DNA from: Ganoderma boninense
Lineage: Eukaryota > Basidiomycota > Agaricomycetes > Polyporales > Polyporaceae
Reading direction: 5' to 3'
Assembly (NCBI GenBank): GCA_002900995.3
Contig: CM035311.1
Coordinates: forward strand, 2,790,001-2,854,000
Length of the DNA: 64,000 bases
A program made the position numbers and the translations under genes. Of this stretch, positions 1 to 64,000 are shown piece by piece (positions within the stretch are counted from its first letter, which is position 1; every line of letters begins with the position of its first letter). The notes under the pieces were generated by a model. That model was not told the DNA's origin. It saw nothing but the letters and a program-made list of their open reading frames with translations, and ran no database searches.

Positions 1-52
1 ATTGTTCTTGTGTGCTTTTTAGAGCCTGAGAGTGGGCAGTTTATGGGTGGGA

Positions 53-1723
53 TCAGTGGAAACCACGACCCGGAAGGGTGGCCCATGCTGGAGTCTCCGC
101 CGAGGGCATGCGTGTAGTCGGTCTTGCTAGCGGCAGGCTAGGACATAGGCAGCTCGGGCTTATGTTTACGTTGACGTTCGCGTCGACCACATGAGCGAAA
201 TGGAGTTCCGGAACGGTCTGGCAGACGTCCTGGGGCTCGATCATCCATGCGCAGGCAAACCCACAGCTTCCAGCGAGTTGGTTGGGCAGAGGTGGGGCGT
301 CGAGGTAGGGAGTGATGGGACTCCCAGTGTAGCGGTCGACGAAATCGCTGCTGAGACCGTTTCCCGCGAAGGTCGAAACAGGTGTTGACGCATCGTCGCC
401 CAGATATTGGTTGAACGCGGGCGCGAGTGACGGGAAGGCGGAGTATGCACTACATGCGTTCTGCGGGAGACTAACGCCCCAACCTTTGCGCTCTTGCTCG
501 GCTGAGCTCCACATGGGCGCGAAGAACCCGTTGACGATATGCATGTGGTTTTGTGCGAGAGACGCGTCGCATGGGGGAGAGGGGGCGATCGGGGAGCAAG
601 GAGATATGCGAGAAGTGTAGCTGGCATGGGCGGAGGGCGCTTCGGTTGCCAGGTACTCGTTCCGGACTGAGCGGGTCTGAATCGGCGCGTTAATGCGACT
701 CGACATGGAAGGATACACGTAGGCCCTACTCCCTCCTTCGTCGCTCGGAGACGTTGCGAGTGGGCGCGCGCAGATAGTAGCACCCAACGACGAGCTTGGA
801 GGCGAGTGACACGGCTTCTCGCGCAGCGTACCACGGTGGTTGGCAATGACTTCTGCAATTTGAGCATTGAATTTTGCGTCGGCGAGTCCAGCATGCAGAA
901 CCTCGGGGGTGAGTGGTTCCTCTATCCCTGAATGCTCGGTCGACGACAGCACGGCCGGGCAGTACCTCGCGTCGAGGTACATGTCGCCTTGGTTCACAGA
1001 CGCGTCGTAATAGTGCGACGAGGGCCTGATAGAACCTGCGGCGTTTTCGAGGTGAATGGCAGGGACATGGTTCTCGTGGGCTGCGAGCGTTGGAAGCGTA
1101 GTACCCGAGGCTAAGCCGGAGAGGGCCGCGCCGGACCCCATCTGAGCGAAGTGCGGCGGCGATGACGACGACGGATCCACAGCTCTCGATGGAGGGGATG
1201 GAGGATGACGAGGAGGTGGTGGTGGAGAAGGAGGAAGCCCACTGCGAGCGATTCTCTTAACGGTCGTATGAACGGGCCCAGGAATATAGGAATGTGGTGG
1301 TTGGACCCCCGCCTAAGCATATAAGTGCCTTCTGCCGCACAATGTGGTTCAAGCTCGACTTACCTTGTCTCTGGGAGCCCCCTGGTGACCTTTGCCTTCG
1401 GGCTTTGGTTGAGCCTTTGGCTTCAACGACTGCGCTGCCCTCCACCTCTTCCTCCGCACGTTGTCGTTGTCATGTTGCACCGTCCTTCTGACAGGCTTTC
1501 CAAATAGCCCGCGCGTCCCGAAGTGTGTTACGGAGGACCTCAGCTGTGTTGGACGTCAGCATGCGGATATACGTTTTCGTAGGTTTGGATCATGTTGACT
1601 CACCACGTGCGCCGGGACCTCTCTGACCAGCCTCGCATTGACCGAGTGGCCTTGAATGTTATGGCCCGTGAAGGGCGTGCTTCCCGAGAACTGCCCGTCT
1701 TCTTGACCAGTCGTTCCAACCAT
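53..1723 (-). CDS. Superfamily member B1, uncharacterised protein (about 500 aa, 3 exons)
   Basis: Function not recognised. Spliced model: exon 1 1723-1604 (40 codons), exon 2 1543-1364 (60 codons), exon 3 1255-53, both introns in phase 0. Exon 1 contains TGHNIQGHS and ends in RLVREVPAHV. Exon 2 contains VTHFGTRGLFGKPVRR and is Lys/Arg-rich, so it could bind nucleic acid or act as a nuclear signal (inference). Exon 3 is low-complexity, rich in Ser, Pro and Ala, and starts with a proline-rich run. The closest relative in the window is B2 at 18493-19984, whose first exon has exactly the same length and whose first two exons align almost residue for residue. The start is chosen by that match. 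No signal peptide or membrane segment is seen. The exon 3 acceptor could instead lie slightly further in, at CGCAG. Confidence 0.7.
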
Positions 1724-2780
1724 TCGAGGTATGAGCGGGAGGCGGGAGTGTGTGAGGAATGAATGGGGGCAATGGTGCACACGCAGCGCGGGAGAAGCAC
1801 GCTGAGCGAAAATCCTCTCGCGATGCTTATGTTCGAATCCAGAATATAAATTGAACAGGGCGCTGGGCCGTGCGTCGCGCCGCCCTCAGAAGTCCGAAGT
1901 CGCACACGGGGCTCTGGAAGGCGTGCCATCAGAGAGTAGGCGCACCGACGTGACAGGGCGTGGCGCCGCACGTTCCAGGGGAAAAGACGGAAGAGATTAT
2001 GTGGCAGAGAAGAGAAATTTACGCATCGCGGGGGCGCGGGGATTAGCAACGACTCCTCCCAGAGCTCCCAAATCAAGGTCCTATCGACCACATCAAGGCA
2101 TGTAGGGTGGCAAATTCGGAGATAGGACAAATATTTGTCTCGGACTGCCTTCCGGCTCCGAGTCAATTCACGTCCGCAGAGCGGGAAAATCTGGGCAAAT
2201 CTACCAGACATGTGAGATTAGGGGGCAGGTCATGCCTCGAGGACATGAGTGGCGATACGGAACGAGTTCCAAAAGAAGGTCTGGATCAATGGAACGCCCA
2301 CTGGCATCATTAACTGTGACGTCGATCACGCTTCTAACTATCGTCCAATACATGAGGACGGGCCGCCAGGCGTAACCCTGCAAGGGGAACCAGCAACTCG
2401 GGCCAATGCGAGGAGGCGCAAGTGTTGCCCCCTGAGTCTTTGTTCCCGAAATGGTCGACTGCCGCGCATGATGATTGATCAGGGCTACTTTTATTTCTCT
2501 CAGCGGCGGCGGGGGCAGGCGGGCCATGTTGCGAGCTGCCGATGACTCGGGGTCCAGTGAGCGCGGTAGCGGAGGGATCCCCTATCCACACACGCATCTT
2601 GTCGCCCATTATGGTGGCTGCCCAAATACCAGGTCAATGGATAACAAAAAGGTTCACAACCCACGGAAGCCGGCCGGCGGAGATGGGTGTAATAGGCGCG
2701 CGGCGGAACAATAATGACGACGGTGACAAAGGTATGGCAGCTTTCATTGTGTTGGAAACCGTGAACAGGCCGGTCTGACT
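1724..2780. other. Intergenic, upstream of B1
   Basis: No coding sequence is supported on either strand. An AT-rich TATATTC-like stretch on the minus strand near 1840-1850 lies about 120 bp before the B1 start and could be a TATA-type element. The region separates B1 from the kinase relic, as the 1.3 kb at 17158-18492 separates the intact kinase from B2. Confidence 0.4.
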
Positions 2781-3990
2781 TCACCTCGAGATAATCGAAA
2801 TTGCAGCGCCCGTTCGCGGCGTGGGGCCTTGAGGCTCGGGCTCGAGGGAGACGTCCGAATCAAGTCCGAACTGCGGTCCGCCATGACGATCTCCTGCATG
2901 AACCTTGTCCTGCTCCTGCTCGCACACGCACCCGCTGGCCCTCTTTACCGATGCTCTTGACGAAGTCGACGACATCGATGTTGCCAACATACTCTCCGAA
3001 AGCGCATACGACAACGCCGGCTTGGCGGCACAATTTCCTCCCGCTACGCACCACAGCTACGGCGAGATCACATTGCAGCTCCTCGAGTGCTCCCAATGCG
3101 CGAACGCCAGAGCCAAGAAGGATGCGAGGCTTGCGGTAGCCTTAGAGAAACTTCTTTTGGTGCGCTCATCCCGAGACAGTCGATGAGCTGCTTGATCACC
3201 TGGAGGTTGGACACTGGACGCCTGGACGGTCCATGGACAGCCGGACTGTGCTCGAGCGGTGCAACTGGAAGGAAGTCAGTGGGTTCAGATGGGATGGGGC
3301 GGTGATGGAGTAGCGCCGGGCCGGTCCTAAGCGTATGTACATGCATGTGGCGCAAACTGAGAGATGTGCAAAAGGGCATACTCACGATTTTGGATTCCCG
3401 GTGCTCAATGCTGAAGGCGATAGAGCGTCAGAGGGACTTTTTGGGTCTGGAACGTCTCATAACAGCCTTATGAGAGCTGTGAATGATGGCGTGCGTTGAG
3501 CCATGGGAGCTGCTGTACGCCATCTTGCGCCTCTGGTCCACCAGTGGGCGTCGTATTGCACATGGACTACGCAAACCTGAGGATCAGATGGACCCGTTAC
3601 ACGGCAGACCATTGGAGGTTTTGGAAGGGTGTTGGCGGTTTATAACTCACGGGCGAGATGAACGAGTAATGAGGCCCAGCGGGGTTTTAGATCGGATAAC
3701 TTGATGATAGCTTGCTGAGCGGCGTGGGTGCCGGCGGTGCCAGCAGCGCCAACTTGAAGAGAGATTGAAGCAGTGGACGGTTGTGGCGTGACCAGAGTAG
3801 CTCAAGTGAGTGGATGAAAATATGCATGGGACACAACTACTGGCACCGTGGGCTATGGGGAGGGGCAGAGGGAATAGCCTTGGTTGTGGTCCGTTCCGAT
3901 GTTCATGTGGCGTTCGACGACCGCCCGTTGACCGCCGGGCTCTGTAAGCTGCTATAATGGGTAATAGAGACGCCCATCGCGAAACGTGGC
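2781..3990 (-). pseudogene. AGC kinase relic upstream of B1 (kinase-psi0)
   Basis: A decayed, frameshifted copy of the kinase gene at 14401-17157. At 2781-3240 on the minus strand, pieces in different frames match the kinase C-terminal half: VIKQLIDCLGMSA matches EAMKQLVDCVGMSARKKV, LEELQCDLAVAVV matches KELRFDRSVAVV, and SESMLATSMSSTSSR matches SESMLGASMLSTSSR. Near 3510-3560 the DNA for ACTGGTGGA..GGCGC..ATGGCGTA matches the kinase DWWSMGA..EMAYG segment. Near 3790-3990 the sequence resembles the kinase promoter (CACTTGAGC, GGGCGTCTC). It lies upstream of B1 in the same orientation as the intact kinase lies upstream of B2. No continuous reading frame survives. Confidence 0.75.
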
Positions 3991-4238
3991 CACCAGTTTC
4001 GGAGTCCGCCGAGAGAATCGATGGACTCGCGGCACCCTCATCGCTTTCACTGCCATCGGTTCTCCCTGGTGTCTCGTTGCGCTGCAGCCTCTCTCCATCT
4101 GTCGTACTTGTTGATATCTGCGGTCTCCAAAACCTGGCTCAATGGAACACGAAACATACTGACGACGGTTTTCCAGGAAATTTTCTTCGCGGCCGTTCTG
4201 TTCGGGCCTGCAGTGCTGCAGTCGTCCTCGGGTGGCCG

Positions 4239-4284
4239 GCTATGAGTGAAGAAGACTGATCTTTCAACCTTCTTTACTCATAGC
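4239..4284 (-). repeat. Hairpin H1 (class i), 3' of A1psi
   Basis: Inverted repeat with a 16-bp stem: left arm GCTATGAGTGAAGAAG (4239-4254), right arm CTTCTTTACTCATAGC (4269-4284), one G.T pair and a 14-nt loop. It lies about 290 bp beyond the last coding remnant of A1psi. The same element follows most copies of the family. Confidence 0.85.
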
Positions 4285-4570
4285 AGCTCGCTTGTATGCG
4301 AGGCCTCCTTCTCATCTCAATAGTATTATCGACGCCATTCCTGCGGAGAACAGTCGGGACTCGGTATGAGAAGGTCGGACCGTGTATAGCGAGATGCAAC
4401 GTCGAAACAAGGGGACGCAAGCTTCAAGGTGTGTACATCGCAGAAATATTTTAGAGGATAAAGGAAACTATTTGTTTATATGTATTGCCCGGGGGAGGAG
4501 GATGTGTCTTCGGGCAGAACACACAATATGTTTGATGCGATTAGATATGAGTGTAGAAGACGAATCCTGG

Positions 4571-5455
4571 CTAGAGTTGCTCTGAGCGGCCTCGCAGGGT
4601 GATCCTGGTAGAGCATGTTGGAGTGCTGTCCTGCCGTGAGGGAGTCAATGTCATGCTTTGTGGTGGAGAGGATGGATCCTGCGCAGTCCCAAGAGGCGCA
4701 GGGAAATTAGTCGGGCACCCTAAAGCGTGCGTGAGCTCTGAATACGAGCTCTGCGTCGTGAGAGGGGATGGGCGCATGGCCGCGTACGCCGCCTCCTGCA
4801 CCCCGGAAGGCAAGGATGCCTAGAGGTACAGGGTGTGTGCATATCCCGCAGCCGCGGCGGCCTCCAACTCTTGCAATCGCTGAGGATAGATGGGCGGTAC
4901 GACGGCCGTGTACGGGATGGACCAGTCAAGGTAGTCGCTGCGCTCATATTGGGCCAACGACCTATTGCGAGGATGCCCTCCTCTCGCGCCCGAGCCTGTA
5001 GTCTTGCTCTGGCTGCCCGTCTCTGTGGGCTTTGTCACATAGCCTCTGGCTTGGGGCCGCTTCCCGCTCGCTGCGGCGTCATGCTGTTGGGATCGCGCTG
5101 GATCGGCCCCATAGCGGACGCGAGTCTCTTCGAGGGGGAGTCGTCGATAAGGCAAGGAAGGGGAAAGGCGTGATGACGTCCTTGTCGCTCCATCTGCCGC
5201 CCTGTGTAGCTGGAGACGCCGATCCCAATGCACGAATGCCAGCGCCCAGAATGATTCGTGGCTTGCGGTAGCCTAGTAGCCTTCGAGAAACTTCCTGTGT
5301 GCGTACATCCCGAGGCAATCGACGAGCTGCTCGATCATCTGACCGTCGGCTAATGCACGCCTCCACGGTCTATGGACGGCCGGACTGTGTTTGAGCGGTG
5401 CAGCTGGAAGGGAGTCGGCCCGTCCAGAGTGGATAGCACGGTGAAGTGGTAGCAC
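4571..5455 (-). pseudogene. A1psi: kinase C-terminus fused to the second half of an A-type gene
   Basis: The 5' part (about 5455-5240) encodes a kinase-derived piece, MIEQLVDCLGMYAHRKFLEGY, here shown by its key residues QLVDCLGM and RKFLEGY, which ends in a stop or frameshift. The 3' part encodes the A-type C-terminus: SDYLDWSIP, LQELEAAAAAGYAHTLYL, then a premature TAG at 4822-4820 where A2 and A3 have CAG or CAC, then SGVQEAAYAAM and SSYSELTHALG to 4571. With the stop and several frame changes no full product is possible. A6psi (plus strand, from 35089) has the same fusion point, so the chimera formed once and was then duplicated. Confidence 0.8.
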
Positions 5456-5459
5456 GGGG

Positions 5460-6330
5460 CTGGTCAGAACGATAGGTGGCGGAATGGGGCGTGCAAATGG
5501 GTATACTCACGATTCCCTGGTGCTGAAGGGGCGCCGATAGTGCGTCGGAGGGATCCTTTGGATTTGGAGCGTCCTATTACAGCCTTATAAGAACTGCGAA
5601 GGATGGGGCACATTGAGCCATGCGAGCTGCCGTACGCCATCTCATACGATATTGTGCCTCTGGTCAACCAATGGGGGCGCTGTGGTGCATGTACTACATA
5701 TGGGCACGCATGGATTGGATCGGATAGATCCATCACACAGCAGATTGTCGGAGGGTCTGGAAGTACGTGCACATTTTATGACTCACGGGTGAGATGAAGG
5801 AGTAACGAGGCCCGGCGGAGTTTTAGATCATTCGGGGATAGTTTGCTGAGCCTGAGTGGTGGATGCCAGGGGCACCAAGAGAGGTTGAAGCGGTGGACGC
5901 TCGTGGCATGATCAGAGTGCTCAAGTGAGGTGGGTCAAGGAATTCGCGGGCACAAAGGATTGGTATTGTAGGTTATGGGGATGAAAGAGAGAATGGTGGT
6001 CGTAGTCTGGTCCAAGGGTGATGCAAGCGCTCATGTGGCGTCGACGTCGCCTGCTGTAATGGGTAATGGAGACGCCCATCGCGAAACGTGGCGGCGAGTT
6101 TCCAAGTCCGCTGGGAGATCGATTGAATTCTTGCCGCACCCTCGTCGCTTTCATCGCCATCGGTTCTTGCTGGTGTCTCGTTTCGCTGTGTTCTCTTCCC
6201 ATCTGTCCTCTCTATGGATATCTGCGGTCTCCAGATCTATCGCTCGATGGAACGTAAAACATTCCGACTCACCAGTGCCCTTCCGGTCGCGCTCTCGCGC
6301 GGTCACCATCACACCTATACGGGATGGCCT
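5460..6330 (-). pseudogene. Decayed kinase promoter and catalytic-domain segment
   Basis: On the minus strand 5460-5810 contains SYEMAYG in a context like the kinase MVYEMAYG, followed by sequence like its C-terminal part. Near 5900-6330 lie CACCTCACTTGAGC, ACGTTTCGCGATGGGCGTCTCC and ATTACCCATTACAGCAG. The same block occurs near 3790-4190, 32390-32760, 34130-34560 and 36400-36710, and resembles the DNA just upstream of the intact kinase (14290-14370). Short ORFs in it are not conserved as protein. Confidence 0.55.
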
Positions 6331-6472
6331 TCTGTGAGTAATGGAGTTGTATGCGGAATTTTCTTCAGCAGCTCAGTACTACACGACAGATTGGGCCAAG
6401 GCACGACTCGGACCACTTGGTAACTCAAAGTCGCCGCTTGACACGCTCGCGTGGCAGTCGTAATTGAGTGGT

Positions 6473-6525
6473 CTGCTATGAGTAAAAAGATTCAACGTCG
6501 TTTCAATCTTCTCTACTCATAGCAG
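6473..6525 (-). repeat. Hairpin H2 (class i), 3' of A2
   Basis: Left arm CTGCTATGAGTAAAAAGATT (6473-6492) pairs with AATCTTCTCTACTCATAGCAG (6505-6525). The outer 12 pairs are perfect; the inner part has mismatches. It lies 321 bp beyond the A2 stop codon. Confidence 0.85.
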
Positions 6526-6845
6526 TTCTCCTGAATGCGAGCCCTGCTTGTCACTTCAACATCAGAATCGAAGTTATCATTCCGGGGGAGAGAAGCCGAA
6601 GCCTGTGGATTGCGACGTGCACAGTCAGAACGGGGGGAAAGGTGCGTGTATCACAGCATTTTATAAGAGAATAAATGGAACTATGCATCTATTTGAATTG
6701 TCCGGGGCAAGTGCTAAGCACACAGACTGCACATATGCGTGTCGCTGCGCTGAAGGAAATGTGTTTTCAGGAAGAACACATTGCTCTCGATATGAGAAGA
6801 TATGAGTAAAAATATTCAAGCCCGCCAGAGTGGCTCTGAGCGGCG

Positions 6846-8342
6846 TCACAGGGCGATCCTAGTAGTGGATGCCAGAACGCGGTCCCGCCATGAGGGAGCC
6901 CGTGTCATCCTTTGCAGCGGAGATGAAGAGACGTGCAGAGCCCCATGTGCTTGGTGGTGCAGAGGTGCAGGGAATTTGTGAGTGGGGCACCCCAAGGCGT
7001 GCGCGAGCTCTGAGTACGAGCTCTGCGTCAGAGGGGGAGACATGTGCATGGCGGCGTACGCCACCTCCTGCACCCCGGATGGCAATGAAGCCTGGAGGTG
7101 GAGGGTCTGTGCATATCCTGCAGCCGCGGCGGCCTCCAACTCCTGCGATCGCTGAGGATCGATGGGCGGTGCGACGGCCATGCACGGGATGGACCAGTCA
7201 AGATGGTCGCTGCGCTCATATTGGGCCAGCGACCTATTACGAGGATGCTCTCCTCTCGCGCCCGAGCCTGTTGTCTTGCTCACGCTGCCCATGACCGTGC
7301 TCGTTGTCGCATAGCCCTCTGGCCCGAGGCCGCTGCCCGCTTTCTGCGCCGTCATGCTGTTGGGATCGCGCTGGATCGGCCCCATAGCGGATGCGAGTCT
7401 CTTCGAGCGGGAGTTGTCGATAAGGCAGGGAACGGGACCCGGAAAGGCTTGATAAGCCTCGGTGAAGTCCTTCTCGCTCCATCTGCTGTGCTGCGCGGAC
7501 CGCGCGGCCCCACTCACGCACGGGTTCTCCGACCACACGGATGACGGCGATGTTGACGAGCTCGCTGAGGGACTATGGCGAAATGCGAGATCCACACTGG
7601 TGGTAGCAGTGTGAATGGTTGAAGCGTATCGCGGGAAGTGCGTCGCCTCTGGCAGGGGCCCGAGCAAGACGGTGGTGGCATGCAGGGGCAGTGGTTGAAG
7701 ATGGACGGGGTCATGTGCGAGCGCGACGCGCTGCTCGTGGGAGAGCCTCGAGGCTGGTGGTGGACGCGGTGGTTGATAGTGAACGCTGCGTCCGGACGCG
7801 ACTGTAGTGGGGTGTTGATATACAGGAATCGGCACGGCCGCTGGGTCATGGATGGACTGCAAATAGGAGGATTGCGCACGAGGCAGTGCAATAGCGGGCT
7901 GTGTGTCTGCCGATAAAGACTGCGATGACGTTCGCGCGCGTGTTGTCAGTGGCATTGCGAGGGCTACTCTTGAATGAAACTCACCGTCTCCCCTCCCCTT
8001 GCTCCTTGCTCCCCATCCACTGATCCCGCCACTTGACATTCATGGCGAGCCTTTGTACGACGCACCTCTGTCTCTTCCCTCCTTTTCCGCTTATGGTCCT
8101 GTTGTAGCGGGTCCTCCACCCAGTTTTGCTGCGACTTGAACTGGACGAGGTTGAATGGTCTCGTCCCATTGATGGGACAGTAGGATCTGGCCTATCGTAC
8201 AGATTGAACAGGATCAGCTTCGGCGGCCACAAGGAGAAGCGGCATTGCTCACCTTCACGTCGTTCCCCACACGTCTCCTATACTCACGAGGAAGTCGTTG
8301 CTTTTGTGGAAGCTCGTCTTCGAAACCCATTTGAGTGGACAT
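6846..8342 (-). CDS. Superfamily member A2, uncharacterised basic/low-complexity protein (about 449 aa, 3 exons)
   Basis: Function unknown. Exon 1 8342-8253 (30 codons), exon 2 8191-7985 (69 codons), exon 3 7898-6846 (351 codons with stop); all junctions in phase 0. Exon 1 ends in REYRRRVGNDVK. Exon 2 begins ARSYCPINGTRPF and becomes strongly basic (HKRKRREETEVRRTKARHE). Exon 3 is Ser/Pro/Ala-rich and ends with the conserved block: DHLDWSIP, then QELEAAAAAGYAQTLHLQAS, then SSYSELAHALG near residue 394. The exon 3 acceptor must be CACACAG, 8 nt past the more obvious GGCAG, to keep frame. The first ATG is at 8342; homology to A3 and A4 would also allow 8330. This is the best preserved copy of its subtype, with both the shared promoter element and hairpin H2. 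Confidence 0.72.
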
Positions 8343-8552
8343 TTGGAGCGCGTGCGTGTGGAATGTTGGGTGTAGATGACGGAGGGCCAAGGGCTGCAGT
8401 CCATGGTTGAAGTACTGACGGGTTGAAATATACGAGTATCGGCGCCCATGTTTGACCAAAAGCGGCGTATTTGGATCGTTCACCCTCGTCTGTACTTTGG
8501 TAGGAAGCCGCGTGGAGCACAATCGGAGGAACTAGGCATATCCTGAGAAATA

Positions 8553-8582
8553 GCGGCACCCAGACACAGCAATAAGACGGTG
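8553..8582 (-). promoter_or_regulatory. Shared upstream element of A2
   Basis: On the minus strand it reads CACCGTCTTATTGCTGTGTC followed by TGGGTGCCGC, about 210 bp before the A2 start. The same element precedes A4 (30117), C1 (46534) and C2 (50707) at nearly the same distance. That points to a conserved promoter or transcription-factor site. Confidence 0.6.
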
Positions 8583-9253
8583 TCTGGTCCATCCCCGAAA
8601 GGGCATGCGTTTCGACATGAAATGCCTGTTTTATGTAAGCGGCGGCACCGCGACGAGCTGTAGGACATCATATCAGCTTACAGTATCCATTATGGGTTCA
8701 TGCCCGTCATTTGCTGGAATCGGAATCAGTCTATGTTCCAGCCATGCCGACCGATACGCCAAAAGGGTAGTGTGTTTCGATGGAGGTGCTCTGGACTTGG
8801 AGAGGGATAGTGTGCTGCCAAATGGAAGCGCGAAGTGCAAATCGGAGATAGCACAGCGCTCGCGACGCAGTGGCAACGTCCCCGCAGGGAGTGCTCGAGC
8901 ACATCATGTTGCAGAGGACAGACGATGGCAAACGGGAATGGCGGTGGTCATGGTCAAATGTCAAATACTAAGCGTTAGTGGCGCCGACGTGGCGCCATCG
9001 CATGTGGCGGCCCGCATCGGCGACTACGTATCTATAGAAGATGAAAGCGGGAGAGTAGGACGTTTCATGGGTGCCCCCCCCCCCGAAGTGGACATCTGCA
9101 TAGACAAGGGTCGCCAGGCGCAGGCCCGGCGATGCGAGATTGTGGATGTACTATGGGTGATACGAGATTCAGTGGCTGCGATGTCGGGGACGTCAGAAGC
9201 TTATGGCTGGCATCGCGTGCCAATCCTGTCGCCAGGTCTGTGCCCAGCTCGCG
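8583..9253. other. Intergenic between A2 and A8psi
   Basis: No supported gene. The long plus-strand frame across this stretch is antisense to A8psi and has no family features. A run of 11 C lies at 9074-9084. No hairpin of the H type is found 3' of A8psi. Confidence 0.4.
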
Positions 9254-9770
9254 TCACGACGACTCAGTGTCCGACCAACGGACGGCTGCATGTGTCGACG
9301 GCGCGGCGGAGGCCGCATATGCGCCGAGAGGATGCTCTCGGGCTTCTTCGGGCTTTGACGACGATGTGTGGGTCGCCAAGGAAGGTGAGTGCATGGCTAT
9401 GTATGCCGCTTCTGGCACCGTTGAGGCCGATAGACTGGCCTGGAGGTGCAGGGTGTGGGCGTATCCGGCCAAGACGACGGCCTCCAGTTCCTCCGATCGC
9501 TGAGAATAGATGGGCTCGAGGACCATGTACCGAATGGACCAGTCAAGGTAGTCCTTGGCTTCGACTCGGGTCACGTAGTCTGAGTTGCATGTTTGGGGCA
9601 TCTACAGTGTCGCGGGGCGTGCGGTTGCCCGTGGGGATGGGCGCGGCAGAGGAGGCGTACAGTTGTGCGCTGTATGTGGCAGACGCCTGCTCCAAAGCTC
9701 CATAATGGTTCACGATAAGGGCGGAGGCGATGCTACTCAAGTTGTGACTGTTTGAGCTGACGAGCACTTG
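9254..9770 (-). pseudogene. A8psi: C-terminal fragment of an A3-type gene
   Basis: Two overlapping frames on the minus strand together match the A3 C-terminal region. The first gives ALIVNHYGALE and YASSAAPIPTGN (A3: ALAANHHETWD and YASSAVPMRTD). After a frame change near 9590 the second gives KDYLDWSIRYMVLEP, SEELEAVVLAGYAHTLHLQAS and PEAAYIAMHSPS. The YSELAHA motif is decayed. No exon 1 or 2 is found upstream, so this is a 5'-truncated, frameshifted copy. Confidence 0.7.
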
Positions 9771-10262
9771 CTGAACCGCGTAGCTCCGGATGGAGGGCTC
9801 TGGTATTCGTCTATGTCAGCTTTATCCTGTTGTCGTGGGATGTGAACGCCGTGTGGGGGAAGTTGCCACTTCGCCTCGTGGTCCGTCGGCCTCCGGGCCG
9901 ACTCCCCGTGGCTGAATTGAGTAACATAGACGCCTAAAGGAACCATAACAAGTAAACGAGACGCCCGCGAGTTCGCAGAATGTGTCATCATCGCTTGGAT
10001 CCACTGCGCCAGATTATTCAACTGCTCCTAAAACCAGCGAATAGCAGTAAAACTACGTGTCTATTTGAAAGTCATGCTTGCAGGTAGGTTTCGAATAGTA
10101 GTTACATGATTCCGGATGTGAAGCACCTCGGGGTCCGCCGCTTGCCAGTGCGGATAGAGATTTACCAGGCTTTCCGTAAACACTCCTACTACCGTGGCGA
10201 AGCTTCGTTCAATCCTATACGCATTCCGAGCTCCGGATCCATAGGGCTCCCGGACGCCCGAC
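9771..10262. other. Intergenic between A8psi and the thaumatin-like gene
   Basis: No coding sequence or repeat supported. Confidence 0.4.
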
Positions 10263-11031
10263 TCACGGGCAGAAGGTGTGGGTGTAGGTTCCCCCGAGCG
10301 CGGAGTTGCGGTCGGCCGCGTAGTCGTTAGGGCTGTTGTACGCCTGGTTGGCGGGGCAGTTCGACGTCCTGCAGGTTACGGATTGGCCATCAGACGACGA
10401 GAGCTGCGTGTCGATGTTGATCGCTGCCGAGCATAGCAGTATAACGTCAGCGCTTCGGCCAACGAGGGCGAGGCGAGAAATATAATGCAGACACTCACTG
10501 CCACCAACATAGGACAGGTCCCAAGCGGTGCGCTGGCCACCGAACTTGCCGAAGTCGCCAAAGCCGTACTCGGAGAGGATCGCATGGGAGGTGATACCTG
10601 CGTCGGTGCAGACGAGGCCGCCGTTACAAGCACCAGTCTTGCAGTTGGCGCCGTTCGCGTCGCAGCCCGTGCGTCCCCATGCGCGGATGCCCTGAGAGTG
10701 TGTCAGCAAAACCGAGGAATAGCACCAATAATAATGATGGTAGGACTTACGAGGGCATGGTCGTCGACCTGGAAACTAGCTCTTTGGTTGGGGTCCAGCT
10801 TCTTGCCGAACTTGACAGAGGGATCCGGCTGGCCATTGGAAGCCTTGCCCACAGCAGGCCAGACAGCTATTCGTTGTGAAGGAGGTGGTCGATGATGTTA
10901 AAACACTGGCATTTGTATATACGTGTCATGAAACGTTACATACTGAACTTGCACTTGTTCACGAAGTTGATCGTGAAGGCGGAAGCACAGGTGGCGTACC
11001 CGATGACGAGGATGGGAGCAAAGACCTTCAT
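10263..11031 (-). CDS. Thaumatin-like protein, small secreted type (185 aa, 4 exons)
   Basis: Exons 11031-10944, 10866-10751, 10691-10499 and 10423-10263 join in frame. Residues 1-18 form a signal peptide ending in CASA. The mature chain starts FTINFVNKC, the typical beginning of thaumatin-like proteins. Eight cysteines follow, enough for four disulfides. Other marks are GRTGCDANGANCKTGACNGG, the acidic segment SEYGFGDFGKFGGQ, WDLSYVGG, SVTCRTSNCP and a C-terminal TYTHTFCP. At 185 aa it is close to the short thaumatin-like proteins of mushrooms and cereals, which lack one domain. Members of the family bind or cleave beta-1,3-glucan, so a role in fungal wall turnover or fruiting-body senescence is plausible but not shown here. 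Confidence 0.88.
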
Positions 11032-11462
11032 AGTTATGGTCGAGGGATAAAGGACGGTCTGTGAAACGAAATGTAATGCAGGGGGGTGATGAGGCGTTGA
11101 GCACATGAAGCTTCGCATTTGTTTCTTTTATAAGTAGCAGGGCCATGGAGTTGTGGATCGGCTGAAACGAAGTGCGTTTGCCCAAAAACTGCGCGACTGC
11201 TGGAGCATCTCGAGTTTAGCCACACACGTACTCCAGAAATGATACAGATGATGCTGTACGTGGCAATTCTGGAGTTCTAGTGGATGGTGTCAGATGTTGT
11301 TCGGTAGCAAAAGAACAGGCGACACGCCAGACGGAGCGATGCCAGCTTCTGAAGCACGGCCAACAGACGCAGCCAGCAGCGAGTTGCGTCAAGAGGCTTC
11401 ATTCTCTGCGACTCTCAATATCTTTGCATTAATAATGGCAATCGTTGTCGAAGACACGTACC

Positions 11463-12240
11463 TCAATGTCGCGCTGGAAGATGGTCCCGTAATCCTCGTT
11501 TGGGGCGCACGCCGCATACAGGTTGGCCACAGTGATTGTGTGAATACACGCTGTCTCGGGTTATGGAGCATGTGGAATGGACAGAACTCGGTGTTGGAGA
11601 AATGTTCTGTTGAAACGAATGCTCGCGCTTCGACTCCTCCAAAGTCCGGTCGACGGACTCGACGGAGCGCCCGAACTGATGCGCCGGCTGGAGCGGGGTG
11701 GCACTGGCTGGTGTAGATTCCGAAGCAGCGCGTTCGAGGTCCAACCACGATAATTGGCTCTCGTGCTTAGAAGCACCCCGCCCCTCGGAGCCCGTTTCTC
11801 CTGCACTGGAACCGGAGGTACATGATGGCCATATGACGACGTTGACACTCGAATCCGAGTCGGCGATTCACAAGACTGGCGCAGCTCAGGGGAGCGTTGA
11901 AATTCACCTCGCCAGCGTTGGCAAGGCGAGGTTCCGACGCTGCGCCATGAGCAACTATGACTAGGGGGTGGCGGCTGAGCGCTCGGTGGCGGGCAACGGA
12001 AGTGCCTAAGAGAAGTAGACGAACCTTGGCTAGTGGCATCAGGGAACATGCTTGCGATGGCCCGGTCCACTTTGCTTGGTGAGTAGTGGTACCTTCGTCT
12101 TCCTATTTCGGAGGTTAAAAACTCGTTGTCGATCAAGTTTTAGAACTGACTTACCTGCATTTTCTCTCGTCGGACGCTGTTGGACTGCCAATTTCCTCCC
12201 TGACGTCCGGGCGCGCTACTAGTAGACTTTCCTAGCCATC
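11463..12240 (-). pseudogene. E: degenerate superfamily-like gene
   Basis: On the minus strand a possible first exon near 12235-12155 contains GRQGGNWQSN and SVRREKMQ before a good donor (CAG|GTAAGT), which recalls the layout of B-type exon 1. Further down, 11744-11463 encodes a 90-residue frame with DLERAASESTP and SVESVDRTLEESKREHSF that looks protein-like. The frames between them are broken by stops, and no conserved exon 2 was found. It could be a diverged intact gene with introns I could not place; I favour a relic. Confidence 0.35.
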
Positions 12241-12393
12241 ATCAAAGGCTACATATGAGACCCCAGAAGAGTGGAGCGGTAGCACGAAGAGTCATAAGCA
12301 GTCAACCCCCATAGAGACCAGAATAGATAGATTCGATGCCCGAGGCCTGATATGCTAAATTACGCCAAGTCCGACACCACGTCCCCGTACAAA

Positions 12394-13030
12394 TTACCAC
12401 AAGGACGGAGAAAACGATCCTTGACAAGTAACGACCGGCTGTTGAGTGGAACTTTCCGTGGCTGGAGCGAGCCCGTTATCTGAGGCGAACGCAGCCAATT
12501 CCGAGTGCGAGCTCAGTTGATACTGCAGTGGATGTGCGAAGAAGCCAGGTCCTATATCATTGCAGCGGTAATCCAGAATGTGCGGATCGCACTCTGCGCA
12601 CTCGGTCGAGTCGTTTTCAGAGCTCGGTGGAGATACGGCACAATTGCCAGTCATGAGCGACTGTCGCGCGGAGGATACGGTCGGGCGGACTGCAAAGAAC
12701 GAGGACGGAGACGATAGAGGAGCAATAAGGTCTGCCTCGACATGCCTCGAGATAGTAAGGACGTTGGGGCGATCGGCGGATGCTGGCGAGTCTAGCTTCA
12801 CAGACTGTGCAAGCTCAACTTGAGGGGGCGAGCGCGTTGTACGCGTCTGAGAGGGGCCGACAACCGTGGAGACCATATCACTCAAGAGCGAGCTAGAGTT
12901 GCGCTGGTGGCCTGTGAGAGACGCGACGTTCATAGAGGGCAGGCTACTACCACCGCGCTCTACTTCGGGAACAATCTAAGGAAGAAGAAATCGTCAAGAC
13001 CAAATTCGCCGTCTGATGGATGAACTCACC
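12394..13030 (-). CDS. D: superfamily-like gene, only 3' exons resolved
   Basis: The last exon runs 12975-12394 (193 codons plus stop). It joins in phase 0 to an exon ending at 13030 that reads NTPTHNVPNT before GTGAGT. The last exon is Ser-rich and contains SSHSELAAFASDNG, a variant of the YSELAHALG motif of A and C genes, about 50 residues from the C-terminus as in A2. Upstream candidates are an exon near 13110-13030 (SCCSASSSPPSLLPL), one near 13340-13265 (VRDAFKDPWAKANYP) and an ATG near 13680, but their phases do not join cleanly, so the 5' half is unresolved. Function unknown. Confidence 0.45.
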
Positions 13031-13189
13031 GTATTAGGGACATTATGTGTCGGGGTATTCAGAGGCAGGAGGGAAGGAGGACTTGATGAAGCGGAGCAAC
13101 AGCTCTGTGGTGTGTTAAGGTGCACAAAATCTTGCTTTCGGCGAGAAGGGCGACGTGGGGTTGTCCAGCGGACGTCCCACAACAAGATG

Positions 13190-14400
13190 TAGTCCTCAAT
13201 CTATTTTCAATTTCACGCCCGCTTCAGTGCATTTCGAGTTGCTGTAGCGAAGTGAGCCTACCTGATTGTCGCAATCTGCCTTCAGCCGAGCTGGGATAGT
13301 TTGCTTTGGCCCAGGGGTCCTTGAATGCATCTCGAACAGGTATTGCGGTGGATAAAGTAATGAAACGGATGCAGAGAGGGCTCGAGTTGAAGTGACACGT
13401 GCGGCGAGGGCACTGAAGTCGATCCCCCTTGGCTATAAGAACGGCGCTGGGCGGTTTATGCGTAGCTCATGAGCATAGTGGTACCTCGCGAGATCGCGAG
13501 TGCATCATGAAGTTTTCACCTCCATCTTGGGTTGGAGGCAGACCCTGAGCGCGAGTCACAGTGGCGAACCTACGGTCCTGTCCGAACAGCCCTGCCAGTC
13601 TTCCGTCCTTCGTCCTATGAATGATGAGCTCGGAATGTCTGATCGCGCTGGAAGGTGCGTACTCACGGTATCGGGAGGACATCTCGCATTTTGCCACTCG
13701 GGGAGTTGACGGACACAGCAAGTTGATCGATTAAACGAAAAATCGAGGGAGACGAGTCAGCCGAAGTGGCGATGCCGGAATTTAAAACGCGGAGATTGCA
13801 GATCGTTCTCACTGGATGTGCCATCCCCTGCCATCCCGGCATGAGATTCCTCTATCGAAGGGAGAGAGCCAGGTCGTTGGTGCCCGCCGGCGTACTTGAG
13901 TTCAGCGCCCGGGACACCAGAATCCTGGATGCCCTGAGACCTGAAGTTCTGTGCATCTCCCCTCCGTGCTGACTGTTCAAGTTTGAATCGCAGTCAGGGT
14001 GCGTGTGGGCCTGCTGAGTGAGTAGATACGGAAGATTCAGCCACGGTCGTGGGTGTGAAACACGGATGTAATTACCTCGACGTGATTAGAACTTATTTCC
14101 CAAACATAATGAAAGGCCCTCTGTGCAAGAGAGATGGCCGTGCGGAAGGTGTGGTCTAGTGTGGCCGCCGTCTGTGGTGGCCGTCGAGGCCAAGCACACA
14201 AGCCTCGGAATGATGCGCGGTTGCGAAGCGGACACGTGACGGGCGCGTCGGTCGCGGTCGCGGTCGCGATGCGGCGCCATGCAGCTCGACCACCACCTTT
14301 CCTCCTCTCCACCGCCGGTCCCAGTCGTTGGGGCCCTGTGCATGCCTCCGCGCACCTCACTTGATCCACCCTCGTTGTGATACTGGCCTGATGGTCTCGG
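13190..14400. other. Region upstream of the AGC kinase
   Basis: Probably holds the 5' end of D and the kinase promoter. CCCAGTCGTTGGGGCC and CCTGTGCATGCCTCC (14315-14349) followed by CACCTCACTTGATCC are echoed downstream of most A and C copies, which marks this as the source sequence of the kinase-derived blocks. A short GGTCGC tandem repeat lies at 14250-14268. CTGCTGAGTGAGTAGATACG (14011-14030) resembles a class i hairpin arm, but no second arm is present. Confidence 0.45.
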
Positions 14401-17157
14401 ATGTCCCTATCATGGCACAAGCGCAAAACTCGTCTAAGCTCCCTCATCAGCGCCGATGGAGGAGAGGACGCCGAGGGATCTCTGTTGGACCAGTTGATGC
14501 ATGGACAGACGGTCATTGGAAAGACTGGTGAGTAGGCGTTGTTATGGCCTCGCGCACTTGACTCACTCATCCTCTCCGAAGCTAAGACAATCGAGATCGA
14601 CTCCCTGCGTTTCGGCGATAAGGACCTTGACCTTGTTGGTACTCTGGAGTACGGACAGTTTGGCGTGGTAAGTGCTTGTGTGTCTATGCTGTGCGTGCTC
14701 TCAGAGTTTGTACATTATGGTCTCGCGACCATGTCCTCCAGATCGACGTCGTCACCTGCAAGCTGGACGGCTGCCTCTATGTCCGCAAATCGACCGAGAA
14801 GCGATTTGCGTTAAAAACACGAGATGTACGTGCCAATTCTGCCCTTGTTGTGTGACATCCTTCAGACTCCCGCAATCTGTAGCAATGCTCGCCCCAACTG
14901 GAGCGCGACATCCTTCTCCAAGCCCGGAAGACGGACTCTCATTGGGCTCCGCATCTTCTCTGCGCATTCCAGACGCCCACTCACCTTAGCCTAGTCATGG
15001 ACTATGTCGAAGGGGGAACGCTTTGGGATGTCCTGGAATCAAGCCCGCATGACGGCAAAATCCTTGAGGCCGACCTGAAGTGGTGGGCGCCGCAGATCGT
15101 CAGCGCGATCGAGTGGTGCCACTCGCAGGGCTTCGTGCACCGGTATGTTTTGTTTCGTCCTTAGTGCGCAATAATTTATTTTCGCTCACCAACTTGCCAG
15201 CGACATCAAGCCGCACAACTTCGTTCTCACCAGCAGCGCCCACATTCGCCTAATCGACTTCGGTTCGGCCGCCCCGTTGCTCCCTCCAGCTGGTGACGGA
15301 AGCCAGACGGTTCCCCTCGACCACTGCCTCGTTCCCTGTGGAACGTGCGATTATATTTCTCCTGAGATCCTGCAGGCACACGAGGAGGCCCTCGTCGCGC
15401 TGGAAATGGACGACGACGAGCGGTGGGGGAAAGAGAACAAGCAGAGTGGCTACGGCCGGGAGACGGACTGGTGGAGCATGGGCGCGATGGTGTACGAGAT
15501 GGCGTATGGAGTGGCACCGTTCTTCTCGAGAGAGATCCGCCACACGTATGTGAAAATCATGGAACACTATGTGAGTTCTGTTGGCTGTTTGACCGTTGTC
15601 AGAAAAACTTATCGTGATGACAGAGGAGTCTGAAGTTCGACCCGACAGCTCCGCTCTCAACGCAGTTGCAGGACTTCCTTCGTCGGTATGTCGTGCCGTC
15701 TGATGTTGATTTCCCCACCTCTAACGTGTCGGAAATGGTAGATTGTTGACGAGCGCAGAGCTGAGGCTAGGGCGATGCGATGCTCAGGAGCTGAAGGATC
15801 ATTCCTTCTTTTCCGACATCAACTTCGATACCCTCCATCTGAGTGAGTGTTTGCCGTGCTGGCCATCCGACTACTCACTGATGCTAATATGATTCCAGAG
15901 GAGAAGCCGGCAGATTTGCATGTTCCCCAGTTTACATATGCGACCCCCGTCGTGCCAGCCGTCCCTGCTTCTGCACGCTCTCCGGAAGAGTCGAAGTCAC
16001 GGTCTTTCGCCTTCTCAGCGTTCTTCCAGGGATCATCTATTACCGCGCCCAGCATGTCACAAATGTCCGTAGTCCAAGCAACGCCTTCCAGTGGGTCCAC
16101 CCGCTCTATCCTTCGCGAACGGCCCGCTGCGGCGTTCATAGGCTTTTCCTGGGGCCCTCCGAAGGATGCGTTTGACCAGACGACGTCCTCGAGCCCGCAG
16201 CACCGCGGGAACATCAGCACACCACGTCCGCTTCAACATCTCTTCGCACCCCCCACGCCGTTCGGTCAACTCTCCTTGAACAACGTTCAAAGCACCCCCG
16301 TCGGACCCCGCTACCCCTTCGCCACACCCGTCCGCCCAAACCCACTGACTCCCTTCCAGACCCTCCCACGTGCGAGCACAGTTCGCCGTACCGTTCAACG
16401 GCGCGCCGTGTCGGATCGCGAGGCGATGAAGCAACTTGTGGACTGCGTCGGGATGAGCGCCCGCAAGAAGGTACTTGAGAGTGGGCGCAAGCCGCGCATC
16501 CTGCTCCCCGGTTCGAGCGTGCGGGGTTCCGGATCGCTGAAGGAGCTTCGATTTGACCGCTCGGTTGCGGTCGTGGGCGATGGTGGGATCTCGTTCCGCG
16601 TTGAGCAGGCATCGCAGCACTCGCATTCGGAGAGCATGCTTGGGGCGTCGATGTTATCGACCTCGTCGAGGATATCAGGCATGGGAATGAGCGTGGGTAC
16701 TGGGGCTGGTGGCGCGAGCGGGAGCACGACGGGGTTGACGCAGGAGATAGTCCTGGAGGACCTCAGTTCGGACCTGGATTCAGATGTCCCCCCGAGTCCG
16801 AGTCCTACTCCACGACCGGGCTCCGCCATGTCGATTCTCTCCAGACGAAGTCAAACGCCCACCGGTTCGTACTTCTTACGGAGCGGAATGACGAGCTCGC
16901 GCACGGGGGAGGAAACAAGACGCTCCGTCTCACCATCCGTGGTGGAGTCCGAGCGTGCCCCTTCCCGCGCGGCTCCGTACGAAGACAAGAGCTCCGTGAA
17001 CCTATCTCTGAAGGCCGAGACTGCGTTCTCCTACGATTATCTGGACCAGATGGAGCGGAGATATAAACGGCTAATGGGCGACATCGCGATCGTGGAGGGG
17101 CGGCTGGACGAGGTGTCCGGCATGGTTGGGGCGGAGTCGAGTCTGGAGTCGAGGTGA
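14401..17157 (+). CDS. AGC-type serine/threonine protein kinase (782 aa, 8 exons)
   Basis: Exons 14401-14527, 14582-14667, 14742-14825, 14883-15142, 15201-15570, 15624-15685, 15742-15842 and 15899-17157 join in frame. It should phosphorylate Ser/Thr in cytoplasmic or cortical proteins. All catalytic elements are present: glycine loop GTLEYGQFGVV (about 62-72), lysine in FALKTRD (K96), alpha-C glutamate in LERDILLQ, HRDIKPHN (185-192), IDFGSAAP (D205), ISPEIL and DWWSMGAMVYEMAYG. The architecture resembles the DMPK/citron-like AGC kinases common in mushrooms. The last 430 residues are low-complexity, with a conserved island around KQLVDCVGMSARKKVLES and a C-terminal helical stretch. This C-terminal region and the promoter appear as decayed copies across the window (2781-3990, 5079-5810, 34700-35210), fused to A genes in three places. 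Confidence 0.9.
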
Positions 17158-18492
17158 AGAGGTGAGAACGTGCGAGTAGCCGTAATTTTTACTGACCGTT
17201 CACCGCTATGCTTGATTGTGTAGATATCTATTTACATGAGTATGGGATCTAGCTGTATCGTAAGTTTTGTAGCAAGTACGACGCCGCGATCAGGCTATTC
17301 GAAAACTTACTCCATGGTGGCCGGATGAATGCTAGCACCTGGTCCAATGGCGCGGGTACCAAAGTTTCTCTATCCATTATGTTGAAGACAGTGTTCACGG
17401 TAGGCGCTGTTGGGGGGGTCATTCTGGCTCATTCTGGTTGATCGGCCGCAAGGCGCCTATTCCCGTCACCTTCTCAGGCCCCTCATCGACAATTTTTCCA
17501 GAGCTACGATCTCGTCTGCATGTACCCAAAATAATGGGTGAGAGGTACGCATATTCGCAGAGGATCCCTCCCGCTACTCAGGAGTACTCAGGGCGCCGCC
17601 CATTAGATCTGTAGACCCCGCATCGCCGACACCTCGCAACATCCACGTGCCGGGTCAACGCACAGATATGTAAGACGGCGTCTCACGCATCAAAATGCAC
17701 CTTTCCTGGAATAAGGGCTCGGAACGAAGCGCTGCAGACCAGTAGGCGATTGTCAGTAAGATCGAACATTGGTTCTCCGCCTAGCCTGCGATTCTTCGAC
17801 TTCGGAATAGTTGCCCGCTCAAGCGGCAGAAGCCTCTTTTTGCGTTGGACGTGGAAGCAGGGTCGACGCCCAAGGCCTTAACGGTTAATGATGGTCCCAA
17901 TTGCTGCATAGAAGCTTCCCTGGAAATCGCTGCGCATATTCTTATCCTGGCGATGTCACCCTGTGCCACTCGCGTCCTCGAGGCACGACTCACGACCTGC
18001 ACGGCGGCCTCGAGTTCGCCTGGCTTCCCCTGGATCAGCATCCCCCCTCTGCCCACCCCGCATCTTTGAGAGGGAAGTGCACCCGCTGCCTAAGGCTCGG
18101 CGCATGCACGGGGGTGTTTAGGCTCATCCGCCCTTCGGCTGCACGCGAATCTGTGTTTTCAGTCGTGAAAACTTCGTCTGTCTCTCCCTTGGGGCAGGTG
18201 CAGCGGCCTGTCAGGTCGATGACCTTACTCATGATCACTGATACACGCGTTTCGCGCCAGCGCCCCGTCCCCGTGTGCAGCTTCGAATTACAGTATGAGG
18301 GCGGCGCCGTTCGAGCTCCCGGGCCCGCGGGGACTGCGTCGATTCTTGAATATGTACCCCGAACCCACGGGAGTGGAAGCATTTTTTCGCTCAGCTCTCT
18401 TTGGCACTTCTCGTGTACCAGCACATCCACAGTCGCCCACATTCAATAACGCCCTCCCCCTCCCCTCCACTTTCCCGCACATCGCTCGCAAA
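17158..18492. other. Intergenic between kinase and B2
   Basis: No gene supported. It should hold the kinase terminator and the B2 promoter. No hairpin of the H type is visible. Confidence 0.4.
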
Positions 18493-19984
18493 ATGGCTGC
18501 ATCGAATAGTCAAGAATCGGGGCAGTTCCCCGGGGACACGCCGTTGACCGGCCATAACATTCAGGGCCATTCCCTGAATGTGAGGCTGGTGAGGGAGGTG
18601 CCAGAGGACGTGGTGAGACGCCATTTCTACTAGAACACCAATCTACGGACTCATTCGCACAACACAGCTGAGGACTTCGGTGACGCACTTCGGCACGCGA
18701 GGTATGTTTGGGAAGCCGGTTCGCAGGACATCTCAGCACGACCACGACAATGTGCGGAGGAAGAAATGGAGATCGGCACATTCCCTGAAGTCGAAGGACA
18801 AGTCTAGGTCGAAGGACAACTTAGACGAAGATAACGAGCCAGGACGAGGTAGCCAGGGGATCTCTGAGGACAGCGTACGTCTTGTCCTAACAAGTTATAC
18901 GACTATCAGTTGCTTATGTGCCTCATTGTAGGCGGAGTCCCCAGCCCTTCTAACACCGGTCTCCAGCGCTTCTGGCTCCGCGATCGCGACCGGAAATAGG
19001 ACCCCTTCCCCCCTGCATGGTTCCATCCCCCCTCCGTCTCATCGCGTATCTACTCCCTCCCTCCCACCGCCCCCCACTCTGACCCGTCGGGTCTCAAAAT
19101 TCCCATCGCTGCACCGAGAGTATTCGCTCTCGGAGGCTGCGGCAGAGGGTATGCTTCCAACGTCTGCGTACCCCCATTCCGCGGCGGGACCGGCAGACGG
19201 CCATGCCCATGACAATCCGAGTCGCACCACCGATGTGGCCGCTCATACCCACGTCGCCGCTTCCGCACGGCGCGACACGCCTCTCGCCCAGGGTCGCACG
19301 CCGACAGACAGTGGGTCCCGGCACGCCGCGTCGCCGTCGGGCTCAGCCAGCCGTGAGCGTGGAGGGTTCGTCGGTCCACCCCCAAGCACGTATCCTGCAT
19401 ACCCCGCATCCACCTCCCTCGCCACAACCTCCGCTCGAAATCCACTGCGCGATCGTACGCCTGCGCGCGATCGTACGCCTGCGCACATCTCACCCATGCC
19501 GTCGGATGAGCACATCAAGGCTGTCGTTGAGTATTACACCACGCCGCCAGACACGCCCTACCTTGAAGGCGCAGCCGCCAGCTCGAGCGGTCTTGTCGAC
19601 ACATCGACGATAGCACGTGAGGCCGCCCGGCTCATGGCCCCAGAACCCCGCCGTGCTCCCGTGGCCATCAAAACCGTCAGCATGAGTGACTTGCACCGCG
19701 GTGCACGCGTGCCAGTTGGTGCGAACGTCGGCAACTCCGCAAGCTCGTCGCGGTCTGACGCCGCCGCAAACGAGGTGTACTACACCCGTGAGGGATACTT
19801 GGGTGCAAGCAACTCAGTTGCGGGATTGCCCCAAAATGCCCAAGATCGCAGCCACGTCAACAACAACCCCGCGAGGGGGCAAGGACAGGGCAACGATAGT
19901 GCATACGCGCGTGCGCCGACGCGGTCGTCGACCTATCCGCCTGCCACTAGTACTGCCCGGCTTCCCCGAAGTCACTCGGGTTAG
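18493..19984 (+). CDS. Superfamily member B2, uncharacterised protein (459 aa, 3 exons)
   Basis: Function unknown. Exons 18493-18612 (40 codons), 18668-18874 (69 codons) and 18932-19984 (351 codons with stop), all in phase 0. Exon 1 carries TGHNIQGHSLNVRLVREV and exon 2 carries VTHFGTRGMFGKPVRR, then the Lys-rich KKWRSAHSLKSKDKSRSKDN. Exon 3 is low-complexity with short proline runs, a tandem RDRTPARDRTPA and an island VVEYYTTPPDTPYLEGAA, which is echoed in B1 (HYYDASVNQGDMYLDA). There is no YSELAHA motif and no 3' hairpin, so B is a separate branch. It lies head-to-tail behind the kinase. The lysine-rich exon suggests a nuclear or nucleic-acid role (inference only). Confidence 0.72.
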
Positions 19985-22044
19985 CCTGGGATGAATGCAC
20001 GCCGGCATTGCTCCACATTCACTGTGGGGTGTTCTCGCGTGCGATGTCCTGAACAAAACACACGGTGTTTCTGCCCACCTTTGGGAAGGCTGATAGAGTA
20101 GCTGCTTGTCCTCGCGTCCGTGGCTCTCGAGTCCGCCACAGCGAAAGTTGGTAGATCACTCACCGTTTCCGTCGACGGCCTGGTTAATCCGGCGGACAAG
20201 TATATCATTTCGCTTTGTTTGTTCAAAACTGAATATCATTGACGCGTGCTAGGAGTACAGAACGTGGGCGGTGGCTGATCGTAAATGATATGCGCTCGGG
20301 TCCGCACTCACGATTGATCAGCATGAGCAATGTGTGGACGGATAATCCAGATAGTATCCGGAGCGTGAGGTTCACTAGCGACTAGAGATACAGAAGACAG
20401 GAGTTTCCTAGATCTGAAAGTATTGGGATGATATTGTCGAAAGACCAGTGTCGAGCGACGGTGGTTGCCTGCGGCTCCGAGTAGATGTAGGTCCTAGGTC
20501 GTCGAAGTTCTGTTGTAGCGGGAAGGTAACTGATCCAGCAGCTATGTTGAAGAGGCCGTCGTAGCAGGAAGTGAGAGGCGGCCGGTTAGTGGAGAACGGC
20601 AGTAGAGAACGAGCGTCGAGGGAGGAGGAGGTTGAAGGGGGGAGAGAAGAGGGGAGAGAGGCTCGGAGGAGTCCGGCCGAGAGCCGGCGCAGATTGCCGG
20701 AGAGACTCGATCGGGATGATGGAGATCGATCTCTTTCTTACTTGAACGACGAACCACCACACCAACAGCGAACCTATGGTCTTCAAATCCGCTTGCAACG
20801 CGCACGGCTCTGCGTTAATTCCCTGATCTTTAGAACTCGAATACCACGAGAAGTACCTCGCAAGCGATGTTTGGATGACTTCGACACGGTGGTGAGGATT
20901 GCGAGCGGCGAATCGTGACCGTGACGTGATGCTTTACGGTATTGAACTTCGAATTCCGACCATCATCGGCTGGCATCCAAGCCGATCCCTCTCCCCGTTG
21001 GATGATGCCAAGGACCAAGGGGAGCGTGCCCTCACGTCTCTCTGGTAGTTGACAAGGCTGAATGTGCTTTACAGTGTAGCAACTTTTTTCCCTCCTGGGA
21101 AGTGACCGAATTCAGACCTCAGCCGGAGACCAAGCCTGCCACGCGAGTCGCCACACACTGTCGCGGGAAGGAGCGTGGGATCGCCGAGCTAAGGAGTACG
21201 AGAACGCGTGAGACGAACGTTCCAGTGCATGATGCATGAGGAGTGGGGGCAACAGGGAGAAACAGCATGGAGGTGAGCCACCAGTAGCGTCGCAAGCCTT
21301 ACTCTTACTTAGATTCGGGAAAGCTCACTAATGTCGGGTTAGAAAGTCAGGTATGAAAAGAGGCGCGATCAAGAATCGAACCAACTGCCGGGACGGCCCC
21401 GGACGGGGGTAACCCGGGCCGGCCGTTAGCACAGGCTCCGGCGACATCATCTTGACCACAGACTACGATCACCGTGTGGCCCACGGCGGGCTAAGAGGAG
21501 GACTTCCTCTGCCGCCCATTTCATGACAGAAAAGAAGCGGGGGAGAACGGTACACAGCCGTGCGGAAGTCCGCATGTGCTCAGAGCTATTTGAGTCTCAT
21601 TCGATCCATTCTTTTCACTGGGTACAGTCACAGCAATCCTGGATCTGCGGTGCATGTTGACTCCTCGTTCTCTTATCAGCGTTTCAAGACCTCCTTCCCA
21701 GCTTGGTTGCGTTCATCATACCAGATGCACTCGAGTTTGGAGGTACGCCATTCCTCGAACCCACTTATGCATCAGTCAATTTCCTAACATAAATGCATGG
21801 AACCATTCTAGGTGGCAGAGGAACACGGAAATTCGCCTCCTCTATCTTCCCCCCCGACAATTCCTTGTTTCTGTCTGTCAATGTGGCTCTCGATAATCTG
21901 GAATCGCATCCGTCGCCCTACGATCCTCGCATGCAGTCGTCTACATAAAACCCAAGGCGACCGTGCGAGCACGTACACATTGTACTATCCACTGCCTTCA
22001 GCAACCGGACCACACTCTTTTGAACCTCCAGTGGAGATCTCACT
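19985..22044. other. Gene-poor region with purine-rich tract
   Basis: No gene is supported on either strand. A purine-rich stretch (GGAGGAGGAGG and GAGAGAAGAGG type) lies at 20617-20680. A tRNA-like pair of boxes near 21360-21475 fails to fold. The last 500 bp should hold the promoter of the protease gene. Confidence 0.4.
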
Positions 22045-23626
22045 ATGCTCCTCTCGGCTACTACCGTCGTGCTTGCGTTTGCGTTACTCTCTGCGGCAGT
22101 CCCTTCGCTCAAGCCTACCGGCGTGAACGTCCCGTTGCACAAGCGAAAATCGCTTACCACTACGAACGGGACCTTCGACCGCGCCGCTGCAGCTAAGGAC
22201 GCTGCCAAAGCCGCAAGGTACGTTCTGCTCCTCTCATTCGAGTCTGTACCTCTCACGTCACTGTCAGCAAATACTGCCAGATGCAGACCAACTTCCTCAA
22301 GAACACGGGCGGCCAGATCAACAACCGCATCGACATCTCCCTTCCCACATCTCTCCGGCCCCTCCTCCCACGCCAGGCCGATACCCTCGTCGACATCGAA
22401 CACGATACGGAGTGGGCTGGCACGATCGCCATCGGCACGCCTGCGAAGAACTTCACCATCAAGTTCGACACGGCCTCGTCCGACCTGTGGGTGCCTCATT
22501 CGTCGTGCACCAACAATGGGCCGCACAACCGGTACAACCCCGCGTTGTCGTCCACAAGCACGTCCAAGGGCGGCAACTTCGCAATCGAGTACGGGGACGG
22601 CTCGAATGTGTCCGGACCGATCTTCACAGACACCGGTAAGTGAGACCGCCGCCCCGCGGATCCCATTAGCGTCGCGCGATGGTGCTCACCGACCCGTTGT
22701 TCTGCAGTGACTGTCGCTGGGGTTTCGGCGACGAACCAATTCTTCTCCGCAGTGACGTCGGAGCCTGCCCACTTCCTCGAGGACGCGACCGACGGCATGC
22801 TCGGTCTCGGCTTCCCGGCCATCTCCAGACTCGGGCAGGTGCGGCGCCACACGCGCATTTTTCCATTCATTCACGATGCTTGAGTGGCGCTCACCGTCCG
22901 CCGCACCCACGCAGCCTCCGTTCTTCCAATCCGCAATGGCGCAGGGCAGCGTGCCGTCCGGCGAGTTCAGCTTCAAGCTCGCGGCGACGGGCGCCGAGTT
23001 CTTCCTCGGGGGCACGAACCCCGCGCTCTACACGGGGGAGATCGAGTTCCACAGCCTCTCGCAGGTCGGCTTCTGGCAGATCGGCGGCGGCCACGTCGCC
23101 GTGAACGGCGCGCGCGTCAGCTCGAGCTGCGAGGGGTTCGACGCGGTCATCGACACCGGCACGACGATCATGTACGGCCCCGCGGACCAGGTCGAGCAGC
23201 TGTACAGCATGGTCCCGGGCTCGCAGGTGTTCGACGCGCAGAGCGGGCTGTACTCGTTCCCGTGCGAGGCGATGCCCACTGTCACGTTCAACTGGGGCGG
23301 GCGGGACTGGGAGATTTCAAAGGAGAAGTGAGCATGTCCCGGTTGGCGGGTGCCGCGTGTGTGCGTCGTGATGCTCACTGAGGGTTTTGTAGTTTCAACC
23401 TCGGAAGGACGGAGTCGGGCTCCTGCCATTGCGTCGGCACGATTTCGAGCTGGGACGTCGGACTCGGGCCTGGTGTCTGGCTTCTTGGGGATAGGTAAGT
23501 GAAGGCATTGTTATTCTGTGCGTCCATCGCTCACGAGGCTGACGACTGCGCTGCAGCTTCCTGAAGAATGTATACACGGTATTCTCTGTGGACAAGGAAG
23601 CGGTCGGATTCGCAGAGTTGGCGTAG
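22045..23626 (+). CDS. Secreted aspartic protease, family A1 (418 aa, 6 exons)
   Basis: Exons 22045-22217, 22268-22635, 22708-22838, 22915-23327, 23393-23494 and 23557-23626 join in frame. Residues 1-18 form a signal peptide; a propeptide follows with a basic stretch (HKRKS). The mature enzyme has EWAGTIAIGTPAKNF, the first catalytic Asp in FDTASSDLWVP (D125), flap YGDGSNVSGP, and the second Asp in VIDTGTTIMYGP (D304). Two cysteines (SSC...) near the first site and FPCE...SCHC near the end can form the usual bridges. The first site reads DTA instead of the common DTG; such variants exist in the family and need not abolish activity. It should be a secreted acid protease. It has the long propeptide of saccharopepsin-like enzymes, unlike the polyporopepsin-like gene at 60994-63095. 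Confidence 0.92.
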
Positions 23627-24847
23627 GCCTAGGAGCCGGGGCAAGATTGGATGAGTAGGCCAATGAATGCTTCAGTGCTCTGCCTCCCTCGGTTCTCCGA
23701 CCGCTCTACCGTGTAGTGGAATAAACGCTCTAATTTTCTTCTTTGGATCAATGGTCAATGAATCGCTCATTTGGAATGCGCAGGCTACGATACATACCTT
23801 TTAATCGCTCGACTGGTGTGGAGATTCATTATCGGTCTCTCCCTTCGCTCAACGACGAACGTTCTATATCTCTCCTCTCACGTCGTGCCTTGAGAGTCAA
23901 CGAGTGGTGTGCCATGGCATTCCCTGAAACTGGTTCTTAATAGTCTCGACCCGATTTCCAACGCGGCATCGTGACCGTGACGTGCTTCGGACCGAACTTT
24001 GCCGCGATCCAAGTCGAGACGATCCCGATTAGGGAGCCCTTGTAGTTCGTCCACCTACCACCGCTAGCGCGCCGGGTCCTCCGAGCTATGTATGTGAAGT
24101 GCCCATTCTCGGACGGTGATCAAATTTGTTGGACGCTGTAGAAGAGTGCTGAAATGTTCATTTTACCGTTGAGTACTTCTGGGGACCTGCAAAGAAAGCG
24201 GGATGGACTCGGAACGGGGCAGCAACTTCGAGCTAAGCCACACGATACACATGCGCGTTCAAGGGGCTCGAACCTCGTCGTGTAACAAATACGCGCGATG
24301 TAGTGCATGGCGTGCAGACAAGGGTGATAGGCATGGGCTGCCTCGAACGCATTGGACGGACGGTGACCTATTCCACGAGTTTTACTGGAGACAGAAAGCT
24401 AGGTTCTGCGGGACGAGAGAGAGCACGAATGATCTGTACCACTTTTCAGTACCATAAACTTGATCTGAGACTCGATGTACCCGCAGGGGAGACATAAGTT
24501 TGACAAGAGGATGTGAGGTCAAGTATTGGCAGAGTTCACTCTCAGGTAGGGACCGAGACAGCACCATTTGCTTTGTCCATGCACAGACGGGAGTCATGAT
24601 CGGAGTGTTTGGAGGAAGTTCAATCGTGTGCCGCGTGACCAATCGGACCGGGGGTCGTCGCTTAAGTGTCCGCGGTGTTCAGCTCGATCTACATACAGTG
24701 TTCAATCGGGCCGGCGCTACTTCCCGGATCTGTACTTCAACCGTCAGTACTTCAGTGCTCAACCACCACTGCAACCTCCGTCCAGAACGCAAACACCAAA
24801 CATCCTCCCATCCTCGCAACATAAATTCACTCAGACACACTACCAGC
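23627..24847. other. Intergenic; A3 upstream region
   Basis: No gene supported. CACCATTTGCTTTGTCC near 24563 is a weak match to the shared element of A2, A4, C1 and C2, about 285 bp before the A3 start. 24540-24660 is nearly repeated at 28000-28105 in front of A7psi. Confidence 0.45.
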
Positions 24848-26403
24848 ATGGAATACACAGAAGACGCGCTCCCCCAAAAGCTCCAAATCCCCGCCATGTT
24901 CAGACGATCCGTGGGCAACGACATTCAGGTACGCACAGTCGTTGTTTTGTGTGGTTGAGGTCGATGCATATACATATGCAACCACGCCAGGCAAGGTCTT
25001 TCTGTCCGATCAACGGAACAGGATTCGACGGCAAGGTCGAGCCTATCCAGGAGGAAAAGAGGGCGAATTATCACAACCGCAAAGAAAGGGAGCGGGAGAG
25101 GAGGGCCAACGCCAGTCATTGTCGTTGCAAGGCTCGAGCCAGAGGCTGGCAGGCGAAACGGTCGGGGGCAATGTGGGCCCAGGAAAGGAGCACGGTACGT
25201 TGTATTCCACACTCGCGACACTCGAACAAGTCCCGAGTGATGCTGTTGTAGCCCTCCTCGTCGGGTCGCACTCCCGAACCCAGCGCCCCGACTTTCTCTG
25301 CCTCGCATGGGACGTTCCACATGTGGTCCATCGACAGTGGCCCCTCGGCCCCGTCAACTCAGATCGAGTATCAGGGCTCAACCACCAGGCTACACACCAA
25401 CCTCAACCGCTTCGACGCTTCGACGCCACCCACGCCTGATCAGCCTGAGCAGTTCATCGCGGGCACACCGGGTTACTATGGCCCCGAGATCGAGCTGCAC
25501 TACCCTTATACAGGCGTCGGCGCCGCCTCGAGTCGTTCGCCAGCCCTTGAGGACGACAACATGTATACCGCCGACGACCTTCCAACCACACCGGACACGG
25601 AGACATCTCACGACGAGCGGTCGATGCGTTCATCCTCTCCACCACCCCCCGCCCTATGCATGAGCGACTTCGCGACGATGGCGGCCTCGCCCTCTGTCCA
25701 TGCTTCACCGTCTGAGTCCAACGCAAGCGTCTCCGCCATGCAGGGCAGCTGGTGGTGCGACGACCGCTACTTCGCGGCACATCAGGGCTTTTCCTTTCCA
25801 CAGTCCTCAAGCAGTCGCAGCTCGAGCAGGCCCGCCTCCGCCCTCGCAGCGAACCATCATGAAACCTGGGATCCGGAAGATGGCACATTCGCTACCCGAC
25901 TGTACGCCTCCTCTGCTGTGCCCATGCGCACGGACCATACCACGCACCACGACGCGGCCGAGCGGGATGCTTGCAAGGTGCCCCGACCATCAGACGACGT
26001 GGACAATGCAAGCCAATCTAGGGGCAGTGACTACCTCGACTGGCACATCCCGCCCATGGTCGTCGAGCCCGTTGATCCTCAGCGATTGAAGGAGTTGGAG
26101 GACGCCGTCGCGGCAGGATACGCACACACCCTGTACCTCCATGCTTCGTTGCCTTCCACGTTGCCGGAGGCGGCCTACATGGCCACGCATCCAGCTCCGC
26201 CCCCTGTTCCCAGCACCCATTCGGAGCTCGCGCATGCCATGGGACACACCGCTTACGGTTTTGCCGCCAACGCCGCACCAGGCTATACGCACAGTGGGGC
26301 GACCGCCGTCCGGAGAGCCTGGCAAGGGTTCAGTGCTCTGCAGCCTCGTCCCCAGCGGGCACTCCGAGTTCAGCGACAACTAGCAGCTTCTCGCCACTTT
26401 TGA
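24848..26403 (+). CDS. Superfamily member A3, uncharacterised protein (478 aa, 3 exons)
   Basis: Exons 24848-24928 (27 codons), 24991-25194 (68 codons) and 25252-26403 (384 codons with stop), all in phase 0 with good GT-AG signals. Exon 1 begins MEYTEDALPQ and ends in MFRRSVGNDIQ. Exon 2 begins ARSFCPINGTGFDGK and becomes a run of Arg/Lys/Glu (NRKERERERRANASH), which could form a charged helix. Exon 3 is low-complexity and contains GYYGPEIELHYPYTGVG, QGSWWCDDRYFAAHQGFSFP, SDYLDWHIPPMVVEP (about 355), ELEDAVAAGYAHTLYLHAS and STHSELAHAMG (about 418). No signal peptide or membrane segment is seen. It is the only intact copy of its subtype in the window; A7psi and A8psi are decayed sisters. Hairpin H3 lies 297 bp beyond the stop. 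Confidence 0.75.
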
Positions 26404-26699
26404 CCTGGAAAGGAGCTCTTGTTGACCGTATTACTCACGTTAACTTCGTCCCGGCGCCAAGCACGCCCTCTGCAGACTGCACCTGTGCAATCGGCCGAGG
26501 GGCGCGCACGCCGAGCGCAACAACCAGTGGACGACGCCATCTCATGTCTCATAGATACAGACACAACAGCTTATGTGCACTCACTTTTGTACCCTGCTCC
26601 GCTTTCCTAATGTCAACGTCTTGTTCCTGGTGTCGAGTCATCGACTGCAGCAAGTACCAACAGCTGTCTGCGTCGCAATGGGCCGCACATGAATTAATC

Positions 26700-26745
26700 G
26701 CTATGGGCAATAATGCTGAACTGTGTTCGCCGTATTACCCATAGC
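26700..26745 (+). repeat. Hairpin H3 (class ii), 3' of A3
   Basis: GCTATGGGCAATA (26700-26712) pairs with TATTACCCATAGC (26733-26745), 12 of 13 pairs, loop 20 nt. This is the GGG/CCC stem class. Confidence 0.8.
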
Positions 26746-27922
26746 AAACCATTCCGGGCTGCGTGAGAGGAATGGTCGCCAGGGGCCCGAAGACGTACGC
26801 CAAAGAGCATCCGAGTATCGTCTTCTAGTAAGCTGAAAGCAGTAGGCCTGAGATGATGGAAGAGACATAATGCTAGTCACAATCCAGTGAAGACCGATGG
26901 CGGCGAAAGGAGGCAAAGTGTGTGCAGCCGCTTGCAGCGAGGAAAAGCCGTGGCCACGTTGCACAATTTCAAGACGGGCGTCTCGCTTACTTCTTATGGG
27001 AGGATTTTTTGCCGGAGCGGTCTCGGATTCGTCGGGCCGTCGCAAGGCTGTGCACCTTGTCCTTCTCGTCGCCCGCCCCAGCCATCTGTGCTCAATACAT
27101 AACTCTGGTTATTTCCAACACACTGTCGCTCTGATACTTGCCTAATGACCTCAGCAATCGCGACGATCATGGTGCAACTCGAACGCTGACTCTTCTGCCA
27201 GTGACCTCAGCTACTCGGGCCCGCCGAGACTAGTGCCGATGGCGGAGAGAGGCTAGAGCCAGTGGAGTTATTGGTAAATGCGTGGCAAATTCTTGTACTT
27301 ATTTACTGTTTGTAACAGGCTGACTGCCGTCCTCAAGACCAAGTTCGTTGCCATCTACAACTGGTGAGCTGAGGAAGACACGAGATGGATGTACGTTTCT
27401 ATCTCCATTTTGTGACCTCAATCCAACTACAGCAGCTCAGTGCATTGGTCACCACAACTGAAACGCGACATCGTCATCAAGCGCTCAGAGCTGCGGGAAT
27501 CTCAACACAACTGCCCACTTCAGCACACTACCTTTGTATCCACCCCAACCGTTCAGCAAGCTGTGTCCAAAATATCCCTTTATACTTCACTACGGCTTCA
27601 CTGCATTCGTCCGCGCGAATTCCCTCGCTCCCTTCAAGTTCCACTGAACGCTGCCCTGTGCGAGTGCCGTCCGAGTCTGACGGTCTACCTGTCCGCCGGC
27701 GTGCAGCATGCACTGTCTGACTGCGAAACAATTACTACTTCATTGAAGACGTCGGGATCAGCCGTGCAATACATGGACTGCACAATGGATAAAGCACTAC
27801 CTGAAAGGCTTACCGAGGGACTCCAGGTCCCAGGTGGCAATTTGTGAACGTGAGCCCACGCCAGGCCTGCCTGTGCTACAAATTAGGATGACTCGGGACC
27901 GGACTCGAGCTCATGGACGACA
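26746..27922. other. Region after A3 with kinase-promoter-like block and an orphan exon-like piece
   Basis: At 26887-27010 ACCGATGGCGG, GTGGCCACGTT and GGGCGTCTC recur in the order seen in the other post-hairpin blocks. At 27318-27363 a short open piece reading LTAVLKTKFVAIYNW is flanked by an acceptor (TTGTAACAG) and a donor (GTGAGC), as an exon would be. No neighbouring exon joins it convincingly and I do not recognise it. Confidence 0.35.
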
Positions 27923-28876
27923 GTGGGAATGGATAATTTGTCACAAGTATACCTGAATTTCGTGGGCCAATGTCATATCAGGAGCTCAAGTAGTGAGTTC
28001 ATTGTCCAAGGGAGCGACCAAGACAGCGCCAACCACTATGTCCATACACTGACGGGAGTCAGAGTGGCTCGAGGAAGGCGCTTCCATGTGACCAATCGAA
28101 CTGGGCTCAACCACTTCAACGCTTCGACGCCACCCATGTCTGACCAGCCCCAGCAGTTCACCGCGAGCACACCGGGTTACTATGGTGCCGAAATACAGCT
28201 GCATTACCCATATACCAACGTCGGCGCCGCGTCGAGCTGTTCACCAGCACAGAGCCCCGAAGCTAGCAGCATCATGATGTCTACCACCTACAACCCTCCA
28301 ACCAAACCGGACCCGGAGACATGCCGCGACGAACTGTCGATGCGTTCGTCCTTGTCATCACCTCACACCATATGTATGAAGGACTTCACGGCGAGTGCAA
28401 TTTCGCCCTCTGCCCAACCACCATCACCCGACTCCAGCGCAACCGTCCCCGCCACGCAGGGCAGTTGGTGGTGCAACGATCGGTTCTGGGAGGTACATCA
28501 GCGATTTTCCTTTCCACGGTCCTCGAACAACCGCAACACGAATAGTATCTCCTCCGCTGTCATCGCAAACCACGATGGAATCCTGGAGCCCGCGGATGGC
28601 ACGCCCGCCACCCAACTGCACGCCTCCTCTGCGGCCGACCTGTCCATGGGCAACACGATGCACCACGACACGGCTGAGTGGGATCCTCGCAAGATGCTCC
28701 GCACATCAGACTCAGACAACGCAACACAATGCAAGGGCAGCGACTACCTTGACTGGTCCATCCCGGTCATGGTTGTCGAGCATCGATCCTCAGCGGCTGC
28801 CGTCATGGCCGGATACGCCCACACGCTGCGCCTCCAGGCAAGTCTATTGCCGTCGACGATACCAGAAGCGGCCTAA
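27923..28876 (+). pseudogene. A7psi: A3-type copy with 5' internal deletion and early stop
   Basis: The reading frame (about 317 aa) joins DNA equal to the A3 upstream flank (28000-28105, encoding no family motif) straight to the middle of exon 3 at LNHFNASTPPMSDQ. This removes exons 1, 2 and the start of exon 3, about 0.7 kb relative to A3. It then follows A3 closely: GYYGAEIQLHYPYTNVG, QGSWWCNDRFWEVHQRFSFP, SDYLDWSIPVMVVE, MAGYAHTLRLQAS. A 1-nt deletion turns PEAAYMAT into PEAA-stop (TAA 28874-28876), and the remaining C-terminus continues out of frame to about 29100. Expression as a shorter fusion cannot be excluded. Confidence 0.75.
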
Positions 28877-29395
28877 CGGCCATGCACTTATCTCCCTGGG
28901 CGACGCACACGTCGTACTCAGCGCCCGAGGGAGGGCTGGAGCGTCCTCACGGCGTGGCATATGCCGCCGATTCTGCGCCGTCGACGCTCGCAACCGCTCG
29001 TTATCGGGGACCGAGTCGTCGCGATGCGGCCTGGGCTCAGACGTCGCAACAGGACTAGTACGCAGCGCCAGCGAGCAGCTTGTGACCACTTCAACGTGTC
29101 AGACAGAATGCAGAACGTAGCACCACCCATATTACTGTATGCCCGCACCCCGTGGGTTCATCGCCGGGCGCACTTTGAGCGTCCTGCATCTATGCAGATG
29201 GCGGTTGGACATCCACCTCAGGTGGAACTCAATTGCGCTTTCTCCTTCGCGTTGTGTAGATACCTAGTTCATGTACACTCACCTTTGTTCTCATCTCCAC
29301 CCAAGATGAATGTCTCCGTGTGCTCCGTCCGGTGTTTGTCAGGCTGGTTACAGACAGTTGTGTCCAATTCCGGATGTGTCGCGCAAGACTAAACT

Positions 29396-29441
29396 GCTAT
29401 TGGCGATGCTGTTTTCTACAGAAAGTAGCATCGCCCATAGC
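29396..29441 (+). repeat. Hairpin H4 (class ii), 3' of A7psi
   Basis: GCTATTGGCGATGCTGTTTT (29396-29415, arm continues to 29417) pairs with AGAAAGTAGCATCGCCCATA (29420-29439, arm ends 29441). 22-nt arms with few mismatches and a 2-nt loop. Most of the stem beyond the outer GCTAT is specific to this copy, yet both arms agree. Confidence 0.85.
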
Positions 29442-30116
29442 AAACCATGCCGGACGAGTTGCGATTTGATGGCTCGCGAAGGGGGGAAGCCGTTATCGGC
29501 GCGTCATGGATTCGGCCATGGATTCAAAGATCCTAGACGCAGAAAATACGAGGAGTCAAGAGAGTCCACGTATCCTAAGCCTGTGAGCCAGTGGAAGAAG
29601 AGTCGATGGTGGTGGAGAGAGCCTGGATCGATCTGGCACATGTACAAATGTTGGCCACGATTCGCACGGGCGTCTCAGTTGCTTGTTATAGGAGGATCAT
29701 GCCGGGAAGCGGCCCATACGGGCCGCTACATGCGGTGGCGCGAAAGCAGCAGTTTCACGATGACGACGACCACAACAGTTTCCTCCTCCCATCACCTGTT
29801 CTCGTCACTCCGATCTGCAACCATGATGTTGTCAAAACTTAGAGCCCCGCTGGGGCCGTTGGAACGTCACCGCGACCGCTGTGGCATCTCTCCATTCAGC
29901 CAATTCAGGTCCCTGCACAAGCTCCGTCGGAAAAGACTACCTCTTCGCCGCTCCACAGCAAGCGCATTCTGAATCAAAATCCCGCAAATGACTCGCCTTT
30001 GCACCTAGCCGATAGACTGCGCGTATGACATGTCCTACGCCTCACCGCACAGCCGCCATTTTACACGACAAAGGCACGTCATGGCGAATACGTGCTTCTT
30101 TTGGATTAGACCGATA
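29442..30116. other. Post-hairpin block and A4 upstream region
   Basis: 29590-29710 repeats the block order seen elsewhere (GTCGATGG, TTGGCCACGATTC, GGGCGTCTC, TTGTTATAGG). The open frames here have no family features. Confidence 0.4.
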
Positions 30117-30146
30117 CACCGCCCACTGCTGTGTCCGGGTGCCGCG
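30117..30146 (+). promoter_or_regulatory. Shared upstream element of A4
   Basis: CACCGCCCACTGCTGTGTCC followed by GGGTGCCGCG, about 230 bp before the A4 ATG. It matches the elements before A2, C1 and C2. Confidence 0.6.
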
Positions 30147-30375
30147 AGTTGTGAGGAACTGTCCAGATCTTCCGAGTGTGATCCACGAGGTTTCCTGCCA
30201 ACGTAAAGTACGGACGGGGGTAGTCCATCCACATACGCTGCTTTCGGTAAAACATGCCAGGCGCGCTGATGCCAGAGTATTTGAACCCTCAGTGCTCAAT
30301 CACAGACTGCAACCCTTGCCCCTCCGCCATCTACGCCCAACATTCCACACGCACGCCCTCTATATATCCACTCAA

Positions 30376-31912
30376 ATGCGTTTCGAAGATGAGCTTCCAC
30401 AAAAACAACGACTTCCTCGTGAATTTAGGAGACGTGTGGGGAACGATGTGAAGGTGAGCATTGCCGGTTCTCCTTGTGGCTGCCGAAGTTGATCCTCATC
30501 AATCTTACGATAGGCCAGATCCTATTGTCCCATCAATGGGACGAGACCATTCAAGCTCGTCCAGTTCATTTCGCAACAAAATTTGACGGAGGACCCGCCA
30601 CAACAGGACCATAAGCGGAAAAGGAGGGAAGAGACAGAGGTGCGTCGTACAAAGGCTCGCCATGAATGTCAAGTGGCGGGATCAGTGGATGGGGAGCAAG
30701 GAGCAAGGGGAGAGGAGACGGTGAGTTTCATTCAAGAGTAGCCCTCGTAAGGCCACTGAAAACACACGCGCGAACGTCATCGCAGTCTTTATCGGCAGGC
30801 ACAACGCCCACTATTGCACTGCCTCAAGCGCAATCCTGCCATATACAGTCCATCCATAACCCAGCGCCTGTGCCAGTTCCTGTATACCAACACCCCACTA
30901 CAGTCGCGTCCGGACGCAGCGTTCACCATCAACCACCGCGTCCACCACCAGCCTCGAGAATCCTCACGAGCAGCGCGTCGCGCTCGCGCACGACCCCGTC
31001 CATCCTCAACCACTGCCCCTGCATGCCACCACTGTCTTGCTCGGGCCTCTGCCAGAGGCGACGTACTTCGCGCGATACGCTTCGACCATTCACGCTGCTA
31101 CCACGAGTGTGGATCTCGCGTTTCGCCATAGTCCCTCAGCGAGCTCTTCAACATCATCGACATCCGTGCCCCAGCACAGATCGGCGCCTTCGGTCACGCA
31201 GCGCAGCAGATGGGGCGAGAAGGACTTCATGGGGGCTTATCAGGCCTTCCCCCTTCGCTGTCTTATCGACGATTCCAAATCGAAGAGACTCGCGTCCACT
31301 CTGGGGCCGATCCAGCGCGATCCCAACAGCATGACACCACGGCAAGCAGGCAGCAGCCTCAAGCCAGAGGGCTACGCGACAACGCCCACAGTCATGGGCA
31401 GCGTGAGCAAGACTATAGGATCGGGCGCGAGAGGAGGGCATCCTTGCAATAGGTCGCTGGCCCAGTATGAGGGCGGCGACCACCTTGATTGGTCCATACC
31501 GTGCGTGGCCGTCCCATCGCCCATCGACCCTCAGCAATTGCAAGAGCTGGAGGCCGCCGCGGCTGCAGGATACGCACACACCCTGCAGCTCCAGGCTTCG
31601 TTGCCCTCTGAGATGCAGGAGGCGTCGTACGCGGCCATGCACCCATCTCTACCCACGACGCAGAGCTCGTACTCAGAGCTCGCACACGCTTTGGGGTGCA
31701 TGAGCCACAATTTCAATGCGCCTCTGTGCAATCAAGCGCGCGGGGTTCAGCAACGTCCGTGCGTCCCATCACCGCGGCTGCAAAGCATGGCGTGGACCTC
31801 CTCACGGCAGGACAGTGCTTCGGCACGCACCACGCCAGTACAGCCAAACTTTCTCATTCCTACTCATATCGAACAGAATGTGCTCTCCCCGAGGACACCT
31901 CTTCCTCAGTAG
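30376..31912 (+). pseudogene. A4: A2-type copy, exons 1-2 intact, exon 3 frame broken
   Basis: Exon 1 30376-30453 (MRFEDELPQKQ... ending RRRVGNDVK) and exon 2 30514-30720 (ARSYCPINGTRPF, HKRKRREETEVRR) are perfect matches in layout to A2. In exon 3 the acceptor that A2 needs (ACACAG) reads ACAACG, so the remaining CAG at 30798 gives the wrong frame. A 1-nt deletion near 30960 relative to A2 shifts the frame again. From about 31037 the conserved C-terminus is open: EKDFMGAYQAFP, DHLDWSIPC, QELEAAAAAGYAHTLQLQAS, SSYSELAHALG, stop at 31912. As read, the protein would be about 200 aa without the conserved end. Sequencing error at either site is possible. Confidence 0.65.
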
Positions 31913-32144
31913 TGAGCGACTCGCATGTATGCAGTCTTCGTGCCGAGGCTTTCTGCTGGGCTATACGGGCTGCATGCCATGTATCCTCTGGAGAATTTTT
32001 GCCAAGCACACACCTTTGTCCCCCTGTCCTAGCTTTGCATACTGTAATACACAGGTCTCGCCTTCTCCCTCCGATTGTCCTCCGCAGGGATAATACCTTC
32101 GATTCCGATTTTGATGTGACAAGGAGGGCTCGCATACACGTAAA

Positions 32145-32195
32145 CTGCTATGAGCAAGGAAGATTGCCAAACTCAATCTTTCCTACTCATAGCAG
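32145..32195 (+). repeat. Hairpin H5 (class i), 3' of A4
   Basis: CTGCTATGAGCAAGGAAGAT (32145-32164, arm to 32166) pairs with the arm 32174-32195 ending CTACTCATAGCAG; 22-nt arms, few mismatches, 7-nt loop. 233 bp past the A4 stop. Confidence 0.85.
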
Positions 32196-32384
32196 GTCAC
32201 GCAATTACGACCGCCATGCGGCCATGTCCTCAGCGGTCCGCGTCGTGTCTTTGTCCGATGCATTGCGTAGAAAGGAGCTGCTGCAGGAATAAAGTTAGAT
32301 TCTTATTGTGACTGTAGTGCATACGCACAGCGCACATCGTCCGGGATCGGCAGAAGGGCGATGAACATAGAACGGAAGGGCTGC

Positions 32385-32756
32385 GAAGAAATTTGCAGTG
32401 CTGGAAACCGTCGTCGGAGTGTTTCGTGTTCCACTGAGCCATAGATTGGACACCTCAGATATTCACAGGGATGACAGACGAGGAGAGACTGCAGCGCAAA
32501 AGAGTCGACAGCAGCGAGAACCGATGGCGGTGAGAGGGACGAGGGTGCGGCGAGAATCCATCGATCTCCCAGCGGACTACGAAAACGGTGGCCACGTTTC
32601 GCCGTGGGCGTCTCCACTACCCATTATAGCAGCCTCAAGAGCACGCGGGCGGTGGCCGCAGAGCACTGCGAGAACCATTTTCTCCCTCAGTCCCCATGGA
32701 CGGTGTCAGTCGTCGGGGCTTCGTACATGACTCCGTCCACCTCACTTGAACTACCC
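32385..32756 (+). repeat. Kinase-promoter-like block after A4
   Basis: Contains GAAGGGCTGCGAAGAAATTT, TTTCGTGTTCCACTGAGCC, GGTGGCCACGTTTCGC, GGGCGTCTCCACTACCC, CGGTGTCAGTCGTCGGGG and CACCTCACTTGAAC in that order. It matches the blocks at 34130-34560 and 36400-36725 plus 45483-45740, and more weakly the DNA just before the kinase (14140-14370). It is joined directly to the middle of exon 3 of A5psi. Confidence 0.65.
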
Positions 32757-33455
32757 GGCCGCCGGGCACGAAGCGCAACAGATGGAGCGAGGACTTCATC
32801 GAGGTTTATCAGGCCTTTCCTCTTCCCTGTTCTATCGACGATTGCCACTCGAAGAGACTCGCGTCCACTCTGGGGCCGATTCAGCCGACAGCATGACGCC
32901 GCAGCACGTGAACAGAGGCCTCGACACAGAGAGCTACGTGACAACGTCCACAGTGATGGAAAGCAATATCACGAATACAGGCTCGGGCGTGAAGGAAGAG
33001 CACCCTTGAAATGCATCTTTAGCCCACTTTGAGGGCAGCGACCATCTTGACTGGTCTATCCCGTGCATGCACCGGCCATCGATCCTCAGCAATCGCAGAA
33101 GTTGGAGTCCGCCGCGGCTGCAGGATATGCACACACCCTGTACCTCCAGGCTCTATTGCCTTCCGGTGTGCAGGAAGTGGCATATGCAGCCATGCATACG
33201 TCTCCCCCCGTGACGCAGACGTCGTACTCAGAGTTAACGTACGCCATGGGACGCTCCTCTCACGGTCTTCCTGACAGCTATACATCATCCAACGTGAACG
33301 GATGGACGACAGCCCGCCGCAGAGTCTCTCTGAGTCAGGAGCCTGGCGCGCCGCAGCCTCCCCCGCAGCGGGGACTTCGAATACGACGACAGGGAGTAGC
33401 TTCTCACCCTCTCAACGTGGCCTGCAGCCCTCTTTGGCGGTATTACCCATATTGA
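32757..33455 (+). pseudogene. A5psi: kinase-promoter block fused to a mosaic A gene
   Basis: Starts abruptly in exon 3 with sequence equal to A2 and A4 (RWSEDFIEVYQAFP and SKRLASTLGPIQ in changing frames), has a TGA at 33007-33009, then DHLDWSIPC, SQKLESAAAAGYAHTLYLQA and TSYSELTYAMG to the stop at 33455. The part after YSELTYAMG (about 33250-33455) follows A3, not A2 or A4: residues GLPDSYTSSNVNG and a C-terminus like A3. The following hairpin is also of the A3 class. So this copy is an A2-type 5' part joined to an A3-type 3' end. Confidence 0.7.
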
Positions 33456-33696
33456 TTCTTCTCGCCACCGCCGGGCACCCTCTGCGCAGATCGCGCGAGC
33501 GCAGGTCGGACGAAGTGGGCCACGGGTCGCTGGCGCGACGACTAGTGGCTGATACCATTATATCTCACGTAGGTACATGAGCTCATATGTACTCACCTTT
33601 GTATCCTATTACGTTCCCCGCGATGTCAAAAGTGCCTTGTTCCCGAGCCTAATAGGTCGGCATGCTGCGTCCCGGTGGGTCGCACATGAATGGATC

Positions 33697-33742
33697 GCTA
33701 TGGGTAATAGAGCCGAATTCTTTTGGCTGTATTACCCATAGC
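33697..33742 (+). repeat. Hairpin H6 (class ii), 3' of A5psi
   Basis: GCTATGGGTAATAGAGCC (33697-33714) pairs with GGCTGTATTACCCATAGC (33725-33742), 17 of 18 pairs, loop 10 nt. Confidence 0.9.
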
Positions 33743-34063
33743 AAACCATTCCGGGCAAGGACGATTGCCATGGTCGGGTGGGAGCAATGGTTGCCAGGGG
33801 TCTAGAAGATCTGGGGCGCGGAGTCGTCTTCGGACTACATATTGCCCTCTTCATCACAGCGATTCGCATGCGCGCAGTCTTCGTGCTGAGCCCTCGGGCG
33901 ATATGAGTAGACAGATAGTTTCATGTATCCTCTAAACATGTTTTACGCACCTGAATACACGGTCTTGCCTTCTCCGAGTCCGACCGACTGTTCAAATTCT
34001 CCACAGGGATGATAGCATTGATACTAGCATTATGGTGAAAAGAAGTGTTCGCATGCAAGTGAA

Positions 34064-34115
34064 CTGCTATGAGTGAGGGAAGTTAAAATATTTCAACCTT
34101 CTTCACTCATAACAG
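34064..34115 (+). repeat. Hairpin H7 (class i), second hairpin behind A5psi
   Basis: CTGCTATGAGTGAGGGAAGT (34064-34083, arm to 34088) pairs with the arm 34091-34115 ending CTTCACTCATAACAG; 25-nt arms with several G.T pairs, 2-nt loop. It follows H6 by 320 bp with no complete gene between, as expected if an A3-type 3' end was inserted in front of an A2-type 3' end. Confidence 0.85.
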
Positions 34116-34680
34116 ACCACTCGAGGACGACTGCCGGGAACGGAAGGGCCGCGAAGAAAAGTTGCAGTACTGGAACCGTCGCTAAAATGTTTCGTGTTCC
34201 GCTGAGCGACATACCTGGAGACCGCAGATATTCACAGAGGGGACAGAGGGGAAGAGACCACAGCGAAAAGAGACACCAGCAAGAACCGACGGCGGTGACA
34301 GCGACGAGGGTGCAGCGAGAATCAATCGATCTCCCGGCGGGCTCGGAAACGCCGCCACGTTTCGCTGTGGGCGTCTCTATTACCCGATCGGGCCGGTCGC
34401 GACGCCACATGAGCGCTTGCATGAGCCTTGGACTCCGGGAGCAGACTACCACCACCATTCTCTCTTTCCATCCCCATAATCTACAGTGCCAGTCATTTGT
34501 GCCCGCATATTTCTCGGCGCACCTCACTTGAGCTACTCCGATCACGCCACGATCATCCACCACTTCAACCTCTCTTGGCGCCACTGGCACCCACCACTCA
34601 GCAAACTATCACCGAGTTATCCCATCTAAAACCCCGCCGGGCCTCGTTACTCCTTCATCTCGACCGTGACCCATAAGCTG
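34116..34680 (+). repeat. Kinase-promoter-like block after H7
   Basis: Same order of words as 32385-32756: GGAAGGGCCGCGAAGAAAA, TTTCGTGTTCC, GCCACGTTTCGCTGTGGGCG, CTATTACCC, CACCTCACTTGAGC. It runs on into kinase-derived sequence of A6psi. An antisense open frame across it is a by-product of the repeat. Confidence 0.6.
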
Positions 34681-35849
34681 CTCACACACTTTCAGACCCT
34701 CCGGCAATTTGTTGTGTGATGGATCCATCTGATCCATGTGTGTCCATGTGTACATGCACCACGGCGCCCACTTGTTGACCAGAGCTACAATACTGTATGG
34801 GATGGCGTACAGCAGCTAGCATGGCTCAACGTGCGCCATCCTTCGCAGAGATCATAATGTTGTTCTAGGGTGCTCCAAATCCAAAGGATGCCTCCGACGC
34901 ACCATCGCTCTTGAGCTCTCAGCACTGGGGAATTGTGAGTATACCCATTTGCACGTCCCTTTGCACCGCCTATGCTTCTGACCAGCCCCGTGCTACCCTT
35001 TCACCGCGCCATCCTCTCTGGATGCGCCGACTCCCTTCCAGCTGCACCGCTCAAACATAGTCTGGCCGTCCATTGACCGTGGAGGCGTGTGTTAGCCGAC
35101 GGTCAGATGATCCAGCAGCTCGTCGATTGCCTCGGGATGTACGCACACAGGAAGTTTCTCGAAGGCTACCGCAAGCCCCGCATCCTTCTGGGCTCTGGAA
35201 TTGGGATCGGCCTCTCCGGCTACACAGGGCAGCAGATGGTGCGACAAGGACGTCATCACGCCTTTCCCCTTCCCTGCCTTATCGACAACTCCCGCTCGAA
35301 GAGACTCCCGCCCGCTCCGGGGCAGATACAGCGCGACTCCGACAGCATGATGCCGCAGCAGGCGAGCAGCGGCTTTAAACCAGAGGGCTATGCGACAACG
35401 CGCACATACATGGGCAGTGTGATCAAGCCTACAGGATCGGGCGCGAGAGGAGGGCATCCTCGCAATAGGTCGTTGGCCCAATATGAGGGCAGGGACCACC
35501 TTGACTGGTCCATCCCGTGCATGGCCGTCGCACCGCCCATCGATTGGAGGCCGCCGCGGCTGCAGGATACGCACACACCCTGCACTTCCAGGCTTTATTG
35601 CCCTCCGAGATGCAGGAGGCGGCGTACGCGGCCATGCGCCTATCCCCTCTCACGACGCAGAGCTCGTATTCAGCGCTTGCGCACGCTTTGGGGTGCCCGA
35701 CCACAATTTCCCTGCACTTCTGCGCTATAAAGCGCGTGGGACTGCGCAGCATCCATCGTCTCCGCCAGGACAGCGCTCCAGCACGCACTACTAGGATTGC
35801 GACGCCACCCGGAGCGATTCTAGCCCTCTTATATCTTCAATACTCATAA
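34681..35849 (+). pseudogene. A6psi: kinase relic fused in frame to an A-type C-terminus
   Basis: 34750-34830 carries the decayed kinase segment (ATGGGATGGCGTACAGCAG, compare DWWSMGAMVYEMAYG). A 213-residue frame from 35089 starts with the kinase C-terminal island (MIQQLVDCLGMYAHRKFLEG, then YRKPRILLGSG) and passes without a stop into A-type exon 3 (QQMVRQGRHHAFPLPCLIDN, SKRLPPAPGQIQRD, DHLDWSIPC). A net deletion of 19 nt at about 35541 relative to A4 removes the PQQLQE segment and shifts the frame; the C-terminus (EAAAAAGYAHTLHFQA, SSYSALAHALG) continues in another frame to 35849. The fusion point is the same as in A1psi. Confidence 0.75.
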
Positions 35850-36144
35850 TCACTCAGATCGAACACAATGGAGTGTTTTTCCCAAGGACGCGTCTTCGTC
35901 AGCACGACAACTCGCATGCCTGCAGTCTTCTTGCTGACCACTTCCCCGGGAGAATATGAATCGAAGGATAGTTCCATAGCGCATATATACAGTTTTATAA
36001 TGTACGCACATTTGTCTCCTCTGCTTCGACTTTGCACACGGCACAATACACAGGTCCCGCCGTCTCCCTCCCGACTGTTCTCCCCAGGGATAACAGCATT
36101 GCATTTGGTATTGAAGCGACAAGGAGGGCTCGCGTAAGAGCAAA

Positions 36145-36195
36145 CTGCTATGAGTAAAGAAGGTTGAAACCTTCAATCTTCAATACTCATAGCAG
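36145..36195 (+). repeat. Hairpin H8 (class i), 3' of A6psi
   Basis: CTGCTATGAGTAAAGAAGGT (36145-36164, arm to 36168) pairs with the arm 36172-36195 ending CAATACTCATAGCAG; 24-nt arms, 3-nt loop, few mismatches. 296 bp past the last coding remnant of A6psi. Confidence 0.9.
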
Positions 36196-36395
36196 ATCGC
36201 TGGATTGTGACTGCCATGCGAGCATGTCAAGCAGGGACTCTGAGGTCGCCAAGTGGTCGGAGCCGTGTCTTGGTCCAACGCACTGCGCAGAAATGAGCTG
36301 CTGCAGGAATAAAGTTAGGTGCGAGTGACTGTAGTGCATACCCACAGCAGGTCGTCCGGGATGGGCAGAATTGGTGATAAACCGTGAACGGAAGG

Positions 36396-36725
36396 GCCAC
36401 GAAGAAATTTGCAGTGCTGGAAACCGTCCGCGAAGTTTTTCGTGTTCCACTGAGCCATATATTTGAAGACCGCAGATATTCAGAAGTACGGCAAATGTGG
36501 AGAGACTGGAGCGCGAGAGACACCTGCGAGAACCGATGGCGGTGAGAGCGATGAGGGTGAGGCGAGGACCCATCGATCTCCCAGCGGACTTCGAAACTGG
36601 TGGCCACGTTTCGACGTGGGCGTCTCCATTGCCCGTTATAGCAGCCTTGAGAGCCTGATTGGGACGCGGGCGGTGGCGGCACTCCATGGGCGGTCTGATC
36701 ACAGCACTGCGAGCACCATTTCCTC
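36396..36725 (+). repeat. Kinase-promoter-like block, left part, split by the LINE
   Basis: GGAAGGGCCACGAAGAAATTT, TTTTTCGTGTTCCACTGAGC, GGTGGCCACGTTTCGACGTG, GGGCGTCTCCATTGCCCG and TTATAGCAGCC follow in order. The block stops at GAGCACCATTTCCTC and resumes after the retrotransposon at 45483. Confidence 0.7.
36711..36725 (+). repeat. Left target site duplication of the LINE
   Basis: GAGCACCATTTCCTC, identical to 45483-45497. The uninterrupted order is seen at 32660-32690 (GAGAACCATTTTCTCCCTCAG), a natural empty site. Confidence 0.92.
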
Positions 36726-36880
36726 ATCCCTTCTTGACCTCGTACCACCATCATCCCTGTCAGACGCCCACGCTCAGACCCCACGATTGCTGCTGACCCG
36801 TCCCCCCCCCTCCTTCCCCCCTCCCCCCCCTCCCCCAAACCAAACGTTCCCCTACCCCGAGGCCATCCTGAACCCCCTCC

Positions 36881-39800
36881 ATGAGCCATCATCCCCGACA
36901 TCACGCGTCTCCCGACACTTTTTCCCCACAGGGCTCGGCAGATCGGGCTGCGACCGTCCGCCGCCCCCCCCTCCGCTGGCCCCATCGATCGCGCCTTCTC
37001 GCGACAAACCAACCTTGGAGCCACCATCCAGGAAATCCGGACTGGTGCCTCCTCGTCTCCCCCCCATCTACCCAGTCAGCCTGATGATCCCGAGGAACTC
37101 CTCTCCTACGGGACCCACGACGGCGACGACGTCTACCAACTGGACCCTCAATCCCACGTGCATGCCCCCAGCCCCGTGTCGGCCCTTCTGGCCACACATG
37201 CGTTGGTCAGCATGTCTGCTTCCGAACCCGAGGACCCTGTCATCACTCACGTGAACGACGTCGCTCCGCCTTACACACCCACCCCGAGCTATGACTCTGA
37301 GGCCCCTGCCGAGGAACACCCGCACATGTCCCCACCTCCCCCACCCACTCCACTACCTCCCACATCCCTGCCGAGACCGCGTCCGACACTGACATGACGG
37401 AGTCCTCGGCCGCTCCCACCTCCGCGGAACAATACCTCGAGATGTCTCGAGAGACTCGCGCGGAAAACGAACTCACCCTCGGAATGCTCGCTGTCGGAAC
37501 CGAAGAGGTCCCCAGCTACCACCCCGAGAACATGTCCATCGAACCTATTTCTACACAATACGGCGCGGACTACGGCCTGCAACACTGCTGCATGCACCTT
37601 GCAGTCGTCCGCCAGTACATGACTCACAACAGACGCATCCTCCGCTTCCTCTGCTCCAATGACGAAAACGAAGAGGCATGGGGCCACTTCCTCACCCTCC
37701 TCGACCTTCTCAACAGCTCGATCCCTCGTGTCCGTCCGAATGAACGACGACACGTCGAAACGTCCTTCGAAAACGTCGAGGACATTGTCCTCGACTGCAT
37801 CGCCATCCACCGCAACCTATCCCTCTCAGAGCGTCTTCGCTTCGAGACCGACATCGCCGCCCAGCCCGAACTCACTATTCCGGCTTTCCAGTCCGAAATC
37901 CATGAGTTCGCTGAAAATAACCGTCCTGCTGCAAACCAAGCCACGAACAAAGGGAAGGGACGAGCTCCCCCTCCACCTCCCTCCAACGTCTCTCAAGGCC
38001 CCTCCTCGGGCCAACAACCCATGGAGGACGTTGTCGAACGACCCATCGTCGACGACCGTTCCCCTAACATCGACCAAACTGCCCCTGCTCCGCGTAACGC
38101 CACCTCGCAGTTGCGCCAGTGGGTCAACAACCTCCCGCCCGCCACCATCCGCTCCACCCCAGACGTACCCCCCATCGATCGCAGGGGACGCACCACCCTC
38201 GCCGATCTCCACCTTCCAACCTCGGCCGCTCCTCACTCATAGACCGATTGGCCCCGGCCCGCCACCCCGCACTTTCGAGGAAAGGATCGCTTACCGAACA
38301 GGCCGAACCTTCCCCGCCCAATCGGACAGTGACCCGGAATTCACTCGCCCACCCACCCCCCCTCGTCGTCGACGAGGCCAGAAACGCAAGTCGGACTCCC
38401 CTCTTCCCCCCCTTCCTCATACCGACACGCCTTCCCCCTTCCTCCTCCCACAGACAGGAGGAGCCTACTTCACAGCTCAGCCCGTCCCACCACAGGCTGT
38501 TCCCATCGACACGCGCCGCAGCGGGGAGAGCCGCGAATCCTCCTCCTCCCACCCCCCATCCAAAAAGAAGTCACGCATCGAACCCAACAAAGTAGAAAGC
38601 GCCTCCAAACGCCTCTACGTCGCGTACCAGGACCGCTCGCGCGCTCCACCTCCAAACAAACAACTCCCTGCGGTTACGGTCCAGGACAAAGCGAACGTCC
38701 GGATCAGCCAACTTATCAACGACGATGCAATCCTTGCCACCCCTCTTGCCCATGCCCACATTCGCAAATGCACGTGGAACAAGGCGTACACGGAACTCAC
38801 CCTCATCCTTCGGGATGTTCCCTCCAAGGAAACCGCCACGGCCATCAAGGGCGTCATCGCCCACACCCTCGATGTCCCCACCTTCGAACTCTCCATTCGC
38901 CGCCACCAATATTCCACTGGTGTCGTCTTCTACAACGTCCATGCCATCGATTTCGACGAGAATAATCTCCCCTCGCTCGCCGACCCTCACACCGTTCTCT
39001 ACGACGCCATCTCCCACACAAATCATCAACATTGGATGGACGCCAAGTCCAACGGCGACATCATCAAAGTCCGTTTTGGACCGCTCCGCGACGGCTCGAC
39101 AGGCACTACATTGTTTGTCGAGTTCAACGACACCTCTGCCGCCGCCATCGCCAACCAGCTGGTTGGCTCCAATCTTATCTTCCCCAATGGGACCAGGACG
39201 TGTATGGCCCTGGTCACCAAGGACACCACCCCTCAGTGCGGCAAATGCTGGCGCTTCGGCCATCGCGGGCCTCAGTGCCTCCAACCCACTTCCAAGTGCT
39301 CCCTCTGCGGACACTCTCATGAAGTCCACGACCACGACCGGTTCGTCGCCATGCACGGCGACGACGCTTACCCCATCCGGTGCGTCAACTGCTTGTTGGC
39401 GCACCCATCCAACAGCAAGGACTGCGCGTTCGCCAAGAACCGCGATTCTGACCAATGGCTCGCCAACGCCTACGAGCACATGCGCCACGTCGACGAGGTG
39501 TCCCACCCCGATTCAGTACCGGGTCGACAAGGCCGTCCGGACCTCTCCACCCTCATCCCCAAACGCCGCTTGTCACGACCCCGTCGCACCGAGCCCACCA
39601 ATACCAATGTCCAGTATCAGTGGCAAAACGCTGGCGAAGGTTCCCACCGCGCCACCGCCCCACGCCAACAAACCACTCTCTCCCAATACTACCAACCTCC
39701 CCAGGTCGCGCTACCCTCGCCGACCCAAGGGTTCCTCTACAACCCGGGCATAGTCGCCCCTCCCCCACGGCACTTCCCGTACCGTTCACCTCCCCTTCCC

Positions 39801-40291
39801 TCCACTACTTCGACCCGGAAAACCCCATTCGGACCCCATCGGGCCCCTCCTCGCACACGTCTCGAGGACGAAACACTCAGCCTCGTCCCCTCCCCACAAA
39901 CGCATCTGCGGGTCCCGGTCCTTCGACCGTTTCTAACCGCAATGCCCAGAAGGGCAAGGAACGGACTGGCACGGTACGCTTGTCCCCCCTTCTCACCTCC
40001 ATCTCGTACAGCGTGAATGCTCCTGCTAACGCTGTACGATCCTTCTCAGAAACTCGACGGCAGCCGCTTCTCGCCGATCGAAGACTAGGCTCTGGACGTG
40101 GCGGCGCGGGGGACTCGCTCGCTGTGCTAGATAATATCATACCTGTACCTATCGCATTTGACTCTTTTGAATCTGAATCTGTCTCATCCTCACTCCCGGT
40201 TGCATGGGTTGCTACCCAGGAACTCGACGCCAACATTGCACTCCACGAGAACCTCCTTGGCAGGATTCATGCCAGGACCCCCTCCCATTAA
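36881..40291 (+). pseudogene. LINE ORF1, gag-like nucleic-acid-binding protein, with frame breaks
   Basis: The protein-like reading is spread over frames: an N-terminal piece from ATG 36881 (MSHHPRHHASPDTFSPQGSA), a frame change in a C run near 36970, an acidic Pro-rich piece to about 37330, a piece from ATG 37394 to a TAG at 38240-38242 (LQHCCMHLAVVRQYMTHNRR), a long piece in the next frame to about 39790, and a final piece to TAA 40289-40291. The fourth piece holds two zinc knuckles: CGKCWRFGHRGPQC and CVNCLLAHPSNSKDC. Two breaks lie in C runs, so sequencing error is possible; the break at 38240 could be programmed frameshifting. ORF1 normally coats the LINE RNA. It overlaps ORF2 by about 20 to 130 nt. 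Confidence 0.75.
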
Positions 40292-43200
40292 CCAAATGAA
40301 TGTTAGTACCGAACATTCGGATCCTTACCGACCGCTCGCAATTCCCCCGCACACCCTCGTCGCGGATATGTATGCGGAATTCGATCCCACCCCCAGCCCA
40401 ATCCACGACGCTGAACTTGACTCACCTCGGTCTGACGACCTTGATCTCTATAATCTCGACAACGACGCCCCACCTCCTCCCCAATTCCACGAGACGGTCC
40501 TCGAGTTTACAAATGCACTCAACACACCAGTCCGGATTCGACTGTCCTCCAGAGACAATTTAGCCGAGTTCTTTGAAAACACACCATCTCAACGCCCTGA
40601 CCCCAAACGGAGTGTTACTCTTTCCTTCACAAACTCCCAAGGTGCTAGCGTCCGCATCCTTGGACCCCCAGACAATCCTGCCCCTCAACCGCCTCATCAG
40701 CCCCGCCCTAAAGGGCGCGGTGACACACCCACTTCTCTACGCGTTCTGTTCCAAAACGTACACCACATCGCCCAACAAACCACCATGCTCCTCGAACTGT
40801 TTTCGAAGAGCCATGACGTCATTTGCGTAACCGAGCCATGGTACGGACGACTCCGCACCATGGGCCCCAACACTAGACACGCTCAGGCGCCCCCTACTCA
40901 CCGGGTCGGCAGCCCTGAACCAGGCGATGTACTCACTCCTGACCCACAAGGCCGCTACCTCTATGGTACCCAGAGCCACCCCAACTGGACCCTACTTGAA
41001 CCCGTACGCGACGCCCGTGTCGTCGTCTATGTTAACAAAAAACTGGTTCAGGCTACCTTCTCACTACACCACATCTTTACCACACGCGACGTTGCGCTTC
41101 TACAGCTACACCTCGCAAAAGACATGTCCTATAACATCCTTGCTTTGTACAATGACAAGCATTGCTCTGCACTCAACTACCTCGTCGACCACGTCAACGA
41201 AATCCCACACGTCCACCTTATGGGCGGAGACTATAACCTTCACAGCCGACAGTGGGACACCCTGTTCCCCACGACCTCTTCACAATCCAACCTGTCTAAA
41301 GTGGATGCCCTCCATGGCGCCCTTGGTCATAATCTCATCTCCCCTCCGGATGTTGTCACCCACATTCCGGACAACATCGCCCTCCGTGGCTCCGTCATCG
41401 ACCTCGTCTGGGCGGACGCCGATCTCACCACTTCCATTAGCATCCGGGGACAGGCACGGGGTCTCTCTGACCACGCCATCCTCGATGTCGAACTCCAAAC
41501 ACCCCCCTGGAGCCTCCTCGGAACTCCATCCATCACCAAGGGTTCCGACGACGAGATTAATCTCCTCGCCGAACTCGCCCGATCCCTCCCTGACATCCTC
41601 CCCTCTGAGGAATATCCACCTTCAGACCTATTCGGACTCTACCCCATTCCTCACGACCCCACCACCACACTAGAAACTACTACTTGCCTCTATCAAGCAT
41701 ATCAGGATGCTTGGACATCACACGCCCATCCCAAACGATTTTGCGGGAAATCCGCCTCCTGGTGGACCCCTGACAACAAAAACAAACTCAACAAGCTTAA
41801 AGCCGCCACTAAGGCTTCCACTCCACCCTGGCAATGGCGTGATGCTCGACGCAAGTGGTCATCCAACGCCCGCCACCATCCCGACTTTATGGGGCCATTC
41901 CATCCTGCCGTCTCTATACGGAAGGAGGCTCGCGCCAGCCTACGTGACTCTATACGTAAGGCTCGCAACAAACACATGGAGACTCGCATCCGCGAAATCT
42001 CCGAGGAGACCAAACGCGTCTGGGACTTAGGTCGCTGGTCAGGTCCACGACGCTCGTCATCACCCCCGGACATCGTCCATAACGGACACACCCTCTCCAC
42101 TCCCGACTCCTTGTGGCCGGCGTTCGATGAAGTCTTCCACGCCGCCGCACACCGCCCTGTCGACATTACTGTCACGGACGACCTCCCTTGCCTACCCACC
42201 CGAGACTGGCCTCCATTTAGTTTACAGGAACTCAAGGACGCCATCTCCAACACCACCTCCTCATCTGCCCCAGGTGTCGACCATATCCACTGGCGACATC
42301 TCAAATTCCTCATAGACTACAAAACGAACCCCAAGACGGCCGACAAAATCCTCCAAGGGTTCCGCACACTCTTCAATTGCTGTCTCACCCACGGCGTTTG
42401 GCCTGAGGAATTCCGCTGGGCCATCACGGTGATTATCCCCAAACCCAACAAGCCTGACTACTCCAAAGTCAAGGCCTACCGACCCATCGTTCTTCTCAGC
42501 TGCACTGCTAAGTGGCTCGAGAAGGTCATCAACAACCGACTCCAGTACGACCTACACAAACACGGCGTACTCCACCCCTGCCAATTTGGCAGCGCCTGGC
42601 AGAAATCTACCATCGACGCTGTCACCTTCCTACAGAACCATATTCGCGGAGGATGGCAACAGGGCCTCGTCACCTCCATGCTTGGCTTCGACGTCGCCCA
42701 GTTCTTCCCTTCCGTCAACCACTCACTTCTCATTGACATACTCGCCCGGGGCGGCTTTTCTCCCATTCTCACGAACTTCTTCAAATCCTACTTCCTCCCC
42801 CGACGCTCTTCTTTCCGTTTCAACAACTCCACATCCCCTGAGTTCGACTGCCCTGACGTAGGCGTCGGACAGGGTTCGTCCTTATCTCCTACTCTTTCAG
42901 CCGTGTATATCGCTCCAGCGCTACATGCCCTCTTCAACACTACCACCATCCAATCTCAGTTCGCCCTCCAATTTTACGTGGACGATGGGAACTTGGTCGC
43001 CACTTCCAACAGCACCGAAACCAACTGCGACATCCTTCGGATTGTCTACAAACAACTCAACACATACCTCCGTCGACTCGGTCTTCTCATCGAACATGAG
43101 AAGGATGAGCTGATCCATTTCATACCACCTCGTCGACAACCTGTTCACCCATTCGACTTCGACGACGTTCCTATCAACCTCAACAGCGGGCCCTGGAATG

Positions 43201-45302
43201 CGGACCACCCACTCCAACCCTCCCCTGTAGTCAAACACTTGGGCTTCTTCCTCGACAAGAAACTCTCGTTCAAGGACCACATCAAACACTACGCCGCCAA
43301 GGGCAACGCCACCGCCCTCGCATATCGTATGCTTGGGACTTCTGTCCGCAGCCTTACCCCTCTTCAACGCCGCAAGCTGTATATCAGCTGCGTCCGTCCA
43401 ATTCTCACCTACGGCGCTCCCGTTTGGTATCGTCCGATCGGGGGCAAAGACCTAACCAAACCGCTGGTGGTCACTCAAAACTCCGCCTTACGGTGGATTT
43501 CGGGCACGTTCTGTACGACCCCCACTGGCTTCCTCCCAATTGCTACGGCGATTGAACCTCTCCACGTCCATCTTAACAAACTCCGCAAACGCTATATTCT
43601 GCGGATCCACACACTGATGGATTCTCACCCCATCAAATCTCTCTTCCCCAACCTCTATCAACGGTCGTACCACAGCCCGTACATCCGTTTCTATCCTCCA
43701 CCGCACAAACCCAAGACTGGTGTCTTTCAGTGCGGCATCGCCTCTCAAGAAGACGCTCCATGCGAACCCCCCGTTCGTCATGCGGACGGCACCACTTCTT
43801 TCTACCCCGACTACCCTGAATGCTCCGTGTCATTCAACCCACTTGACGACGAGTGCCAACCTGGCAATCGTCTAATCGACGTTTTCCAGGACAGAATCAC
43901 CCTCCAACTGTCCCACCCACCCAAGGACGACCCTGACGAACTCCAGAAATGGATCCGCCGGGATCTCCAACCACGCATCGACAAGGCACGACATGACCAG
44001 TCTTGCCTCCACGCCTTCACCGACGGATCTGCCTCCTCTAAAGGTGGCAAATCCAGTGCCGGCTACATCCTCTTTCATGGCACGACTGAAATCCATTCTC
44101 ATGCGGAATGGTGCAGCCGCGGCTTCTCTTATGACGCCGAACGCACCGCACTCCTCCTCGCCCTAAAAAAGGCACTCAACTTGAACATGGATCAACCCTG
44201 CTCACATCTTCAAATCTTTTCTGACTCAGAGTCTCTGGGCAAAGCCCTCCATGACGTACGAGACGGAAACGAATCTTCACTACAAATCTCACGTCTTCTA
44301 CGGACGTGGTTTTTCCGCTCCCCCCATCACCGCTTTACTTTTTCCTACGTCCCGGGTCACTCCGGCGTCGAAGGCAACGAAGCGGTCGACAAGCTCGTCG
44401 GCGCCGTCTGCGTCCCTTCGGACTGGACCTCCCGCCCCACCTCATACGCCTTCCTCAGGGCCACCATTACTCGACTCCTGACGGACTCCGACTGCGCCTC
44501 TCGTCGTCACCCTACTGAGGTCGAGACAGACAAGGTGGCAGCTCACGTGGGGAAACAAGTACCCACCGGACCAATCGCGTGCGCACTCATCAATGCACGC
44601 CCCTCCTCCAAGAAAAACCTCATGCACACCTACGGGAAGGACTCGTCCATAATTTTTTACTCCCGCATGTGTCGACTCCTTTCTGGACACGCTCCCACTG
44701 GCGACTTCCGCCTTCGTATGAGGAGCAAACACAACGAACCCACCGCATGTCCATGCGGCGTACGGGCTGATGACGCCCACCCCAACAACTATGTTGTCCA
44801 GGACCGGCTCCATGTCCTACAACATTGCCCCATATACGCTCGCCGACCTCTCGGACGGCACAACCGGGAGGCCGCCACCTACTTGGAAGACTTGGATCCC
44901 TTCCCGAAGATCTACTGGTTCCTTCGGGACAACCCTCACGCCTTCAGCTTCGGAGGCACCCCCGACTCGGAACACACCATCTCACAGGCTCGGAACTTTT
45001 GGCATATCGCCGGTTCCATCCTATTCTCCAAACTACAGGATGATCCCATGGCCGTCATCGCTGACCTTCTGGAGGACCATCCCATAACACTCGCAATGAC
45101 ACAGGATCACGATTCCTTTGTCTCGGTATTCTATCGCGATTATAAAGCCCGCTCCAAGTGGGCCATTATCGCGTACAACAACCATGTTATGTATCCAACG
45201 CTCAACCGCGTCCACCAGGAACATCAACAACTTCTAAACGCACGAGGACACTACGTGACCCTCGACGATTTCTCTGAATCCCAAACTCAACACACGGAGT
45301 AG
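40158..45302 (+). CDS. LINE ORF2: endonuclease, reverse transcriptase and RNase H (up to 1714 aa)
   Basis: One open frame with no stop. The first ATG is 40158, inside ORF1; ATGs at 40269 and 40296 are more likely starts. Numbered from 40158: the apurinic-like endonuclease spans about 190-430 with FQNVHH (N200), TEPW, GGDYNLHS, IDLVWA and SDHAIL. Reverse transcriptase spans about 760-1010 with AYRPIVLLSC, GFDVAQFFPSVNH, GVGQGSSLSPTLS and YVDD (940-943). RNase H spans about 1285-1420 with FTDGSASS (D1289), SYDAERTALLLA, FSDSESL and PGHSGVEGNEAVD. A late Cys-His motif begins CPCG at 1531. All catalytic residues are present, so the enzyme looks active. It would nick target DNA and copy the element's RNA in place. 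Confidence 0.93.
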   Translation: MTLLNLNLSHPHSRLHGLLPRNSTPTLHSTRTSLAGFMPGPPPINQMNVSTEHSDPYRPLAIPPHTLVADMYAEFDPTPSPIHDAELDSPRSDDLDLYNLDNDAPPPPQFHETVLEFTNALNTPVRIRLSSRDNLAEFFENTPSQRPDPKRSVTLSFTNSQGASVRILGPPDNPAPQPPHQPRPKGRGDTPTSLRVLFQNVHHIAQQTTMLLELFSKSHDVICVTEPWYGRLRTMGPNTRHAQAPPTHRVGSPEPGDVLTPDPQGRYLYGTQSHPNWTLLEPVRDARVVVYVNKKLVQATFSLHHIFTTRDVALLQLHLAKDMSYNILALYNDKHCSALNYLVDHVNEIPHVHLMGGDYNLHSRQWDTLFPTTSSQSNLSKVDALHGALGHNLISPPDVVTHIPDNIALRGSVIDLVWADADLTTSISIRGQARGLSDHAILDVELQTPPWSLLGTPSITKGSDDEINLLAELARSLPDILPSEEYPPSDLFGLYPIPHDPTTTLETTTCLYQAYQDAWTSHAHPKRFCGKSASWWTPDNKNKLNKLKAATKASTPPWQWRDARRKWSSNARHHPDFMGPFHPAVSIRKEARASLRDSIRKARNKHMETRIREISEETKRVWDLGRWSGPRRSSSPPDIVHNGHTLSTPDSLWPAFDEVFHAAAHRPVDITVTDDLPCLPTRDWPPFSLQELKDAISNTTSSSAPGVDHIHWRHLKFLIDYKTNPKTADKILQGFRTLFNCCLTHGVWPEEFRWAITVIIPKPNKPDYSKVKAYRPIVLLSCTAKWLEKVINNRLQYDLHKHGVLHPCQFGSAWQKSTIDAVTFLQNHIRGGWQQGLVTSMLGFDVAQFFPSVNHSLLIDILARGGFSPILTNFFKSYFLPRRSSFRFNNSTSPEFDCPDVGVGQGSSLSPTLSAVYIAPALHALFNTTTIQSQFALQFYVDDGNLVATSNSTETNCDILRIVYKQLNTYLRRLGLLIEHEKDELIHFIPPRRQPVHPFDFDDVPINLNSGPWNADHPLQPSPVVKHLGFFLDKKLSFKDHIKHYAAKGNATALAYRMLGTSVRSLTPLQRRKLYISCVRPILTYGAPVWYRPIGGKDLTKPLVVTQNSALRWISGTFCTTPTGFLPIATAIEPLHVHLNKLRKRYILRIHTLMDSHPIKSLFPNLYQRSYHSPYIRFYPPPHKPKTGVFQCGIASQEDAPCEPPVRHADGTTSFYPDYPECSVSFNPLDDECQPGNRLIDVFQDRITLQLSHPPKDDPDELQKWIRRDLQPRIDKARHDQSCLHAFTDGSASSKGGKSSAGYILFHGTTEIHSHAEWCSRGFSYDAERTALLLALKKALNLNMDQPCSHLQIFSDSESLGKALHDVRDGNESSLQISRLLRTWFFRSPHHRFTFSYVPGHSGVEGNEAVDKLVGAVCVPSDWTSRPTSYAFLRATITRLLTDSDCASRRHPTEVETDKVAAHVGKQVPTGPIACALINARPSSKKNLMHTYGKDSSIIFYSRMCRLLSGHAPTGDFRLRMRSKHNEPTACPCGVRADDAHPNNYVVQDRLHVLQHCPIYARRPLGRHNREAATYLEDLDPFPKIYWFLRDNPHAFSFGGTPDSEHTISQARNFWHIAGSILFSKLQDDPMAVIADLLEDHPITLAMTQDHDSFVSVFYRDYKARSKWAIIAYNNHVMYPTLNRVHQEHQQLLNARGHYVTLDDFSESQTQHTE

Positions 45303-45482
45303 GCTCATCCACTACTCCGTTGCCCCTTCCCGCATCTGGTCTCAGGCCGCGGACCCGCCACGGACAAACAAACGCGGGATAGCGTGTGCGCTGTCGACAA
45401 TACGGTAGAGAAACAAAACTGTATTCGTGGATACTGCCAATACACGAGATAATAATAAAAAAAAAAAAAAAAAAAAAAAAAA

Positions 45483-45760
45483 GAGCACCATTTCCTCCGA
45501 GTCCCCCAGTCCACATGGACGGTGTCAGTCGTCGGGTCTCCGTAAAAGCCTCCCTCCACCTCACTTGAGCTAGTCTTATCACGCTACAGCCGTCCGCCGC
45601 TTCAACCTCTCTTTGCGCCACCCACGGCGTCATGCGGGAAACGCAGTGGCGTTACACTGGCAGTTTCCCCGAGTTATACAATCTCAAACTTGACCCCGCT
45701 GGCATCGCTCTTCTTCATCCCGCCTGTGAGTCATAGACCGTTCACCCCTCTCTAGGCACT
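45483..45760 (+). repeat. Right target repeat and right part of the split kinase-like block
   Basis: 45483-45497 repeats the target site. Then CGGTGTCAGTCGTCGGGTC, CCACCTCACTTGAGC and CGCCTGTGAGTCATAG continue the block as in 32680-32760 and 34530-34680. The match to other copies ends near 45740-45760. Confidence 0.75.
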
Positions 45761-46533
45761 CCATGAGCCTGCTAGTGCATCAGCGAAAGTGCACTTGCCT
45801 GGGCGCTCCTGAGTTCCTGGAGAAGTCGTCTCAGGACCCTTCAGAAGCCCCAGGCCATCAGGAAGCTGCTTCCTGATAGCCCTAAACGGCCTGAGTCCAC
45901 CTGTGGTGGCCCCCAGAGGCGACAGGGAAGCTCAGAGTCGCTCCAGGTCATGGCACTTTTGCTGATGGCCTACTACATGATTGATTTGTGCGGACCGTGC
46001 GTAGTGCGTACCATCCGCTACGACGCCCGGTCACGGCGGTGGCGTAGACTGACTCCACTTCTCGCAAACTGCGGAATTAGGCGATAAAACAAGGGATACC
46101 TAAACGAGGCTACTGAGAGATTCCCATGACGAAGTCATTCCCGAGCAATTCAGAATGGACGCGTGTTCTTTTGTGGAAACGGCCGGGCTGTGCCACTCGG
46201 CGGCTGAGACGAAGCCTGCGCTCCTCACGTTTTCGTGCGGGTAATCCGAGAACGAAGGGTATCTGCTTCGCTTTGCTGTGGACTTTTTGAGGGGCCGCTC
46301 CGCTTTTGCGCATATGGTGCAAATGCAACAAGACAGTGTTCACCTGAGATAATAGTCAGCAACTTGCGAATGCAGACTTCTCGGTGAAGGATTTCGGAAC
46401 GTGGGATATATTGAAAAGTATTCCTTTCAACACGAGAATCAGGACATCCTTAAGCAGAGGCTATATGTCTCAGGCACGGCTAAAGCTGAGGTGCCCGTCG
46501 CCTGCGGAGTTTATATCCTTGAAGGGGCCGTAA
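45761..46533. other. Intergenic between the split block and C1
   Basis: No gene supported. 46140-46300 is loosely repeated at 50320-50420 upstream of C2, so it belongs to the C-type upstream region. Confidence 0.4.
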
Positions 46534-46567
46534 CACCGCCCACTGCTTCGTCCGTCCGGGTGCCGCC
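46534..46567 (+). promoter_or_regulatory. Shared upstream element of C1
   Basis: CACCGCCCACTGCTTCGTCC followed by GTCCGGGTGCCGCC, 224 bp before the C1 ATG; compare A2, A4 and C2. Confidence 0.6.
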
Positions 46568-46790
46568 AGAAGCCAGGCTCCGCCGAGGCTGCGTGATCCA
46601 CGCGTTGTTCTGTCAACGAGCGAACCAGGGGGTCGCTTATTCCCCTCGATCCACATACACCACTTTTGGTCGTACACAGGATTTCGCTCTGACAAGTTAA
46701 GGTCACATCCCGCCCCAATATCAGTCCTCATTCCTCTCCCCCACACACAGAGCTCGTCCCGCGCCACATCTCATCCACAACCACGTCTCC

Positions 46791-49049
46791 ATGGCTAGTT
46801 CAAATTCTTTGGGACCGAAGTATGGCGAGAAGGGGGCGCTGATGAGGAACTATCGGCAAAGGCACCAACCCCCGGTTCAACTCCAAAGAGCGATTGGAAA
46901 CGACAGACGGGTGAGCATGCATGCTTTTGTCTCTCGCTTTTCACAATAATTGAGCCGCTTCTCAGTGTATGGAGATGTGCCCATCGCCAGGGCTGCATGT
47001 GGATAGGCTCGGAGACCGAGCCGACCCTCTCCCGCCTAAACGGAAGAAGAGATACGAGCAGCACAAGGCGAGGATCCAAGCAGTCAAAGCAGGGGCCATT
47101 CAATCAAGGAAACGTCAGGTGGAAGGCGGGAGGAAGATGGCGGCGAAGAAGGTACATTTCATTACTTGTTGTCAGTCCTGTCATCAGATCTACAAATCTG
47201 AGCGTCACGATAGCCCCCACCAGTCGAAAACACGACGCCGCCTCCAGAGCAACCACCGCAGCTCCGCAATACCTTCCGGATAGCCCGTCCTCCACCACTT
47301 CCGCAGCTCTCAGCCGCACGGAGCACGGCATCTGATGACCGGCGTACCTCCTCTCCCTTCGATCCTGGCCATGCCCTCGCCCCCTCGACGTCAGTATGGT
47401 GGGTGGGACGGTCTCATTCCACGGGTCCAGCATCTGCAGTCGACCCGATGAACTCGCCACTGCCTGCTGCGAAGAGTGACCAGAAGCCAGGCGCTCTCGA
47501 CTCAGCATGCTATTACTTCGAATTCTCCGCCGCACCCCAGCCGAGACACGCCACACTGAGCCACGTCCGGTCTCAAGCTAACGCACCGTCACTAGGACCA
47601 GACAGCGACACCCTTTCCATGGCCCAATCGCCGGGGACATCATGTCCGGGGGGCACGACGCCGACGACGCCACCGTCCTCTTATGCGGCGGCGGGGCTCG
47701 ACGGTACGATGTTCATGGAAAAGCAAGGTGCGGACAGCGAGGGCCTTTCTAACACTGTGTGTGAGAGTTCTTTCATTCCTGGTTCGTCGAGGAACCGTAT
47801 ATCGCTAGAGCGCGAACAGGAATACGCGAACGCCCTATCCGCCATCCTCAAGACTGCTCCCCTGTCCTGCAACGCGGGGGAGCAGAATCCCGAGTTCTTA
47901 TCCCTTCCATTGCGCCCTGCATTGAAGGACCCTCTCGACGTCCAAACACGCGGTCCGACAACGATGGAGACCGCCGGCTGGACTTCTACGCACCCGGGAC
48001 AGCATTTTGGGCATCAAAATGTACTGACCACTTCTTCTCCTGGAGTACTGGGGGCTCATCCGCGGCGCACGCCTGCAAGTAGAAGCGCATCCCGCGCCGC
48101 CGGTGCTCCCGGAGAGCGTCGTCCCGGACATGCGACCCTTGACCGCCACGCTACACGCCCATATCCCAGCCACTCTGATCGACTTGCCGCAGGTCATGGT
48201 CATCACAGCCATCGTCTAGGGACTGCAGAGAGATCGGCGGCCATCCAATCCGCTGGGTACTGGACCACGCCGCCCATCGCGACCGCCATGCCGCGTGAAG
48301 CTCAAGTCCCGCAGCATGACGAGTACGTCACCGGGAACCTGGCTCTGCATGACTCCAACTCGCACCACCTCTCGGCGAGGACTCCGCCGTCACACATACA
48401 CTCCATCCACACCAGCGCCATTGCGCCTGCGCCCATGGCCTCCGCGTCGCTCGTCAACTCGGTCAACCACAATCGGTTCGGCGTGCCTATCACGATGAGC
48501 ACGCAACACTTTGAGCTTGCGTGCACATCGATGAGTGCATACAGCGAGCTCGCGCACGCCCCCGTCGGCGACTACCCCATAAATCTCCCAGCGATGCAAG
48601 CCGGCATTGGCGCTGCGACCCTCAACACGCCTCTATACACCCCGCATTTTGCAGGTGTCGGGATCACAAGCCGATCGACAATTGCACCTGAGCCCCTCGC
48701 GCACTGGCACAAAGATCACTACATCGCGTCCCATCCGATCACCACCGATCCCACCATTAGACCAGGGATCGATGCCGTGGTTGCAGCGGGTACATATCGC
48801 GCACATGCAGCCAACAACACTGACATGGCTCGCACCTTCGATGGACGCTTCGAGGAATGCGAGCCATTCTGGCTGAATACCAACGTTCCCTTCCTTAGCA
48901 TGGACTTCGCAACCGGACAAGGCCCTGAGGAGACGTATCTCGACGAACCTCCGACTCGCTCCCAAGGCGACCCCCACCAGCACTTCCTGACCACTTCGAC
49001 AAAGTTCCTCAACTCATACAACCCATATCCACACCTACCTCTGACTTAG
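46791..49049 (+). CDS. Superfamily member C1, uncharacterised protein (713 aa, 3 exons)
   Basis: Exons 46791-46910 (40 codons), 46966-47151 (62 codons) and 47214-49049 (612 codons with stop), phase 0 throughout. Exon 1 has GPKYGEKGALMRNYRQRH and ends LQRAIGNDRR. Exon 2 has CMEMCPSPGLHVDRLGDRAD and then the basic PPKRKKRYEQHKARIQAVKA. Exon 3 is long and low-complexity with MSAYSELAHAPVGDYP near residue 545 and a C-terminal block: DAVVAAGTYRAHAANNTDMA, RTFDGRFEECEPFW. The longest copy in the window. Its exon 1 has the same length as in B1, B2 and C2. The Lys/Arg-rich exon 2 could be a nuclear signal. Function unknown; the product looks soluble, without signal peptide or membrane segment. Hairpin H9 lies 219 bp beyond the stop. 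Confidence 0.75.
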
Positions 49050-49267
49050 CCTTGTCTATGGACGGCTAGAGTTCATAATAGACTTTGTGCCTGATAGAGA
49101 GACTGATCATTCTCAAGAAATATGTTTACGATGTACTCACTGTCTTCCCCTTTACTCCGAGTCTCCAACTTTGGTCTGCTAGATTTGAATACAAAGTTGC
49201 CTGTTACGTTACGAAGCCCCAGTGATGACTTGGGGGGAGGGCTCGGAAAACACCACACCTGAATGAG

Positions 49268-49317
49268 TTGCTATGGGCGATAGGAGTCAGACTCCTGACT
49301 CATACAACCCATAACAA
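49268..49317 (+). repeat. Hairpin H9 (class ii), 3' of C1
   Basis: TTGCTATGGGCGATAGGAGT (49268-49287, arm to 49290) pairs with the arm 49295-49317 (CTGACTCATACAACCCATAA onward); 23-nt arms with an internal bulge, 4-nt loop. Confidence 0.8.
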
Positions 49318-50706
49318 GCTCTTCCAAGTGCGGTTGAGTTATCCGCCTGTCCACGAGTGTGCGAGGAAAGAAGGGCTCGATGGTAGACGAAGTTCTAGCG
49401 GAGCACATAGCCGCAACAAGAAAAGAATCGAGGATATAAGCAGGTCTGGGCGAGCAGGTCGAAGCAAGACAAGCCGATGAACCATCGATGAGCGGAGAAG
49501 GCAGACGGAGCGTCACCCGGATCAATCAATTTTTGGATGGGCGCCTGTATTACTTGTTATGGGCCCGTGCAGTGAGTGCATCCGGCGGCCGGCGGTGCCC
49601 GGGTTCGGATGAACGCGACTCGACCCAAGCTCGCAACCCCGAATATTACTTACTGTAATATTGCCGCGGGTCGAGTCACCGTGCCTGGAGAGCGAAGCCA
49701 AGTTGTTGCGACCCCACCAAGACCCCACAGTGACTCCATGAACGTTTCAGTGTGCCACACCCAACCGCGACCTCTCCGGGCCCATTCCACGGACAGTGCC
49801 AGTATTAGTCGTTGGTGCCTGTGCATCCCTTCCTCTCGCTTGAGCCATCTCATGATGATACTGAGCCTGATAGGTTCGGATATTCTTATCGTGGTATGTG
49901 AAGCCGAGACTGCGTGAGATGACCAGCGCCGACGGGGTCCGAGGAGGGAAATGCGATACCGTATTGGGCGGCGGCCCGCTGGAGGACGATTTCGACAAGG
50001 TTCCATCCTTAAGCTGTTAACCTGAGCACTCCACAATCCACCAAATATCTCTGAACTTTACGCCTTCACCTCACAGGCGTTCCAGGACATGCCCTTCGAA
50101 GCTTCCCCAGCCAGACAATCCGCGGACGGTCCGTCGTACCACTGAAAGCTGTGTGAGTGTTCCATTTGACCTGTGCATTGCCCATGAGCCTGTGCACTAG
50201 ACATGACGGTGGGCGGTGGCATATACTGACTCCACCTCTCGTGAAAATTCCGGAATCTAATGGAGACAATAAGGCATACCAAAATGAGGTCATTGAGAGC
50301 CTCGGGCGACGAAGTCGTTCTCTTGGAAATGCGTGCGTGGTCTCTTATGGAAAAGGCACAGCCCTGGCACCCTGCGGAGATCAAGCCTGCTGGCGTTCCT
50401 CTCTTTTTGTGCGGACTGTCCAAGGAAGCTGAACAATCGCTTGATCCATGACCCATTGGATGGTAAGCAGTGCAGCACGTTACGTGTTACGCCTTGCCGT
50501 GTGTTGATGGGGTCGAAGTGGACAGGACAATGCAATGAACCAACACAATAGCTCTCCTCTTGATGAGACGATCGAGGGCGCGTAATACTCGCGGAGCATG
50601 CTGAACAGCTCATTTGAACACTAGGATTCGGGCGTCCTTGAGCGGTTGCTATTTGTTTGAGGTGCCTCATGTCTGCGGAGTTCGCGTTCGCGAAGAGGGC
50701 CGTCGC
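49318..50706. other. Post-hairpin block after C1 and C2 upstream region
   Basis: 49533-49562 repeats GGGCGCCTGTATTACTTGTT, the distal words of the block; 49800-49850 has AGTATTAGTCGTTGGTGCC and CTGTGCATCCCTTCC, then CGCTTGAGCC, a clear match to the kinase promoter at 14315-14370. The rest resembles C1's upstream DNA. No gene supported. Confidence 0.5.
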
Positions 50707-50740
50707 ACCGCCCATCGCTTCGTCCGTCCAGGTGCCGCCA
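50707..50740 (+). promoter_or_regulatory. Shared upstream element of C2
   Basis: CACCGCCCATCGCTTCGTCC followed by GTCCAGGTGCCGCC, about 220 bp before the C2 ATG. Confidence 0.6.
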
Positions 50741-50957
50741 GTAACGAGGCTGCGTTGAGGCTGATTGATCCACGCGCCGTCCTGTCAAGAAGCGAAGCAA
50801 ATGGCCACTTCGATCCACATACACCGTTTTGGCCGTACACAGGATTTGCTTTTAGAAGTTCAAGCCGTTTCCGACCACGCATAAGGCAAGCATTCCTCCT
50901 CCTCCCCCGCATGCGGATCGTATCTCTTACCCACCCACAAGACACTCTACACAGACA

Positions 50958-52023
50958 ATGACTACCTCAACGTCACCAGGACCGAAGTATGGAGAGAAGG
51001 GGGCGCGGATGAACAGCTATCGGCAAAAGCATCAAGCCCCGATGGCCCTCCAGAGAGCGATGGGGAACGACAAGAAGGTTAGCATGCACGCATTTTTCTC
51101 TAGCTGTTTAGATCATTGAAGCCACTTCCCAGTGCATGGAGATGTGTCCTTCCATAGGGCTTCGTATGGATCAGCTCGGAGACCGAGCTGACCCTCTCTC
51201 GCCTGCACGGAAGAAGAGGTACGAGCGGCAGAAAGCGAGAATCCAAGCAGCGAAGGCGGAGGCCATCCAGACTAAGAAAGGCCAGGTTGAACGTAGGAGG
51301 AAGACGGTGGCGAAGAAGGTATGTTCCATGCTTGTTGGTTTGGGAGCATATCCATAAATCTGAACATCGGAATAGCCCTCACTGGTTCAGAACACGACGC
51401 CGCCCCCTGAACAACCACCTCCACTTTGGACCGTCTTCCCATCTGTCCCTCCACCAGTGCGACTGCACTCTAAGCGACCACCTCGACTACGGAGAGTCTT
51501 CCCATCTGCCTCTCGACCACTAGCACTGCACCCGACAACCTTAGAGAGCGATGCATCGGTGGATGCTTGCGAGCCCTCGCGCAGCCTTCCCCATTACACA
51601 CCTTCACGCTCGATACCGCTGGTCACACTGAGCTCATGCATTTCCACGGGTACGGCCTCCACAGTTCCTGAGCTTGTCTACCAACCGCCACCGACTTCGA
51701 AGAAGGTCCTGACACCCCGACCCGTGCACGCCTCTGACCTCGCGCTGAGCCACAGCCCGTCTCCGGTGAGCACGCCGCCGCTGCAGTCGGACCGCGGAAC
51801 TCCCTCGACAGTCGAGTCTCCACGATCCTTGGGTACATGGGCAGATAGCCCGACACCCCCGCCACAGTCCTCTTCCGTACCGAAACAGCTCGATCGCAGG
51901 CCGTCAGAGGCCCGAGAAGATGAAGACAGCGAAGATCTCTTCAACGCTGTCTATCAGCGTCATTCCATCCCTCGTTCGCTACGGAATCCATCACCCATTC
52001 TGGGGATCAAGCAGGAAACATGA
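50958..52023 (+). CDS. Superfamily member C2, C-terminally truncated (317 aa, 3 exons)
   Basis: Exons 50958-51077 (40 codons), 51133-51318 (62 codons) and 51376-52023 (216 codons with stop). Exon 1 (GPKYGEKGARMNSYRQKH, ending LQRAMGNDKK) and exon 2 (CMEMCPSIGLRMDQLGDRAD, ARKKRYERQKARIQAAKAEA) are close to C1. Exon 3 is Ser/Pro/Thr-rich and stops at IKQET, long before the conserved C-terminal block. That block survives out of reach downstream (52740-52870). So this is either a shortened but working protein with N-terminal and basic regions intact, or an early pseudogene. Donor of intron 1 is GTTAGC, less common but valid. Confidence 0.62.
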
Positions 52024-53035
52024 AGTCCCGATCCGTCGTCCCAGAGACCGCTCTTGCCACCTGAAATAGTGCAGCACATCCCCAGTCGCCCCCTTTATCG
52101 TCCCCTACCACAGCCAACAACCATGATCCCTCCCGACCTCTACATGTGCGATTCCATGCTAACGACGACCGCCGTCTGGAGCTCGACATACCCGGGGCGC
52201 GCCACTCCCAGTCAAGGCCTCTATATGTGCCTGCCGGCCACTGCATCAGCAGTGGTACATTGATCATCAGTCACGGGAGCCTGCAGGTCAAGGCGCATTG
52301 CGCACAGCCGGTGCTTCCAGAGCGCGTCGTCCGTATGCGCGACCTCTGACCGTCAGCACAGGCCGCACCCTTATCCCAATAACTGTGGTCGATCCGCTGC
52401 CTATCCCAGTAACACCCTCGCGGCCACAGAAAGCTCTGTGGTCACCCAGGTCCCAATGCACCACTATTCATGAGACCACGCCGCACATCACCGGCGTTGT
52501 GCGCACGTGCATCTGAGAGCAATATACAGTGAACTCGTGCACGCCCTCGTCGATCACCACTCCACAGTTCCGCTTGTTGAGCAAGCCGGAGCCGATGAGA
52601 GGATCACCCTCGTCCCTCAATACAATCCATCTCCCTAGCGGAAGTGGCACTATTGCAAGCTCGCAGGTCCCGAGGGCACTCGCAGATCGATCTCCCCGTT
52701 GCGTGTCATTCGGCCCTCGCTAACCCCTTGACGGAACCATGTATCGAGGCCGTGACAGCGCCAGGCACCTCTCACGCGCATACAGCCAACAGCAACGAGA
52801 TGGCTCGCACCTTCGAAGGTGGCTTCGAGGAGTGCAGGCCATTCTGGCATATACTTCGCAACTGGACAAGGCCATGACGGGACGCACCTCGAAGTATCGT
52901 CGGCCGGCTCCCAGAGCGACGCTCCGCCTCCCTCCGCTAGCAGTTCCTAGCTCCTTTACCGCGCGACCCACACCCACCCCGTCTACAAGCTCGAACTCCG
53001 GCACAGTCTTGTGTATGCAAGGACCGAACCAATAA
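52024..53035 (+). pseudogene. Decayed 3' part of C2
   Basis: Frames here are broken, but 52740-52850 encodes AVTAPGTSHAHTANSNEMA and RTFEGGFEECRPFW, matching C1 DAVVAAGTYRAHAANNTDMA and RTFDGRFEECEPFW. The rest of C1 exon 3 is only faintly traceable. Indels and stops separate it from the C2 frame. Confidence 0.65.
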
Positions 53036-53196
53036 GTAGTAGACCTGGAGCTACATGCTTCTATATAAACATGTTTTCGATGTACTCACTTTAGTCTGCT
53101 CTACTCCAGCCTGGCGTCGGCCTAGTTTCCTACTCTCGTCTGCTGACACGAAGTTGCCTTGTATGTGTGTTTGAGTCGCACACGCTTGGATCAACT

Positions 53197-53242
53197 GGTA
53201 TGGGCAATAGGATCCAGTCTCCTGAGTCATATCACCCATAAC
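53197..53242 (+). repeat. Hairpin H10 (class ii), 3' of C2
   Basis: GGTATGGGCAATAGGATCCA (53197-53216) faces CTGAGTCATATCACCCATAA (53222-53241). The TATGGG/CCCATA core is kept; the inner stem has several mismatches. The most eroded of the ten. Confidence 0.65.
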
Positions 53243-53737
53243 GAATCCTTCCAAGCGTGGCGCGTCCACGAGGTCGCCAGGGAAGAACGGTTTGACGGTC
53301 AAAGAAGTTCTAGCAAAGCACATAGTCGCAAGAAGTGGAACATAGGATATGAGTTGGTCAGAGTGAGCATATTTACATATGTTGAGCCAGTACTAGTGAC
53401 AAGTTGGAGAGCCAGACTCCGACCCATCGATTTCAGGCGCTGGGCGTCTCGACGCTCGGTTTGGCGCTCTCTGGCTGGCTTTCCAAGTACTTAATGCCAT
53501 CGGACTCAGAGAGAACGACCGATATCGCACGTCGAGACCGGGAATTCTCATAAATACGAGCAGGCCAGCGATGGGGTAAAAACAAGCAGAGAGATAGCGA
53601 CTGTCAAAGTTCGATGTATGGGCTCTCTACAATTCTGACACGCCTGAATACTATGAACGAAGGAAACGAGATTAACCAGCTCACGGACGTTGTAGGACGA
53701 CGTATGACTGCAATGAAGAAGTATCCCACTAGTCCTA
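53243..53737. other. Intergenic after C2
   Basis: 53280-53330 repeats AAGTTCTAGC and GCACATAG of the C1 downstream region; CGCTGGGCGTCTCGACG at 53438 is the distal block word. No gene supported. Confidence 0.45.
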
Positions 53738-54660
53738 TCATTCGGCGGCGGCGGCAGCGACAGCGACAGTGGGCGCAACGATGTTCGTGATGTTGTTAGT
53801 CTCATTGTGGACGCTGATCGAGGGCGACGCGATCGCAGCGACGGCCTTGGGGCCGCTCGCAGCCTCGATCAGCTTGTCGGGCGACGGGAACCAGCGGCTG
53901 GACACTCAACGCGTCAGCATCTTCCAACTCCTCAAAAGACAAGCCAGACGAGGGCAGGGGCTCACGGGATGGGCAGCACAGCGAACTTGCCCTTGTACTC
54001 GACGTCGAAGACGTGCAGGTCGAACTCGACCCACAGCCACGCGGTCGGCTGGCACGCGTCGCCGCCCTGCACCCAGAAGCGGAGCGTGCCGTAGATCTCG
54101 GGCACGCCGATGGCGAGGTCGATCCCGCGCCCACAGTGCAGGTCGCCCTTATAGGTGCCGGCCTTGACGGAGGCGAGGAGCGGGTACTTGACGTTCACCG
54201 TAAGCTGGGAGAGGCGCGTCGCGCACTCGCGGATGTCGATCTGGCCAGCGAACTGCAAGGAGGGTCAGAGGACGATGAGGAAGTGCGATGGGATGACAGC
54301 GTACCTCGACAGAGAGAGGGCCGAGGGGGATACCGATGTTGGTGTTGATGTAATCGCTCTTGCTGCCGAAGATCGGGTACTCGGCGACGGCGAAGACGTG
54401 ATACTTGTGCGCGCCGCAGTCGCTGTTGCTCGCGATCGCGTGGTGGATCATCAGCCATTCGTGAACGTCTATGTTCCGTAAAATCAGTATGTGATCAGGA
54501 AGAGCTGCGGCGAAAAAGCTCACTGATCATCGTGGGGCATGCCACTAGAGAAAGAAAGGTGTTTGTGAGAGGAGCTCAGCCATGGTCTCAACAGAGACAG
54601 CGTACCAAAGAGCTCGGAGGAGCAGGAAGTGGGCATTGTGGGCTTCAGGATGCAGGACAT
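53738..54660 (-). CDS. Uncharacterised protein (about 228 aa, 5 exons)
   Basis: Not recognised. Model: exons 54660-54606, 54544-54524 (only 21 nt), 54468-54305, 54252-53966 and 53897-53738, all phases agreeing. The protein begins MSCILKPTMPTSCSSELF and has conserved-looking segments MINVHEWLMIHHAI, FAVAEYPIFGSKSDYINTN, GDLHCGRGIDLAIGVPEIYG and LWVEFDLHVFDVEYKGKF, ending in a run AVAAAAAE. Cysteines are few and spread. No signal peptide or membrane segment is clear. Alternating hydrophobic residues in the middle suggest a beta-rich fold. Start and micro-exon are the weak points; the three larger exons are firm. Confidence 0.65.
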
Positions 54661-56452
54661 GGCTGGCGATGTGGGGTACCGAAGGGCGAGTGAGGTGGAA
54701 GTGGTGAGAAGCTCGAGAGAAGATTCCGGTTGTGGAATCTGCAGGACTTGAGTCGCTGCTCTGTGACCCTTTATACCTAGGGCCGGGCGTGCACCATCCT
54801 ACGCGAGCAGTAGTAGAGCAGTCATCCTGCAGTCGCAGAGCCCCTGCAGAGACGACCTCTGCACAGCAAGGAATGGCACTTCTGGCAAAGACTGAATTGG
54901 GGACGCAATATGTCAACGTTCCAAGCTCGATGTACCGCGGCTTTCAACCTCCAGGTAGGAGAACGAGTTTCGGGGAGGATGAAGTGCCCAGATTTGGTGT
55001 GGATCAGGGACTGTGACGGTAAGATGGGTGGAGGAGCAGCTCGCTCGCTCAAGTATTGGAGATGCCCAATACCGGAGCCAGCGCCGTCGTCGAACCGATG
55101 CCTATGGGGACAGAATAATGTGGGACGGAATTTCATTGAGGAGCGGTCTTCCAATATCGCGATGTCCGTCATCGTCGGTGAATGATACGGGCCCAGGGCC
55201 TGCTCAGTCTGAGACGAATGCGATGCACAAGTTAGATCATGGCATATAACCGGACAGTGGGGTTCCGATGACCTACATCTCGATCAAAGCTCACAGTGCG
55301 CGAGCTTCCCCTCCGCCGATTTACCCAGAGATTGCGCCAACGAGAGGGCGACTGTCAGACAGGGGGGAAGGAAATGCGTCCACGCTCGCCGAAAGTCATT
55401 GATGCTGTCGATGTCTGCTACTACCTACGCCGGACGAACGTTTTAATCTCGGACTTCCACGTCCCGATGCCGTCATAGTACAGCCGCTGGCGATCCAGAC
55501 AGAATTCGCGCGCCAAATGTTGAAAGTCGCTAGAAGACAGACATGATGGTCCTAAGCGTGACGGCCAACTTGGAAGTAGGCATCTGACGGACGTACCCCG
55601 CAGTCACCGGACATGGGTGGGCGTCAACTCGGGCGGAGTGACCGGTTCGAGCTGTCGTAGAGGAATGGAATCATCCACTTTAAGTCGATGGCTGAGCTCA
55701 GAGATCTGGGCATTCCAGAAATAGGGCCTGTAACCTATCAAAGGAGTCAGCATGGGCAACTTATCCACTGCGGCCGCATGTCATTGCTCTTCCGGGTAGG
55801 AAGCGTGTGTGCTCGAGTCTGCTGCCAAACTGATCATGAGTAGTGTCAGACCCAGAACCGCTCACTTCAAAACACCATAAGCTTATTGATTCGCAGCAAG
55901 GCTGAGTGACGACCTGCTCGAAACGCAACCTGATATAAACATAATACATACTACCTAAGTCCGGCGCAATGTGACCCATCCAGTCAGAGATGCTGTTCGA
56001 GCGGGGGCGCGTCCATGTATGTCCTGGAGGGTCCCGCTGAAAACCTTGAAATGAGTTATGATAAGCCGTGCGGGGCGGGGAGCGAGTGAACTGCGATGAT
56101 GGGCTGTCGAGCCTGACATCGCGCGATTACAGCGAATCTGCAATGAGAACGACAGCAGATGAGCGCTGTGAACTGAGCAATGCAAGACCTACTCCGTCAT
56201 ATATGGAAAACAGGCATACTTGCCCTTCATGTGGGACTACGAGACGGTCACAGTTGAGCAAGGAGCGCCGACTAGGTTCTTCCTGGCGCTCGACGAGGGC
56301 ATGAGCAAGTCCGAGGCGAACGTGCGCGGCCCCCAGCCCAAGGGCGCATGCTATGAGGAGATCAAGCACAAGGTGCTCCCGAAGAAGCGAAATAGCAGAA
56401 AATTGAATACGTGCGCATATAGTACGGGTATGCAAAGGTCAGGTATAAAAGT
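54661..56452. other. Long region without a firm gene
   Basis: Nothing spans it. A plus-strand stretch at 56226-56390 reads WDYETVTVEQGAPTRFFLAL, then DEGMSKSEANV and GACYEEIKHKVLPKK, which looks protein-like but has no flanking exons; it may be a gene fragment. The minus strand there is open too, without features. Confidence 0.3.
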
Positions 56453-57226
56453 TTACTCTTCCTTCTCTCTTTGAGAGTCGCCGCCCGAGCTGATGAGCTT
56501 CTGCACGCGGGAAGCCATGTCGAACGTCATGACAAGAGGCACGAGGAAGAACGGAATGTAGCTTGAGAGGAGCAAGAGGCGCTGCTCCGCGGTTACCGAC
56601 AGGCCGGTGGAGAGGGGCGTCGGTGATACGGGAGTGGAGAGGATGACGGCGAGACAGGGAATAGTGGTCGTTGTTGTTGAGGCGGCATAAATGAGCAAGA
56701 GGATGTAGATCGACGTCGTCCCTACCAACACAGTGAAGTAGGGATGAATGAGAACACTTCAGCGCCAGAGTTAGATGGGGCTCACCTCGCCAGAGACCGC
56801 GAAGGCCGATGACGAATACAGGGACTTGGAAGAACCTAACAAACAGCGAGCATGCGAGATGGGGACTTGATTCGTCCTCGAGCAACGGGTACAACTCACG
56901 CTTCGAGGAGGAGGAAGCTCCGGAACCACGCATACGCCTCCAGCTGACCCTGACCAAAGTATCCCATGGCACTCCCGATCAAAGGATCATTCGACATATC
57001 GACATAGAACCTTGGGAGGTTGGAGACGGCAGCGGGAACCCATGTCTTGGGGTAAAGCGCTTGGATATCGATGAGGAAGGTGGCAGGTAGATGGATCTAA
57101 GCCGCGACTGGTGAGCTGACAGTGTCGACTCGGAGTTCGGGGACTGGCGAGAACGCAAGGACTTACGGCAAAGAAAAGGAAGTATACAAGGTCGCGTGTG
57201 CGGCAGGACAGGGGCGTGCGAGGCAT
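56453..57226 (-). CDS. EXPERA-domain membrane protein, TMEM97/sigma-2 receptor-like (191 aa, 4 exons)
   Basis: Exons 57226-57167, 57096-56900, 56835-56786 and 56721-56453 join in frame. Four membrane segments are visible: DLVYFLFFAIHLPATFLIDI, FRSFLLLEAFFQVPVFVIGL, TSIYILLLIYAAS and LLLLSSYIPFFLVPLVMTF. The loop with LYPKTWVPAAV and FYVDMSNDPLIGSAMG is characteristic of the family (N-D-P-L before the second helix pair). The C-terminal tail is charged (SQREKEE). Members sit in the endoplasmic reticulum and take part in sterol handling in animals; the role in fungi is little known. Length fits the family. Assignment by motif recall. Confidence 0.8.
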
Positions 57227-57910
57227 GGCAGTGGCAGAGTTGTCGCTAGCTTATAGTGTGCGATGTTGCATGTATAGTCGATGAGGGAGACGGCCGATGT
57301 AAGGTAAGACAAGCACTGCAGCAGGCGACGGGCGAAGCAGAAACCTGAACACGTCTTGGCGCCTACGCGTCGCGCGTCTTGCAAAACGCGTGGGGTCACA
57401 AATGAGTGACACGCTCATAACATCCTCGGATCGATTCAGTTCGGCTCGATCTCGAAGCTAAGTCTAGCTCAGTATGCGCCCCCCCCGTGACATATTTACT
57501 CTCTAACCTGCTCGGTGCGTATGGCTTCGCGATGGAGAGGGTAGCAATGGCACCAAGACTCAGACAGAGGTGTGTGGATCGACGAAAGGGGCCGCTCGGT
57601 TTGAACTTGAATGAACCGGCGCGAAACCAGCTTGTCCCAAGGTGAGCTTCGAAAATCCAAATCCAAAATGAACAAACATCTTCCACTTCTGATGTGGGTA
57701 TCACTAGTACAGTAGTATTGAATGACGACGTTACCTCAATCCGAGTCGGTCGGTACGACCTTCAAGTTAAGTACACTCTTCCGTTCGTGTTCGTGTTCGT
57801 GTCCGCGTTCGTGTCCGCGTCCTTGTGCATTAATCGTGGTCGGCATCATCGCTAGTAGACAGTAGGCCACGTTGTTCCTCGGCTGTGATTGGGAATGCGA
57901 GACGGTACGC
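57227..57910. other. Intergenic with a GTTCGT-type hexamer repeat
   Basis: 57782-57823 is an imperfect tandem of CGTTCGTGTTCGTGTTCGTG and GTCCGCGTTCGTGTCCGCG units. Otherwise no gene. Confidence 0.6.
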
Positions 57911-59232
57911 TCAGCACGGCTTAGCGACGCCGCCGCCGAGGCAGACATTGCTGATCGTCCACATTGCGCGTCCGCCCGACGCGTTCTGGCCGTTGATGTC
58001 CGAGTGGAACGCCATGTTCACGTACTGGTCGAGGACATTGATCGCCGTCGCGCCTCCAGGGCCAGCAGTGTTGTATTCCCCGCTGCACGCAAAAGCAAGC
58101 AGGGTCAGCGACGCGCTTACTCGAACGGCAAGACATGGGAGGAGATGGTGGCAAGGCTTACCTGGTGAGGAAGGGCGCGTTCGGCGCCTGGACCTTCGTG
58201 AAGGGCCCGGTGACGCTCTGCGAGACGGCGTACGAGATGTCGTAGTACAAGGTGTTGTAGTTGTTCGACGAGAAGAACAGATAGTACCCTTTCCATGAAC
58301 CATCAGGCAAGGTTCTCGTTTAGCATCAGCAGAGCGAGAACGTACAGCCATCCCAGTAGATCATCGACGGAGCCTCGACGAGCCCGCCGTCGACGGGGTC
58401 GTTCGTGATGAGCGTCGTCGGCGAGCCGAGCAGGTCGTACCCGTTCGCGCCGACGTGCTGGATCTTGATCGGCGTCGACTTGCCGATCGAGTTCCCGTCG
58501 ACCTTCCACAGCACGTACAGCCCGCCCCCGGGGGCCTCGAAGCCCGACGCGTCGATCGCGCCGCCGTCGCCGAGGTCGCAGATGAGCGGCGACGCGTTCG
58601 GCGTGAAGGGCCCCGCGGGGTTGGTCGCCGTCGCGATCCCGATGCAGTGATCGTTGCTCGGCCCGCTGCTGCGGTGCGCGGTGTCTGTGTGGTCGCGTCG
58701 GGTGCACAGGTTTTTGGCGCGGTTAGATCAAGTAAGTTCGCGTGCCGCGAGGAGCACAGCCTCGCGGGGCCGAGTGGACTTACAGTACATGACGTAGTGG
58801 CCGGAGGTTATCTCGCGGACGTCGGGGGCCCAGACGGCTCTGCATCGGTCGCGATCACCGCGGAGGACGGCATCGGACGCATTCAAGCAGCGAAGGGGCA
58901 ACGGGGCAGAGGTACGCAGTCAGCGATGAGCATGGCGCGGACATCGGATCGCCGTTGTAAACCCACCCGTCAGCCCAGGATCCGACGCTGCTGAGGACGT
59001 TGGTAGGCGTGCTCCAGGTCGCGAAGTCGGTCGACTTGGACATCGGGACGAGGCCGGAGCCGGACGACGTCGAGTAGGCGTACCAGACTCCGTCAGAGTT
59101 GCGCATGATGCCAGGGTCGGGGAAGTCTTTATTGATGGCTGCGCCGTTGCTGACGGTACGCTTTACGGGCGTCGCGAAGGAGAGGGTGGTGACGACACCT
59201 AGGAGTGTCAGAAGAATGGTGGGGAATACCAT
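57911..59232 (-). CDS. Secreted glycoside hydrolase family 43 (319 aa, 5 exons)
   Basis: Exons 59232-58967, 58839-58784, 58684-58346, 58288-58162 and 58082-57911 join in frame. Signal peptide about 1-20, then a single-domain five-bladed propeller. The three catalytic carboxylates of GH43 can be placed: general base D39 in NKDFPDPGIMR, pKa-modulating D152 in GGAIDASGFEAP, general acid E211 in GLVEAPSMIYWDG. Other marks are AVWAPDVREITSGHYVMYY (90-108) and IGIATATNPAGPF. GH43 enzymes cleave alpha-L-arabinofuranosyl or beta-xylosyl links in plant cell-wall polysaccharides, or galactan in some subfamilies; I cannot fix the substrate. A plausible part of plant biomass breakdown. Confidence 0.9.
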
Positions 59233-60993
59233 GGCGATCGAAGAGGGGAGCGGTGTAAATGCTCGAGTTGAAGCCAGAAACGTAGGGAGAGGTTAGAGAA
59301 AGCTGTCTTGGCAGGGGAGGAGTGCTGTTGGCAGCTGAAGGGCGTAGGTGAGATAGAGGCTTAAATACCGCAGTGCAAGTTCTTGCGCCTCAAAGATCAT
59401 GCTGTCTTGACGTGCAGAACGTGCAAGGTTTTGGGCTTCCTTGCACGACCACATGTGTACACGATGATGTGATCGCTGAGGGAGCTGCGGGGCAGGTCTA
59501 TCGAATTCCATCGGGAAGCAAATGATGATGGGAAGACCGATGACGCGAGACGTTTTAGCTTGTTTTTGACATATCTCGTGGTGTATGTTCGTTCCTCCTG
59601 TCCCGCGGAAACCCCGTGGAAGCCGGCGAATTCATGACCTCATGGCTCCATATTCACCTGTGGGAATAGTGATGGAAGTAAGTAACTAGAATAGTAAGGA
59701 AGGGGTCGAACAACGTGAGACCTCTGAGGACACCGGATGACCATCGTCTGACAGTCATGCGTTTCGATTCCAGCCAGGTCGTTGGAAGGAGTCGAGCACC
59801 GTCAGTTGGATTACCGTTCGCAGGAGAGGTCGATCATACGGAAGCAGCTTCTGCGTCTTGTGAGCACGAAAGCTCCAGGCACGCCGTCGTACCGGAAACC
59901 CCTGGAACATGCTTGGAACATGGCTACGAACTGCAAGCCGTTACGCGACGGCAAACATTCCATCAATCCGTGAGTGAATGAAGCCATGGGCCTAACCGAC
60001 GAGGTTAGAAAGGGAATTCATGCGGAAGCTTGGAATCCGGAGTACAAGAATGACAAAGAATGAGTGGAGATGGACCCGGTGAATGCTCGCAGTCCAATAC
60101 TGACCCTATCGTGGAGCGTAGGTGTTTGTCCTCAACTGATTTCGCTGCAAGCTGCACTGTGACTCCAGCGGGTCAGCACAAACAACCAGCAATAGGCAAT
60201 TACTCACCGTGGAGAAGGCGTTTCAGCTCCAAAGGATGCACAGCGGTCTGATGTGACCTACGGAGGCCCTTGTGTCACCTATTCCAAGTTTCGGCTCGGA
60301 GCGGACTCGATCGATGTACGCGATTCTGGGCATGACTGGTCGCCACATCTCTGAGTCTGGAAAGGAGAGCTCGGAAAATGAAGTATGCTCAAGTTGATGC
60401 GAGTGGCCCCGGAGGTCAGCAACGCACAACAAAGCCGAAATTTGCGGAGACTGTTGTAGACTGAGTCGTGGCATGGCACTCCATGGCAGAAACAAAAAGC
60501 AGCAGGGCAAGCGCCTGCGACGCACCCGGCCGGGCCGTAAATCCCTTGCACTGCCACAAGACTTGCCGCAGCCCCTTGTCAGCTCCTTAACTGTAGTTTC
60601 TCAGTGGTTCGGCTTGTTGGAACGTGCGTGAATATTCTCGCCCGCCCTTACTGTACCTCGATTGCCGGTGAACGACGTTACCTTACTTTGGGCTACTAGG
60701 GCCCCGCCGCTTGATTCATGAACTAGACACGCTGATTTTGTCTGATTGTGCAGTAGACATCCGACGAAAGTGTGTGATACATCATCCTTCAGCAAGCCAA
60801 CCGCTCTAAGTAGTTCCCCCGTCCCAGCCTCGTCCCGTCTCGGCGCCCGCCAGCCACACGTCAAAACCCCCGTGAAACTACTCGCGTTGACTGACACTGC
60901 GCACAAACGTTGCCATCACATCAAATAGAATCAATCTCGTGGAAGGCCCGCGCCGCGTCCCGATTTTGCCCATCCTGACTCCTGGCGGCAGGC
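59233..60993. other. Intergenic between GH43 and the second A1 protease
   Basis: No gene, repeat or hairpin supported. Only short chance frames. Confidence 0.45.
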
Positions 60994-63095
60994 TCAGTTC
61001 GTGGTCGCAGTCGTGAAGGGCGTGTTCGCAATCCCGACGCGGCTGTTGGCGGTGTCGAAGACCGCGTAGAAACGCTCGAGGAAGGTCATGCCGTTGATGA
61101 AGTCGAGGCCCTCGCCGCTGCGCGTGCCGATCGAGCCGACGATGAGGTACACGCTGTTCGCGTTGCCACCGATGGCCGTGTTCAGCGCGCGCTGCAACGG
61201 AGAAGCAAGAAGTGTGTCAGTAAGAATACCGACGGTGCATGTGAGTGAGGGGCAGGCGGTACAGAGGACAAGGGGACGTGGGGAGAGACAATGAAAAGCC
61301 CGCGGAAAACTTAAGATTGAGGGGGGTTAGAAGAGAATTCAAAGTCGGAGAGCGAAGTTAAGGGCGAGAACACCCCCCGATGGGAAAAGAGGCCCAAGCA
61401 GACACGTACCGGCCAGATCTGGGCGTTCGGAGTGAGCTCGAAGGTGACCTGTAAGGCACACGCGCTATGTCAGAGGGCGTTGGCCGTGCGGCGAAGACTT
61501 CGGGGAGCACGCACCCCGCCCATGGTGAAGAACAAACTCTGCAGGTTCGCGAACTGGGCCGTCGTGAGGCGAAGGAGACCGGTGGCCCTGTCGGCAACGG
61601 CGCCGGTCGCACGCTGGTACCGCGTGAGTGCATCTGCGAACAGTGTCAGTGTCAACGCGAGTCGAAGCACGCGGCATATGGACGGGGAGAGGGAAAAGGT
61701 GACGTACCAGTGGCGATGAGGATGAGCGTGGTGCCCGTGTCGACGATGCCGGCCGTAGAGGACAGGATATTGGTGGACGTGCCGTATCTGATGGACTGGT
61801 CGATGCCGAAGAAGAGCGAGGCCGGCGACGTCTGCGTGAGAGGGCTGCATGCGGCCGGCAGTCAAATGAGCAGGCGTGCAGGCGTAGGCGTTAGCGTGAC
61901 CAGAACTTGACAACGAACGCAGCGGGCACATACACGAAGTTAATCGAGCCGGAGAACTTGTTCGAGTCGGTGCCACCGAAGGTGAGCTCGCCGTTGACGA
62001 TCTCGGGCACGCTCGTGGGCTCGAACGAGACGGAGACCAAGTCCTCGGTGATGATCCCCTGCGCGAACAGGTTGTCCGTCACTAGTCGGAGAATGCGAAC
62101 GCCGTCAGTGGCCCTGATTTTCGCGAAGCGCCTCAAAGAATGCTCTCACCAGTGGGGATGGTCGACCGCGTATCAGGGGAAAGAGTGCCAACGGTAAGGT
62201 CCACCGGCCCGATGCTGGACGGCCGGAAATGGGGCGTGAGACGGCGGCGCGGGAAACGAGGGAAGGAGGCATGAAGATGGAGAGAGCATACCCGACGATT
62301 CCGTCAACACCGTCGAAACCTTGGGAGGTGGTGGCAACGCCGATCGACTGGCCTGAGATCGTCAGGCCTGGTCCGAGCGCCACCGTGTCGGTGAACTCAG
62401 TGCCTGCGCCATAAACGTGAGTTTTTTCTGGGATGGCATGGGCATTTTGGAGCGAAATGGTGCCGCACCAGAGAACGAGCCGGAGCCATACGTGACCGAC
62501 TACAAGATGTGTCCAACGGATCAGCCATGACGACACGGTCGTATTCGTGAGGGCAGAAACTCACGACAGCGTCGCGCGTTTGCCGCGTGCTCGAGCTCTG
62601 CACGAACGACCTGCCAGCTCCGACCCAAGTGTTCGAACTACCGGTGTCGACAAGAAGGGAGTCTATACGCCCGCATGTCAGTGGTCTGGAATAGAAGACC
62701 GAGCAGCGAACCCACACGTTATCGCATTGGGGCTGCCAACCTCAACCTAGAACGCGTATATGCTTGTCAGTTTATGTCCTCCGTTGCCGCCACTGTGCAT
62801 GATCTTCCGAACTCCTTACGTTGATGACGTAGTCGACGGCCTGGTTGTCGGCGGGGACGCTGATGACCGCATCGGCGGAGAGCGGGGTACCCGAGAGGTG
62901 TGCGTTCGCGCGTGCAACGAGGTTGCGTGCGCGGGCCTGGTCGCGGGCGAGGAGTGTGCCCGAGCCAGTGAGGTTGAAACGCTTCGCCATCGGGATGCGT
63001 ACGAGGTTGTCGCGCACTTGTACGAGGGGCGTCGCGTGCGCCGTGACCGCGAGAGTCACGGTGAGGAGGAGGAGGGAGAATAGGCCGCGAGACAT
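60994..63095 (-). CDS. Polyporopepsin-like aspartic protease, family A1 (417 aa, 11 exons)
   Basis: Exons 63095-62820, 62746-62716, 62662-62565, 62499-62469, 62403-62292, 62214-62150, 62081-61934, 61844-61708, 61633-61515, 61448-61410 and 61191-60994 join in frame. Three exons are very short (31, 31 and 39 nt) and intron 10 is long (218 nt). Signal peptide about 1-21, propeptide with KRFNLTGSGTLLARDQARAR, mature chain from about 85. Catalytic sites: LLVDTGSSNTWVGAG (D108) and GIVDTGTTLILIAT (D289). Flap SVTYGSGSFSGTEF. FDGVDGIVGIGPVDLT is typical of mushroom A1 enzymes such as polyporopepsin. Secreted acid protease. Clearly a different branch from 22045-23626, with about twice the exon number. 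Confidence 0.9.
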
Positions 63096-64000
63096 GATGA
63101 CCAAGGAAAACGGAAGAGGAGAGGGGAGGGGCGAAGAGAGAGGATGTCTGAGCGGGACCTCCACAAAGACGTTCTGGCGGACGCTCGATCTACTTTTTAT
63201 AGCGAAGGATCCTCTGGGAGTCCGTCGGATCCATTCCCCAGATCATGCCACCAGGCACCCAGAACGAAGTTCCGAAAGGTCATGGCCGCGACGGAGAAGC
63301 ATCGTGGGACCCCGAACTTGGGTTGCTGGACTTGGCATGAGGTATACGGAGTTTTGGCGGGGGGTGGGCAAGTGATTATACAGAAAAGTCGTGTTAGGCA
63401 AGGACAACCCCCTGTGTTCCATCTTCAATGGTGCATCCTGGGTACATATCTCGTTGATCCCCTTGTACAGCTTCTGAGCATCAACGGGCAGGTACAGTGG
63501 CCGTGTCTGTAGAAGCTACTAGGGAGTCGGGGGTCCCGGAGTAAGCCTTTCATAGAAGCAGTAACAGCATATGGCCATACCTTGTAAAGGGAACCACGTG
63601 TAATTTTAACTCAACACCTGTGGGAGGAAAGCCGACTCACGTAACTGAGAAAACTCTACTGACTAGCGCTGTGAGCTTCTTCGGGGAATCTGCGAGACTT
63701 CAGAGAGTCAGAGACAGCTCAAGACATGAGCGACTGTTGTTATAGGGATACAAGAACATCACTATACCTGACATACAGATAGAAGGAGATCCTCGCCCAT
63801 TTGTGCGGACGGAAGCTCAACGTCGTGGCGTGCAGAGCGAAAGGTGCCGCTGACGATCGATGAGCCTCACGTTATGGGATGCGATGCCATGTGTACCACC
63901 TGGCTGTGAGAATCGAGTACGACATAATAATTCCACCGGACGCAAGATGTCAGGGAGCCCGGTGAACATAAAGAGGATTGCGCAGCAGCCCAGAATAGAG
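63096..64000. other. Upstream of the protease to the window end
   Basis: Should contain the protease promoter; CTTTTTATAGC on the plus strand near 63190-63200 (GCTATAAAAAG on the minus strand) is a TATA-type box about 100 bp before the start. No other gene supported. Confidence 0.45.

Follow-up and report, generated by a model that had tools for sequence, protein, structure and literature searches.

At a single locus of Ganoderma boninense, most copies of a rapidly changing gene family are followed by a short hairpin, and most of these copies end in a three-part DNA site composed of a linear half-site at the coding end, a spacer, and a short palindrome. The half-site is a direct repeat of the 3′ arm of its own hairpin together with three loop bases, about 21 nt in all, and this matched code varies from copy to copy. 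The covariation that links half-site and 3′ arm is stronger than that within the stem, and each gene copy seems to carry a matching lock-and-key pair of its own. The reading preferred here, tentatively and with something short of even confidence, is a site that acts at the level of DNA and has a recognised core, at which the private letters of each copy are copied from half-site to 3′ arm and from there to 5′ arm.

Hairpins and Genes of the Cluster

The cluster extends over 178 kb and contains 22 hairpins, 10 of which fall inside the window (the whole 64-kb stretch of DNA analysed), with 12 more flanking it on both sides. All ten hairpins listed in a preliminary description of the window (H1–H10) were recovered within 2 nt of the positions it gave (Table 1). 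That description placed a hairpin behind almost every A- and C-family copy, which is mostly the case, with one A-family remnant lacking it, at distances of about 160–520 bp past the coding sequence; measured from the frame end, H2 lies at 322 bp and H5 at 234 bp. The core GCTATGRG/CYCATAGC is shared as described, with mutated letters in H10, and the arms of class ii are present, although more variable than reported. Both half-site and recognised gene are lacking for H7, I107, and D1c; the sense strand of D1a–c and M0 was assigned from flanks, first exon or half-site rather than from a full gene. An outer second helix beyond the core is weak on average (permutation p 0.0017) and ranks first among the 22 hairpins only in D1a, D2, and H10.

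Genes of the cluster occupy both strands. Among nine frames of the window and four proteins of Ganoderma sinense, the only Pfam matches above the cut-off were LINE domains, accompanied by a few sub-threshold matches. The AlphaFold model of GSI_13197, built from three sequences, has a mean pLDDT of 36, with helices predicted only at residues 64–92 and 276–284. A link to mating type, assessed through the STE3 receptor, was discarded, the STE3 matches being located on another contig (C7) and not with the cluster.

Table 1. Positions within the window of hairpins, half-sites, and family coding sequences; fractions give half-site letters equal to the 3′ arm plus loop.
Feature	Position	Strand	Remarks
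Hairpin H1	4239-4284	-	
Hairpin H2	6475-6523	-	
Hairpin H3	26700-26745	+	
Hairpin H4	29396-29441	+	
Hairpin H5	32147-32193	+	
Hairpin H6	33697-33742	+	
Hairpin H7	34066-34113	+	Orphan, no half-site
Hairpin H8	36147-36193	+	
Hairpin H9	49270-49315	+	
Hairpin H10	53197-53242	+	Mutated core letters; no half-site
Half-site of H1	4546..4566	-	18/21
Half-site of H2	6801..6821	-	18/21
Half-site of H3	26419..26439	+	15/21, partly decayed; missed by motif-only scan
Half-site of H4	29111..29131	+	18/21
Half-site of H5	31848..31868	+	17/21
Half-site of H6	33431..33451	+	18/21
Half-site of H8	35828..35848	+	19/21
Half-site of H9	49007..49027	+	17/21
A-family coding remnant	4544..5196	-	Two overlapping frames; before H1
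A-family open frame, 397 aa	6846..8039	-	Relative GSI_13198 of Ganoderma sinense
A-family remnant	9281-9722		No hairpin
A-family open frame, 383 aa	25252..26403	+	Before H3
A-family coding remnant	30666..31912	+	Frame change near 30964; before H5
C-family open frame, 611 aa	47214..49049	+	Relatives GSI_13171/13194/13197
C-family coding remnant	51376..52920	+	Several frames; no recognisable half-site

Within the window a strict core pattern (GCTATGRGT-N10..40-CYCATAGC) matches 10 times, at 6 places, where 100 dinucleotide shuffles gave 0.00. Applied to the whole genome, it picks up 12 of the cluster's 22 hairpins plus a single isolated place, C8:601904; as it misses the other 10, decayed copies outside the cluster could escape it. 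The lone hairpin has no half-site and is probably unrelated to those of the cluster, and a looser core pattern was at control level among the matches listed. These results bear on the suggestion that the hairpins are fold-back elements, for which hundreds of unlinked genomic copies with target duplications had been named as the mark of a MITE. Insertion of such an element behind the genes, with half-site and arm as its target duplication, would yield a short palindrome with an upstream direct repeat of one arm; nevertheless, it is very improbable, given one strict match beyond the cluster (with a pattern that misses 10 of the 22 hairpins within it) and matched letters that differ between related copies, which an old target duplication cannot produce. 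Moreover, the flanks are homologous on both sides between hairpin copies of the same class, and the hairpins have therefore spread by duplication, not insertion.

The Upstream Half-Site

A half-site is found in 18 of the 22 copies, 188–316 bp upstream of the hairpin (260–316 bp in the window). It is absent from the preliminary description. Over positions 3–17, half-site and own 3′ arm are equal in 250 of 270 cells (18 copies); agreement is poor at positions 0–2 (30/54 cells) and better at the three further letters, those of the loop (36/54). The border of the match is sharp, reading CATA/GC in one and CATA/TY in the other (slash at the border), and a conserved core, TATGRG/CYCATA, is present in all parts, with the copy-specific letters adjoining it. 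In the 62 cells where the two arms of the hairpin disagree, the half-site follows the 3′ arm in 58, the 5′ arm in 1, and neither in 3, the 5′ arm departing from its two partners far more often than these depart from each other. The half-site of H9 falls in the last codons of its C-family frame, and that of H5 lies, as judged by eye, about 11 nt from the aligned position in its sisters.

These statistics use ungapped offsets and 18 of the 22 copies, D1c, H7, H10, and I107 having no matching half-site; the weak half-sites of H3 (13/20), D1a, and M0 (both 14/20) were kept. Because half-sites were first chosen as the best match to their own 3′ arm, the choice favours a match, and they were picked again by the core motif alone, with 22 copies scanned and the 21 scoring at least 7 counted, poor ones included. 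On this basis 131 of 168 private letters match the own arm, compared with a fraction of 0.31 for other arms (0/100000 permutations).

Covariation and Divergence

The arms had been described as covarying, and this is borne out in aggregate though not pair by pair. In 18 hairpins, 85.4% of stem cells pair (70.5% in shuffles) and 70 cells have changed on both sides, against 29.4 in shuffles and 14–29 in slid registers; a tree-aware aggregate over all 22 hairpins gives z 9.5 (0/1000). Counting against covariation, the 13 of 21 stem pairs with a double change are equalled in 52 of 500 shuffles. None of 20 stem pairs reaches E 0.05 in an R-scape-like per-pair test, so stem covariation is clear only in aggregate. 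For half-site and 3′ arm, the same kind of test makes 6 of 20 register pairs significant, and the tree-aware aggregate is z 15.4 (18 copies).

The suggestion that the stem is an RNA hairpin in the 3′ UTR of the sense mRNA, serving stability, localisation or 3′ end formation, fits the place of the hairpins behind coding ends and the stable folds predicted for them, in both strands. It does not fit the mismatches of the sense stem, in which G.T does not exceed A.C (25:41 with gaps allowed, 29:38 without gaps, 23:27 on 18 copies), so that G-U is no better tolerated; the antisense strand, instead, folds better in 15 of 22 hairpins (p 0.07–0.09). A sense element also leaves the upstream direct copy of the 3′ arm unaccounted for, and is considered improbable.

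In the two larger clades, divergence of the private letters is not slowed relative to the flanks (0.49–0.56 vs 0.27–0.45), and a gap-optimised flank measure on seven pairs gives 0.43 and 0.34 for private letters and 0.26 and 0.21 for flanks. They are slower than the flanks in the two-copy clade H3/H6, as is the 5′ arm in class i. The half-site match is equally good behind broken genes, at 113/120 for frameshifted or truncated coding sequences, 68/75 where little is recognised, and 69/75 for single open frames. By eye, one run of three adjacent letters separates H5 from H8, and it does so identically in the half-site and in the 3′ arm; between H9 and C104 the matched differences are single letters, scattered and not forming a block.

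Half-site and palindrome might also be operator sequences of their own gene, bound by the protein of that copy or by a paralogue-specific DNA-binding protein. The strand symmetry of the mismatches, the private codes of the paralogues, and a basic helix at residues 64–92 in the low-confidence model of GSI_13197 would suit such binding. It is nonetheless rather improbable: proteins do not usually require a match so strict, with 15 positions identical almost letter for letter, the matching persists despite broken coding sequence, deviations are far more frequent in the 5′ arm than in the half-site, and the family proteins have no Pfam domain.

Local Copying or a Small RNA Guide as Possible Explanations

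The preliminary description saw in the stems either selection on, or copying of, a folded structure; this fits, with copying favoured here and the stronger link running to the upstream copy of the 3′ arm. DNA copying is our best guess on account of the 58:1 following of the 3′ arm, the unslowed private letters, the match behind broken genes, and the lack of a G-U preference, and the three-letter change shared by half-site and 3′ arm in H5/H8 also counts for it. The core would be bound by some recognising factor, and the private letters would be held equal through local copying: the hairpin would stall or break, a strand ending in the core would re-anneal to the half-site and copy about 8–20 letters from it, and the stem would then be mended arm to arm, so that letters pass from the half-site to the 3′ arm and on to the 5′ arm. 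Such a site would probably serve fold-back exchange in the turnover of the gene cluster, and the earlier proposal of a cruciform used in recombination is compatible with the data. Copying alone does not explain the conservation of the core across 22 diverged copies. Against it stand the poor match at positions 0–2 followed by a better loop match, which a single copying tract does not predict, the slower private letters in H3/H6 and slower 5′ arm of class i, and the scattered differences between H9 and C104. No deletion products were recognised, the six exact core-plus-flank matches all being hairpin ends (one-mismatch matches are near background), and we know of no mechanism by which a direct repeat would be copied across about 280 bp with a single fixed border.

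The main rival to DNA copying, possible but on the doubtful side, is that the hairpin is transcribed antisense to the gene and releases a guide of about 21 nt that base-pairs, at the half-site, with the mRNA of that same gene. The guide would be the 5′ arm of the antisense hairpin, that is, the reverse complement of the sense 3′ arm, beginning 5′-UAUGRGYR and continuing into the private letters, and the private codes would stop paralogues from silencing one another. A sense guide from the 5′ arm was rejected, the half-site following that arm in only 1 of 62 informative cells. The 3′ arm is a hub that matches both partners, as a guide would; an antisense guide would pair with its half-site in 250 of 270 cells; the match extends over about 21 nt and has its sharp border where the 5′ U would be; it also takes in loop letters beyond the stem; and the better folding of the antisense strand in 15 of 22 hairpins points the same way. 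Piwi-domain (Argonaute) matches lie on C1, C3, C4, C11, and C12. Of two codes searched genome-wide, a 20-mer occurs exactly only at its own half-site and hairpin, and a 16-mer has one additional exact place, on C11. The guide is less readily reconciled with matching that is independent of intact coding sequence and unslowed in the larger clades, or with a G-U preference that is no more than a trend (half-site/arm differences, read as an antisense guide, comprise 6 of wobble type, 10 other transitions, and 28 transversions). It leaves a conserved half-site letter just outside the guide (CATAT) unaccounted for, and Rfam has no match at gathering score in the window; in one 4.6-kb stretch there are three weak sub-threshold matches to miRNA precursors, all antisense and far below the cut-off.

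Significance

Covariation in a stem is commonly read as proving that selection acts on RNA. Among the 22 related copies described here, a direct repeat lying outside the stem takes part in the strongest covariation, and the wobble signature of RNA is absent, so that the locus makes the choice between selection on RNA and copying of DNA directly testable. A guide would make these hairpins a self-targeting family in which every member has its private code, and copying would make the locus an unfamiliar kind of local concerted evolution whose core and border are defined. A broader idea, which we regard as unlikely, is a eukaryotic self-address system in which each paralogue holds its code of about 21 nt twice, linear at the gene end and folded in the hairpin. 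Code and copy would change in step, at an unslowed rate, and each copy would be identified as itself, rather than as its sister, by an RNA guide or DNA strand exchange. If true, such a code would amount to gene-by-gene identity tagging in a nuclear genome. The terms searched in the open-access literature returned no description of such a half-site/hairpin module.

Comparison with Known Systems

In integrons, attC sites are palindromes that follow clustered genes and fold as DNA; their outer boxes are conserved and their inner arms variable. The present sites resemble them in standing behind clustered genes, with a conserved core outside and variable arms within. They differ in having the core GCTATGRG/CYCATAGC rather than the attC boxes, in genes that lie in both orientations instead of one, in their eukaryotic host, and in that every gene has a linear partner private to it. 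Plant MIRNA genes are reportedly born by inverted duplication of their target, the match being to a separate gene; they share with the present hairpins an arm that matches a target gene, whereas here hairpin and site lie behind the same gene and change together.

Template switching re-matches the arms of imperfect palindromes (as described in PMC8794818 and PMC8604942), and covariation can thus arise by copying, without selection on RNA. Arms re-matched between related copies are seen here too (in aggregate, with 0/20 pairs singly significant), but the best partner is direct rather than inverted and about 280 bp away, and there is a fixed border with a conserved core. Fungal microRNA-like loci, as described in PMC9757828, also combine a short hairpin, a matched segment of 21 nt, and a possible target site. 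RNAi genes exist in the Ganoderma boninense genome, and as hairpin precursors the present stems can fold from either strand. The main text of that source nowhere uses the word antisense; relative to the loci it describes, a guide at this locus would differ in being antisense, aimed at its own gene, and private in code to each paralogue.

Hairpins and Associated Genes

All ten hairpins of the preliminary description (H1 to H10) are present at positions within 2 nt of those reported, and a covariance model of 18 hairpins combined with a direct scan brings the number in the surrounding cluster to 22. The strict form of the core pattern (GCTATGRG/CYCATAGC) matches 12 of the 22 and, elsewhere in the one genome searched (55.6 Mb, 74 contigs), a single further place; decayed copies may also exist elsewhere. 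A looser form occurs at 67 forward places vs 68 for the control, and among the matches listed, which run up to contig C9, those outside the cluster are, by eye, simple GCTATGGCTATGG-like repeats or lack such a stem. For four hairpins outside the window (D1a-c and M0) the sense strand, i.e., the gene direction, was assigned from the flanks, the first exon, or the half-site described below.

Most of the hairpins lie behind genes of the A and C families, which have by eye the appearance of distant homologues, sharing an N-terminal P..(L/F)(Q/R)R.(V/M)GND, a YSELAHA motif, and an end like QQLLTTST. Matches to the gene family are confined to one stretch of contig C8 in this genome, none of the Pfam families fits, and an AlphaFold model built from three sequences is nearly all of low confidence. 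The four protein relatives found, GSI_13198, GSI_13171, GSI_13194, and GSI_13197, are all hypothetical proteins from Ganoderma sinense, each search covering the 7997 candidates that shared most words; a Ganoderma-like mushroom is therefore the probable source. Two far members also carry hairpins, their match to the G. sinense protein being limited to about 40 N-terminal residues.

Features in and around the hairpin cluster (C8, CM035311.1, with the window at 2790001-2854000; C7, another contig)
Feature	Coordinates	Strand	Remarks
Stretch with the 22 hairpins	C8:2.700-2.924 Mb		
Gene-family matches	C8:2.729-2.902 Mb		
Far family members	C8:2727204; C8:2764439		
D1a-c	C8:2726057-2727247		three hairpins inside 1.2 kb, following a single far family member
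Strict-pattern match elsewhere	C8:601904		
A-family remnant	window 9281-9722	-	no recognisable hairpin behind
A and C families, examples	window 25252-26403; 47214-49049		
Aspartic-protease-like frames and a glycoside-hydrolase-like frame	window 22.0-23.5, 58.3-59.3, 62.1-63.2 kb		near cluster; by eye
Non-LTR retrotransposon	window 37301-45302		inside cluster; first frame zinc-knuckle-like by eye, second 1723 aa with endonuclease, RT, and RNase H domains
STE3 pheromone-receptor matches	C7:2.199-2.240 Mb		24, densely clustered

An Upstream Copy of the 3' Arm

Upstream of 18 of the 22 hairpins, 188-316 bp away in sense, the 3' arm recurs as a linear copy with 13-19 of 20 letters equal. This half-site, a direct repeat of about 21 nt comprising the hairpin's own 3' arm and loop bases, was found by ungapped comparison over 1200 bp on the upstream and 700 bp on the downstream side of each hairpin, a stretch in which the next-best matches mostly reach 10-13 letters. 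It is located close to where the coding region ends (within the last codons for H9) and in most copies ends in CATAT(C/T) where the hairpin has CATAGC; identity stops sharply after CATA. Agreement with the own 3' arm is weak at positions 0-2 (30/54), reaches 128/144 at positions 3-10 (about 51 with permuted copies), and includes 36/54 of the three loop letters. In D1b, 20 of 21 letters are equal; in H5, the half-site core appears by eye about 11 nt off its position in the sister copies, and the 3' arm matches the half-site there. The C-terminus of GSI_13194 continues to ...HHPYPP, compatible in frame with the half-site core, a hint, at the protein level, that the half-site may be conserved between species.

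In 15/18 copies (exceptions H3, M0, and D1a), the arm has its best match outside hairpins, within 224 kb, in its own half-site, and in 13/18 this half-site also beats the other hairpins, H5 and H9 failing only against these. Two codes were searched genome-wide: the D1b 20-mer occurs exactly at two places, its half-site and hairpin, and with three mismatches at D2, and the H9 16-mer occurs at three, its own two sites and one on C11.

Because these half-sites had been chosen by similarity, a control selected them on the core motif, regardless of similarity to the arm, inside a fixed stretch some 150-345 bp upstream, where a lone 9/9 motif is present in 15/22 copies. For the 21 copies scoring at least 7, the private letters (copy-specific letters beside the core) match the own arm in 131/168 cases vs a fraction of 0.31 for other arms (0/100000 permutations); a downstream control stretch gave 40/176.

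Stem Covariation and the Central Role of the 3' Arm

The co-varying stems initially claimed are upheld in aggregate and not pair by pair. In an 18-sequence alignment, 85.4% of stem cells pair (shuffles 70.5%, slid registers 33-44%), and 70 cells are changed on both sides vs 29.4 in shuffles; 13 stem pairs show a double change, a number reached by 52/500 shuffles. Over the inner 12 positions of all 22 hairpins, a mean of 8.0 pair with the own partner vs 4.5 with partners of other copies, the own partner arm being best or joint best in 13/22. The copies share ancestry and are not independent of one another. In a tree-aware aggregate test of our own implementation, its tree drawn from the flanks alone and substitutions moved to other places along that tree, the stem excess is 0.289 vs 0.022 (sd 0.028) expected, reached in 0/1000 simulations. 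In an R-scape-like per-pair test, also our own implementation, 0/20 stem pairs are singly significant at E 0.05.

The same per-pair test finds 6/20 half-site/3'-arm pairs significant, vs 0/20 between 5' arm and half-site and 0/760 among other column pairs. Aggregate z is 15.4 for half-site and 3' arm, 9.5 for the stem (9.2 in the 18 copies with a half-site), and 7.2 for half-site and 5' arm, the last as expected via the 3' arm. Half-site and 3' arm agree in 250/270 cells (18 copies, positions 3-17), and in the 62 cells where the arms disagree the half-site follows the 3' arm in 58, the complement of the 5' arm in one, and neither in three. Half-site changes between related copies likewise track the 3' arm: at differing 3'-arm positions, both half-sites follow in 40/56 and both 5' arms in 17/56 (15 overlapping, non-independent pairs), with individual values of 3/3 for H9/C104 and H5/H8, 4/5 for H1/H2, 2/3 for C0a/C101 and D1b/D2, and 0/1 for H3/H6.

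RNA Pairing or DNA Copying

A selected folded sense RNA, as in the 3' UTR hairpin originally suggested, should have more G-U pairs than A-C mismatches. Sense stems of the 22 hairpins have 25 G.T vs 41 A.C with gaps allowed and 29 vs 38 without (23 vs 27 in the first 18), and the antisense strand folded alone is the more stable in 15/22 (mean 2.9 kcal/mol, p 0.07-0.09). A sense 3' UTR RNA thus becomes less likely, and DNA or an antisense RNA is left.

In the larger clades, the half-site/arm match does not slow change, as private letters diverge no less than flanks. The private eight letters diverge in class i by 0.56 for the half-site and 0.54 for the 3' arm, with flanks, measured gap-free, at 0.27-0.44 and a slow 5' arm (0.21), and in class C by 0.49 for both (flanks 0.32-0.45). 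Class D values (0.50 and 0.38) are inside the flank range of 0.22-0.50, and those of H3/H6 are slower (0.25 and 0.13 vs 0.36-0.42); with gaps optimised, seven pairs give 0.43 and 0.34 vs flanks of 0.26 and 0.21. The match behind broken or little-recognised coding sequence equals that behind single open frames (frameshifted or truncated 113/120, little recognised 68/75, single open frames 69/75), integrity being judged from frame changes, which short introns or assembly errors may also produce.

An antisense small-RNA model ranks close behind the DNA-copying reading and, like it, is less likely than not. It would account for the 3' arm as hub, the matched length and loop letters, and a border falling on what would be a 5' U, and Piwi-domain matches occur on five contigs, but it would require antisense transcription and diversifying selection. 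Sub-threshold antisense matches to three Rfam miRNA-precursor models in one 4.6-kb stretch (20.7-24.1 bits vs cut-offs of 63-89) are given no weight.

Our first choice, held tentatively, is a fold-back site acting at the DNA level, recognised by its core and copied from a template; DNA copying is favoured over selected RNA pairing because slowing, dependence on coding sequence, and a wobble signature are all absent. Conservation of the core speaks for continued recognition of the site by some factor. Copying would run as a chain in which the half-site is matched to the 3' arm and the 3' arm in turn approximately to the 5' arm, which fits the half-site equalling the 3' arm while the 3' arm only approximates the 5' arm. 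Template switching, as a process by which arms are re-matched, is documented (PMC8794818, PMC8604942).
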